Shown here: piece by piece, positions 1 to 64,000 of the stretch
Layout: the number at the start of each line of letters is the position of its first letter
How positions within the stretch are numbered: the stretch's first letter is position 1
Assembly: GCA_009192285.1 (NCBI GenBank)
Contig: CM018604.1
Span: 2,418,001 to 2,482,000 of the forward strand
Direction of reading: 5' to 3'
DNA length: 64,000 nt
DNA from: Morchella semilibera
Taxonomy: Eukaryota > Ascomycota > Pezizomycetes > Pezizales > Morchellaceae
The notes under the pieces: generated by a model
The model's input: only the letters and a program-made list of their open reading frames with translations
Databases searched by the model: none
What the model was told of the DNA's origin: nothing
Made by a program: the position numbers and the translations under genes

Positions 1-1550
1 ACTTTAACACTCGGTGGTGGGGCTGGCGGTGGTTCGGCACCTGTATCTCACTCGAGTCCTGATGAAATGACCGAATCGTCAAGCACCATGGATCCAAACT
101 TTCCAGAAACAGTTCGAAGTAATAGCCCCCAATCTGACAGTGGGCCTTCCGATCGCGGTGGAAATTCTAGTGGTCAAGGTATTATGGGCAATCGTCCCCG
201 GCCTTTCTCAAGGAAGTCCAAGGCTGGAATCGAGCATACTGTCACCCCTGCCCGCGCAGGCCCTGACGGAGGGTTTATTTGCAAGTTTATAGAACGGGGG
301 AAAATCTGTGGACAATCATTCAAACTTCCCTCGGACATAAGGTTTGTTTGAAGCCCAATCTGCACGTTTTTTTCTGGATTTGATCTCTCATCGACATCTT
401 TTCTATAGATTCCATCTCATTGAAACCCATATGACATTTTCTCCGTTTCAATGTGACAGATGCAAACGAGTGTACACGAGGAAATCTCTTTACACTCGAC
501 ATCTGAAGGAAGTTCCTCAGGATAGTTCGACAGCAAGGCGAACTCGCCAATGTCCCCACCGCCTCGTCGAACAAGACGAATCTTACCGTATTCGAAAGAA
601 TACCTATGAAGCTCTTTGGGCAATCCAACTAAGCCAGGAGCAAGTTGACATTGCGGCCAACATCATTTCACAATACAATGGAAAGCTTCCTGGCCGACGG
701 AGACGTACGCAAAGCACCACTGAACCTGAGCTTCCCGCTGTTGTTTGTGCGGATACTTCACCACCAGCTAGCCACTCCTCCCGGCAGCCTGAAACTGGTA
801 AGACTCACACATAAGCCACTTTTCTCTGTCATATTCTAATCTATTGGCTTCTGAAGGGTTTCCTGCCCACCAGAATTCACCATATGATTCCCAACCTGAG
901 CCAGCCTACGCCCCACACATCATGAGGGTTTCCAGTGCCCCTAATCTTTACGCCCAAAATACAGTTACAGACTCAACGGGCAGCCGTAGACCTTCCCCTA
1001 TCCCATGTTTTAGCACAGGTCCTAGCAACTCGTACGAGGCGCTTCCCCCCTTCCATGGTCAACAAGATCCAAGTACTCTTGCTACGGGTACAACAGGTTA
1101 CGGCCGACAGTATTTGGCCCCTACCGATGCTCTTTACTCTTCGCAATCAAGGACACCTGGTTACTACGAAGCTCCGAGAGCATTCTCGACTTCATCTGAA
1201 GGTATAGCTCCTCACGTACTACAGGGTCGCCAAAGTTCCTGGGATGATGCAGGCGTTGAATCAAGTTACGAAACTACTCCCTGGTCCTCAGGGTCCCGTT
1301 CCGGATACCGCGATCCTATGACGTTCGAAAGCACTAGCCAGACCTCGAGTTATCAGTTTTCAACTGTGAGTAATATGCTTGGATTTGCTGGAGTGGTTGG
1401 CTTCTCAGTGTCCTAATGAATGCCGAACTTCATCAGGCCCCTCACAACGATCAAAGTTCCCAGGGATTCAGTCATGAGCTTAGTCCAAGGAGATGTAGTT
1501 ATCAAGGTGCACATCGTGATAGCAGCCCAAAGCAGAGGGATAGTTTGTAG
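1..1550 (+). CDS. C2H2-like zinc-finger protein (5' end outside window)
   Basis: The reading frame is open from base 1, so the start codon probably lies outside the window; the first Met in frame is at 67. I infer four exons: 1-341, 409-797, 857-1365 and 1437-1550, with GT-AG introns of 67, 59 and 71 nt. The last two introns carry CTAAT branch points and the frame is kept at every junction. The stop is TAG at 1548-1550. Joining exons 1 and 2 creates a finger with widely spaced cysteines (C-X8-C-X12-H-X4-H) followed by a C-X2-C-X12-H half finger. Downstream is a basic GRRRR patch and a Ser/Pro/Tyr-rich disordered tail. It is probably a nuclear DNA-binding or regulatory protein. The family is recognised only as C2H2-like and no orthologue is named. 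An alternative that reads through the last intron would stop at 1416. Confidence 0.72.
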
Positions 1551-3613
1551 CTGTTCCTGCAGGTCTATGGAGTCGGCCGTGAATTTGAGATAAAGGGGAC
1601 TTTTTTTTTTGGCCACCGGTTAACGAAATTCAAGTTTTGATTTATGAAAAGCGGATATTTTTTCGATTATTTGTATATGGGAGGCAAAGGTTTAAAATAA
1701 CACAATCAGAGCGTGAGATATTTTTCAGAATGACTGCTTTTGGAGGAAAATATTTGAAATGATCGTATGATTTAAAGTCTCCGTATATTTAGCAAAGTCA
1801 GCCGGGAGCTGCAGCTATGGATGGAATTTTTAGTCTCTTGAACTGTCTGTCAGCAAGCCCATTTGGAACTTATTTTGGATAGTGGATAGGGGAATGTGGG
1901 TTAGTACATGACAATAGGGAGTTGCGATAAGGCTACAGAAGAAGCGGGGGTAAAGGGAGGTTGGTAAAGTTACGTCTCTTTCCCGTGTTTCGGTGATAAA
2001 ATGTTGCCCTGACCCACCCCAGCATGCCCATCAGTAATCTGCGTGGTCATGTTACATCGACTTGTGTAATATGGACTTGAATACATGTGCTATGAAAGTA
2101 GCAATTGGGATATAACTGCCGGTTTTGACATGTAAAGTCTCCAGTTAAGGTATCATTTTTTTTCCAAATACCCTGGGTTAGCAGGTACATGTAGCCACAT
2201 GTATTATGTTGGACGAACGATATATATAAAAACATGCGGGCCATGAAAATTTTCAGTCAGTGGCGTAACTTAGCCAACAATGTGATACGGGAACAGGCGT
2301 CTTCGAGCTCGTTTGTGTATGTATATGTACTACGTTCGTGTGCGGGTCTGGAAATAAGTGCACATCATTCCTGGGACTTTGAATAAGCGGTAATTTATCA
2401 GATACAATTGGCTTGGTTCCAAAGTTGGAGATGTAGGGGGTAAGGGACATAGCTAGACGTGCCTTACGAGGGATCTGAGAGGCCTTAATCCATCGATCTA
2501 GAACCAAAATTAACCGTTATACTGCATGTATCTCCATGTGAGATGCGGATTTGAGGCCGGAGCGCTAAACACAACTATGGAGGTTGCCCTATTGGATTTC
2601 ATTGTATTGACTTGTAGCTGACAAGACCAAGTTATGTGTGTATACATGTATACAGGCTCCTGTGAGAATGTATGTACATACATGTAGTCTTGTAGACACT
2701 TTGGGTCAACCCCTGGATACTACATTACATGTAATTACCATTAGGAATAAATATAGCACTGGCTTTGAACACTCCAATGAGTTCATGATCATATAGATGT
2801 ATGTTTACATGACTTATTTATATTTTGTCTGAAACTCTCACTAGATCTGTCTTTAAGCCACGCCAAATTTATTTCTGTGGTAACACGTGTGTTGGGCCAT
2901 GGGGCGGGGTTTGAATTTTGGATACCCGGGAATGGCGCGAATAAGGTCACATACATGCAGTACATTTACCTAAATGGTTACTTTATTTTGGCTACTGCTC
3001 GCTGTAATTCGCTGCTCCTACGTGGAACACCATAATCTTAAACAATACGACATGTGGGCTGCTAGCTAGATGTAGTTTCACACCATGGTACAAACCGGGT
3101 ATGTTTTGTACACAGTTTAGACCTTAAGTACATGTACATGCATGTACACCACTACCAGATCAGTACGGCTGTGACTATATAATTGTAGTTACTGTATGAA
3201 TTTACTTTGGGTCGGGTCTGTCAGGATTCTCCCACATCTAACAGCTCTAATGAAACGTGCAGAAATTATTATACCTACCCGCCGGAGGCTGGTTGGGCGC
3301 ACTAGTGCTTGCAACCCTCTCAATAGTAAAATGAATTCGGGATTTTTGCTTATTCATCATACACTTATTTAATAAATAAGCTCATCTAGCTTGTCTAGTC
3401 TTCAAGGCTAACTTGAAGATTTTACCGCGCCTGGTTTACGAGTGATGTCTCATGATGCTGACTTGCTAGCACCCCCGATAAATTCTTCATCCGTCGCTCT
3501 AGTGGGAGTTAATGATTTACCAAATTGAAGATCAAATTTAATCCTAAAATTTAACCGCAGGGTTATCAAAATCTACATATATCTATAGATGGTGCGGTAA
3601 ACGTGTCAAAAGT

Positions 3614-3896
3614 GATTTTACCAACGGTGGTAAATTATTTTACCACCGGTGGTGAAAATAATACCAGCATTTATACCTCAAAATAGATAATAGCACAGAC
3701 CTTTTCGCCAAAAGGGGCTATATAATGCCAGTATATATGAACATTGTCCACCAGTGGGAATTTCACCACCAGTGGTAGGCCATTTTACCACCGGTGTGAA
3801 ACTGTTGGTATTAATGATAATGCAGAATAAAGACTGAAAGTCAGCATTTATACTGGAACAAGGACTGAAATTCGCTTATACAACCGTTGGTGAAAT
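3614..3896. repeat. Cluster of six palindromes around ACCACCGGTGGT
   Basis: Six related palindromic units occur near 3615-3634, 3638-3658, 3746-3760, 3761-3779, 3783-3802 and 3880-3895. Each is built on ACCANNGGTGGT and several are flanked by TTTT on the left and AAA on the right. A direct repeat GCATTTATAC is also present at about 3667 and 3844. The units vary in the central two bases. No reading frame explains them. They could be decayed inverted-repeat elements or clustered binding sites for a dimeric protein. Confidence 0.6.
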
Positions 3897-4300
3897 TACT
3901 TCTGACACATTTACCGCTCCATATAGAGGTTACAATTGAGACCAGTCCAGGCATGTCTCCGGTAGAATACAACGCATTTAAGGAGGTGAGTCCACCTACT
4001 TCAATTGTCACTTCTCGAACCACCAGCATGAATTGACAGATATGGGTAACAATGTTTTACTTTGAGCCTCGCTTTCATAAAGACTGTCAAAAACACCGAG
4101 AGTATTGGTAGAAACAAGGATATAGGCATGCATCGATATAGGTACATTTAGTCTAAATATATAAGTGATAGACCAGATACACCCACCCCTCCTCGGCTCG
4201 GGGTGCCTCATAGATTGTATTATTCTTCCGTAGTTGTTGTATTATAGCTTCTGAGCCTGTTTTAGTCAATGTTGTCAAATGTAGCCGGGTCATAGGTTTA

Positions 4301-4419
4301 GGGCCTGTTTGGAAACAGGCCAAAACGGAGTTTTCACCCTTGTAAACTCCGTTTCGACGATTCTTTTGTTAGGGCTGGATCTTTGGAAACTCCATTTTGT
4401 CTGGTTGCCAAACGGGGCC
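4301..4419. mobile_element. PIF/Harbinger-like MITE, 119 bp
   Basis: The left end reads GGGCCTGTTTGGA and the right end, read as reverse complement, GGCCCCGTTTGGCAA. They are imperfect terminal inverted repeats of the GGSCCYGTTTGG type, well known from PIF/Harbinger (Tourist-like) elements. The element is flanked on both sides by the trinucleotide TTA (4298-4300 and 4420-4422), the usual target duplication of that superfamily. Inside are two nested hairpins, one with GCCTGTTT/AAACAGGC arms and one with AAACGGAGTTT/AAACTCCGTTT arms. There is no coding capacity, so it would depend on a transposase encoded elsewhere. Confidence 0.6.
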
Positions 4420-5367
4420 TTATATATACAAATATACCATGGAAGGTCGATCGCGGCAACGCTGTAGGTTTCCGGTGTCTGCCCCGCCTCCAAAGTTCTC
4501 ACAGGTACATGTATATATATAAGTATATAAGGTACTTTTTTATGCTATAGTAGTTAGGTGACTAATTCCCTACTTCTTGCACATTCCTGCACGCGCCTGC
4601 AGTCGGCGGTGATGGCGGGTGAAAGTGCGAGTGATAATCCATGAAACTGAAGCAAACGGCCCCCCCGCTTATCTTAGATGTCCCAGGAGTTTTAACTACA
4701 TGTACATATAGTTTTAATCTCAAGAAACTCAGAATATATAAAATTATACATATATACATGTAGCTATGGGGATGATTACCATTTAATCTTACTCGTTAAC
4801 GTTCTCTGCCTGCGTCTTGATTGAATGAGTGCAGATACAGAGATAAGTACATACTAGCATGACATGGGGGTACTTGACGGGATACATGTATGCCAATACA
4901 TTACTCAACTGCGTGTACGTGTAAAGTATATGCATATAAAGTTAATCTCAGTTTTAAATTATTGCATCATGACATTCAATACCAGTGCTACCTGTAGCCA
5001 AGCATCATCTGACAGAAAAAATTTAACCCCCCCCCCCCCTTTCAGGTTGTCTATGAGGCTCGGTTCTTTCTCGAACCCACCAACAGCAAGATAGCACTGT
5101 GGGCCGCTCTGTGCTGTTCTCCGTAAATCTGAAATATTCCCACCTCCCCTCACCACCCATCACTATTCATTAACCACTCAACATTAACCATCAACCTGTC
5201 AACATAGCTAATCTTTATCTCTATATCTTTTACCGGATAGCATCCCAGTCTTCACCTTCGATTTCCTCATCCGTCAATATTTCTGTCTGTTTGTCGCTGA
5301 ACCATCTTCGTTTGTATGGCTTAGACGATTGTAAACAAACGCACAGCCAACGAAAGGACAACCAAAC

Positions 5368-8300
5368 ATGTCAACACGTCCCGTCTCAAGAGAGTCGCTC
5401 CTAACCACAACAATCCTCTCCCAAACACCTCTTACTTACTCAATCAATGTTGCATTATATAACTACCTCACAACCTACACCTCAGATCTCGCTCTTCTAT
5501 TGTCTACCCACAGGGAGGTATACTTTAGCCGCTTTGAATACTACACACATCGCCTCACGATCTTTCTCCGGGCCGTCACCCCGCATGCCCTTTCCACTAG
5601 CATCACTCAAGTTTCCTCCTCCAGTGGCGCCAGATCAAAGCCTAAAGGAGCGAGTTTTATCGCGGGTGCTAAAACAATTCTTCCAGTCCCAGAATCATTC
5701 ACCACAAACCTCATCCTGCCTCTGTTCAAGTCTGCATCTTCCTCAGCAGACGAGAGTCATTTCTTCTGCAGTACAGAGTTCCTGGACCTCATTACGGCGG
5801 TACTAGAACTCTATATACCGCAAGCTTTAAACTCTAAAGCATCTCTGAGGCCTCTAAGCTCAATCCTGGAATGTCTTCTCTATATCCCTGATGCAACACC
5901 CGGAATTGGACTTTTTGAGCGCCTCATTTCTTCAAATGCAGGAGGCCAAGTGCTGAAAAAGTTGATGGCATCAAAGAGCACGGTGGCAAAGGTCTTCAAC
6001 GCTGAACTATTGGAGTTTTACATATATCGTGTTGATTCACTTGTGGAATCATGCTTGGTGTCTCACGGAACAAGTGTTAAAGGTGCACTATCAGATTGGG
6101 CCGAGATTGTGGTCGTCAAATCAGCCCTAGAAGGGTTGGAGAAAGAATTAGAGACACATAATCTGCGAACTACATGCATAACTGGGGATCCAAAGAAAGA
6201 TTTGAAGAGGCAAGTTAAGCCCGAGAACTACCTTCCCGATTTGGGCCAAATGCGAGCGCTGAAGCCAAAATCTACGGCCGATATAAGAAGCCAAAACCCC
6301 TTCTCCTCCCTGGTGGCGGGAGGGCTAAACGATGAGCAGTCTATGATATTACCACCACAGAGTCAAGTTATCGAGATTCCTAAACCACAGCTAGATGAGT
6401 GCTCCCTTTTTACGCTTCGAAGGCTAGTAGGCAGTAATACCAAGTCTCCACAGTCAATCCCAGATGTACATGAGTCGTTGAAGACGTTGAAAACGTTGAT
6501 AACATTCCAGACACTGGCAAAGATTTTTGAGAGTTTTCCATGCGCATCGTGTAGTAAAATGTGCTCTGGGGATGTGTTCAGAGGAAAAGGCTTTTACTAT
6601 GTGAAACCAGGAATTAATTTCCCGGAGGGAACCAGCGAAGGAGATATTCCTGTCAATACGGAGGCAGCCAACCATATTGGCGGGGACAAAACAGAAAAAG
6701 AGGATGTCAAAGAAGGAAGGGGTGGTCAATGCAAAGGCAAGGGAAAAGGAAAAGTCAAAAAAGCCGGGAAACTACCAAAGATTGAAAATCTTGATAAAGA
6801 AAAGATACCATCAGAGGATCGCGAAACACCGGAAACCCTCCTGTCCGGACCTGCAAGTCCCGAGGCTAATGCCTATGTCCCCTCCTCAATGTTCTCGCAT
6901 GTACTAGGGCCTTGGAGGGTGATACTTTCAGAGCAAGCAATGAAAGATCTCATAGGTACAAGGCAAGATCGGGCGTTCCCAATAGTCGAGAGAATATTAA
7001 AGGAACTAGCCACTGGATACTGGAACCGCCGTAGCCCGACAAGACCACGGGTAACAGAAGTGGGATTGGGCACTAGTGGGCTTGATAATACAGCACCCGG
7101 TAATGTTGCTGGCAGCCATGGGGCAAAACAGAAAGATGTTCAGGAGGATAGCGAACCGGAATGGGTAATAGAAGAGTGGCAGGGAAATTACGACGAACGC
7201 GCTGTCTTAAAACTATATGAAGCTACTTATGGAGAGGACTTAGGAATTCTATGGGGTATTGAGGGCGCTCGGGACGATCTGAAAAGCAGTTGGAGACAGG
7301 CAATCAAGGTATGGAGGATAGGTGGCCGTAAAGAAATTTTGGAAAGTATTCCTATCATTCTTGAGACCCATAGGGGCTACGGCAATAGCTATATTCGAGG
7401 GTGTATGTTAAGACAGCTGAAAGAAGGGACGGGTAAATCATTACGACACTTGCCAGCAAATTTCGTACTGAGCGAGGATCCTGTGAAAAGGGAACGATTT
7501 GGAGCCACAGGAACCATCACAAAGGGGAATAAGTTATCAAAGGAGGGATACCTAGGATTACATGAAGCTCTAACCATTGGTAAAGTCTACACACTTAACG
7601 AGAAAATGTTTGAAAGTATTCAGGCATCTAAAAAATGCGGAGTGTTACCGGAATTTGCATTCGACGTTAGCGAGGAGGAGACTGAGATAGTGAGATGGTG
7701 GAGAAGCTCTGTTCTAGTATTAGGCCGTAGTGGTACTGGAAAAACGACATGTCTGGCTTTTAAGTTGCTGGCTGGCTATCTTACACGAACAGGCGTTGGG
7801 TTAGAGTCGAGACAGGTAAAGTCATAAACAATCACTCGGCCTATGATGAGCCAACGCTAACACGTGACTACCTTACCAATTTTGGGAGGGCCTTTTATTT
7901 AGATCTTCCTTACAAGAAGTCCAATTCTTGCAGGAAAGATTGCGAGATATGTGAGACGACTAATTGACTCGCAGCTTGGAAGATTTGATAACACATTATT
8001 GGAAGCCGAGCAAAACGATTCGGAGGCGCATTTGATTCGAGAAAACCCAAACAATGACCATGACAGTGCAGATAGAAGTCTTTTCAGCATTGGGAAAGAT
8101 GACTGGCCTCTTATCTGTACTTTTGATGAATTTTGTGGATTGTTAGAGAATACACTCAAGTACGCACTTTGAAATGATATCTATGCACAGCCTTACTAAT
8201 TAATTTACAGGATCTCTGATCGCGCCGACTTCACACCGACCAATACGGAAGAAATACGGTTGAGTTGGGAACACCGCAGAGTTGACTTCGCAAAGTTTAA

Positions 8301-11300
8301 GCGGACTTATTGGCCATCTCTCCCAGTACCTTTACGGAGGGAAATCTCGGTTGAACTGGTATTCGCCGAATTGATGGCGGTGATCAAGGGCGGAAACTAC
8401 GCTTCTGACTTTCACCCCCTGACAAAGAGTAGCTATTTGAAGCTTTCATCTCGATTGGCACCAACATTCTTAGAAGGTAGTAGAGAGCGCGAGAGTATCT
8501 GGAGAATATATGAGTTATACGAGGACCGCCGACGAACCCTAGGCGAGTGGGATGATCTAGATAGATGTAGAGGTATAAGAATGGGGCTACTTAAGGATCG
8601 AGAGCTCCTGGGGAGATTGCAAACTATTATTGGGGAGTGTTATGTGGATGAGGTGCAAGATCTCCGTGTTGGAGAGGTCGAAATTTTGTTGCGGGTGGTA
8701 GGAGATCCAAGAGGGATACACTTGGCTGGTGATACTGCACAGTGTATTAGTCGAGATTCTACCTTCAGATTTCAGGACGTAAAGGCATTGTTCTTTCACA
8801 TTTTTGGGTCGACGGTTGCCCAGGGGGGGTTCGAATCTTCAAAAACAACTGAGGCGGGTTTGGAGAAACCCAAGTTGTTCTTATTGGCAAGAAATTATAG
8901 GAGTCACCAGGGAATTTTGACATTGGCGAGTAGTGTGGTTGATCTACTCTGGAAAGGTAACTCGAACGCGTGAGGGGCTTGTGAGCTGAACTGACCAGTT
9001 ATGTGTAGTGTTTCCTGACACGATAGATAAACTGCAACCAGAGGTCGGCCATTACTTGGGCCCGAGGCCAAAGCTTTTTAGTGAGTTCATCTGCAGAGGG
9101 GGCGTCCGAGTCTCCGTAATCTGTAGTCCCTGTGGTAAGCTAATCAAGGTCATTTGTAGTCGGATTCTCGTCGGATTTGTTTTCGAACAAACTATCTGGC
9201 GCCGTGGATATAGCAGAAAATATCGCAGAGTTCGGTGCAGAGCAGGTTATTCTTGTCCGCGATGATGAGGCAAGAAAAACTCTAAGAGGCGAGATCGGCA
9301 CGGTAAATCTTATTCTCACAATTGTAGAGAGTAAGGGAATGGAGTTTGATGACGTTCTCCTATTCAACTACTTCTCTGGAAGCCCGGCAGGCCCAAGTTT
9401 CAGAGCCTTGGTTTCCATGGAGGAAATGGAAAACAAACAAGGGGCCGGGCTTATAGGGTTTGACAGGAGAAAGCATGCTGTGCTCTCCGCGGAATTGAGG
9501 GGACTCTATGTGGCTATCACCAGGACGCGAGCCAGGCTCTGGCTTATCGAGGAACATGAGAAAAACGTAACGGCGATGGCTAGGCTCTGGAGCAAGGATT
9601 CTGGTGATGGGTTGGTAGATATTGTTCTTAGGGGTGATAAAAATGTAAGTGGGGCCAATGTGCTTCTAGGGCCAACCACGTCGAGCTTGCTGATTAAATC
9701 ATTTTTGTGTGTGCCGCTACAGGCCACAGATATGATGAAGGAGATGAGACAAGGCAAAAGCAATAAGCCGGCTGATTGGTATCGAAAAGGTCTCGAGTTT
9801 CTAGAAAAAAAGCTTTGGTATCCTGTTCGTACATATATCCGTTCAAAACCCCCCTCAAAATAATCCCTATACTGACATCTTTAATTACAGGCGTTGAGGT
9901 GTTTCGAAAGTGCTGGAGATGCAGCTGGGCAGAACCTCTCAAAAGCACACATCTTAGAGCAGAAGGCAATTGACTTATCTTACGAACAACCTGCAGAGGC
10001 TAGGGCTCTATTCAAGGAGGCTGGTGTGCTATTCCTCGCGTCCAAACATCCGAAGCAGGCATCCAAATGCTTTACAACAATCATGGACTGGAAATCGGCA
10101 GCTGAGGTTTGGAGCAGTTCTGATCACGAACGTGCTGCTGGATATTATGAGAGGGCCGGCCTTTTTAAGGAGGCAGCAGGGCAGTATCACATTTACGGAA
10201 ATTTTGAAAAGGCAGCTGCTGCATATAGCCAAGGGCAGTGTTTTGTCGACCTACTCCAATATCTCACTGACCACCGCTATAAAATGAAGCCTTTGAAGTT
10301 TCGCAAGTTTGCCAGACTTGTCAACATGTTATTTAGGAGTCAAAAGGACGCCAGGAAAGATTTAAAGCTTATGGCAATAACGCTGCTGGGTTCGGACTCC
10401 GAAAAGGAGACCTTCCTAGTCCAGTATAACATGACTTCTGAATTAATACAGCATTATTTAACGACGAAGCAGTTCATGAAGGCTGTCAATACGTGTCTAA
10501 ACTTGGGGGACTACACTCAAGCTACTCAGATCATCGAGTATGGAGCTTTTGGGGACGATTTCAATGCTGACCTAGTGGACGAGATTTTTGCCTGGACAGA
10601 AACTAGGCGCCTGCAGGGTTCGATCTCCAACTTCTTGGGATATATGAATGAAGATATAGAAGGTAGTCGCTCTTCCACCCTAACCCCCCCAAAAGTTTTC
10701 GCTAGGGAAGAAACGAAGAGAAGTTGGAAGATTCTGGAGAGATCCGTCATGAGTCTCTTTCGAGAACTAAGAGTTTCCGAAGACGAAACCAAGTGGAATG
10801 TCTCAGACAAAGATTTACAACTGACCGCCGATTTGCTGGTAAGATATTTTACCGCTACTCCACAAACTACTATGACTATGACTCATTGCTCGCTTTTAGA
10901 TTGCCGCGAATGGTGACTACTTCGGGGCTAAATGTGACCCTAGGGAATTCCCTTTCCAATCCTTAGTAAGATGTACGGAGGCCTTAAAGAAGGCCAAGAA
11001 AGATGGATATTTCCCAATAGCAGTGGGAAGGTTTTACGGTATCTCCTACATCAAAGGGGATTCCTCCCGTGTGTGGGTGCTGCCACCGAGTCCACTCTTG
11101 CCCGACGGGGTAAGTATGATGATGACTTATAATGAAGCTTTCCAGGGCCTCAACAAGCAGCTTTCCAACGACATGGGCAAGAGTATCTACTCTCTTCTAG
11201 ACAATACGACTAAAGTATTGAGAAACGAGGCATTGTGTGAGGAATTTATCATCCGCGGCAGCTGCTCGCTCCAGGCGGAAGGCAAATGTCATTTCACACA

Positions 11301-13455
11301 CGCTTCGTTGTCCAGAGATGTCTCTCTTTCAAGACTAGAAGTATGTTCGTCTACTCACTTCTGTTCTTCATAGTAAGATATTAACTTACTATATTGTTTT
11401 ATTTCTTTTTTTCTAGTTGTTGAACTCGTCGCTAGAGATGCTCTTGTGCCTCGAATTTCCATTCCTGAAGAATCTTTTCGGGAATGCAGGTTATGCTAAA
11501 AGATATCGAGGAACAGGTTGGTTTTTATGATAACCCTGTCTATGAACTATCTTTCTGATTCCAGGAACAGTTCGTAAATGGCTTGAGCAGCTGCTCGTTA
11601 CAACCACGTTTGTATCTGAATTCACAACACACCCCCTAATTAATATAGGCTCTCTATACTCGGACCCAGGAGAGTCTGAGAGAGGTGTTCGTAGTGCTCT
11701 TGAGGATTTACTTTACTACCGCATTACCCACTGGAGTGTCAATGACATACCCTTCTCGCAGCTCCTACAACAAGTAGATTTGGCGGATAATTTAAGTAAG
11801 TGTGAACCAAGATTTTATGGTAGAACAAAAGCCTAGACTGACTATTCCCAGACATTGGGGAAACATTTGGGCGAAAGATTATCAACCGGGTCGATTGGGG
11901 GCGTTTGGACCCGGTAAAAAGAAACTCATTTAATTCTTTGGAGAATATATTACGCCTTCGAAGTGCCCTTAAGGGAGGAGATTTGTGCCATGTGATGGAG
12001 TTAATGTTGCATATACACCCATTGCAGTTAGATCTGGATTCTCAAGAGACACAGTGCTTTCATGCTCTGATAGGTTTCTGGGAGCAGTGTTGTGCATTTC
12101 TGGTTCGTATCCGCCCTCATAAACCCAGGTCAAGGGTTTCTATCATCATTAGTGCTAGATACTAAAACCGATTACTCGTTTAGATTGTCATAGCATCGCC
12201 TGACGAGTTTCTCATCAAAAATAATTGGCGTAAAACCCATCTCGAATATTTCTTCCCGTGTCTAGCAGAATTTGCCGCCCTTTCCCTGGCCGAATGCAGT
12301 CAGATCGCAGAGACTGCCAAATCAATTCTAGTGAGAATTGTTCAGCACGTGCTTGAATCGTTTCAAAAGATTCAATCGTACTCATATACAACCCTCCTGA
12401 AGACGTGGAATAAACGCCCAGATATCTTGATTAGACGCGTGCTAGACTTGCTTGCAATCTGTCTTTGCAACATGCAGCATAGTACTGGAAACAAAGTAAA
12501 GCCAGTACTAGATAACCAATGCATATGGGAAATTATCAAGGAATGGAACTTTTGGTGCCGCAGAAAGACGGTTGGTGCACAGGAATCTGAGCTTGATATC
12601 AACAGATTCATGGTCATCTTTGCAGACGCGTTCAACAGCTCATACAGTGGCATCGAATCGCTGGCCCTGTACCAAAAAGTCAACTTGCGACAGCCCTTTA
12701 GCAAGTTCCGATTTATGCAGCCTAGTTGGAAGGTGAAAAGGGGCCAGTTCAAATCTCTTTCCTCTTTCAATAAGCGTCCTAATGAACAGAAATATCCTAA
12801 AGGGAGGATACTCACTAGCTATAAAAGGGTCGGAAATGTGTATACTGATGGTGGTGCCCAAGGAGCACTCACAGAGGCGGAGATCAAGGCCGTGTCAACG
12901 ATACAGTCGTTCTGGAGGCACTATTGGCAATTATTGTTAGAAAAGAGAAAATTCGACAAAACCCCCGAGGGAAAGGCCATCAAATGGATAGACCACCAGT
13001 TCCAGATGGCGTTAAATACGATGGATAAAGTACTGCCGAACAAAATGTTGAGGTGGACTATATTCCGCGACCAGGGAGTCCATGTTGTACTCAAGACTCA
13101 CGAAACCGGGCTAATCATCGAGAAAATGTTGTCGGAAATGATAATGCGAATGAAAACAGGGGAGGATCTTGAATGGACTGAACGAGAGGCGCTGGATGAT
13201 GTCTATCAAAATCTTTGCCAGGCGAAGGATAATATGGCAGCATTGAAGGAATCTATTTTCGGCAAAAACGTCGTGGCCTACCCGGTGGAGAAGTTGGGGC
13301 ACACATTGACCGAATTCAGGGGCAGAGCGATGGGCTTAAGTAAAGTAGTGGGGGATATCATGATAGAGATCACGAGGATCGAGGGTCAAGTCGCCGGGAG
13401 AAGTACTTCTGCTTCAGTTTCGTTGAAAACACCTGGAGAGAAGCGATTGAGATGA
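5368..13455 (+). CDS. Large UvrD/TRANK1-like SF1 helicase, about 2476 aa
   Basis: I infer eleven exons: 5368-7815, 7903-8159, 8211-8956, 9009-9080, 9160-9824, 9891-10838, 10900-11340, 11417-11516, 11565-11795, 11852-12112 and 12194-13455. They sum to a multiple of three. Two donors are weak (GTTCGT at 9825 and at 12113; an intron at 12136-12183 is an alternative for the latter). Superfamily-1A motifs appear in order: Walker A GRSGTGKTT (residues 786-794), DEVQD (about 1048), GDTAQ (motif III), ARNYRS (about 1130), KGMEFDDV (about 1233) and YVAITRTRA (about 1291). Downstream are alanine-rich TPR-like helices, a CCCH finger (C-X8-C-X7-C-X3-H, from residue 1825) and an IQ-like helix (about 2293). 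This matches fungal relatives of TRANK1 with a UvrD-type ATPase; the cellular role is unknown. The ATG at 5368 follows a leader with no earlier in-frame Met. Confidence 0.85.
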
Positions 13456-13528
13456 AGAGCTTTTAGGGGCTTTTTTTCCCCCTCTCTCTCTTTATTGCCA
13501 CACGGCTATACAAGTACGGTGTGCACCT

Positions 13529-13567
13529 CTTTTCTTTTCTTTTCTTTTCTTTTCTTTTCTTCTCCTT
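13529..13567. repeat. (TTTTC)n microsatellite
   Basis: About six to seven tandem TTTTC units, ending in TTCTCC, start about 75 bases after the helicase stop codon. They probably lie in the 3' UTR or just beyond the transcript end. Confidence 0.9.
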
Positions 13568-15035
13568 TTCCTCTCCATCACGCACGGAAATGGCAATTTA
13601 ACCTGGATATCGCAAAATCATTTAGTGTCGATGGGTTTTATTTTTCCTTTAGGTACATACATGTTACGCATATTGTAGTTAGCATGAAATACTAGCGCCA
13701 CAGAGATGAAATGAGGTTCCCCATTTACCTTTTTACATTGACCATTCAGCGTCGTTGGTCGTGACTTTACTGCATTAGTCCATTAGTCGCGCGTAGGAAC
13801 TTTACTCGAGCCAGCTAGCCCATCAGGAGTCTTCCTTATCTCCCATAGGGTACTTTGATGGATGGGGGTGTTAAGCCTTCCTCTGGCGAATGGCTGCGAA
13901 GGATAGTGGTTGTGGTGGTATTTACTACTACTTCTAGTAGGTAGCTAAGCTCGCTGATCTACATACTAGGTACTCCCACTCTTAATTCTCCAGTCGTGCA
14001 ATAAGACATACCAAACTCGGTGGGCTGCTCTACTCCTTGATCGTCAGCCAAGACGCAGAGCAAGGCTAATAATTACCTCGTTGGGCTGGCCCCCAAGCAC
14101 GGTACTTTTAACGTGTCTAATCATTTACACCTCCGAAGCACTCAATTTAATTAACAATGTGCACTTTGGCAGTAGGAGCAGCAGCGGGTGTAACTGGAGT
14201 GTACTCGCACGAAGGGCGTACGCTGCTAATCTTAACTGGAATTAGAGTATGAGAAGGCCTGAGCGCGCGACCCGCGCACGTATGCTGCGGATCCATCATC
14301 CATGCGAGCCCTGGGTCGGGTCGGGCTGGGCTGGGCTGGACTGGACTGGACTTGAACTGGGCCTGCCCGGAGGATATGACTCTTACTACGCTGGACATTG
14401 TCACTGAGTGGGTAATCATGACGTATGGAGGTGGGGGGAAGGAAGAACCCTAAATTGTATATCGTGTAATTGTATTAATGTTATTATTGTTATTACTACT
14501 TACTCGATCTACCTATATATGTAGTTAGCTGCTTACCTGCTATTACGGTGGCGGTGGTGAGATCGGGCGATTGGAAAGGTTCCGGGGCCTTTTATAATTG
14601 CCACTACTACTCTGCTCTGCTCTCTGCTCTGAGTCTGTATGTCTAGTCGATGCACGGCGGGCATGGAGTGATCTGTGAGAGATCAAGAGTAAAAGACTAT
14701 GTAGGGCTGACGTGACGTTGTGTGTACAGCTAGAGTTATTATTATCAATATTATTATTATACCTATGTATTATGGCCGCACCGAAGAGGGGGGGGTGGGT
14801 ATCTATCGATCAATCCTATGCTGGTGGGAGAATATGCTGTGGGTGAGCCTCGGTCTATTGTTGTCTCTATTTGAAACGGAGCAAGCGCTGGTGGCTCTAG
14901 TGCTGACTTCCTGCGTGTGGGAAAAGGGAGAGTTGGTTTATGATGATGATGATGATGGTGGTGGTGCTGGAGTTTGACGTTTCGACTATTGATCGACATA
15001 AGCAGGCATGATGTACCTGACGTTAATTGCTGTAG

Positions 15036-15085
15036 GTACTACGGGTGTAGGGGTAAGTCTGGCCCTACCCCTACACCCGTAGTAC
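15036..15085. mobile_element. Collapsed TACTACGG hairpin element, 50 bp
   Basis: Perfect 20-bp arms (GTACTACGGGTGTAGGGGTA at 15036-15055 and its reverse complement at 15066-15085) enclose a 10-base loop. The arm is identical to the outer part of the 32-bp arms of the element at 61987-62079. This copy therefore looks like an internally deleted member of the same MITE family. Confidence 0.7.
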
Positions 15086-16837
15086 TGTTTTTACATGTGC
15101 TCAAGACATGGAAGGAATGGATGGACACGGAGAAGAGGGAGAAGGAGAAGAAACTTGCTACATACCAGGGCCCCGGTGACATTTGGGGGGTGAAACACCG
15201 CGATTGACTTGAGTTCCCCCCATTCCATCTGATTCCATTCCTTTTCGGTGTTCTATTTCTGTTCGGCACTTTAATTTGATACATGTCGAGATCTTCGAAA
15301 AGGAAATGGTAAAAAAAGAAAAAATGAAATTCTACGGCAAATGTGGGGGAATGGAGGGGAAACAACAGATGACACTGACATTTAATTGTATGTAGTCTGC
15401 CATGCCGTAGCTGTTTGGCTGGCTAGAGCGCGACTCATGTTAATACCCTGATCGCTGATCGACTAAAAAGACTGTAAAACGAACGAACGAACGCGCGTAT
15501 TGTAGATACAGTACTCCATCTAGTATGGTAGTCCTTCCTTCACTCAGTAGGTGAATTTGCATTACCTCTGACTAAATACATACATACGTACAGCTCGTAT
15601 GTAGCTTATTATCATAATCACTATCGAGCTGCGCGCTGCACCTCCGCCGGACAACCCCCCGCGGAGTAGTACCTGTCTACATTTCCTACAATTTCCTACC
15701 ATTAATATCGAAGGCTAAAAGACGGCAAAAGACAAAAAATCAACACAATCATGTCATGAGGCTCAATTAATGTATGTACCTTACGTACCTTACCTTCAAA
15801 TCTAAGCATAAAAGAGGCGCACTAGACCGTGCTGCGCCGCTCCACCCTCCACCCCCCCCCTCCAGGGGAGAGGAGGCTCTTCCGTAAGGAGAGACACCCA
15901 AGGAGTCGGTGCAGTCGGTAAATTAGAGTAGGGATCAGGCCAGGAGGGAGGGGTGGGAAGGGTGGCACTGATGGTAGAAGGAAGGAGGGGTGGAAAGAAG
16001 GCGGGCAAGGCAAAGAGTGCGTTCAACCTCATCAACGGCCTCAACTAGGTAGATTCAACATCACGGTTTAGCAGCATACAAGTGAAATGTCACGCCTGGT
16101 GTACTCACTTCTCTCTACACACTGGTCTGCTAAAATGGACATGGTGGGGATAGATAGAGCCTACATGCTATATAGCTAACTACATGTAGCTTGCTCATGT
16201 CACTGCTCTATGAAACGAGTCAGTTAACTCTTCCCATTTACTTACCCAGAAGAGTAACCAATGCTATCTGCATGTATCTTCTATCTAATCTACGACCCAC
16301 CCACACTCCCTTCTATCGATTCCTCCCCAATCGGAAGTAAACTGATAAACTATGGTGTGCGTGGAGGCTCTGATTAAAAGCAGCAGTCAGCAAGCAGCAG
16401 CAAGCTCGCATCGCTCTGTGCATTGCATGGCAGGGATCATCTCTCGATCTCTGTTGACCTCTAGCTCTCTGTCTCTCTCTCTCTCTAGCGTTTTAGTTTC
16501 CCCATTTCTGTAGTTTGACTTTAATCTTTAATTTGGGAGAGGAGGTGGGGGGAGCCTGAGTTGGTCAATAAAAAACTGAAGAACAGAAATTTCAAAAAAA
16601 AAAAAAAAAAAAAAAACTTGCCGCATCGCATGACACTGCCGTTTCCGGAAATCTTTGTACCTATCTATCTACACATTATATCTGAACTGTATTACCAGAA
16701 TCTGTTACCTAGCACTCTCAACCCCTTTGCCTCTCAGAAGATCCTCGCCCGGGGTAGGGAAAGGGGAGGGGGGGGAGGTGGTCAGTGATCATACTCTACA
16801 CAAATGGCACCATGATCCTACCTACACTACTGGCATA

Positions 16838-16862
16838 CACCCATACCCATACCCATACCCAT
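16838..16862. repeat. (CCCATA)n microsatellite
   Basis: Four tandem CCCATA-type hexamers, in a region with no gene. Confidence 0.85.
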
Positions 16863-17256
16863 GAACGCAGCATTCTCCAAATGCCTCCCCTGCTAATATA
16901 CCCCCTCCCTTTCACCTCCTGCTCTCTCTTTTACTTGGGGCCGTATCGCATAACGCCGAGAATACACTTGCTTTGCCGATAGGTACAGGCGTCATATATG
17001 TGGAGTGTGGGTTAGGGTTATTTATGTGGGTAAGTACATGTAAGTACATGTGCAGCACATGTGAGTGTAAGTAAGCAAGCAGGCTAGGGTGGTGTGTGTG
17101 TGTGTGTGAGGAGAGGAGGGACGGAAGGTTTCAACTGCCTTTGGGGGGGTGCACAACCCACGAGAACACAGCAGAAGATCAAGAAGCAGGGACCTGCACT
17201 GCCGTCCGTAAGGGCGGGCGGGTGACATGATGACCTGAGGTCTCGTGGACACACGG

Positions 17257-17284
17257 CGAGACAGACAGACAGACAGACAGACAG
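17257..17284. repeat. (GACA)n microsatellite
   Basis: About six tandem GACA units; GACAGACAG recurs near 17697. Confidence 0.85.
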
Positions 17285-17947
17285 GTTGACAGCAAGAATT
17301 GAAATGTTAACGGCCGGCCCATATATACTTTAAAAATATATGGAGGGAAACATTGTGCGCACATGAGTGATCAGCCACTTCAGTGGGAAAAGAAAGAAGG
17401 AAAGAAAGAAAGAAAGAAAAATCCCGGGACCTTGACGGCGGAACGGTTGGGCAGGCCAGCGGTTAGGGGAACTACATGTATGTAACAGTAACAGACATTG
17501 GCAGGGGAGAGGGTGCATGTTTGTTGGTTTTGGTCTTAAGCTTTGGATTTGGTGGTAGCTACATGTACGTAGGTTACGGATAACATGTATATACGACATG
17601 TGTGTGTAATTTACATGTACAGCAGCTTACGGGGGTTGATGACATTCCTACTGATCGGGGGCGTATGGTATTATATTTTTGACAGTTAGAGCGGAGACAG
17701 ACAGACAGGGGAGGTTACGTGATTGCGCTTCTACTAGTGTAGAGTATATCAATCTACATGTACATGGTCGATCATGATAATATCGAGTGATCATGATCAT
17801 GATCGCTCTCGACTCCACTCACTCGGGGTTCGTGTAGCCAGGAACTTAATCCTCCGGGCACAGTAAGACTTTGGGCAGTAGGAGATAGCTTACATATTTT
17901 CTCCCTTCCACCGCAGGCGGTTTACGAAATTAACTACATGTAGCTCA

Positions 17948-18003
17948 TGAGAAAGAGGGAGGGAGGGAGAGGGAGGGAGGGAGAGAGGGAGAGAGAGGGA
18001 GGG
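17948..18003. repeat. Purine tract (GAGG/GAGA)n
   Basis: A run of more than 50 purines on the plus strand made of GGGA and GAGA units. Such homopurine tracts can form triplex DNA. Confidence 0.85.
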
Positions 18004-18566
18004 GTCTATGTTTGTAAGCCAGCCATCATCATGGGTGCAGCTGCAGAGCCTGCCATATATGTGGTGTGTGGGTGACCGTGATATACCAAAAACCCAAGTA
18101 CATGTAATGTATGATGTACTTATTCTCTCCAGCTATGTACTTCTACATGTACTCATCAGCTATAGCTATATAATTATACATGTAGTTTATAGCCCCGGCT
18201 CCTCTAAAGTACATGTATCCAATCACAATATATATATATATATAAAAAATAAAAAATAAAAAAAAAAAGCGTCGACGCCGGCGGAAATTCCAGAAGGAAT
18301 TAATCGTCTCCACACACGCGCACGCACACACCTCCAGCTTCTAGAAGGGGGGGCGGTGGGCCGTGGTAGTGGTGGGGAAACAAGAAAAGGAAAGAAAAAG
18401 GTACACCCGTGGTTTAGCTCAGTTGATCATAATAAGGCTTTTCCGGCCCGCGGGCGGAAGCAGAGACAGGAAAGAAAACCAAGGAAGCACAAGGCAAAAA
18501 TTTAAAGCTATGTTACATACATGTACCTATAATTGATTTATGCTTTTTTTTAAAAAAAAAAAAAAA

Positions 18567-18607
18567 GATTGGATTGGATTGGATTGGACTGGATTGGACT
18601 CGATTGG
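18567..18607. repeat. (GGATT)n microsatellite
   Basis: Tandem GGATT units with GGACT variants directly follow a poly-A run. Confidence 0.85.
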
Positions 18608-18704
18608 GTTTTGGAGGTTGGTCATTTTACGATAAGGCTTGAGCTTCCTTGAGTTTTTCCCAGGACATGAATTGGTCAATCTTCAGGCTTTTGATTTTTT
18701 TTTT

Positions 18705-18748
18705 GCGGTTACGGCTGCGGTTACGGTTACGGTTACGGTTGCGGTTGC
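18705..18748. repeat. (GGTTAC)n hexamer repeat
   Basis: Five or more GGTTAC units with GGCTGC and GGTTGC variants. It resembles, but is not, the common fungal telomere unit TTAGGG. Confidence 0.85.
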
Positions 18749-20105
18749 TTTTCCTACGGCTCGCTGGGTCAGGCTGGATGGAGCTTGCGGCCATCTGCTT
18801 GGTGGAGGGCAGATTAAGCTTTTTTTTGCACTGTTTCGAACGAGCACGATGACGGTGACAAAGTGGCGGCCAGACATGAATGAGTAATTAAATGTCACAA
18901 GAGTGAAAAGTGAAAAATGAAAGGCTCTAGAAAAGAGAAGGGGGAAAGGGGGAGCTTTGTCAGTGCAGGCAAGTAGACAAGCAGGTTGAGTTGTCAGTCA
19001 AATTAATAGTCAACAGCACATTCACAGCTTACTTACTCATTACTAGCACCTGTTGAATTTCGCACCCCGGGATCAAAGCTTCTTCCTTCTGATCAGACCT
19101 TGGGTATCTGTCACCATATCGCAATTCGGTCATTCGAAGCGGGATGCGCAAGCTAAGCTGCACCCAACCTCGTCCTATCGTAGGGGAGGAGGAGGAGGAG
19201 GAGGAGGAGGAGAGATGGAGAAGGAGGGGGGGAGGAGTAAGAGTAGGAGAGAAGAGGAAAGTAGTAATAGGAAACGTACTCTACCGGGATATGAGTGTGA
19301 AAGGAGTCGAAACACTCTCAATATTCAGATAGACTGATGGTGCAATCCAATAATTACTCTCTATCTCTCTCTCGCTCATCCATCCCATCCCATCCAATCA
19401 CCTGGACCTTCCTATCCTAGCAACATCTATCCATCCATCCATCATCCCAGACGCATCCCACCATACCGTGCCATCCACACTCACTCGATGAGCTTCCCTT
19501 CCTTCCTCCGGATGCAATGCACTGCTCAATTGCAACTCTACATTGCACCCCCCAAAAAATACCTACCCACGTAACCAACCCAACACCCCGTCCCACCAGA
19601 TTCCGGATCTCAAAAAAGCGAAAGTGGTCAGTGCGGATGTCGAATTTTTTTTTTAATTTATTTTCCCTTTTTTTGCATTTTCGAATTACTATACTCATGC
19701 TCTGATGGGAAATGCATGCACAGGTTTTTTTTTTACATCCCCCCCCCCCCCAAATGCAATGATCCAGTGCAATTGCTCTTCTGCCGTCCGTCCTGCAGTC
19801 TCGTCCTGAGATACGCATGTGTTCTGTTCTTCCTTTTTTTCTTTCTTTTTTTGCTTTTTTTTTAAAAAAAAAATCTTTTTTATTTGTTTTTTTCGGAGGG
19901 TGCGGTCTGCTGGAGACTCCGTAGACATGTAACCATGTTTCGACGAGCCGTGGCTAGGGGAGAATTAGGGCGGGGCAGCGCAGCGCGGCGAGGGGCGCGC
20001 ACGGGATTGCGCAATGAGATTTTAACGGAACACTTGGACTGGTGGTACGTCCCTATGTAGGAGGATGAGTAACTAGTAACTCTGCTTTCGATTTTCCCAA
20101 CAACT

Positions 20106-20206
20106 AACAGCAGCAAGCAGCAGCAACAGCAACAGCAACAGTAACAACAACTCTGATGATGCCGCTGGTGCTGCTGGTGCTGCTGGTGCTGCTGGTGCTG
20201 CTGGTT
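20106..20206. repeat. CAGCAA and GCTGCTGGT minisatellites
   Basis: A CAGCAA/CAACAG tract (about 20108-20145) is followed by about five copies of the 9-mer GCTGCTGGT (20161-20206). Both are in non-coding context; frames across them encode only poly-Leu, Val or Gln. Confidence 0.85.
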
Positions 20207-21239
20207 CTGATGCGCAGAAAAGTGTCAAATGCCAGTCAATGGGGCGCCAAGCGCGGAACATACAACCACTACCCCCCAATCATGTCCGGAGGCCGTGGGG
20301 TGCGTTTCTGCATCACTGTAACAATAACAGTTCAGTGTGAAGCTCAAGCCAGCAACCGCGCGCGCGCGCACCCACTTGATGACTTACTTGCTTGCTTGCT
20401 TGCTTCACAAGCAGTCCCAACAATCAGAGCCATTGGAGGAGAGAGAATTGGTGAGTACTAACTAGGTTACTTGGTAGCTGTCTAACCGTCTATAAGGGAG
20501 AGAAAGAAGTGAGAGGTAGGTAGGTCAATGTAGATACAACAAGTCTGACTAGCTATCTGGCTACAGGAATCCTCATGCAACTGCAGCTAGCTGGCCGGCT
20601 TGACAGAGATTACTACTTGAAGAATAGATAGCAAGTACCAGTGATGCCCATAACGTACAAGAAGAAAAGGGTCCTGAAAGGAAAATAAAGAAATAAAATG
20701 GCTCTAGCTCTAGTCACCCAAAAATGTACCTGGAGAGGGGAGAGGTAGAAGATGTCTGTTCTACTACCCTGCAATGGATCAAGATAGCCTATCGGTAGAT
20801 CTCAAAAGTAAACGAAACCTTTTAACCCGACGTTGACATGGAGCCCTTAAGCAGCAACCGCTTCTCCAAAGCTAACCGGTTTCCGTCTGATCTGTGTCTT
20901 GCGCTAAAACCCTGTAAAAATAAAATAAAAAAACCTGTACTAAACCAAAAAGGTCAAAAATATTTAACTCCAGAATCCTGTCTTTCCTATCTTAATAAAA
21001 ACCAGACCAAACCAAAACGAGCCAAGAATGTGAAGGGTAAAAAAAAAAAAAAAAAAAAAATGAACCATGCTGTACAAACTCCAACCTACCCATAGAAAAG
21101 GAAAAATAACGTAAACTGAAAAAGGTTACAATCAACCCGCAAATAAATAAATAAAATAAAATAAATAAAAAAAGGAATAAAAGGAATATAAAATAGTCCT
21201 TTCATCCAGCTACTAATCATCGACCCCAAACCATCTAAA

Positions 21240-22876
21240 CTATTGCCCTGGCATTTGGGTGTCAGGCTTCTCATATTTTCCGTTGTCTGCCATCTGGCTC
21301 CTCCAGGCATTGGCCTCTGCTTCATCCACTCCAGGCGGCATTGTGTGCATGCGTTTTAGATGGTCCTTCAGGTTATCGCGTCTCGCAAACTCCTTCCGAT
21401 AACTCGAGCAGTTGGGATCCAGACATCTCCAATAGAAACCAGGAATTTTGTGCACTGATTTCTCATGCCGTTCTCGATCGTTTGGGGTCGCGAACCCTTC
21501 AGTGCGTGAACAATTTTCGAATCTACAACGATACATCTTTTGGTGCTTCTGTTGGTGCTTCCTACAACACCAATAACAATCAGCATCTTTCTCTTCCCTG
21601 TCTGTGCCACCTTAGAGGAGGGCTGTGCTTACGTGAACTGCTCAGTCGTGGGAAACTTCTGAGTACAATGTGGACAATGAATAGCATTGGCAAGCTGACT
21701 GGAATTGAGCGTTTCAATCCCCCCATGTCTCAATTGAATTGGCAGAGTAGGCCCTGGCTCGTATGATGGCACATAAGCTGGCTGAGCTCTATATACACTT
21801 GTTGAGGAGTCGTAGGGCGTATACGAAGCGGCGTATGGCGTTCCAGATGATGACGGTTGGGATGAAGTAAGATCAGGAGCCATCCAGTTCGTTCGGGGCC
21901 ATTGAGGGGCAGCTTCACGGTGCCCGTCCTGAACTCTGCTCTGATGGGGTGGCGAGGTTTGGCTGTATTCGCTCTCACCGTTGAATGACGAACGGAGCGG
22001 CTCCCCCCTCTGAGAAATGCCACCTTGTATCAATCGTTCGTCATAGCTGGCTGCCCTAGCACCATCTACATGGGGTGATGGAGTACCATATGATGGGTAC
22101 GGATGATAGCGGGTGCTTCGTGGAATCACACGGTTACCGGACATATTTCGAGCTAACGAGCCACGGTTTAGTATCTTCCTGGAGGATAACTGTGCAGCTT
22201 CATTCACAAAATACTTACTGCCAGATTGCTCCTTTTCAAGAGAAAAGGAAGCTGGAAAGTATGAGCCCGAGCCGGCAGATTCACTTATTCCGTAGACTGG
22301 AGGGTTATGTCCTCCTGATGGAGAAGTTCCCCTCGCTTTTGGTGTTGTCCTGTTAAGCTGCGTCTCCTGACCACCTGTTGAATATCTATATTCTGAGGAC
22401 AAAGACTCGGGCGAGTATGGTATTCGTTGGCCTGGATCCGTTTCCCTCATTCTTCCCAGTGGTAGACTATTGCTCTGAATAGCACCTTGACCTTGTCCTT
22501 GTTGTACGTTGAATTTCGTATTGCCGTTGCTACAGGTGTAGCTCAAATTGTCGGAGGTTGGTGAAGAGGTTTCAGGATCCCTCACGATTGAGAAGAGAGG
22601 TGAGGGAAGGTAAGGTTTGTATTTCTCAGTAGTTGGATTATTTTCAGGCGTTGGCATGGCGGTAGTATCCATGGGATATGAACCTGTTGTGGGCTGGGAA
22701 AATAGTCTGGACGAAACGGGATCGGACGTTTGGCACAGGAAGGTGTCAAGTGGAGAAGAAGGAGGAAATAGGGTAAAGTCAGACTTGATGTTGAAGTTTG
22801 ATCTAATCTCAAATCTCCTCGGGCTTCCTCTAGTATCGAGTGGTAGTAGTGGGTTGGGTGAATTATGAACAGCCAT
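21240..22876 (-). CDS. C2H2 zinc-finger protein, likely transcription factor
   Basis: Two exons on the minus strand: 22876-21633 and 21561-21240, with a 71-nt GTAAGC...TAG intron. Splicing completes a finger split between the exons: C-P-H-C then H-X3-H (Cys401, Cys404, His417, His421). A second finger follows (C427-C432...H447-H452) and a third (C461-C466...H482-H487) with the FARRDNLKDHLKRMH signature of fungal factors. The first 400 residues are Ser/Pro/Gln-rich and disordered. The protein is 521 aa from ATG 22876, which has G at +4 and A at -3; an in-frame ATG at 22933 would add 19 residues. It is probably a nuclear DNA-binding regulator with unknown targets. The layout (long disordered N-terminus, fingers at the extreme C-terminus) differs from the gene at 51019-54284. 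Confidence 0.85.
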
Positions 22877-25800
22877 GATGGTTTCGGAAGAGCGTGGGTA
22901 CTTAAAAGTAGTCGAGCTTTTGTAAAGGTCCATAAATGCCTGCCGCTTGGTGGCTTCTACTCCACACTTAATTGCCAAAGCTACAATGGGGGATGCAGCC
23001 TGATTTCTTTTTTTTTTTCTTTTGCAGGGGGTTTGTTGATGAGGCTCACCGTAAGATTCAGTTACCGAGTGTCAAGGGAAAAGAAGTAAAGATCAGTAGG
23101 TAATAGGACAGAATGGCTTTTTTTCCCCCCCCCTCTGTGTGTGTACGGGGAAGGCGGCGTGTAATTTATGTATGTCCTGTGGACCAGCAGCACAGATGGG
23201 ACAGATTTTGGCGAAATCGGGATTCCAGTATTCTTTGGAGCTACGCACAGTATCTTACAGGTAAGTTACTCAGGTGGAAGATAAACTTAAAAAAAGAATC
23301 AATGAGTAAGGGATAATTGCAGCTCGGGAAAGCAATTAGGGCCTAGGGGTGGATTGGATATTGGTGGGAGTGTTATAAGTGAGTTGGATGGAAGGGGCTG
23401 GTTCGCACACAAGGATGGGGGGCCAACCTACATGTCTAGCCAGTGGGTCCAATGGCACTGGTCAAGCAATACTGAGGAAAGGCAAAAATCAAGTCACCAA
23501 AATCAGGTGTTCTCTAATAGTTTGAGTCTTCCCTCGTGGAGGATTTGCATGAAATTTTGACTCGCTTAGATGAGGTTCGGCGGGAAGGCGTCAATGCCAT
23601 GCAGATATGTGCGACGAGGCAAGAGGAGGGGAGAGACACTGAGGGCTTCTTAAAGAATAATCTTATCTTAAAGTATGGTACTAGATATCCTGAAGGAAAG
23701 AGGAGGGGAATTGCAAGTCTGAGGAGAAGGAGGGGTCCCAATTGGGGGAGGGTTAAGATTGTTTCAGGAATTGAGCGTCGAGGAACAGCATACATGTAGT
23801 TTGGGAATATATGTTTCTAGCTAGGAAAGTACATACATGTACAAAAGTTACATGGTAACGTTCAATTCAGATCGCTCCAGGTTTTGGGAGGCGATGGGGG
23901 GGGGTATAAAATTTGGTACCCTGCAGGTCGGCTCATCGGAAGGCAGTCTGATTTACACAGTCTGAGGCTTTTAACGGTATTGGACACATCACGTACGTAC
24001 GAGCAGAAGTTTAGTGGTTGCTTGGCCAGGTAGTATGTAAAGTACGTTGGTGTGTAGTAAGTACATGTACATTTGTGTGGTCGTTAAACTGGTAGTTATG
24101 CTCAGTCTGTACAATATTTTCGACGATTGACTTATAAAGCTTATTGATTGACGGATCGTGAAGAATGGATGCACCATGGCACATCAAGATCCACCCATAC
24201 TCGGCCCATCAAAATACCATCTGTCAATGCTCAAACCGCATTGGCCAAGTAATAGCCATTTCCAGCAATGCCTGGGTTATGGCTACACAAAAGAAACTCC
24301 AAACTGTGTGGGGCATGAATCTTCGCTTGTCAAGAGCTAGGTATATCCTCTGAAAGTATACTAAGAGAAGCAGTTTCGAACAATTCGGGAGTGGTTTGCC
24401 ATACCTGGCCATGTAAGAATGGGGCTCTGTGCAATTCATCACACAACGCACATGTGGGCTATATTTGCAGCTCTCTCTCCACATATCTCGGCTCCGCATG
24501 CAAATTCAATCAGCCTCATCAGGTATGAAATCCGGGTGCACTGATACCTTGAGGAAGGAGGGAAGAAATCGGCATGGATGTCTCTATGATTTAGTGGTCA
24601 GTACAGAGTTACTGCCATAGTGGGCTGCAGATGCGGCTGTAATAGTTTTGGAGCCGCATGATATGTACTAGTACATAGGGTGTCCTTTTTTCCCTTGGGA
24701 GGGGAGAACCAAGCAAGCAGCGGGTCGGCGGCTAATTACAACCGTGTGCAAAAAAAATTATAATGGTTTCCGGAATCAAGCACCAGATCCGAATAAAATA
24801 TTCCGTTTCTATCCAGAGGCATAAGGTTCTGGGACGATCGGCAGTCACTTCAATCTTGCCTTTGGTTCTATGTGGTGCGGTTTCCAGCTTCTCGCCTTTA
24901 TGATCTTCGCAGGATCCAGGTGCTATTTAGATTAACGTTGAAGAGCAAAAGAGGGGAGTATGTTGGTACTAGCTAGCATGGCCTATGCCTGCCCCAAGCA
25001 TGACACCAGCACACAAGCAAGGATTCAAATCTCGAATAGATTTTAGTCTGATCTCAACGTGTGTCTGCATTTCAAGATCTGCCATGGGTGGTATCGTGGT
25101 GGGGCGGTGATCAAGCGGTGCCCACCGCGCACTTGCTTTGTCACTAGCATTTTGTCAAGCGCCAGAGACGCCGCGGGAAAGAAAACAACCGAGCACCCCT
25201 CAATTGAGGCACGAACTCCCCGAACTGGATCCCTGGATCTATGCAGCCATATTACTGTTTTAATTTTCACTCTATTAATATTATTATAAAGCGCTCGGCC
25301 TCCGGCTTTTATTCACCCCATCGATCAGAAACATTGTCCAAACAACACTGATAATTAATAAGCGCCCTCGCTTGTCTGGGGATAACAAGGAACCATCCCG
25401 CGCTGAGACATGGTTTCGAAAAAGCAATTGAAATCTTCACATTTCGGCCCCTTATCAAATCCACAAACCTTGAATTTTCCGATGCTAGAATGGATGAATT
25501 TTAGTCTTGACCATCATATCGATATCTCAGGCTGTGGAGCCAGTGCTTACGGCTTGCCAAGCAATCAGGTGTTTGGTAACCCGATTGGCCCCCTACATTA
25601 GTCACAAGATCAAAAGATAAATTGATATCAAGGATGGATACCAAGCTAGTGGTTGGCAAGCATTGTCGTAACCTAGGGTTGTGTGTTTTCAGGATTTACG
25701 GAGGGTGAGATCGGCACCAATCGCTAGAGATTTTGAACACCCATGCCGTACGCTGCTCAGACCTAATTAATTAACAGACCATGATATAAGATTTCAAAAA

Positions 25801-28800
25801 GGGCAACTTCGTTTTCGAGATGTATGCATATATGTACATGTAGGTACCCAATCTCTACCGGGTTGCGCTAGTACACGCACCTCTATTAATATTACATGCG
25901 GCTCGTAATACAAAAGCTTACTTGGTGGACAGAAGACCGGTCTCTGGCGCGGCAATGGGACTGCAAAACTAGTATACTTTCTGTCAAACTAGGGCTCAAG
26001 TTAAAAAATGCGCCTACAACCAGCGTTCAATGGAATACATGCAGGTATATCCCCCCCACGTAGCAATCTTCGCCAGTCGGGATGTATGTAAAGCACCTCC
26101 ATGCATACTGAGACGGTTGGTGGTCAAGGCTTTGGAATTCATTGTGGGGAGCAACATCTGTTAACATATCACTCAAGAAGGCAGGTTAGTTAGGGTAAGT
26201 CGTTCAGCCTAGCAAGGGCCACTCGCGGTTTGATCCTAGCCGCAGGTTTTCTATACATGTAGGTACCTCCACCCTGCGTATACCGACGATTTGGCCTTTT
26301 CAGTCTCAAACCTTACTGGTTTACTAACAAAATATTCGTGAGCTGAGTTCCTCTGCACCCGTACATTACTGGATTCCATACCTACAGCAAGACCCAAACA
26401 TCCGCGTCAAGCGGTCTCTAATTCATCTTGTTCCGTGTCTTGGCGCGTATGAACAGGGTTTGTTTTGTTTCGTGGTAATTCTGAAACATTGCCCGAGAGC
26501 TCAGTGGGTAGATAATGGAGTTGCATAAAGCCATGCACCGGCAGCTCGGGAGAGATTCGAAGCTCTGGTTATTGTGTCTCAAGATTCTCAAGTGGAGCTT
26601 TTTTGTGGGTATGCGGACCAAGAATAACGGCAATAGATTGCGCTGTGGTAAGATATGAAGATATGATTTGTTGAATTGAGATGTTGCAATTGCAGTAGAA
26701 GATGGGCTTGTATGAACCCTTCTCTTTTTTTTTTCTTTAGGTGCGTACCATGTGAGTTTACGGCAATTCAAGTTCAACTGAGGTATCGAGTTACTACTTA
26801 CGGCATCAAGAATGCGGAGCGTTTAGTCATAAATGGAGTAAAATTTCGGTATTCTCAGGTACAACCGTAGCGAATGTTCAAACCTATAGGCACGTGGGTA
26901 GCCGGTACATGTACTTGCTGCACGTATGCATGCACCAGCCCTGGGTCCTGGGTTGTTCTACAAGTGGCATCTCCTTTTAACCGGCAATTCGGCTCGGGAT
27001 CTCCCCGCTCATTCACTCGTAACTTGTCTCACGGTGAAGTCCCTCGATGGGCTCATAGCCCAGGGTCAGAGAAAATCATGGCTATTATCTCGGAGTTAAG
27101 TCAAGCAAAGCTAGGCGTACGGTGTGAATATTATAATTAACCAAAGGACTCCGAACCGTTCATTGGAGAGCTACTCAAAGCATAATATATTTTTTTCCAT
27201 TTAGCTACTATAACCAGTAGCTACACGCAGGTACCGGCCTTAAAACTCTTTTTGTTGCTACATGGTACTAATCTCTCGTGATCTCAGAAACATTCCAAGA
27301 GAGCGGCTATGGAATTTGAAGGTACTCATGACGATGATGTATAGTTCAATCCCTGATTCATATAAAAGTTATTCCTTGGCCAAACAATCATCATCATCAT
27401 CATTTCTCACGGCAGTTTATCTTATGCACACAACAATAATCGCAGACGAACATTTCAAGTAGGTTGCTTGACTACATGTACATGCCAATCCCCGTCTCAA
27501 CCAGGAACCTGCTCTTAATGCGCATGGACACCCATGACTCTTCATATATATTCTGGTACATATACAACAGGCGTATACATGTGTTGACGATCAACTACCC
27601 CTCAGTTGCCTCAAGAATTTGTATAGGGCTGATCAGCTGACCTTTATGTGTGTACGTCTAGACCCATACGTACTGGTACGAACTCCCGACTCCTGAAACT
27701 TGTGAAATTACGCACTGCATGCAAGAGCAAAACGCAGACGTTCAACCTAGTCCTTGGAACTTCAATGAAGATCTTCTAAAAATATAAATTTCGATTCCGC
27801 GGACCTGTTGTTACTGCCGATCAGACGCAGGTTTAGTCCGATGATGATACTGAAAGCTTTGTAGTCATTGACAGATAGTCCACAAGCTTGGAGAAGGCGG
27901 ACCAACATTTTAGGTTCCGTGATAACTTGGGTGTAATTTCGCCACTTTAGGCGTGTAGTTCATCGGTAGTTAGACAGGGTTTAGTATTTAATCACGGGGT
28001 ATCACTCGCATGCAGCTACCCGAGGCTCCCGTGAGTTTTTTTTTGTTTAATTCATTTATTGTATCGAGGCTCCCGTGAGGGGAGGTATGTTAAAGGCAGT
28101 GAGTAATGCATATAAATATGGCGCAAGACGTCAAAAGGTAGCATAAGGCCGAGATTTAAGTTATTATGTGTCGTTCGTGAGAATATTAGAACGTCTGCGC
28201 CTTAAATCTTCGTTAAGAAAGAGGGACTCTAAAGTCTAAGGAAAGTGAATAACTGTCTATGTACAAACATCGGGGGGGTGGGGGGGCATTTCTAAGTGCA
28301 CCATTTTTTGCACAACTCTGCACTATGTGGGGTGGCCTAGAGGGTATAGAGTACCAACAATGTAAGCCAACGTACTGCAATGGAACCTCGAAGCTTGCAA
28401 ACGATGAGCTTCACCGGCGTGGTACACCGTTTTTGATCAAGGGGTCCGGTAATCAAGAGGCAATGACAATATTTGCAACCTTCTTGGTTCTATGGATTAC
28501 GTGTATTGGTATCAATTCTTGACTTTGGAGTCATATGTTACGATACTGGCGGCGGGTATCCGAGATGGAGGTATGCCGTTGGATATACGTATTTTATATA
28601 CACATGTACTACTGCAGCTGTGTCGTCTGATTTCTCGAGCCTATTTAAGGATTCTGTTTTCCTGGCGACCGGTGGTCTGAATTGTATTACCTCCTCGTCG
28701 TCAGGAAATATATATACACGTGTGTTTCTACGAGTTTATATTATCCAGCGACCACCAAGCTAGGGATGTAGCGTTGGATTTGTGGATTAATGTGCAGATA

Positions 28801-31351
28801 TATATATGTGTATACAAGTACATATATTTACGCTCTAGGATCTCAATAACCTACTGGTTGCATGCGTGTATGAGGTATAAACAAATGTAAATAAATGTAC
28901 GCTCTAGGAGCAAAGAGTAGGTAACTTGGTCATTTATCGTATAAACGAACATTTCTCTTACCAAAGACAAGGTAACTTTCATTTAGACCTGCTACCGCTG
29001 ACAGGAGCCACTCCACCGAACAAGGCCCTGGTAACGTACCCAGACAGAATAGATTATGCCTTTACTACATGTAAATATCTCTAGATCTAATGGGGTAATG
29101 AAAAAATTTACAGGCCGCTGACAGCGCTTCTTCTTCTCATTGTCACTGTTAGTACTGCTGCTACTGTTGTTATTAGCCGCCAATTAGTACGGAATGTAGG
29201 GCTTAATGTATAACTACATGTATCAGTATTGACAAATTGGGAAATGGGTGATATGATGATGATGATATGACAACAATGGTGATGGTTCTGGACAAAAGAA
29301 GGGGGACCTTTACATGCTTAATGAAATTTGCCAAGCTGCTCTCCAGCCAGTGACATAACGAACACCTAACCCTACGTCGCCAAGATTAGTTGCCTTCATC
29401 TATAAGGCTCTCTAGATACACCCCTAAATGAATTACTCTGATCAATTGTTTTCCCCCAATCAAGCTCAGCTATTCGTATTAATTCGAGATTTTGTGTAGC
29501 TATAAATTGTTTAAATCTTCTCCATATCTAGTTACATATATATATACATACATGCATGTACATGTATGTAGTTACGCCAGCTGCCCAAAAAGATAGGAAG
29601 CTCAAATCCAAGCGAATATGTATATACACCCTGTAGACCTTACAAGAGCCAAACAATTACTCTGTCAGGTCTGATGAGCTTACTTTTATAGGGTAAATAC
29701 TCGTGAGATTAATCCGTAGATAGATGTTCCTGTAAGTACTGAAGAAAAACATAACACATACGCGTACAAATTCGTCGCCGCAATTCAATCCAACCGGGTG
29801 GAACAATCAAACAGTCATTACCACCTCAGTCTTCATAACTCCAGATTATATAGAAACAGATGAAGACTTTCTTAGAAATTACATTTACTTGTACCTACCT
29901 CCCTGCTATATTCTGAGTATATATATATAGCCACTATATATATATATTTCTACCGGTAAAATCCTTCAACAACTGACTTTACCTACATGTACTTGGCACC
30001 TAGAAAACATATGCATCCCCCTTTAACAGGTAAATCTGAATGGCCTACTGAAGCTTTTTTGTAATCGCCCTCAGTTATGCTGTGCCACTCATACCTATAT
30101 ACAAGGCTTTACATCAGAACCAATGACATGGCGGCCGAAGTGTTCCCCCCGGATCCTGTTGGAGTTCTGTGCGCCGCTCCATCTTTGTGTACTACATGTA
30201 GTATACAAGTTTTGATGCGTTGCCAAGGAGATCTTTCCACAAATGGGGGGCTCATAAACTACAACGACACAAACAGAAGCATCGTGGCGTGGCCTAGTGG
30301 TAATACACTGGGCTTCGTCTTTTGTTGCCGGCTTTTTTATCATTTAACCGCGCAAAAGGATGTAATCTAGTACATAGTAGACATCCACTTGATGGGGAGT
30401 CATGTAGCTTACCTGGTGGTAATACCACCCGTAGCCTATCATGGTTTTTTCGGGTGACTCTGCGACTTCAGGAAATGGAGGTCTCGCTTTCAATTGGTGC
30501 GAGAACATACACGCTGATCACTACTCCTATCCGAGTTCATTCCAGTTGTCTGCCTAGTACAGTTGGAGTATATACGGGGTGCCTTCTACAGATGCCCTCG
30601 CCCGCGCGCCTACAGCTGGTGGCGACGGAGGTGGTGCCGTGTCGGGGCGTGGCATTATTGTGGCGCAGGACGCGCTAAATTTGATTACCATCTTGGATCC
30701 ATTTCGTGTATTGGCGGCTACCGATGTATTGCTTACTCGACTGCTTGTCTATTTAATATTGGGCTATGTTAATAAAAAAAAAACTGCCTGGGGATTTTAC
30801 CCTGGTTCAAGCTCGTTCAACAACACAGCCCACTTGGTGGCAATATGTGCAGTCCCGGGCTATATTCCCCAGAATCGAGTAAACAATTCAGTCACTCTCT
30901 TGCCTTGTGATGGTAGTTACCGCGTTACGCCGTTGTCTAACTCTCGAGAATTCTCTTGTCTCATAGCGCCACGGTGATCTGCTGTGGATGTGGCTTTGAC
31001 TTCATATTGTACAAACCAGTCGGACACACACATGCGAACCCCCGAGTTATTGTTAGGAGCAGTCTTCCATCGGATTGAAACCAAGGCTATTCTCTCTCCT
31101 CTCTCTCTCTCCTTCCAAAGGTCTCTGCAGGCTTCTCCTCTATGGTGGATTTGTGAGAGATAGAATCACAACAGGTCACTCGGACTTTAAGACATTTCAG
31201 TCATATGCAAAAAAGAAAGAAAAGGTCATTATCTGAGGACATTCGCCTACAACAAGTGGTCGTTATTGTACTTAAAGTTACTTAGATTATTATTGAAATC
31301 CAAAGACTCCTATCTTTGGTTTCCTTCCCCACCCAACGTACCAGAGCGCTC
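22877..31351. other. Gene-free region, about 8.5 kb
   Basis: No frame here reads like a real protein; the longest are around 130 residues with no domain. The first several hundred bases are the 5' flank of the zinc-finger gene. The rest contains scattered ACATGTA palindromes (for example near 23791, 23833, 24060, 25836, 26258, 26903, 27471, 29066, 29214, 29557, 29986 and 30193), short direct repeats (CGAGGCTCCCGTGAG at about 28021 and 28065; ACGCTCTAGGA at about 28831 and 28898), and two stretches resembling tRNA box A (about 26495 and 30290). It may be decayed repeat sequence, but no element could be delimited. Confidence 0.6.
26490..26575 (+). repeat. tRNA-like segment (possible SINE or tRNA relic)
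   Basis: GAGCTCAGTGGGTAGA resembles a tRNA D-arm/box A, and AGATTCGAAGC about 50 bases further resembles box B. CCCGAG and CTCGGG can pair across the interval. The acceptor stem does not close and the anticodon arm is irregular, so this is not called as a functional tRNA. Confidence 0.25.
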
Positions 31352-32210
31352 CTAAAAACTAACACGTTCTACCACATACTGCGCCGCCGCCTCCGCATCA
31401 TCCTCATAATTCATATGCGGCGGAAGAGGCACTGGCCATCCCAAGCAGATCAGGTCCCCAAAGTGGCAGAACGTCTTGACATTACCATTTAAACTGCCCG
31501 GGAATGGATCTCCATTGTTTGGGTCTCCAAAGAGCACGATTGCACCCACATTAGCATGGAGTGCGGACGGTATCTTCTTCGCCGCCTTGTGAACAACTTG
31601 TGCCCCTTGGCTAAATCCCGTATGCCCCGTTAGTTCACGCTCTCAAGCCCGATATAAATATCTACGAGACCACGTACCTAAATCCCGAGAGCACAACCTT
31701 TGACTTTGGGCACTTGGTCGCAGCAGCAACAACCGATGCCGCCATATCTGCGGCCCCCGAGTCCGACCCACCGCCCAGATACCCCCACACGTCGGCCGGA
31801 TAATTATTTACGCCCTGCACGGCCACCTTGCCGGGCCGTTTCTTGTCCAGCTCCCCGAAGAAGTAAGGCCCGACATCGTCACCGACGTTACCGGGTTCGG
31901 TAGTACCGCGGGCGAAGATGACGATGACGGGTGCGCAAGGGCCCCCCCCGAGAAGATCGTTGCGTGTGGTCTTGACTGCTTGGGTGCTGAAGGTGCCGGC
32001 ATGTTTTGCGGCACGGAGATCGCGGAATGCTGATTCGATGGCAGTGACGGGTGTGGAACCAGATGGCGCAGCGGGGATCTCGGTGGCAACGCCGGCGCCG
32101 GTCTCGGGGGTTGCGGGATCTGATCCGTTGACCTGGCCTTGGGGAGCGGCATGGACGGTAGAACCCAGAAGGAGGGAGGTGAGTAGTGCGGTGATGGGTA
32201 TAAAGACCAT
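31352..32210 (-). CDS. Cutinase family (CE5) secreted esterase
   Basis: Two exons: 32210-31678 and 31610-31352, encoding 263 aa. The intron (67 nt, GTACGT, CTAAC branch point) splits the catalytic serine codon. A signal peptide is evident (residues 1-21, cleavage after VHA). A Pro/Ala/Ser-rich stretch follows, then the cutinase core: FARGTTEPGNVG (99-110), GFSQG with nucleophile Ser178, GDLIC with Asp230, and His243 in PPHMNY. Cys92, Cys167, Cys226 and Cys233 sit where the two conserved disulfides lie. The family hydrolyses cutin-type polyesters or acetyl esters (acetylxylan esterases are CE5 too), so the substrate is uncertain. Residue 177 is Phe where Tyr is usual (GYSQG). The protein is extracellular; neighbours give no pathway hint. 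Confidence 0.92.
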
Positions 32211-34036
32211 TCTTGCTAAATCGCCAATTGACAGTGAAAGACAGTACTATATTATATATTATATTTTAAAGAAAGTCTCAGTGCGAGCGCTAAAGAGTAG
32301 ATCACTAGACGGAGCTACAAGGGGGGGGGGGTTGGAGGGGAGGAATGGCAGTGAAGGGTAGAGAAAGAGGATTGAATTACCTCCCTCTGCCACCCTCTTT
32401 ATAGCATTCCTCCCACTCTCACCTCCTCACATCCCTCTCATCCCCCTTTCTAGCTTTTGTTTTCCATAGTCATATTATATTAAGGCTATGCGCGGAACTC
32501 TCAACCCAAACGAAGAGCAAAAGTTCCTAATGAAAACAAGCTAATATCCTCCCCACAACACCACCAGCCAATCACTACCACAATCCTCCGCCACGTCGCA
32601 ATTGTAGGAGAGGTGCTCTAATTATTATAATTGCTAGTCGTACAGGTCCCACCCCTCTCTTGTAGCCTGGATAGTGTCGCGCTTAAGGGGGAGATATCTT
32701 GACGTCGACGCTACCGTTGATTGGTACGAACAGAAGTCTTGGTACTGACGGTGGGGGTTGGCAACGGCGATCGTACCTGCATGGCCCCCCCCTGCAATGC
32801 AAGGGGCGAAGAGCGATGGCGGGGTTGATTCGACAGCGGCGGGAAATTACCGCTGATGGCCAACAACTTTAAGCGAATCCTCTTAAATTGCATATTGCCT
32901 CTGGCAGGACTTCAGTTATAAATTTAACTGCAGACCCGTTACACTATCTATACTGTGGGACCTGGTTGGTCGATGGGGGAATTATCTACTCCATCATCGC
33001 AGCTAATCACCCTGCCACCCTCCCCCCCCGGGGCCACCCCTACCACTCGATAATTGTCACCCCAAATACCGCGACACAAACACCGCTATCTTGTTGAGCC
33101 GCAAGACTCGAGTGATGACTCATGATCCTTCTTACTATTGTTGGCGCTAGCTAGGATCGGTTAACCACATGTAATAATCAATCACCTACCACTTCTGGCT
33201 AGTCGGGCGAAGGTCTTAAAACCCTTTAAATTACATATAAGCATTTTTTAGTTCAGATCACTGTCAACAGACTTACCCCTAAGTGGTATTTAATTACAGC
33301 GAGTGATATTTCATGACTAGTGCTAGTCTGTTATTGGGTGCGGTATCGCCTCACGGCCGAAGAAAACTCCTGCGGGAGGATGAACTTTATCGCGACTAAT
33401 ATAAAGCGACACATTCTACATGCCGGGATTTTATTTCGCGGTGCTACTTAGTGTCAGGGTTGGAGATTGCTACAATTCTTCAGATACGCTCTAATAAATA
33501 CGGGCTGAAAATTCTTGATCACGTTGCGCGAACTTCGGTCAAGTGATGAATACGATTCGTAGCATATATACATAAAATTGTGAAACGTTCGACCGTAGGA
33601 AAGAAGACATTTTTTGATAGTGCGCAAGATAAATATTAATGATACATCAAGAGTGAAGAGCAACAAACAGATCCGGTGCACTGATAGGGAAATTAGAATC
33701 AAACAGAAATAAGAAACTAACCAAATCAAAAACAACAAAAACAAAAACAAAAAACATTTTATGCACCGCTAAAGAAACTGATGCTACCAAAGGAAATCCC
33801 ATTGCTCCATAATCAAACCCAGAAGAAATAAATAAACACACGCAGACAACACAAAAACTCCAACAATCTCACTCACAAACGATGAGAGGCCTTTGGCTTT
33901 TCCAGTGCAAAAAACAAACCCATTGAGACCGAAAGAAAAAAGGAAAATGAAACTATGCGCCCCGACCGCCAGCGCTGCTCAGAGGAGGGCTCTCCCCTAC
34001 CACATTAAAAGCTAAAAGCCTAGGCCTCGCACCGTG
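32211..34036. other. Intergenic spacer, about 1.8 kb
   Basis: Holds the cutinase promoter (right of 32210) and the 3' flank of the coiled-coil gene (left of 34037). No gene was seen. A poly-G run occurs at about 32322-32331 and C-rich runs near 32786 and 33016. Unlike most spacers in this window it lacks ACATGTA palindromes, apart from one ACATGTAAT at about 33168. Confidence 0.6.
32396..32404 (-). promoter_or_regulatory. Possible TATA box of the cutinase gene
   Basis: Read on the minus strand there is a TATAAAG about 190 nt upstream of the cutinase ATG, beside a pyrimidine-rich stretch. A second AT-only run (ATATAATATATAATA, about 32250-32268) lies only some 45 nt upstream. Placement of the true start site is a guess. 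Confidence 0.3.
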
Positions 34037-37000
34037 CTATTTCCTCGCCTTTCTGGCACCGGACTTCTTGCTTTTCTTGGACTTCTTGATCTCGACAAAA
34101 GCCTCTTCCTCGACGTGTAGGTCAGCGTATTCGGGCTCGGCGACAGCATCGATCTCGGCAGTGACCTCGGCAGTGACCTCGGCGACCTCATCAACGAGCT
34201 CATGCTTGTGGGGGGGCTCTTCGAATGGGGCTTCGACGTGTTCGTGGACGATTTCTTCGATAGCTTCCTCAACAATGTGTTCCTCAACTGGGGCAGCGAT
34301 GTGTTCCTCGACAAAGTGCTCGAAAACGTGCTCCTGGGCAGCGTACTCGTCGACAAAATGCTCGACAACGTTCTCATCAGCAGAGTGTTTCTCGGTGTGT
34401 TCCGCCTCCTTCTCGATGTCAACACCGCCGATGACAGACTCGACCATTGCCTCCTCTGACTCGTAGGTCATTGAGAACTCCTTGTCTTCAGCAACGGCGT
34501 CGCCAAGCTTGATCTCCTCTTCAATCTCAACGCTATCGATTGGTGAGCTGATCTCCGTAACCTCTTCTGTCGGGATCACCTCTACAATGGCTTCTTCAGT
34601 CAAGACTTGTTCGGTGTTCAACATCTCCTCGGCTTCCGTAGATTCTACTTCTACGAATGGTTAGCTTAAGGTTTGAGCAGGATAGTATTATTGGGCTTAC
34701 CATGCACAACAGCTTCATCTTTGCGCTCCTCAATGACAATGGTATCTTCTTGTGAGGCCTCGACAACAACCTCGACAACCTCCTCAACAACCTCCGCAAC
34801 AACTTCTGCGACAACCTCCTCCGCAACAACCTCCGCAACCTCCTCCGCAACAACCTCCGCAACAACCTCCGCAACAACCTCCTCCTCAACAACTTCTGCG
34901 ACAACCTCCTCCTCAACAACTTCTGCGACAACCTCCTCCGCAACATCCTCTGCAACAACCTCCTCCGCAACAGCTTCTGCAACAACCTCCTCGACGGCAA
35001 CATCAGGGATAACCTCCTCGGCGGCAACCTCGACAACAGAACACTCAACTTCAGTCTCGGCAACTTCAATCGGGGCGGTTTCGTCCTCTGCTAAAACCTC
35101 AAGATCGGTAGCCTTTGCAGCCTCCACAGCCTCCACCTCCATCAAAGCTTCCTCGATTATCTTCTCGGCCTCCTGCTCTATCTGTGAAGGTTCTGAGATT
35201 TCAAACTCAGTAGCGTGAGCCTCTACGGCCTCAACAGTCTCCACAGCCCTGGCATCCTCTTCCACCACTTCCTCTGCCATGCGGGTCTCTTCCATCAGAG
35301 CCAACTGGTCCTTGAGAATCATAGAAATTGGCAACTGCATCTGATTAAGCTCCCATCTTCGGTGAAGCACGGGAAGGCAGTCGGTGTAGAGAGCAGTTCC
35401 CTTTGAGAAGACAAGGCCACTATCGAGTACGGCAAGCGGGCGGTGAAGGGTGGGGAGTGTGCCCTCGCGAGAGAATACAGGTAGGAGAGGTAGGATCATA
35501 GCGCGTCCCTGAGCAGCAGACTTGAGCTGGGAGGCGAGCATGACATTCTCAAAATACGGGCTCTGTCTACCATAGTTGTGGGGCTCCCAGGAGGTGCTGT
35601 CAGTGTCATCGGTACTCATTGACGCAGTGATTATCTCGCGCTCCATGCGTGCGTATCTCCAGGTTTCGACGGCGAACTTGACGATACGGGTGATTCCAGA
35701 AGTGATGACATCCATGTTCTTCTGGTCCGCGAAGGGTTTGACGTAGCCAGCGATTTCCTCAATAACGCTTGACGCGGCGACACCAGCATTCTTCTTAGCG
35801 TTGGAGGCGGTGTAACCCGCGAGGAGGGTGTAGTGGCGCCAGACAGCCTCCTTGCGTGTGGACTTTTCGCGGAGCTGGTTGGACATGGACTGGAAGAAGG
35901 TGTCGGCTTTGTCATAGCGCTTCCCAAGGGAGAAAAGGAATGGCTGGAAGATACGGTGGCAGAGGTACTTGGAGATGATGTGTTGTACATATGCCATGCG
36001 GATCAGACGAGAGGCATCACTGTTTCCAAGCATTGAGGGAAGCCCAGAAGGAAGCTCAGCAAGTACCTTGCTGGGAGGTGCGATGGGTAAGTTTGAAAAT
36101 TCTCCGGAGATATCGACAATATCTCTAGCAAGTTTTTGGAAGGCATCAATGCTAGTTGAGTGTTAGCCGAGGCTATTTCACAGATTATCACTCGCGATTA
36201 ATAATGCACTTACTAGAAACAATCTCCACGAGATCGAATTTCCGCACCTTCCTCCTCCTCAGCGACTCCCTTAAGTGTCTCGACTAGCTTTGTGTTGTCA
36301 TTCAAGAGACTGGCCTTAACACTTTCGAGCTGACCAATCATTTCCTTAAGCTTGGCCTTCTCACTTTCCCACTCGAGCCTTGCTTGTTCTTTCTCCGAAA
36401 TCAGAACCTCCTTGTCACCCTCGAGGGTTGCGGTCTTATCCTCAAGACTGGCAACAGTGCCTTCGAGCCCAGTCTTCTCGTCCTGAAGTGCAGCCTTCTC
36501 ATCGAGAAGTGTTGTCTTTTCGCCGAGAAGGGTTGACTTCTCATTGAGTAAGATAGCTTTCTCTCCTTCAAGACCTGCCTTATCAGCCTCAAGTTCGTGC
36601 TTGCAACACTCGAGCATCTGCTTGTCATCCTCAAGATTCTTAATGATCTCGTCCAATCTAGTCTTCTCGTCCTTGAAGTCGGAGATGATCTTCTCCTTCT
36701 CTTCGCTCCACTCCACCTTTGCAGCCTCGAAGGTGCTGATCATGGCAGTCTTTTCGCCCTCGAAATTCTCGTGAAGTTGGGCTTTCTGGGCAGCAAACTC
36801 CTCCTCAGCAGCCTTCTTTTGTGAAGCAAAGTCCTCCTCGATGGATTGTTTCTGTGACGCAAAGTCCTCGATGATCTTGGTTTTCTCGGACTCAAATTCG
36901 GACTCAATACGCCTCCTCTCTGCTGCAAAAGCGTCCTCCATATCGGTCTTTTCTGAGGCGAATGATTTTTGCATGTCCGTCTTCTCGGTAGCCCACGCCT

Positions 37001-38552
37001 CTTGCATTCCTGATTTCTCGACAGCAAAGGAGTCCTCCATGGTGGCCTTCTCAGTAGCAAATGCACTCTCCATAGTAGCCTTCTCAGTCTCAAATACCTC
37101 TTCCATGACCGCCTTCTCATTGGCAAACGCTTCCTCTATGCCAGTCTTCTCAGCGGAAAATGCGCCCTCCATCCCGAGCTTTTCAGTTGCAAAGTCCTCT
37201 TGCATTTCCTTCTTCTCCATGGCAAATGTCTCCTCGACGACCTTGATTTTAGCTGCATGATTCTCTTCCAATTCATTTACCATGGCTGTATGTAGCTCTT
37301 CAAGCTCCTTGATTTTTAAGTCATGGAGGGATTGGATCTCCTGGACCTTATCCGCGTGGGAGTCCTCAAGGTTCTTTGTCAGGTTTCCATGGTTCTCCTC
37401 TAGAGCTTTCTTCTCCGCTTCAAAGGTCTCTTCCATGGTCCTCTTCTCGGCATCGTGGCCTTCGACCATTGAGGTCTTCTCATTATCGTGAGCCGCAAGA
37501 GTCTCCTCCTTCCATTTCTGGAATTCCTCCTCGAGGGCCTCTCTTTCTTGGTTGACCTTCTGCTCGAATAGGACTCTCTCCTTGTCCTTACTCTCAATGG
37601 AAGCATTCAGCCGCTTGACTTCAGACTCTAAGTCGGTAATTTTGAGTTTCAGGCGGTTGATCTCGGCGGTGTTCATCTGAAGATTCTGCTCCATGTTCTC
37701 CTTGAGAGCCTCTAGTTGCCTTTCCTTTGCTTGTAGCTCCTCAATATCTTTGTCCTGGTCTGAGGTAATCTGGTAATAGCGTTGAAGCTCATCATTGACA
37801 GCGTTGTACCGATCGCACAGCTGTTGCAAACTGGGAATGGAGAGAGTAAGTGAGGATACGGCGCCTTGAGCTCTCTGAATGATACCATCAAGGTTGCTGT
37901 GGGGGTCCGAAGTGTTGAAACCACTCAGTGGTGGCGAGTGACGGCCACCGTAGATCGGGCCATCATCAATCCCATCATCAAACGAGTATAGGTCCTGGCG
38001 GGCGTGTCCCATTTCACTAGGTGCATGGCTTGAGTATCCCTGGCTACTTATCCGACGGACAAGTTCACTACCGCCACGGTATCCATGAGCAAATGAAGGT
38101 CTACGGGTCTGGGGCTGCTGAAGATGGGCTGAGTTTGGTGCTGTTGGAGGGTATTGACCACTATATCTATCGTCCTGACGCCTCTGGGGGTACTCTTGAG
38201 GGATCTGGATAGGCCTAGGGGGCTGGTAGTTTGAGACATGTGGAAGCTGCTGGTGGTGCTGGTAATATGAGGGATATGAGTTTGTGCTTGGGGGTGTGGT
38301 TTGATGAGGTGGGGTTGGTGGGTATTGTCCATGATGTGAGTACCGTGGAGAATATGGGCCTGTAGGTGATCTTGAACCGGACTTCATCATTCTGGCTGGT
38401 TCTGGGAGGGGTGCAAGGTTTTCTGAGGGAAGCGGAGAAGTAGGCGCATCAATTGGGGGTTCTGGGGCCCTCGGCATGCGTTCCCGGTGGTTGGTTGGTT
38501 CATCGATAGAGCCGGGTGGTGTGGGGATTGATACAACTGAAGCAGAAGCCAT
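34037..38552 (-). CDS. Large coiled-coil protein with 11-residue repeats, 1467 aa
   Basis: Three exons: 38552-36214, 36151-34701 and 34650-34037. The introns are 62 and 50 nt with GTAAG donors and CTAAC branch points; phases match and the sum is divisible by three. Residues 1-220 are Pro/Gln/Tyr-rich and disordered. A coiled coil starts near 225. Residues 358-610 are 23 gapless copies of an 11-residue unit (consensus EKxxMExxFAx), and 664-698 are five heptads of the EKxxLLx type. A folded, non-repetitive region (about 780-1010, with YVQHIISKYLCHRIFQPF) follows, then a Glu/Val-rich low-complexity segment (VVAEVV repeats) and a Lys-rich end (KKSKKSKKSGARKARK). It is probably a cytoskeletal, scaffold or cortical protein conserved in filamentous fungi. 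No family name is claimed. Confidence 0.88.
34750..35045 (-). repeat. In-frame GAG/GTT-type minisatellite (Glu/Val repeats)
   Basis: On the plus strand this reads as tandem CCTCCGCAACAA and CCTCGACAA variants. On the minus strand it encodes EEVVAEVV-type units inside the coiled-coil gene. All units are multiples of three, so length changes would keep the frame. Confidence 0.85.
36723..37481 (-). repeat. 23 tandem 33-bp units encoding hendecads
   Basis: The coding sequence for residues 358-610 of the coiled-coil protein repeats every 33 bases without insertion or deletion. The central copies (about units 9-17) are the most alike, and the edges are diverged. An 11-residue period implies a nearly straight, slightly right-handed (11/3) coiled coil. 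Confidence 0.85.
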
Positions 38553-41500
38553 ATTAAGGATTTCTAGTCAATCCCAGGGAATATCTGAGTTCAACTATGC
38601 ACAGTACTAATATGTATTCTGTGAGACTTATTGTCAGTTCATTTCTTGTCTTTGGGCTGTGGAAGGACATATATATTTTAAGGTAGAGGATATGAATCAA
38701 GTGATAGAGTATCTCAGAGTATCTGAGCAATTATCAACTTACAAGACAGCAACAAGCCAAAAGAATCGTAATCAAATGCCTTTACTTTGAATGAGTTGTT
38801 GTGATGGTGAAAGCTCTGTATCGTGGCAAACAGCTAAAACAGAGGGTCGTCAAAGTCAGTCTATATACTCACGAAAACAGCCCTATAATTGAGGCATTGC
38901 AATGAGAACAGATCTCAGGAGCGGGGAAGCTTAGGTGTGATGTGAAAAAAAAAGTAGAAGAAGCAATTGTTCTGCTAGAGATACGGACATACCGAACAGG
39001 CCAGGAGCTCCAAGCAGACAGACCTTTTTGCAAGGGCGGGGTGTGGGGTACCTGATTGCCTGAACATGCAATTAAAAAACAGTCAGTAAGGGATCAATCA
39101 ATGTTCCGACTTGAAAACTAATAATTTGAACTAGAGCCACAGAAGAGAAAAAAGAAAAGGAAATCTTATTACAAAATGCACCAGAAGAGCAATATACTGC
39201 GCCTTCAGATGGTGTGATGCGAAGGATGCCCTAGAAGATGGCCGCCGTGAGGATTTGGAGGGCGGTATGGAAATAGGGAGTCCGCGGGGGTTTATATGAA
39301 AATAACTCTATGAAAATATGGGAGAAATCTACAAATAATTCAAGGTGGATATATCAAACATTGGAAATGGAACGGGGTAAAGAGAAGAGGCAGATAGTGT
39401 GGTATGTTGGGGGGGGGGGGGGGGCGCCTTCAGATGATTATTCGTAGAGGTAAGAGGCAGATCTCTCGGTAGTACAATCTGTAGGATAGGATAGCTGCTT
39501 ATGCAGATATCGTGCTTGTGGGGGAGTTGCCAATGGTGGGCGGGTGAAAAATGTGTGTGAGTACTTTTTAACGTACATGTAGGTAGATATCTTAGCTTCC
39601 AACCTACATAGGTCTTCCGTCCCTACTGTATTTTTCTTTTTTTCCTTCCTCTTTTGCAAAGTGATTGGAGGAGATTGAAGATTATAAATACAAAATATCC
39701 CCAACGAAACAAATTGCTTCTAGGCAGATGAGATGCTCAAGGGAAAAAATATTTTAGGAGGATATTCTTTCGTGCGGTTGTATCGTTCGCTAGGATGATT
39801 CATGGTAAGAGCAAATGATGGAGAGTATGTACTTTACATATCATCGTTTACGATGAGAATTCCTAAAGAGAGAGGCTGGATGGCACAAAGCCGCTCGAGG
39901 CGCACGTAATGGCCGTCAGAAGCCGCATTGACAGGAGAGACGTGGCCGTCGCCGGCTCCTCGCTGCGTCCTGGACATTGCTATCAATGGTCGGGGTTCCT
40001 CGCTAATTAACATGAATTACCTAGCAAGTAGTCCGAGAGAGATTAGCGGAGGAATAAAAAAAAGAGCTGGTGGAATTACACGAGAAAAGAATGGTTATCT
40101 GCTGTGTTGTCAACTGACCCGCAGTTGCATGCAGTTGAGTACGAGGTTAGAACAGTGAGGTCCCAGAATAGCGAATTACTTACAGTTTGAGGTTTCCCAG
40201 AGTCTTGGCTATGGGGATCAACAAATAGATGAAACGCTCTGCCCTAGAGTGGAATAGATATACACACATAACGCCTACCTGCATCCACGCAAAAAAGACA
40301 AACCTCCAGAGCTAGGGGAAAATAGTAACGCCTCATAACGTTCATTCTGCTTACATCGAGTCGAGAAATCGCTGTGAACTGAATGGGCGGTATGGGCCAA
40401 TAGCTCCCCGTATTTACCTCTAGAGCGACCCATCACGAGAATTTTTTGACACACGAAAAAAAAATTACAGATATTTTTTCCCCGAAACACTTACCTACCA
40501 TGATTTTCTGTCGGATTTTTAAATCAAACTGATGCCAAGTTCGGGAACTGGACGTCATGTCACGGTGGAGATTCCCCGGATCCAAGCCAACAGCAGCAGG
40601 GGTGGATGTTGCTTTGCTGCCGCCTGAGCGAACAACGCATCACCAATAGCTTTGGGTCTCCTACCTCCTCCACAATACGTCAAGCCCTAGTATTTACTGC
40701 ACATCAATCTTAGGTACAGTGCTTAATTCCCGTCAAGAGATAGGTGACCTCGGCAGCTCACATTTTTTGCGGGGCGAGACATCCAATAACACCAATGGCG
40801 ATTGGTAAATACATCCATTCAACATCAAAATTACACTGTCGATACCTACGTTATCTGTCGATGAGAAACCCCAGTCTTCCACCATCTAAAACGATCTCTA
40901 TCAATGCTCATGTTGGAGCGACTGCTGATACCCGCAGCGAGATCCACGATATCGATGATGATTCTGACATTTGAGAGGACGAGACTCACTCGGTGAGATG
41001 AATACCGTTTTGCAGTCAAAAACCCAATCACTAACTATCACTCTATGCAGAGTGATGCAAGATTCCAAAAATGGACCTAAGCTTTACATCCTCAAGCTAT
41101 TTGGGGTTGTATGGCCTTGGAACTTAGCTTGTCTATTATGCACGAGGATTATTTTCCAATGTTTTTTTTTCGGGTAGGCAGGTGAGAGGGACAGAAAAAA
41201 AATGACAAAATATTACAGTAGATAGAGAGGGGCCGAAGTTACAATGTCGTACGAACCTGCTTCTCGTATGAAACTGGACTGCATTTTGCTGCTGGAGATA
41301 GGCACGAGCCTTCTCTACTGGAGTACCTGCAAAGGTAGCTAGAAACGCAGGGTTTAGCTGGTGTGCTCGCTCGTAGTGGCGTGGAATTAAACTGACCCAG
41401 AGAGGCAAATTCAACGTCGGTGGTTAAAACTCCTGCAGCTGCCCAACTTGGGGGAATTGCTGATGCATAAATCTGGAGCATACTAATTGAACACACACAA

Positions 41501-43974
41501 AAACAATTAAGAGAATTGAGAATTTAATTCCTTATCGCGTGTGGTGTTGTGATAGTTGCTGCTGCTCGAGTTTCTCCGACGCATGCTCATAGGCTTCTAG
41601 TAGCAAAGTGCATACATATGATGCCTGTTTATTATCCGGTACATGGATGAATGCCTTTCAGAAACAGTAGTCATTGTTTGTTTCTACACACAAGTCTTGC
41701 TCCGGTGTCTGTCTCGGCTGTTAGACCTAAAGTATGTAATTACAACATGTACATAGAGTAGAGTACCTACATATATCCAACGAATGCGGGCAACGAAAAT
41801 CAGTGCAGGGCGGTGATCAATTCTCGCGAGAGATGCGGCCCAATCACGAAGCCGCAACCGTTAATTAGTACAGGGCCGCCATGCGGGCCGCTGGCTTACC
41901 CTACCACACGCGGAAGAACGGTTGAAATGATAGGTATTTAATTACATTAGTTATCATTACCGGCGGGAATTTTGATACGGACTACATGAAGAAAATACAA
42001 TGTCATGCGGCTCCGACAACCTGAAATATCTGGCAATGTAGAGAGAAAACAATTAATTTTGGTAGTCTTCTCTTGCGAGCTGAAAATGCAAGTTGCTCAA
42101 TAGTATGATCTTCCGAACAAGGCCACTTACGAGAAAGCAGGAACGAAATTTTTTATGCGTTGATAATCCCGGCGGGCCCGGGCTGGTTGCCGATTCACAA
42201 ACGCCCGCTTTACAATCGGTCCTGGCTTTAAAAAAAAAAAAAAAAAAAGACCATAGTTGATAGCTGAGACTTATTATACCCCATTTTTCCATTAGGCTTG
42301 CGATTTGGACTTGGCTGGTGCTTTGAAGTCGCGAAACCCTTGTCTGTCGAACGAGTTTTCTCCCGATGTTTTTTGATTCTAGTTTTCCGGTCCAGCCTGA
42401 GTTGCATATAGTGATATTCTGTGGGGGTGTTCCTGTATCTGGACGACTTTACGTACGAACAAGACAGGGACAATATCTCGAAGCAAGCTTAAGCTAAGGG
42501 TAGTAAACAAGTTTCTGCAAAGCTATATGCAGGATAAAAAAGTAAACGGTAACAGTACCAGGAGTGGTCGATATTCTAGTGTCAAGTTCGTCCCGGTCAG
42601 CCCCCAGCTTGAAAAATTTCTGTAGCCTGAGCCTCTTTGAAAGCGGGATAGGTACCCGAAACATCTGAAGAATGCGTGCGCTATGAATCTAACGCGCAGC
42701 ACCCAAAAATTTTCTGTAATTCGCCAAAAAACTAATACCCGGATGCCCAGTAGTTACTCCTCATGAATCCCCCCACCAAGAGCGATACGTCTTGCATCCC
42801 TATTGACACATATCAACCATGAATTTCAGATAGCTTTTCTTGTTTCCTTTTGAACATAGGACATGCTTTCATGTTTATTGGCTATATTTTGCGCGAGTGT
42901 TGTTTTTGTACTCATCTGGATATCTATACTGTTGTCAGCTATTCTCATCTCAGCAGTCAGCCCCCAACCAGTCGGAAAGCACAGTCGATCACTCGCAATA
43001 CAACACCACTAAGACTTGCATTACAAAGATGCCGTTAGCTAACGCCGGAGCCCACAAACTCATTCAGGGAGCTTAGTAGTTATCATTGGGATTATTACCG
43101 ATCGGATAGCTTGCCGGTGTTATCACGCGTTTAATAGTCTAGCGACTTGCGAAAGCATTCAGAATGTAGGTACTTTACTCGCCAGGTAACCCTTATCTTT
43201 AGGCTTCGGGCTGTAGCTTACAGTCGAACATACATGATACTTTCGCACACCCGAGACAAGGAAAGGTTCCAGCTTTCACTTCATAAATACCACATGAAGT
43301 GCCCGCCGTTAAAAAGTAACAGTAGCAATTGATAAGGATATGCAGCCTGTGAACCCTGATGATCATCAATTATGAAAAATATGCGAGTGTAGGGTTGGGC
43401 CCAATGGGATTAGTAGCCCTAAATCAGTATCGCGACCACACGCAATGCCTGTTGCAGGGTGCATGCTGCGCATCATATACCATCACTCGCTAGAAATTGT
43501 TTTTAGAAATGTGCAGATGACATGTGCAGAACGAGGACCAAGACCCACAAGACCCAGAGTGGGGGGAATCCACAAACATCACCCCTTGATTTGTGATAAT
43601 CAACTGAAACAACCCCTTCTTCACCTGGTTCTCGGGAATAAATTTACGAATTACTCATTTCTTATTGCATGAAGAAGCTATGTGCTATAGCCTATAGAAG
43701 GCCGGGAGGTTTTCGGTAAAATGCCCAAAGATCTAAAGAGATTTTATCCAGAATAATCCTCCTCCTGGCTCGTATGTCGTGCTTAGTTTCGTAGTTTGCG
43801 AGCTTTCGTCCTGACGAACCGTCCCCATACATCCCTCGGTATCTGCAACGAGAAATAACCGGAAGCGGTAGATTAAGGCCTTAGATCAGTAAACAAGTCG
43901 GTGAATTCTGTCGATAATTCCTTTTCGCCACACTTTAACTAAGGAATGCGGAGATAAAACCAAAGTACCACAAA
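38553..43974. other. Gene-free region, about 5.4 kb
   Basis: The right flank of 38552 is the promoter and leader of the coiled-coil gene. No other gene is supported; frames near 40744-40974 and 41136-41496 are short and unlike known proteins. A poly-G run lies at about 39410-39424 and a poly-A run at about 42231-42249. ACATGTA palindromes are sparse (near 39570 and 41740). Confidence 0.6.
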
Positions 43975-44865
43975 TTACACAGGCGCGCCCTTTAGATGGC
44001 TCCAAATCATTCTTAACCTCTCGGTCGCAGCTCCAGTGCTGCTTCCTTGCTTTTGCTTTCCCTTTCTATCGGCCATAATTTCTTCCCTGGCTTTCCGTAC
44101 CACCCCCAAAGCATTCCCCCAAACCTCTTCAGTATACACATCCAAAGAAGAGAGAAACTCGACAGGATCATCACAAGCTGCGAATTGAAGGATTGTTGGG
44201 TTTGTTATGTCCACCCCCTGAAGCTCCAGGTCTGGGGAGTATATTGCTGAAGTTAGAGGTTGTGAGAGGAGGAAAACGACGTCTTGGCCATCTAATTCTG
44301 GTTCTGGGGTATATTTGCTATAGCCATCTACACCGGAGTTTAAAGAGGTCTCTTGGGCTTTGTGAAGCTGTGGGAGGGGCTGTCTTTCGAAAGAGGTGAA
44401 TTCATTCTCTATAGAATAAAATTGATGAGGTTGCCGACTTCGAAAGTCACCCGTCCCGTTTGTAGCACTGGTTGATGTAGAGGTAGAAACTAGCGATGGC
44501 GTTTTATCGGTAGAAAGACCCCCAGGCGGGGAATAGGTACCGGGGGAACGATACTCTTGATTGCCCGATTTTGTGGAGGCAGAAAGAGATGAGGAGGCAA
44601 GCGAGTCAGTAATCGAAGAGGCAGAGGAAGGGCTGGTGATAGAAGAAAGAAGATTGCATGTTGAAGCTGATATATTTGATAATATGCCACCAGCTGGGGG
44701 GTCTGCTATGGGCGTCGATTCCGGTATAGAGTTATTTCTCCCCCTTGTTTGAGTGTCCTGGCCATGAGTTTTCTCCGAGAACATTGGGGGTGTAGCTGAG
44801 GTACTGAATCTCTGTTGTAAGTACTCGGCTGTAACTATGGTGTCTGTGGGGGAGTAGGATTTCAT
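43975..44865 (-). CDS. Ser/Thr-rich protein of unknown function, 296 aa
   Basis: A single uninterrupted frame runs from ATG at 44865 to TAA at 43975. The N-terminal two thirds are Ser/Thr/Pro-rich and disordered (several runs such as STSTSTS). The C-terminal third looks folded and conserved in style: LLSQPLTSAIYSPDLEL (about 205-221), DPVEFLSSLDVYTEEVWG (about 240-257), then a basic helix KAREEIMADRKGKQKQ and RLRMIWSHLKG at the end. There is no signal peptide, membrane segment or known catalytic motif. The pattern resembles small uncharacterised ascomycete proteins with a YTDEVWG-like box, from memory and not confirmed. It lies head-to-head with the PP2A subunit gene (about 1.2 kb between starts). 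Confidence 0.75.
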   Translation of the reverse strand: MKSYSPTDTIVTAEYLQQRFSTSATPPMFSEKTHGQDTQTRGRNNSIPESTPIADPPAGGILSNISASTCNLLSSITSPSSASSITDSLASSSLSASTKSGNQEYRSPGTYSPPGGLSTDKTPSLVSTSTSTSATNGTGDFRSRQPHQFYSIENEFTSFERQPLPQLHKAQETSLNSGVDGYSKYTPEPELDGQDVVFLLSQPLTSAIYSPDLELQGVDITNPTILQFAACDDPVEFLSSLDVYTEEVWGNALGVVRKAREEIMADRKGKQKQGSSTGAATERLRMIWSHLKGAPV

Positions 44866-46074
44866 CTTCCAAGATGGCTGTTAGTACTTACTTGTAGCCT
44901 CGAAATCAGTAGATGCACATGCAAATGTCGATGCATATCTGGGAAATTTTGTTTTGAAGAACCGAGGATACGGGAGAGCTATCTCCATCGGAAGAAGCCT
45001 TCCCGAAATCGGAACACCAGGGGAAGCGGAAGCATCATGAGATTACCGAAGTCAGGGTACATACATGTATGTACTTTGGCGAACCTTTGTTTCCCAGGAC
45101 CATATATTTGCCAGGGACTAGACAATGCAATATGGAAAAGAAATAACCGCAGCGATGATTCGAATACAAAATTTATATACTCTACGTGAAGCACCGCATT
45201 TAGGTAAGCACCGTTAGACACTTTCTTCGTTACAGGGTTTGTTCTTGGGTGACTAAGCGCGCCCCACTCTCCACATCAGAAACCCAACCGAACCAATTGT
45301 TTCCCCACCAAGACACCCTCAGTACGGCGTTGTCATTGACGTCGTCGTCGTTGTCACCACTACCTCAGCAGCTGCTGCGCTGTCACAAAGTAAGAGCAAA
45401 CCTCTGTAACGGCGGGTATTATCATCACTCCACCCCTCATAAGCAAGGTGAATATAGTTCAATTAGTTCTTGTCAAGTACCTATCAAGCGAACCCCCCCC
45501 CCCCCCCACCTTCTTAGTGCTTCGAGCCCTCCTCCATCCATAGGCACTGCCACCGTCACTGCCACTACATATCACCTCCGCCTCCGCTTCCACCTTCTTC
45601 CTCTCATCACCAGCTACCCGATCCCACCCTTCCATCTTTCCCCACAGATTACCACCCTTCCAAAAAGGCCTAGAGCCCCCCCCCCCCGTTAATCGTCGCC
45701 GCTTGTTCTTATCTTTTATTCTCTGTGCTATTTTCCGCCCTTACGCTCTGCTGCACTTACACTTAGAACTCAACAAACCCCTCTCCCTTTGCTTCCCACC
45801 CACCCCATCCACCCATCCATCCAAGTGAACTTAACGACGCTCCACGGAATCTATTTCAACAACGACTAACGTCGGATATCATTCCGCACCAGCCAGACGG
45901 AACTCTACAACGCCTCCGCTAGAACAAGCAATCCAGCCCCGCCATTACTTGGGAATCACCAATCCTCCCACTCAACCTATCCTTCCTCACCCCTCACCCC
46001 CCCCCCCCCCCCTTTCTCCCCCACCATACCTCCCCACACCCTCCTATATCCCTCTTCTCCAACCTGCAGTCATC
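44866..46074. promoter_or_regulatory. Shared divergent upstream region, about 1.2 kb
   Basis: Lies between the divergent starts of the Ser/Thr-rich gene and the PP2A B-subunit gene. From about 45480 to 46070 the plus strand is strongly pyrimidine-rich (C runs of 10-15 bases near 45489, 45677 and 45998, plus many CTCC and ATCC units), typical of the promoter/5' leader of a well-expressed fungal gene. One ACATGTA palindrome occurs near 45060. Confidence 0.5.
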
Positions 46075-47906
46075 ATGGTCGACGGGGAGACAGCATCTCC
46101 GACTTGGAAGTTTACACAGTACGTCTTGCTCTATTGATTAATGGTTTGCTAGCTACCCTTATCTATTTTTGGGGGGGCAGGGGTTGTGACCCCACTTCCT
46201 CGCTGATATCATAACATTGCTCTTCGAATTCCTTGGTTCAGAACATTCTCTAACCATTGGTGATAACCCAGGTGTTTTGGTGACAAGGGAGATGTAGAGG
46301 ATATCACAGAGGGTAGTCTTCATCCGCCCGATTTGCCCATCGCATATAGTTTTGTTTAGAAGCTGACCTTCGTGAAATTTTTCCAGCTGATATAATATCA
46401 ACCGTTGAGTTTGATCATACCGGTAACTATTTGGCAACAGGTGATAAAGGTGGAAGGGTGGTATTGTTTGAAAGAAATGAGACAGTAAGTTCCTTTATCC
46501 TGTAGTCTATCTGCTGCTATCTTACACCTTGCTAACCTGGGAATGATTTTAACAGAAGAAAACATGCGAATACAAATTCCATACTGAATTTCAATCTCAC
46601 GAGCCCGAGTTTGATTACCTAAATCTCTTGAAATCGAAGAAAAGATCAATAAGATCAAATGGTGTAAACGACAGAATGCTTCACACTTCCTACTGTCAAC
46701 AAACGACAAGACCATCAAACTTTGGAAGGTGTTCGAGAAGTCTCTCAAGGTTGTCGCGGAGAACAACCTCTCGCATGATGGAGCAACTACTGCTGTTGGA
46801 GGTATCCGGCATCATCTCCAACAGCCACCTCCGATTTTCAATAATTCGACCGCTCTGAGGCTACCAAGGCTCACTCACCATGATACGGTTGTTGCTGCAG
46901 TGCCTAGGAGGACCTATGCAAATGCTCACGCATATCATATCAATAGCATCTCTGTGAATTCCGATGGGGAGACATTCATTTCTAGCGATGACCTGAGGAT
47001 CAACTTATGGAACTTGAACATCCAAGACCAGAGCTTCAACATCGTTGATATAAAACCAGCGAATATGGAGGAGCTGACCGAGGTGATTACTGCAGCAGAG
47101 TTCCACCCGCAATACTGCAACTGGTTCATGTATGCCAGTAGCAAAGGGACCATAAAGCTGGCTGATATGAGAGAAAGCGCGCTTTGTGATCAACATGTGA
47201 AATGTAAGCTTGCAAACCTTTTGTATTTATGAGAGGATAGAGCTAATATGATACCCTTAACAGTATTCGAGCAAGAAGAAGACCCATCGTCCCGTTCTTT
47301 CTTTTCTGAGATAATTTCCTCTATATCCGACGTTCGTTTCTCCTCCGATGGCCGGTATATCCTCTCGCGTGATTACCTCACGGTGAAGATCTGGGATATA
47401 AACATGGAAAACAAGCCGGTCAAGACTATTCCGATCCACGAGCACCTCAGGCCACGACTATGTGACACTTACGAGAACGACTCCATCTTTGATAAATTTG
47501 AGGTCGTGTTTTCAGGGGATGGTAAGAATGTCATGACTGGGTCTTACAACAACAACTTTATGATCTACCCCAGCGACCCGGAGAAAGAGGTCGAGGTGGT
47601 GTTGCAGGCAGATAAGAGTGCCTTCAAGGCTAAAAAGGTGGGTGTACCTACTCCCATTAATGGTGGGAAGAAGGGGGGCTCGAGAGCAGGAAGTCCTGCT
47701 GCCGGTTCCGGTCCTGGAGGAAGGATGAGGAAGGAGACAGATGCAGACCAAATTGATTTCAACAAGAAAATCTTACACATGAGCTGGCATCCGTTTGAGG
47801 ATTCGATTGCTATCGCAGCCACTAACAATGTAAGAATTCTCTTCCACGTAATCTTGAATGCTCCAGTTGACATTTCTTCTAGTTGTTTGTCTTCTCAGCC
47901 TTGTAG
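46075..47906 (+). CDS. CDC55: PP2A regulatory subunit B (PR55/Cdc55), with a 1-base frameshift
   Basis: WD40-repeat B subunit that targets protein phosphatase 2A. Six exons: 46075-46118, 46272-46312, 46387-46484, 46556-47203, 47264-47829 and 47883-47906, with canonical introns. Family hallmarks are easily read: [85 protein letters not shown] and [13 protein letters not shown], ending in LFVFSAL. The exons sum to 1421 nt, not divisible by three. After FDYL at 46613-46621 the frame must shift by one base: the conserved KSLEIEEKI continues only if one A is missing from the AAA at 46621-46623. The remainder is intact, so a sequencing or assembly error in a short A run is more likely than a dead gene. 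The symbol follows the yeast orthologue. Confidence 0.93.
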
Positions 47907-48559
47907 ACTGGTTGAGCCCATTCCTTTGCAGTTGGAGGCCCGTCGTTCATTGAAATCAAGCGTTTGAGTTTTTGTTTGTCTTGACTTCATAAGAGCGACC
48001 GCCTGGGAATTCCTTGTTCGCATTTCCTGGCACTGTTACAATCCATGCCTTAGTATTCTACTAAACAAGCCTTTCCCAACAATATTGAAGTATTAAGCTT
48101 AATATGTTTCTGGGAAAATATAGCGCGCTTGAAGCCGCAAAAATGTAAAAAGATCCATGAATTTATTTGTCAAAAGGTGTAGGGTTGACGAATTGCCCAT
48201 TGTGAACCGACCACTAATATGCCCACTTCCCCGGTAACTTGCCAAATGTGTATATTTTATGTTGGATGAACTTATCCATAGCTATTTGGATATGTAGCTC
48301 ACCCTCACATACATACCTGAAGCTACATCAGCCTTCATTCATTGTTATTTTGTTAGAACATTTTTCCGGGGTCACTCGAAAAATAAATGTCTCAGTTTAA
48401 ACGGGGCCATGAAATTTTCAGATGAGGGATATACTTAGCGGTCGGGCCTTCCTTGTGCTAAGTGATGCCAGCCCGATGAGTTATCTCCATTAACGTCGGC
48501 ATCACCCCCACGTCCGAGGTGAAAAACTTCCCGCCAAGTTGAAAATGTGACCGAAAAGA

Positions 48560-48878
48560 AACATCGGGATCGAGGACTTCCCCCGCAATTCGAATTGTCA
48601 CGTATGCACTCTACATAGTTGTGCATGGTCGAGTCAACAGCGTTCGCCTGGAGAGGCTCTCTTATGCACGCTGGCGCGGAGCATCTGTGGAGATGATGAT
48701 CCAGAACGACAGGATGTGGAGTGCGCTGGGAACGAGGATCTACGGGGATGCCATCCATGCTTGCCTGACACATGCAGTTATGCAGGCGTACACCCTGACA
48801 ACCTATCTAAGGCACGGACACGAGAAGCGAGGAGGATTAATGATTTTCCGTCTTGAGGACACCAATGTTCGCTGACTA
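48560..48878 (+). other. Open, GC-richer stretch; possible gene fragment
   Basis: From about 48560 a plus-strand frame stays open to TGA at 48876-48878. It reads like ordinary protein (…RIVTYALYIVVHGRV…, …GDAIHACLTHAVMQAYTLTTYL…) and is GC-richer than its surroundings. No upstream ATG or clear splice acceptor was found, and the opposite strand is also open (48435-48773). It may be an exon relic or chance. Confidence 0.2.
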
Positions 48879-49373
48879 AACTACATGTATCAACCTTTAA
48901 TGAACCAGAAATTAATTCAACGTTTATACAGTTACTATAGCCGTTGAAAATTTATAAATAAGGATGTAATATATACGTCACGTGTATATAGGTACATGTA
49001 TGTATATATTGTAAGTACATGTACATGTATGTCATTGTTTACACTAATACATATCCCATTCTCTTAGCAAGCCCAGAGCTAGACGGGTTCTTTTCTAAGC
49101 CCTGGAGATCCTTCCCTTAAGACCGAGGTGAGTTGGGCAGTACATCAGGTAATGGCCTGGGCTGAGAGAGTCGTAATTATTTTCTTTTTCGATACATATG
49201 GACCCAAAGGTGGCGGCAAGCAAAAAAGAACACTTGGGTGGAATGTTTCATGCGTTTTAAGTCCGCTGCGCATTTTTTTTGTAGCAAAAATATCGTAATC
49301 GCCAATCCGCCAAGGCTAGCCCCAAGCTCGGCTAGAGATATTTTAAATTTCAACTCCACGTATACAGGCACTT

Positions 49374-49411
49374 GTTCGCGTTTATTACCCTTGTTCGCGT
49401 TTATTACCCTT
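49374..49411. repeat. 19-bp tandem duplication
   Basis: TTGTTCGCGTTTATTACCC occurs twice in direct succession, followed by a third TTGTTC start. Confidence 0.9.
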
Positions 49412-51018
49412 GTTCAAAAATCGGCGATCAAAATTTTCGTTGCCCAAGGTCCAAATATTCTTTCGTGACAAATGGGCTTATGAGATACTTCTAAAATGAT
49501 CTCAGGACATGTGAATAATGGGTACGTATATATACACATCTTCGTTGATTGGGGGCCGTTCTGCCAGCAACCTTCAACAAATTTCACTTCTCCTGGACCA
49601 GCTGGCATAGAGCCTCGGAATGAGGGAATTATTCGCTGTTTTAGACAGGTTTGAATTCCGTCAATCAGTCACAGATGCTTAGATGCAAGGCACGTAGAGC
49701 TATTGGTCTCCGAAAGTTGGCAAACGTGTGGGAGGACAGAAGAGGGTGGTCACTTAGCCCATGTTTAGCAATGTAGGGTTTATGCAGATAAGATTTTTTT
49801 TGCCCAACGATGGACTGAGTCAACGGGTTTCATGATGCAAAGAATTCTGTGTGAACCTCCATAGTTGGCTTTGGGGTTATGGAATCAAGTCGGAAAGTCG
49901 AAATACTCTGGGGCATCTGCTTTTGGTGTTGTGCATGGCTGTTGCCTTAGCTCCTCTCGAATCTTCCACGTGACTAAAAATAGTAATTGCGTGCTCTTAA
50001 GTGGTGTCTTGGCGTTGAGGCTTAAAATTAAGCTTTTTTAAAACACAAAGTATTTGCCGCTCAGGGATTTCCAGTCCAATCACCGCACGAGATAGTTTCT
50101 TGACTCTGACTGTACTGATAACGCTCCAACATTCTACAGCTGAGATGTAATATGTCTTCCTAAGACATCCAGGATTTCGTGCATTGCCGAATCTATAGGC
50201 GTTGCCTCTTTTACTTTTTCGGATTCAACTCCGATAGCTGAAAACATGAGATTGACGCCGGTAGTTTGGTATAGTTTCAACCCAGTACGGCGTATGAACT
50301 GGCAAATCTTCAAACAGAAGCATAGCGTTCTCTCTCTTTTTTTTTTGTTCTTTTTTAGGTGCCCTAATATTTTTCCCCCCCTATTTACTATATTATAACT
50401 CATAACCAGAAACCCTCCAGGAAGATACATAAATATAACCGTCGTAAAGAGAATACAAAAAAAATATCGCCACTCATCATTGTCATCATAAACACAGGTC
50501 TCATATGAAATATACAGAGTCTTATGAAGGAAATATTCGAGTAAACCAAAAAGCGACGGCCACCAAGAGATGTGATATGATATTGAGGTAAGAAAAAAAG
50601 ATTTTTTTTTTAAAAAACAAGAGGAGATCGCCAACAATATTTCCTCGTAACAACAGTACCACCGCGCCACCGCGCCACCACAACCCCCCCCCCCAGGTTT
50701 GAGGATGAGTATACGCACTAGTAGAAAAAAACAAGCGCTCCCATATGGGGTCTGCACCCTTCCGGAGTCAAGTGTTTTTTTCAATATTATACTCATCCTC
50801 TCGCGACCGAAGCGGAACCGCCGAGCGTGAACCCACACGCTCAATGGCTCTGCCTGGGCGGCAATAGAAAGCCCAGTGCGAGACCAAGAAGAAGCCTCCT
50901 TGCAGTCGGGCACTGGGCTTTCGAATGATCCATCTCGAACAGTGTCTTGTTTTTCCCGTAGCACAACTATTTGGGTTTAATAATTGTCGATTCGATGCGC
51001 CAAAAGTTCGGGTCATCA

Positions 51019-54000
51019 TCAGTCAGGAGTATCGGTATCAAGGTTCCAAGCAGATTCGTTCCCAATATTAAATTCAGGAGGAAAGTTCTGCTGAAACTCT
51101 GAGATGCCGGGATATCGATCGGCGGTGTTATCGACGCCTTCAAACATAATCCAATCACCTCCCGTTCCGGTCATCATGGGATTGGTCCTGGTCCCACCAC
51201 GGTCGTCAAAATCATTGGGAACAATAGACAAAGGGCTTTGATCATAGTCGGTATTAGTGATGGGAGATCCCCAAGTGAAATCGTTTCCATGGTCCAATAG
51301 GGACAAAAGATAGTCGTTTGATTGTGAGACATGAGGAATTTCGAAGTTCTCATTAGGCATGACCGGAGTTGAAGACTGTGACTCATTTGCAATAGATGTG
51401 TTCTTTTTCCTTCTGGTCGGGGTAACCGCTACCCCCTGATCTCTCCTCCTGGGATTCCTCTTCATTCGCTTGTACACATACGCATGTGCCTTTTCCATGT
51501 GCTGTTTGCAATTGCTCTCACGTTTTGATTTGTAGGTGCAAGGGGCAAATTCACATTTCCACTCTTTTGAATTTAAGGCGTGTATGTCATTCTGGTGACG
51601 TTCCCTCTCCTTGTTCGTAGGGAATCCTTCGGTATGATATTTGCAAGTTTTGATGTCGCATTTGAAAGGACGATCATGTGTCTTGCGATGTTTCGTGAGG
51701 TCACAAGGGCGGGGGAAGGTCTTTTGGCAAAATTCACAGGAATAGTTGGGAGGTTCCTTAGAGTTGGCCCGAGAGATAGGCGACGAATGAACTGGGGAAC
51801 CAGCACTAACGGCAGAAGCGGGCTCAATTGGGGACACCGTGAAACTAACCAAAAGGGGAGCCGGAGCATTCATGGGTGCCTGCAGGGTTTCTGGCGAGTA
51901 TCCACCGTGACCATTGATGATGGCAGTAGGCAGCACCTGGTCATTAGTTTGCCATGTCTGGGATTGATAATACGCTCGAGCATCGCAGGATTGACTTTCA
52001 GCGGTGGTATTTTTTGTGGTCTCATCAAACTGGAAAGTGGAATTATTGCCGATGTGGCTTTGAGGATGACCAACCAATTGACAGGAAGTATAAATGGTGG
52101 ACGGGAGGTGGGTAAGGATTTCAAGCTGTTTAGATGGATTGTTTTGCCTGAGCTTCGGAGTTGGTTTAAAAAACGGTTCTTCGTTGAAATCGGTAGTGAT
52201 CACTGGTCTTTTGGAAAGAGGCGCCTCAGCGTCAATTGACAACTTTCGCTTAGATATTCGCTGTTGGGCATTGGAATAATACGTGGCAGGTACTATCCCA
52301 AGCTGATGCCGAACATCCAAAAAATAGCCGGGTGTGTATGGGATGTCTGTCTCCCGAACACGGTCTTTCTCAAGAACATCAGGGTAGGCATTTTGGATCC
52401 CATTCAAGAGGGCATCGAAGAACTTCTTCGGTGAAACAGATGAGCTCATTTTCTGCGTCGGATAGTTAGTGGGGAGCCCTGCAAGAAAGAAAAAAAAGAA
52501 AAAAAAGGAGTACCGTGGGGATATATACATTGACCATGTTCGTAAAGTATTTCTCCACGTCCCTCAAACACCGAATTTGCCCTTGATACATTTTTTCTTT
52601 CGCAGAGGAGAGAACCCCCTTTAATCCAACAAACTCAGAATTATCACTCATGGGAGAAATTACATGTCTCTCAATTGCGTGGATGCTCTGGAAGTCCATT
52701 GTCCTGCTTAACTCGTGTTTAGTAAAATGGAAAGATGTCGGCGAGAGAGTTGCCGAGCTCGGAGGAGTGAGCTCTTGGAAAGGTGCTACTGTGTAAGACG
52801 AGCCGGCTTCGGAGGCGAGGCTTGGTCGGCCCATAAGACTTCCATTCCCTAAGCCAGCTTCAGTGTCTAGTGAAGGAGTGACTGAAATCCCCCTTGCGTG
52901 TCCTGAAAGCGTGTTCGTCCCAGAGCAGCCAGTGGTAGCAAAACCTTGTAGTTCTGTATTGGCGCCGTTCGAAGCAAGAGTTCCAGGACTACCCATTGTG
53001 GACCCAACACCGGAGTCACTGACTGGACCCTGTATCGCCGGAGCAGCAAGAAGTCCCAGAGCTGTTGCCGACCGGGGGTGTGGCAACACCTCTCGATGCT
53101 CGCCTGGGCTGTCCACAGTCACTACAAGCTTTTGGGTGGGCTCCTGGATGGGCTCCTCTGGATCCGGCATATACTCTGCAGTCTGGAATTCGTAATCCCC
53201 CATAATGAATTCTAGCGCATTTAAGTCGCCAATAGCGATGAACTCCTCGTCCAACATGTCATTCTCATCCAGGTAATTGCTAGCTCCAGGGCTGATGAAA
53301 AAGGTGGGCACTGGCTCGTCTTCAGGTCCAGCTTCCTTCTGGGATTCCTTGGGAATTCCCTGAGTTTGATCAAGGGTCTTGAGGTGTGGCTCTAACTTAG
53401 AGTGCATGCGGTCCATGTATCTTTGTTGGTGTTTCTCGAGGTCCTTCCCAACCGGGTGAGTATATGATCTGCCCGGCGTGGGTGGAGAAATATTAGGGGA
53501 CGTATTTGGAGATGGATAAGGTTCGGTATGTCGCTTGAGTATCGTCATCGTGGACGCTGTAGCTGGGTGTTGCTGGTGTGGTATTTGCACAGCTAATGAT
53601 GGAACGGGCGATGCACTGCGAGTTATGCTGAAATCTTGTTCCCGATAGGAAACTTTCTTTTGCTCTCTGCAGGAAGGCTGTGTTAGCTTATTTATGTATT
53701 TTTTGGGCTGTGCGAAGTGCGAAGAGCCAAGCCATCATAAAATGGGAACAATAAAACAGATCAAATGAAATAGATTGATCAAACACAGGTTTGATGGGCA
53801 GACAGTGGGTAGAATTGGTAGAATAGGAGGTAGGGGGAAGACACACTGTAACGTTGTTGAAGGACTGGAAGTAGGGTATGAGGATGTGTTTCTGCTACAT
53901 GTAGTTTTGTAGAGAATTTGGTCAGCTACTTGAGCTGTAGCTACATGTAGTGACAACCACTAAATGAAAAAAAAAAAAAAATCGAAGGCATAAAAACGTG

Positions 54001-54284
54001 CGAATTTCGAAACAGAACAGTTCGCAAAAACATAAAAGGAGCAGAGAGGTCTCTCCCCCCATGAGGATCTGGCGGGGGTGGGTAGTGGGCGCGGGGTGAC
54101 GATATACAAGTGTGCACGTACGTGAGTGCGCACCGTTGGGTGTACGGATTGCGTGGGTTGTGTGCGCAACAATAACCTAAAGTGGAGCAAAGAAACAGCA
54201 AGACATAAACACATACCTAGTATGCTCCTGGTCTTTTTCTCCTCTTGGTTTTTTTCTCTGTTGTCGTGTACTTGGGAGCCCCAT
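51019..54284 (-). CDS. C2H2 zinc-finger transcription factor, 879 aa
   Basis: Three exons on the minus strand: 54284-54217, 53666-52529 and 52452-51019. Intron 1 is long (550 nt, GTATGT...CTGCAG, CTAAC branch point) and contains two ACATGTA palindromes. Intron 2 is 76 nt (GTATAT donor, CTAAC branch point, pyrimidine tract). All junctions are in phase. The N-terminal 640 residues are acidic/Ser/Pro-rich and disordered. Three fingers follow: CEFC...HRKTH (641-661), CDIKTC...HQNDIH (667-693) and CEFAPC...HMEKAH (702-725). The KSKRESNCKQHMEKAH signature is familiar from a conserved group of filamentous-ascomycete C2H2 proteins. A basic KRMKRNPRRR patch (NLS) and an acidic tail come after. The start is the least certain part: the frame is open upstream of Met 54284 to about 54480 without another ATG. 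A shorter model would begin at Met 52449. Confidence 0.75.
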
Positions 54285-56730
54285 TACTGAAGAAGCTGGC
54301 GTAGAGCTAAGATATTCCTTACGTATGTTTGTGTAGCAGTGCTCAAGTCGCAGAGGGAGGGTTGTAGGGGTCAATGAAAAAGAATTGCTTTTCTGAGAAA
54401 AGAGTCGTACCGCTTTGTCGAATTTTCCAAGAGTGATTTTTTTTTTTTGGTCTTTGATGGAGGGTTCTATGGCTCGCTAAGTAGTAGGTGGATGGGGTTG
54501 ATTATAGGGCCTGCGGGTGTAGTAATAGTACAAGTGAGGCTCTGTGGGATTTGGATGGGTACCCCAGTTTGGTGTGGATGATTCGGTAGTAGTAAGTATA
54601 ACTGAAACCAAATGAAAACTGCAGCCGTAAGTGATGGATATCGATGATGACCTCCGATTTTTCCCTGCTGGCCGATCTCTTTCTTTCCCTTTTTTACTGC
54701 CGAAGGAGCTGAAGGACCAAAGAGGGAAAGATGAAAATGAAAAGGAAGAGAAGAAAAAAAAAATAGAAAATAGAAAATAGGAAGTAGAAAATAGAAAATC
54801 GAATCCCGAAAGGAGAGTGGTGGCCGGAGCAAGGCTGATAAAAATGGAGCTCTCTTAACCACAGATCACTCGCTTGCACAACCTCTTGGGATCAGAAATA
54901 TTGTACAGGACGCAACACAACTGATATATGATATTGCTTGCTCTAAAGAACGATCATATCGAAGGGGGGGGCAATGAGACGAATTATGAACAGAGCAACG
55001 AGCCAACGAGAGCTCCGGTTGGAGATGCCATCCATCATACATTTCAACTAAGCAAGCAGCAAGAAAAGGGAAGTTAGCGGGTGAATTGGGTTCTGACTGA
55101 GCCCGCTTCAGGAGGCTTCGTGAAAGACTGTTTCTGTGGAGGAGTTCAACCTTCCCAGGCGCACAGCTACATACTGTACCATATCGTAACGTGCAGTGGG
55201 GCTGTTGCCTAGTGACTACCCCTGTCTTGCAGGTCTGCTGCGTCTGTTAGCCAATAACATCCCCGTCTAGAGGTTGGGGCAGAGCAGCGCATACCATTAG
55301 TTACGTCCCTTAAGTGAAGGGGTTGAATATGCTGTCATCCAAAAGGAACCCGAAAGTGAAGACTTGAAGACCGTTGCTGTAAACATATCGACAGGAGGCG
55401 GTCAAACGTCCGGTAGATGCGTGGGTTTTACGGCTTCGGACATGCCATTTGTTATTTCTTTTGAGACCAAGATTCACAAATGACCAGTACTTTCTGCCCT
55501 GTACCTACTGCTATCGCTGACCAAGTGAACCACGTCCAGGCCCTTTGCCCGGAGATTCTGGGGGCTCGGGTAACTTTTTTACTATTTTCCATTTATTTAT
55601 TTATTTTTTTCTTTCTTTTTTTCTTTCTTTTTTCTTTCTTTTTTTTTTTTTAAAGTGCAAAGCGGCAGTGAGCTCCTTAGTTTAGTTGCGCGCTCCTTCT
55701 TTTGACGCGACCAGCCCAAGCCATTTACCGCAGAAGCCGCTGGAATTCAAGCATCAAACCTGGAAGCAAGCTATCTACACATGCAATATGGACGGAGCAG
55801 ATTCTCGGATAATATGTTGGTATCATGATATAAAGATAGAAAGAAGATGTCTATAAAAATAACCCAATTCGGTCGGGGAGGGCAGAACAGGCTCGAGTAA
55901 GTACTCCCGCTTAACATATCGTGTGCATTACCCGGGAGGGCAGTACATGATGTATGGACAGGTGTATGTATGGTGCTGAGAGGGGTGAGGTGGGGGGGCG
56001 TGAAATTCGGATGGGGAACACAATGGAAGAGCCAGTAGAGTGCTGCTTAGTGATAAACCAACCCCCCCCCCCCTCTCTCTCAACGGAAGCAAGCGAAGAC
56101 TCATAAGCCACGATGTGCACCCCGCTGCTGCTGCGTGTGAGTGCTGCGTGTGCTGCGGGTTTACAGTCACTAATCCATGCACAAACACGGGATCCCTGCG
56201 CAGAGCCTCATACACCTGATCGTGATCTGCACCCGTCACATCTATTGTACGTACATGTCGACATGATGATACCGTGCCGGACTGATTGGACCGTATTATT
56301 ACACTCCTCTCCTTAGCGTACATGAATAGAGCCCCAATTGCAACAGGTAATCATTTTTAATCTTTTCCCGACTGTTATTACTAAATTTGACTGAGATTGA
56401 GTCGACGGATCGACGATTCATTAGTACTACATGTAGGACTATATTTGATATAAGTACATACATGTACTTATATGCACCTAGGAGGAGTATATGAATTGCT
56501 CGGACAGGTAATAGGAATTCGAAAATGTAAGTTGTAAAGCAGGGCCCAATTTGGTGTAGCTTTTTGCTAGTCGCGAATCAGAGGCTGTTACCGTTAAAAG
56601 CCATTTTCAGGTTCTTACTGCCTGCCCCGGGTATATTATAATGTATCTACCTACTCTACATGTAATTCATATACATGTACCTATATGTACAAATTTACAG
56701 GACGTACTTACCATACGGTTAAAACTACAT

Positions 56731-56819
56731 GTACTACGGTGTGAAGGGTAAGTGAGTAGAACTCGGCGGTGCGGTTTGCGTTGCTACGTTCTACTCACTT
56801 ACCCTTCACACCGTAGTAC
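56731..56819. mobile_element. TACTACGG-family MITE, copy C (89 bp)
   Basis: Perfect 32-bp terminal inverted repeats at 56731-56762 and 56788-56819. They begin GTACTACGGTGTGAAGGGTA and continue into AGTGAGTAGAAC. The spacer is only 25 bases. The outer sequence is related to, but diverged from, the element at 61987. Confidence 0.75.
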
Positions 56820-56901
56820 TACAGTTGTAGGGGTAAGTCTGTAGACAGTGGTCGTGGTTGCAACAGCAGTAGGTGTCTACAGCCTTATACAACCGTAGCA
56901 C
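56816..56901. mobile_element. TACTACGG-family MITE, copy D (degenerate)
   Basis: Starts in the last GTAC of copy C. The left arm (GTACTACAGTTGTAGGGGTA…CTGTAGACA) pairs imperfectly with TGTCTACAG…CAACCGTAGCAC on the right. The core contains GGTTGCAACAG, matching CGTTGCAACAG in the element at 61987, so it is an older, decayed copy inserted next to or into copy C. Confidence 0.5.
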
Positions 56902-59900
56902 ATGTACACGACTGCCCGGTGCTATGAAGTATGTGGCAAATGTGCTTTACATATTGTAGATGTAGATACATGTAACACTCACTGTATTTTTAAGTACATG
57001 TAGTCTAAGTTCATGTACCTACATGTAGGTACATGTGCCTACAATACCGTATTGTATTGTTTAAATCAACTTACCTCTTGACGGTGTAGGTGCATTGGCG
57101 GCGGCGCTCCACCCACTCACTGGTAACACACACACCCCAACCCAAGAAACATGTGAGAAATGAAAGCCAGCCACCAAGAGCCGCGGATCCTCTACCTTGT
57201 CTTGTGAATTCATGCGTTCCAGATTTTCGGAAAGACAAAAGCGGTCATATGAATTAAATGTAAGCGGCGGCGCTTAATCTTTACGCAATAAACCCAACTC
57301 TCTATTCCCCTTGGGTACATGTAGTGCATGTAACTCTCTCAACCATTATCCAGGGAAGAGAGATTGTGATCGATCCCTTTTCTACATGTACTAGTAGTGT
57401 TAAGTTAAAAAGAAGTTCTACGAATTCAAAATGCCATTAAAAAAAAAAAAAGAAAGAAAGAAAGAAACACGTGTAACCTCTAGATAAGTACATCATCAAA
57501 CTATAAAATTGAAAAGCAAGGACGTCCTTCTCTCGTCTAAGAACAGCATAGCATCCTCCCCTTCTCCCGCTTCTAACTACCACGCGAATATGCGAAGCTT
57601 CCATCATCGCTACCGAAAACTTGAAACTGACCACGGCTGTGCTTTGCATGCTACTCCGTGGTTAAATTAGCGAACGAATCGTCGAAGTCAGCGGTAGAGG
57701 CTGAGGATTTGAGAAAAGCCCGGGCGGTTACAGCACGAAATGGAAACTACTATACATACATAGAACCTCGCAGTGGCTGATATTCCCCGCATCCACAAAC
57801 CTCGGACTTGGGGCTATTCCTCTCTTTTATCACCCGCATGAGCGTGGCTCGTGCAAACGAGACACACACGACAGCCGCAACGTGAAGGGGTGACGAGAGA
57901 ACATTTGAGTGCTGACTTACCCAAAGCTTGAATGTTTCTATTTCTTTTAGGCAGTTCCACGGAGGAACCCTTCCTAGTGAGTTACTTGTAAACATGTGCT
58001 CTAGGTAACCGCAGAATCTGTGTGTATTTGCTTTTTTGATTCACACTGCAATTAACCTTCCTCTTTTTGAAAATTTATCGAGTAGCATTCTTTCATGCTT
58101 GGACGAAAGGCCCAGGGGAAATCCCTAGCATCGAAAAAGCAAACGGATAAAGACCATGTATCGCGCGAAGCAATGGTGAGTTACCGATATCTAAAGTTGA
58201 GCTGAAGTTGAGCACGCCTCCGTGTATTCTGCCTCCCACGTTTGTTTAATTCCTAATTAATGCCGTGACCCTAGTTCCTGTCCACTAGGCGTTAGTAAAT
58301 AGATGCTCTACTATCTTCGGCGGATTTCCATAACACTCAGCCCGCCGATAATCCTGGGTTCCGATAATCGATTGCCGAAAAGATTTAGGTCTTGTGTGTG
58401 TGTGTGTGTGTGTATGGGATTCTTTTGCCTTTCTTCTACAACCCTTCTAGAAGAACTCTCCACCCCAGAGCAACGTGTGATATTAACCCTGGCCCAGATT
58501 AAACGATAAGCTTACCGGGCGTGAAATTCGGAAATGAAACATCCGTCTAGTCAACTCGTATGCCTGACACGGCGGGGGGCGAGTTAACTGTGCGCGTGGA
58601 AGTAGAGGAAGTAATTCGCATAACCATCTCCATATTTTCCTATTTTCACAATACGCAGAAGGCAACCATGCACGGCTACAATTCATCTACTTTAACATGC
58701 GGTCCGGCGGAAACGGCGGCGGCGACAAAGACGACGACAAAGAGGGTGCATGTATCTAGTGTGTAAAATTAAGCAGACGATGGCCAAATCAATGTGTATC
58801 ATTTTGCCGCCTATATGTATTCTCCCCGCAATTTAAGGCTTACTGTAAGAGGTCGTACACCTTTGGGGTTTCATGTACCTTTTTAAGCTTATAGCGGCCC
58901 GAATGAATTCGACAACTCCATCGATGTTCTATGTATAGAGTCAAGCCATCGTAACGATATTTATTTATAATGCCTAACACTTCCGTTTTCCTTCTCCACC
59001 TAGGAGCGCATGACGGAGTAATGACCTGATTGAACAGCTTAGGCAATCGGTTGTTTTTTGCTTAATTCCGTTATTAGTGACTTTCCCCCCTTTCTCTGCT
59101 AAATCGGGGGTGTTGTGGCTGTCATAATCATTTGAGGGTTGATGGGACGGATGGAATGGGATATGGATATCGTAATAGGTGTTAGTCTCTCCTACTGGCT
59201 GACTTGTGCTTTTTTCTTTTATGGTGTGGCTGTCAGCAAATGTTCCGGTGGGCGATACGATGAAACCCTTCTAGAAGTGTGTAACGGAAGGAAAGAAGGA
59301 GGAAAGAATGCGCCGGTGTGAGACATCCTTGAAATAAGGCAACAAAAACGCTAAATGCCAGTGGGATGTGCCGACCGCGTGTGGTATTTGGTCAGAGTTG
59401 AGGGTTCTGGAAAGGAGACACGCCCCTAGTTCTAGAAGCACATGTACAGATGAGGGGAAGGTTGTTGCTGCTAATAGGACATCTAACGTCTGGATGCATA
59501 TTGGGGTGGCGACATGCATCCGCAGAGGCATCTGTGCATTCGGGGTCGTCGAACGCAGAGCAAGACAAAAGGTAAAGTCACAGGTTTGCAACTCGAATGA
59601 TTCTGTTCCAAGCACCCTAATTACATGTATGTCCTTATCGTGCAGCTTTAGCTTGGAGTAAGGGTGTCTCCGTGTGTCTCCATATGTATTATATAGCAAG
59701 TAATATTTGCCTAACTGCTGGCGTACGCAAATCCCTACATATCTCGGCCATTCCTGGGATTCAAAGGTGTAAGATTCCCCCCCATACACGCTCCTTGATG
59801 GAGCATGATTCACCAAGCATTTCAAGGCTAACTCAGTGCTAGAGACCAGCACATAAGTACGTAAGTTTCATTCAAACAAGTCAGTACACTCATGGTCCCT

Positions 59901-60403
59901 ACATATTGAAGTTGATTAAATCCCTCAACGCTTGAGCAATTAATTCTTGAACCTGGATTTAAGACATCAATTACTGCTATAAGATCTATAAGGTATATGT
60001 GGGGTACATTTAGTAAGTAAAGTGGCGACTTTAGACCAAATTTATCGACTCTTATCAGCTAATTATAAGTATACATGCACGTACGCATATTTCATCTAGA
60101 ATCAGAAGAAAGAAGGAAGGAGGGATACATGTAGCCACGAGACTAGTTGTGGCATGGATCACAAATTACAGTGAGGTTACGTGCTGCTGCTTGGTATCCA
60201 CGAAATTGTACCGATGAGGAATCTCGAGTGATCAGCTCCGGTTGTGGTCAGATAGCAAGTGAGAACCCATGAAGTATCGACTACATGTAGTATGCCCTGA
60301 TGAGTTAGTGTCTAAGAACAAGCAACAATCTTGGAACATCACACATATTTTCACTTGTGGAAGCGGGTATCAAGTAACAAGTCATTACAGTCCCGCCATG
60401 GAA

Positions 60404-60437
60404 CCGGGCTAAATAGCTAGTCTTTCATTTAGCCCGG
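60404..60437. repeat. Hairpin with 11-bp arms
   Basis: CCGGGCTAAAT and ATTTAGCCCGG form perfect arms around a 12-base loop. It is isolated in non-coding sequence. Confidence 0.7.
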
Positions 60438-61986
60438 CGTGGACAGGCATACCCTTTCTTACTCCTGAGTTTCGCTCACTCCCCCACAACCGCACCTAGA
60501 AACACGGTTAAACTTTCTACAATACTAACAGGGCGGGTGTGTCAACCTCGAAGGGGGGTTTTTTTTATATGGAATCAGGGAAAATTCCACTGTTGGGCTA
60601 GCCACCTGAAATATTATGGGTAACTGGCGGTAATATTATGTCTATGGGATACATGAACAAACAAGAGCCTCTGAGACATGATCCGTTTTACTTGATTAAA
60701 GCGCGCGCGAGTCCGGGTCATGGTTTGCATTTTTGTCGCCCAAAGGCCTATAAATTTAAGGGTGAACGACAAGCGTTCCCAGCAACTAAAGACCTTTGCG
60801 AAGCAAAAGGTAAGATTCTGTCTTGCTGGAACGCGGAACGCTGGAAGTAAATCTGAGTATTCTTGAGAACGTTCCCGGAAGCAGGGATGCGACCGGCACG
60901 CTGCAGTTCAGGGATGTGGCGCAGGGTTAAGCTAAGCGCAGCGAAGATTTAATATAAGTAGAGGCAATCCCCGCACTAGTTAAGAAGCGACGAAGTCGAT
61001 TCAACCCACCATTCGATAGGTGGGGCCTGAGACAGCACGACAATCATGCCTCCTAAGTCAGTAATGACAACATCCTAAATATTCACGCCGGGGTGCGAGC
61101 CAATAGCCATAAACACCGACGAATTCTACCGAAGATTTACAGAGTTTATCCAACTATTCGAAGACTCGGATTATGACGGGGACTATTTGGATGGGGACTC
61201 ACGGTGTACGGATGTAACTCGCGCGTACTGGTCATTGCGAGGCTGTCAAAGGTATCAGGATAGGGCATGAGCCGAGTGTTTTCTATTTCTTTGGCGTTTT
61301 GGTAAATAGATTGTGGTGATGGAGTTTCGGTTGTATGGCGATTCGGCTGGGCGAATTATGTAATTTATTATTGATGCACTATTATGGATTGGGGACCCTT
61401 TGAGCGTAGCGAAAGAGGGGGACGAAGTCCTAATAGTGAGCAGGGCGAGCGCCACACAGAGCCAGAGGCGTAGGGGTGAGATAGTTGTTGGGTGTAGTTA
61501 TTCAGAATGTCGTTGGATGGATTAAAGTGGGTCACATAAACGCCCAGTGAGATCATCATCAATCACTCGATACTCCTCCACGAACAACAGCGTTGTAGTT
61601 TGATTTATTTTGGGGATGGTTACTAGTAGATAAAGGCTCTAAATTTGTTCGTGCGCTTAAATAACTTTAAAGTATGTAATAAGAGATATCCGGAGAGTGA
61701 GTATCCTCCTATTCTTGGGGTAATGAACGATGAACACTGCTAAAACATTTTATCTTGGCATATAGAGTTTTAGGAAAGATCACCGAGGTTCTTTACTTTT
61801 TTGCGACCGATCAATCCAGTATCTCATTGATAAAAATAGACGACTTGGGCATCGGGTAGACACGCATGGAGGTATTATTATGTGAGGCCTTATGACCGTA
61901 AAAGAATAAAAGAGCAGATAGGAGGGGTTGTGATAGATATCGATCTCTCCTAAGCGCCCCAAATCAAGGTCGCTGTACCTCCGTTT

Positions 61987-62079
61987 GTACTACGGGTGTA
62001 GGGGTAAGTCTGGCGACACTGGAGCCTGTCGTTGCAACAGTTCTTACTGTCGCCAGACTTACCCCTACACCCGTAGTAC
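61987..62079. mobile_element. TACTACGG-family MITE, copy B (93 bp)
   Basis: Perfect 32-bp terminal inverted repeats at 61987-62018 and 62048-62079, beginning GTACTACGGGTGTAGGGGTA and ending inward in AGTCTGGCGACA. The 29-base core contains GTTGCAACAG. The perfect arms suggest a recent insertion. A TA target duplication (Tc1/mariner style) is possible, since the arms start G-TA-CTACGG, but it cannot be told apart from the palindrome itself. Confidence 0.75.
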
Positions 62080-63205
62080 ATGCACCTTTTCTTTTCAAAT
62101 GGCCATCGTTAACTGGTTCAGTAATAGAGCGTCTCTAATGCCCAGGCACTTAAGGTTATTCACTTTAGCACTGCACACCCGGGCCAGCGGGGCCTTAACC
62201 TTCGGGTGCCGTATTGCTAGTAACTTAGTAACTGTTGCACCTCAGTTGACAATGAAGGTTGAGCTTACACTTAACTCAACTTGAGTAGGCCACGCTGGGC
62301 TAGAGGATACTTGAGGTCCCGTATTGCTATGCTGCTTGGTGACATGATCTGATCGGCAAAGAAAGGAATCGGTAGGTGCCTACAGCTTAACCGGCTGTAA
62401 ATGGTGGTATTCATGTACTTATGAGTCATATTGCGGATAACAAAAGGAATGGAGGGAGCCAGGGCGACAGATAGGTGGATGACGAGTAATGTATCTGTTT
62501 CATGATATATATAGTTAAAGGGAGTAGTTGTAACCATAGCCTATCACCCACTATGGCATGGCATTAGCCGTGATATATATATTTCTTTACATACTTGTAT
62601 ATATCTCTTGAAAACTTGTATTCCTGATGCTTAGAATGCTCTTGGTAGTGTATATATTCAGGCTCTTAAAATACATGCTGGATACAGGCACTCTACTAAA
62701 ACGATAAATATTCCTTATTTACCGTATTTATATCTATGTTAATTAGATTGGTGACCTCAGAGCTATTAGTCCTGACTCTGAATTACATGTAGTGTTGCAT
62801 ATTCTTTCCCGCGTTTTCTTCCGTTATATCAACTGGACCATTGCGTGTGAATCTAACGAACGGTGCAACTTCTGCTGCTGATATCTCACATAGTTAATAT
62901 TTATATTGTAGGCGAAAAGTTGCACTAGTATTGTCATAAGTCATGAGGTTACTAAACGCCCAGAGAGCTCACCGTTGACATCATAGGATATCACTCGTTG
63001 ATTCGATAGGTCAGTAGTCATTTGACAAAATCTTGGACCATGGCAACAGCACTTAAAAACAAAAACCGTGATACAAGTGTATAGATATTTAATAAAATAC
63101 AATTACCCACAACCGGAAGGTCCCTTTGTATAATGAAAATGTGAATCAAAAGCTTCCTAAGAACTTGCAAATCCCCTAGGGTAACGCCATGTAACATACA
63201 TGTAA

Positions 63206-64000
63206 CTACCAATCGTCCACAATATCGTCATCGGATAATGTCAGGCCTTCAATTGGTGCAGTATCTAGTTGTTCGGTAGCCCACTTCTCCTTTTGCTTCC
63301 TGTCCCCAGCCTTTTCCTGGTCCGGGGTCGAATGTGTTATGCAGGCGCCTTCTTCAGAAACCTCTAACTCATCCGGTGCCTCGCTGGGTTCTTCATCAGG
63401 TAAATCATCGTTAGACTCACAGATACCTCTCAAGACAGTGACCTTTTCTATATCCCGCATCAGTCCCCGGCTTGGTCTGCCGGCCATCTCAAATAAGCTC
63501 ATGCCGGTTGAACTCCTCTCAACTGCATTTCTTTGTTGTCTCCGCATGATCGACTTAAAATATGGTAATGTTTCCAAAACCAAATCGGCCTTCCCAGTCC
63601 GGTGAGCCCCAGGGTTAATGCACCAACCAAGATGGAAGAGCTTATTAGCAATTAAATCTACCACGCCTTCAATTTCCTCCTTGGTTTTCCACAATTTGAG
63701 ACTATTAGGATAAAAGATTTTGTTGCCCTTAAAATCCCGCTTGACAGGTGAAGGCAATGCCATCATCAAGCCTCGGACTGCGACTTGAAAAGATATGTCG
63801 TCCTGCCTTATCCCTGTTGTACCTGTAAAGCTACTAAGATCTTCATAATTACTTCCTGTGTTCCATGTACCGGAGTTCTTGTGGTATGGCCGTGATGATG
63901 CCAAAATGTCGCTGTCACTTAGATCCCCAATGCAGTGGTTGACACAGTCTAGTAGGTCTTCGAGAGAGTGAGTCTGGCGTGAAAAGCCGCCAAGAAAATT
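63206..64000 (-). CDS. Unrecognised protein, C-terminal 264 residues
   Basis: The minus-strand frame is open from the window's right edge (64000) to the stop at 63206, so the 5' end is outside. No intron is needed in the visible part. Upstream of residue MASSRPYHKN-like sequence the frame continues as NFLGGFSRQTHSLEDLLDC, which is why the TTG at 63904 is not taken as a start. Visible features: a probably folded region (RGLMMALPSPVKRDF, WKTKEEIEGVVDLI, HLGWCINPGAHRTGKADLV), a basic stretch (KSIMRRQQRNAVERS), then an acidic Glu/Asp-rich tail ending in LTLSDDDIVDDW. There is no signal peptide or catalytic motif in this part. I do not recognise the family. Confidence 0.7.
   Translation of the reverse strand, partial: NFLGGFSRQTHSLEDLLDCVNHCIGDLSDSDILASSRPYHKNSGTWNTGSNYEDLSSFTGTTGIRQDDISFQVAVRGLMMALPSPVKRDFKGNKIFYPNSLKLWKTKEEIEGVVDLIANKLFHLGWCINPGAHRTGKADLVLETLPYFKSIMRRQQRNAVERSSTGMSLFEMAGRPSRGLMRDIEKVTVLRGICESNDDLPDEEPSEAPDELEVSEEGACITHSTPDQEKAGDRKQKEKWATEQLDTAPIEGLTLSDDDIVDDW

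What the first reader, a model, noticed from the sequence alone, without database searches (positions are those of the whole stretch)
2100..63200. Palindrome TACATGTA is hugely over-represented and confined to non-coding DNA
ACATGTA/TACATGTA occurs about fifty times by a hand count that is not exhaustive, whereas a given 8-mer is expected about once in 64 kb at even composition. All copies I noted lie in spacers or introns (two sit in the 550-nt intron at 53667-54216); none was seen in the exons. Density peaks at 2100-4900, 16180-18525, 29000-30200 and 56420-57390. Many are extended (GTACATGTAC, CTACATGTAG) or doubled. This could be a protein-binding palindrome, a target or remnant of a mobile element, or mutational drift toward a self-complementary word.
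Basis: partly seen in the sequence, partly recalled or inferred. Interest (0 to 1): 0.75.

Follow-up and report, generated by a model that had tools for sequence, protein, structure and literature searches.

The report
Spacer-confined palindrome TACATGTA in a morel
One eight-letter palindrome is scattered thousands of times through what appears to be a morel mushroom genome, almost always outside exons, and its placement and preferred ten-base pairing suggest it is the landing site of an unidentified DNA-binding protein.

Summary
The window has 56 TACATGTA against 0.77 in dinucleotide shuffles; none of the 56 falls in my predicted exons. The genome (56,756,124 bp, 23 contigs) has 22,206. Its size, contig count, longest piece and N50-sized piece match the published Morchella crassipes assembly. 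In a 314-kb de-duplicated sample (169 sites) the word is 41-fold over expectation in non-coding DNA, the strongest 8-mer apart from homopolymer runs. It is at chance in exons (1 site; codon-shuffle mean 0.82), four-fold rarer in predicted introns than in spacers, and nearly absent from repeats detectable in the sample. Mobile-element and blind-mutation readings fit poorly. Best reading: a selected binding site for a dimeric, cooperatively binding nuclear protein. That protein is unidentified, and no related species could be compared. The same octamer is a published Phytophthora promoter motif.

The parts
2186..4890 (.). 9 TACATGTA sites (2186, 2643, 2679, 2726, 3129, 4506, 4697, 4755, 4883) in the stretch before the predicted gene starting at 5368
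16181..18525 (.). 12 sites (16181-18518), including three at 33-bp steps (18144, 18177, 18210)
23791..24069 (.). 3 sites
25835..27480 (.). 4 sites
29066..30200 (.). 5 sites
39574..39581 (.). single site
45062..45069 (.). single site
48882..49029 (.). 4 sites, two of them overlapping (49016, 49022)
53896..53949 (.). 2 sites about 350-400 bp upstream of the predicted start codon (53548, - strand) of a gene with a weak C2H2 zinc-finger match (below Pfam's cut-off); possibly in a 5'-UTR intron
56428..57390 (.). 10 sites; the one at 56726 abuts a 90-bp palindromic repeat
59622..60289 (.). 3 sites
62784..63204 (.). 2 sites; 63197-63204 lies just past the predicted stop codon (63206, - strand)

Best explanation
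TACATGTA is the core of a recognition site for a sequence-specific nuclear DNA-binding protein. The protein would bind as a homodimer, one subunit per TACA/TGTA half. Neighbouring dimers would bind cooperatively, one helical turn (10 bp) apart on the same face of the DNA. The sites, about 1.9 per published gene before correcting for duplicated scaffolds, are kept by selection in intergenic DNA, somewhat more densely 100-1000 bp upstream of start codons. They are at chance in exons, scarcer in introns and scarce in repeats. The most likely role is transcriptional or promoter-chromatin control. SHOWN: the over-representation, the spacer preference, the extended dyad, the 10-bp pairing and the clustering. 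INFERRED: that a protein binds, that it is dimeric and cooperative, that selection maintains the sites, and the regulatory role.
For: Enrichment: 168 vs 4.1 expected in non-coding sample DNA, top of all 256 palindromic octamers (median observed/expected 1.13). Spacers 0.79 per kb, exons 0.011, introns 0.195; introns 3 vs 12.1 expected at the spacer rate, P 0.002; 100-1000 bp upstream of start codons 40 vs 28.6, P 0.025; 0-100 bp upstream 0 vs 3.4, P 0.034. CDS: 1 seen, codon-shuffle mean 0.82. Repeats: 1 site in 12,441 non-coding repeat bases, 9.8 expected. Flanks: A at -3 in 210 of 338 and T at -4 in 174 of 338 (background 27%), T at -1 in only 41 of 338. 10-bp spacing: mean match to the core at offset 10 is 3.12 of 8 vs 1.78-2.35 at the other offsets from 8 to 44; 20 of the first 100 listed pairs at d=10; genome-wide 606 at d=10, 891 in total for d=11-20, 2,584 for d=9-38. 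The two gap bases vary (9 different dinucleotides in 20 pairs), so these are not one simple tandem duplication. Clustering: 56 pairs within 100 bp vs 21.9 +/- 4.3 when sites are shuffled within their own non-coding interval.
Against: No binding protein was found and no related species could be compared, so conservation is untested. Promoter preference is mild: spacer beyond 1 kb, or not assigned to a gene, is almost as dense (0.79-0.85 per kb), and only 21 of 45 genes with at least 400 bp of upstream spacer have a site within 1 kb. The densest sampled 10 kb (L019, 15 sites) has no predicted gene. Predicted introns, though poor, still exceed chance (3 sites where composition alone would give about 0.3,'s rates). 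Everted half-sites TGTANNTACA (6,112) are no commoner genome-wide than the reversed control ACATNNATGT (5,992); that control also admits core-derived words such as ACATACATGT, which I did not count apart. Part of the flank preference is general: TA....TA words as a whole (cores included) have A at -3 in 38%, and the two flanks of a site vary independently (A at -3 on both sides 70, one side 79, neither 28 of 177). Transition neighbours are raised (126 vs 29 expected), which could be decayed or weak sites. Of 10 window frames sent to Pfam only 3 matched a family, one below its cut-off, so window gene models are mostly unsupported. Zone P values are uncorrected and marginal apart from exons and introns.
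Confidence: 0.66

Rival explanations
1. A methylation- or repair-driven iterated palindrome, as proposed for cyanobacterial HIP1: an enzyme acting on the word creates and preserves it, without the word being a regulatory site.
For: Palindromic, thousands of copies, steep fall to one-mismatch neighbours (exact 41-fold, transitions 4.3-fold, transversions 1.6-fold). Three MT-A70 methyltransferase matches in the genome, one closest in the PDB to 'Methyltransferase-like protein 2' (7cv6). A published HIP model links such words to methyltransferases (PMC4390886, abstract).
Against: A blind process should act in exons and introns too, yet exons are at the codon-shuffle level and introns four-fold below spacers. 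It does not predict the 10-bp pairing.
Confidence: 0.13
2. Excision footprints of Tc1/mariner-type elements: TA + CA/TG ends + TA gives TACATGTA.
For: PMC3520976 (passage) notes taCATGta as a rare Tc1 footprint in C. elegans. 69 DDE_3 transposase matches exist in this genome.
Against: Two shorter footprint-like words are at expectation (TACTGTA 19 vs 16.3, TACAGTA 15 vs 15.9); that footprints come in mixed forms is recalled. Repeats detectable in the sample are almost free of sites. Introns should take footprints as well as spacers do. 10-bp pairing and clustering are not predicted.
Confidence: 0.05
3. A family of tiny mobile elements or MITEs whose end or body carries the word.
For: One 90-bp palindromic repeat abuts the site at 56726 and has a second copy in L025.
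Against: Only 2 of 169 sites touch any repeat found between the sampled loci, and 1 lies fully inside; a 314-kb sample cannot show all repeats. Little flank consensus beyond about 10 bp.
Confidence: 0.03
4. Microsatellite slippage in alternating pyrimidine-purine DNA (TA/CA/TG tracts) that happens to make TACATGTA common.
For: TATATATA (105 vs 6.2), ATATATAT (117 vs 6.5) and CGCGCGCG (12 vs 0.5) are also raised, and TA dinucleotides favour even spacings. Direct TACATACA is raised too (27 vs about 6 with cores masked).
Against: Mixed alternating palindromes close to it are far lower: TGTATACA 14 vs 4.1, TGCATGCA 13 vs 3.4, CATGCATG 11 vs 3.6, CACATGTG 4 vs 3.2. The base before the core is most often C, which breaks the alternation.
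Confidence: 0.08

Closest known systems
Phytophthora motif-1 / M93 (PMC3520976; PMC3597505)
   Same: Identical octamer TACATGTA, very abundant in upstream regions (12,070 genes over three species), proposed homodimeric-factor site (passages).
   Different: Oomycete, not fungus; published as an upstream motif tied to infection-stage expression. The passages I read describe no 10-bp pairing and no genome-wide spacer census.
Iroquois (Irx) TALE homeodomain site
   Same: PMC3520976 states that Irx factors prefer TACATGTA (passage).
   Different: The only Homeobox_KN match found in this genome (L029) reads WFINAR, isoleucine at position 50 (position numbering and the Irx alanine are recalled), so it is probably of the TGACA-binding type (recalled).
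BEN-domain protein NACC1 site
   Same: NACC1 was crystallised on a 10-bp duplex, TTACATGTAA (passages of PMC11472053).
   Different: No BEN match in this genome, but no control genome rang either. T next to the core is avoided here.
Cyanobacterial HIP1 GCGATCGC (PMC4390886)
   Same: Highly iterated 8-bp palindrome at high frequency.
   Different: Here it is no commoner than chance in exons; host is a eukaryote; methylation untested.

Membership tests
Selected transcription-factor site | Enriched in non-coding regulatory DNA, chance level in exons | tested here: met
Selected transcription-factor site | Position preference relative to genes | tested here: inconclusive
   mild peak 100-1000 bp upstream, P 0.025 uncorrected
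Selected transcription-factor site | Conserved in related species | not testable with these tools
   no related eukaryotic genome is held ('no relatives here')
Selected transcription-factor site | A protein that binds it | not testable with these tools
   none identified
Phytophthora motif-1 | Consensus TACATGTA abundant upstream of genes | tested here: met
   40 sites in 36,182 bases lying 100-1000 bp upstream
Phytophthora motif-1 | Correlates with stage-specific expression | not testable with these tools
   no expression data
Irx-type TALE site | Genome encodes a TALE homeodomain with Irx-like residue 50 | tested here: inconclusive
   the single PF05920 match found has WFINAR, not Irx-like; domains split by introns could be missed
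BEN/NACC1-type site | Genome encodes a BEN domain | tested here: inconclusive
   no match, but no control rang
Tc1/mariner footprints | Mixed footprint words (recalled), sites wherever elements insert, introns included | tested here: not met
HIP (highly iterated palindrome) | Abundant regardless of coding status (recalled for HIP1) | tested here: not met
   exons at chance
HIP (highly iterated palindrome) | Cognate DNA methyltransferase | tested here: inconclusive
   three MT-A70 matches of unknown specificity

The most novel reading that the evidence does not exclude
Morels use one abundant, cooperatively binding protein as a genome-wide spacer-marking or promoter-architecture factor, with roughly two TACATGTA sites per gene on a 10-bp pairing rule. 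This would be a eukaryotic, selection-maintained counterpart of an iterated palindrome, arrived at independently of the identical Phytophthora motif.
Probability: 0.27. Interest if true: 0.8.

Novelty: new variant of a known kind. Interest (0 to 1): 0.57.

Why it matters
A single exact octamer about 30 to 40 times over expectation in a eukaryotic genome, at chance in exons and preferentially paired at one helical turn, is a strong handle on an unknown nuclear protein in an economically important fungus. It can be tested at once by pull-down, ATAC-seq and comparison with other morel genomes. Its identity with the Phytophthora motif raises the question of whether two unrelated lineages converged on the same site.

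Tried and rejected
Excision footprints, MITEs, microsatellite slippage and an Irx-type TALE factor were tested and lowered. TA-step nucleosome periodicity: TA pairs at 10 bp are not special once cores are masked (1,267 vs 1,162-1,330 at 9 and 11-13 bp). Everted half-sites alone: 25 in the sample vs 6 expected with cores masked, but no better than the reversed control genome-wide, so I do not lean on them. Allelic variation: contigs C9/C10, C12/C13 and C21/C22 are the same sequence where sampled, without mismatches, so no polymorphism test was possible. Rfam on the window: nothing at gathering scores. 5.8S search: one match below the cut-off, locus not cut. Scan of IMG/VR for paired sites: 15 stretches, each with 2-6 cores in the DNA held, probably chance. 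Plasmid search with 56400-57400: none. Paper searches for a report in fungi: TACATGTA alone gave 290 papers, of which I saw the 40 listed; with fungal/promoter/motif 9 papers, of which I opened the two P. infestans motif papers; ACATGTA with Morchella 0 papers; the Pezizomycetes search listed 15 of 333, with ACATGTA in none of the 15; wider searches listed 15 rows each, and I saw in those rows no report of the word in a fungus. Papers: PMC3520976, PMC3597505 and PMC11472053 passages only; PMC4390886 abstract and outline; PMC7014384 abstract, outline and part 1 of 2 of its Results; all others search listings only.
Full report
WHAT WAS CHECKED. TACATGTA occurs 56 times in the 64-kb window; 100 dinucleotide shuffles average 0.77 with a maximum of 5. 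It occurs 22,206 times in the genome the window belongs to (G000, 56,756,124 bp in 23 contigs), against 3,723 for the reversed word ATGTACAT. ATGTACAT is itself raised (29 vs 4.3 in sample non-coding DNA), partly because overlapping cores contain it.

ORGANISM. No name is given, but genome size, 23 pieces, a longest piece of 7.34 Mb and a 3.00-Mb piece match the published Morchella crassipes assembly: 56.7 Mb, 23 scaffolds, longest 7.34 Mb, scaffold N50 3.00 Mb, 11,565 genes (PMC7014384, abstract and part of Results). This is inference by matching numbers. A cutinase and ordinary eukaryotic genes such as NUP159, Sec7, MCM3 and Vps39 fit a fungus.

SAMPLE. I held 28 further 10-kb stretches. Three of them (L010, L013, L022) repeat the sequence of L009, L012 and L021 with zero mismatches (indels only in the first two pairs, identical in the third). 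I dropped them for the de-duplicated counts, leaving 26 sequences, 314 kb and 169 sites. Searches were made before this removal and carry duplicates; one search used 21 sequences, the others 29 (177 sites). L029-L033 were excluded from counts. A self-trained gene model gave 60 genes in the 29 sequences. Support for it is partial: 8 of 10 long frames I chose from other loci matched a Pfam family, one of the eight a retroviral protease in L004, but only 3 of 10 frames from the window did, one below Pfam's cut-off.

WHERE THE SITES ARE. De-duplicated: exons 1 site in 89,636 bases, introns 3 in 15,368, other spacer 165 in 208,996. The exon count equals the codon-shuffle expectation (0.82; duplicates included there). 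Introns are below the spacer rate (3 vs 12.1, P 0.002) though above pure chance. The 100 bp before start codons have 0 (3.4 expected), 100-1000 bp upstream 40 (28.6 expected, P 0.025), the 250 bp after stop codons 4 (8.5 expected, P 0.075), and 250-1000 bp downstream 14 (18.9 expected). Spacer further from genes stays dense, so the promoter preference is at most a mild bias. Of 45 genes with at least 400 bp of upstream spacer, 21 have a site within 1 kb. Non-coding bases inside repeats detectable between sampled loci hold 1 site where 9.8 are expected. Of the sampled stretches without sites, L021 has no predicted genes and shares repeats with L005 and L024, L004 carries a retroviral-protease frame, and L003 and L006 are gene-rich. 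Against a simple gene-linked picture, L019 has 15 sites and no predicted gene, while L017, also without a predicted gene and with 3,891 bases in detected repeats, has 1.

WHAT THE SITE LOOKS LIKE. In non-coding DNA the exact word is 168 vs 4.07 expected; its 8 transition neighbours 126 vs 29.3; its 16 transversion neighbours 111 vs 68.7; all two-mismatch words 1,282 vs 1,018.6. It ranks first of 256 palindromic octamers. The flanks extend the dyad: A at -3 in 62%, T at -4 in 51%, and T at -1 in only 12% of 338 flanks, with composition close to background from about -11 outward. As controls, A at -3 is 38% for TA....TA words as a whole (cores included), 26% for other TA-initial palindromes and 19% for ATGTACAT; the left and right flanks of a site vary independently. 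The flank pattern resembles a weaker second TACATGTA placed 10 bp away: at that offset 27 of 338 flank words match 6 or more of 8 letters and 8 are exact; at the other offsets from 8 to 44 the numbers are 2-12 and 0-4.

TEN-BASE PAIRING. Genome-wide, exact cores 10 bp apart number 606, distances 11-20 together 891, and distances 9-38 together 2,584; so 10 bp is about 6.8 times the mean of the next ten distances. The variable-gap searches seem, from their listings, to count each start once, so the per-step comparison figure is a slight underestimate. In the 100 pairs listed, 20 are at 10 bp. The two bases between cores vary. Sites also cluster beyond this: 56 pairs within 100 bp against 21.9 when positions are shuffled within their own non-coding interval, and 121 against 64.7 within 300 bp; 11 of 43 non-coding intervals longer than 1.5 kb have no site where 4.5 are expected.

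MECHANISM. A dimer reading TACA/TGTA halves, with adjacent dimers one turn apart on the same face, explains the palindrome, the flank half-site, the pairing and the clustering together. Selection for such sites in regulatory spacer, and no need for them in exons, introns or repeats, explains the distribution. None of this shows binding or function directly.

CANDIDATE PROTEINS. PMC3520976 notes that Irx TALE homeodomains prefer TACATGTA (passage). The one Homeobox_KN match found in G000 reads WFINAR in its recognition helix (read by eye from L029), the isoleucine-50 class that I recall as binding TGACA, so it is a poor candidate. NACC1, a BEN-domain protein, was crystallised on a TTACATGTAA duplex (passage), but BEN gave no match here, with an uninformative control. 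Three MT-A70 matches exist; the best PDB relative of one is 'Methyltransferase-like protein 2', which I recall as a METTL4 protein. The published paper counts 309 transcription factors, 61 of them homeodomain-like, so many candidates remain.

RIVALS. Tc1-type footprints, MITEs, slippage and a HIP-like mutational process each explain the palindrome but not the intron deficit, the repeat deficit and the 10-bp pairing together. The HIP-like reading keeps the most weight because the neighbour spectrum falls steeply and methyltransferase genes exist.

KNOWN OR NEW. The octamer itself is in print as Phytophthora motif-1 / M93. I found no report for a fungus in the searches, which cover only the open library and only the rows listed. 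I therefore rate this a new variant of a known kind: an abundant palindromic site, in a new lineage, with a pairing rule that I did not see described in the passages I read.

Noticed in passing
G000 contigs C9/C10, C12/C13, C21/C22 (L009/L010, L012/L013, L021/L022): Pairs of contigs carry the same sequence where sampled: 0 mismatches over about 9.3-10 kb. The assembly seems to hold redundant scaffolds, which would inflate genome-wide counts and perhaps gene numbers.
   Followed up: partly
window 56731-56820; L025 7626-7715: A 90-bp inverted-repeat (MITE-like) element with two copies 96% alike in the sample; it abuts the TACATGTA at 56726.
   Followed up: partly
window 3589-3917; L007 6010-6355: A repeat (354-column alignment, 79% alike) with internal inverted ACCACCGGTGGTAAA-type units, without TACATGTA inside.
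   Followed up: no
26 sampled sequences: Runs of 8 or more C or G are common and almost only outside predicted exons (C 35 vs 2, G 35 vs 0); CCCCCCCC is 145 vs 4.4 expected in non-coding DNA.
   Followed up: no
26 sampled sequences: Inverted half-sites TACA...TGTA with gaps of 18 and 19 bp are also raised (16 and 19 vs about 6 expected with cores masked); unexplained, may be chance among many gaps.
   Followed up: no
G000:C20:703988-704452, C1:527575-527970, C11:192885-193430: Three MT-A70 methyltransferase matches; the first is closest to the solved structure named Methyltransferase-like protein 2.
   Followed up: partly
window 31352-32210 (-): A predicted two-exon gene whose first exon matches cutinase.
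   Followed up: no
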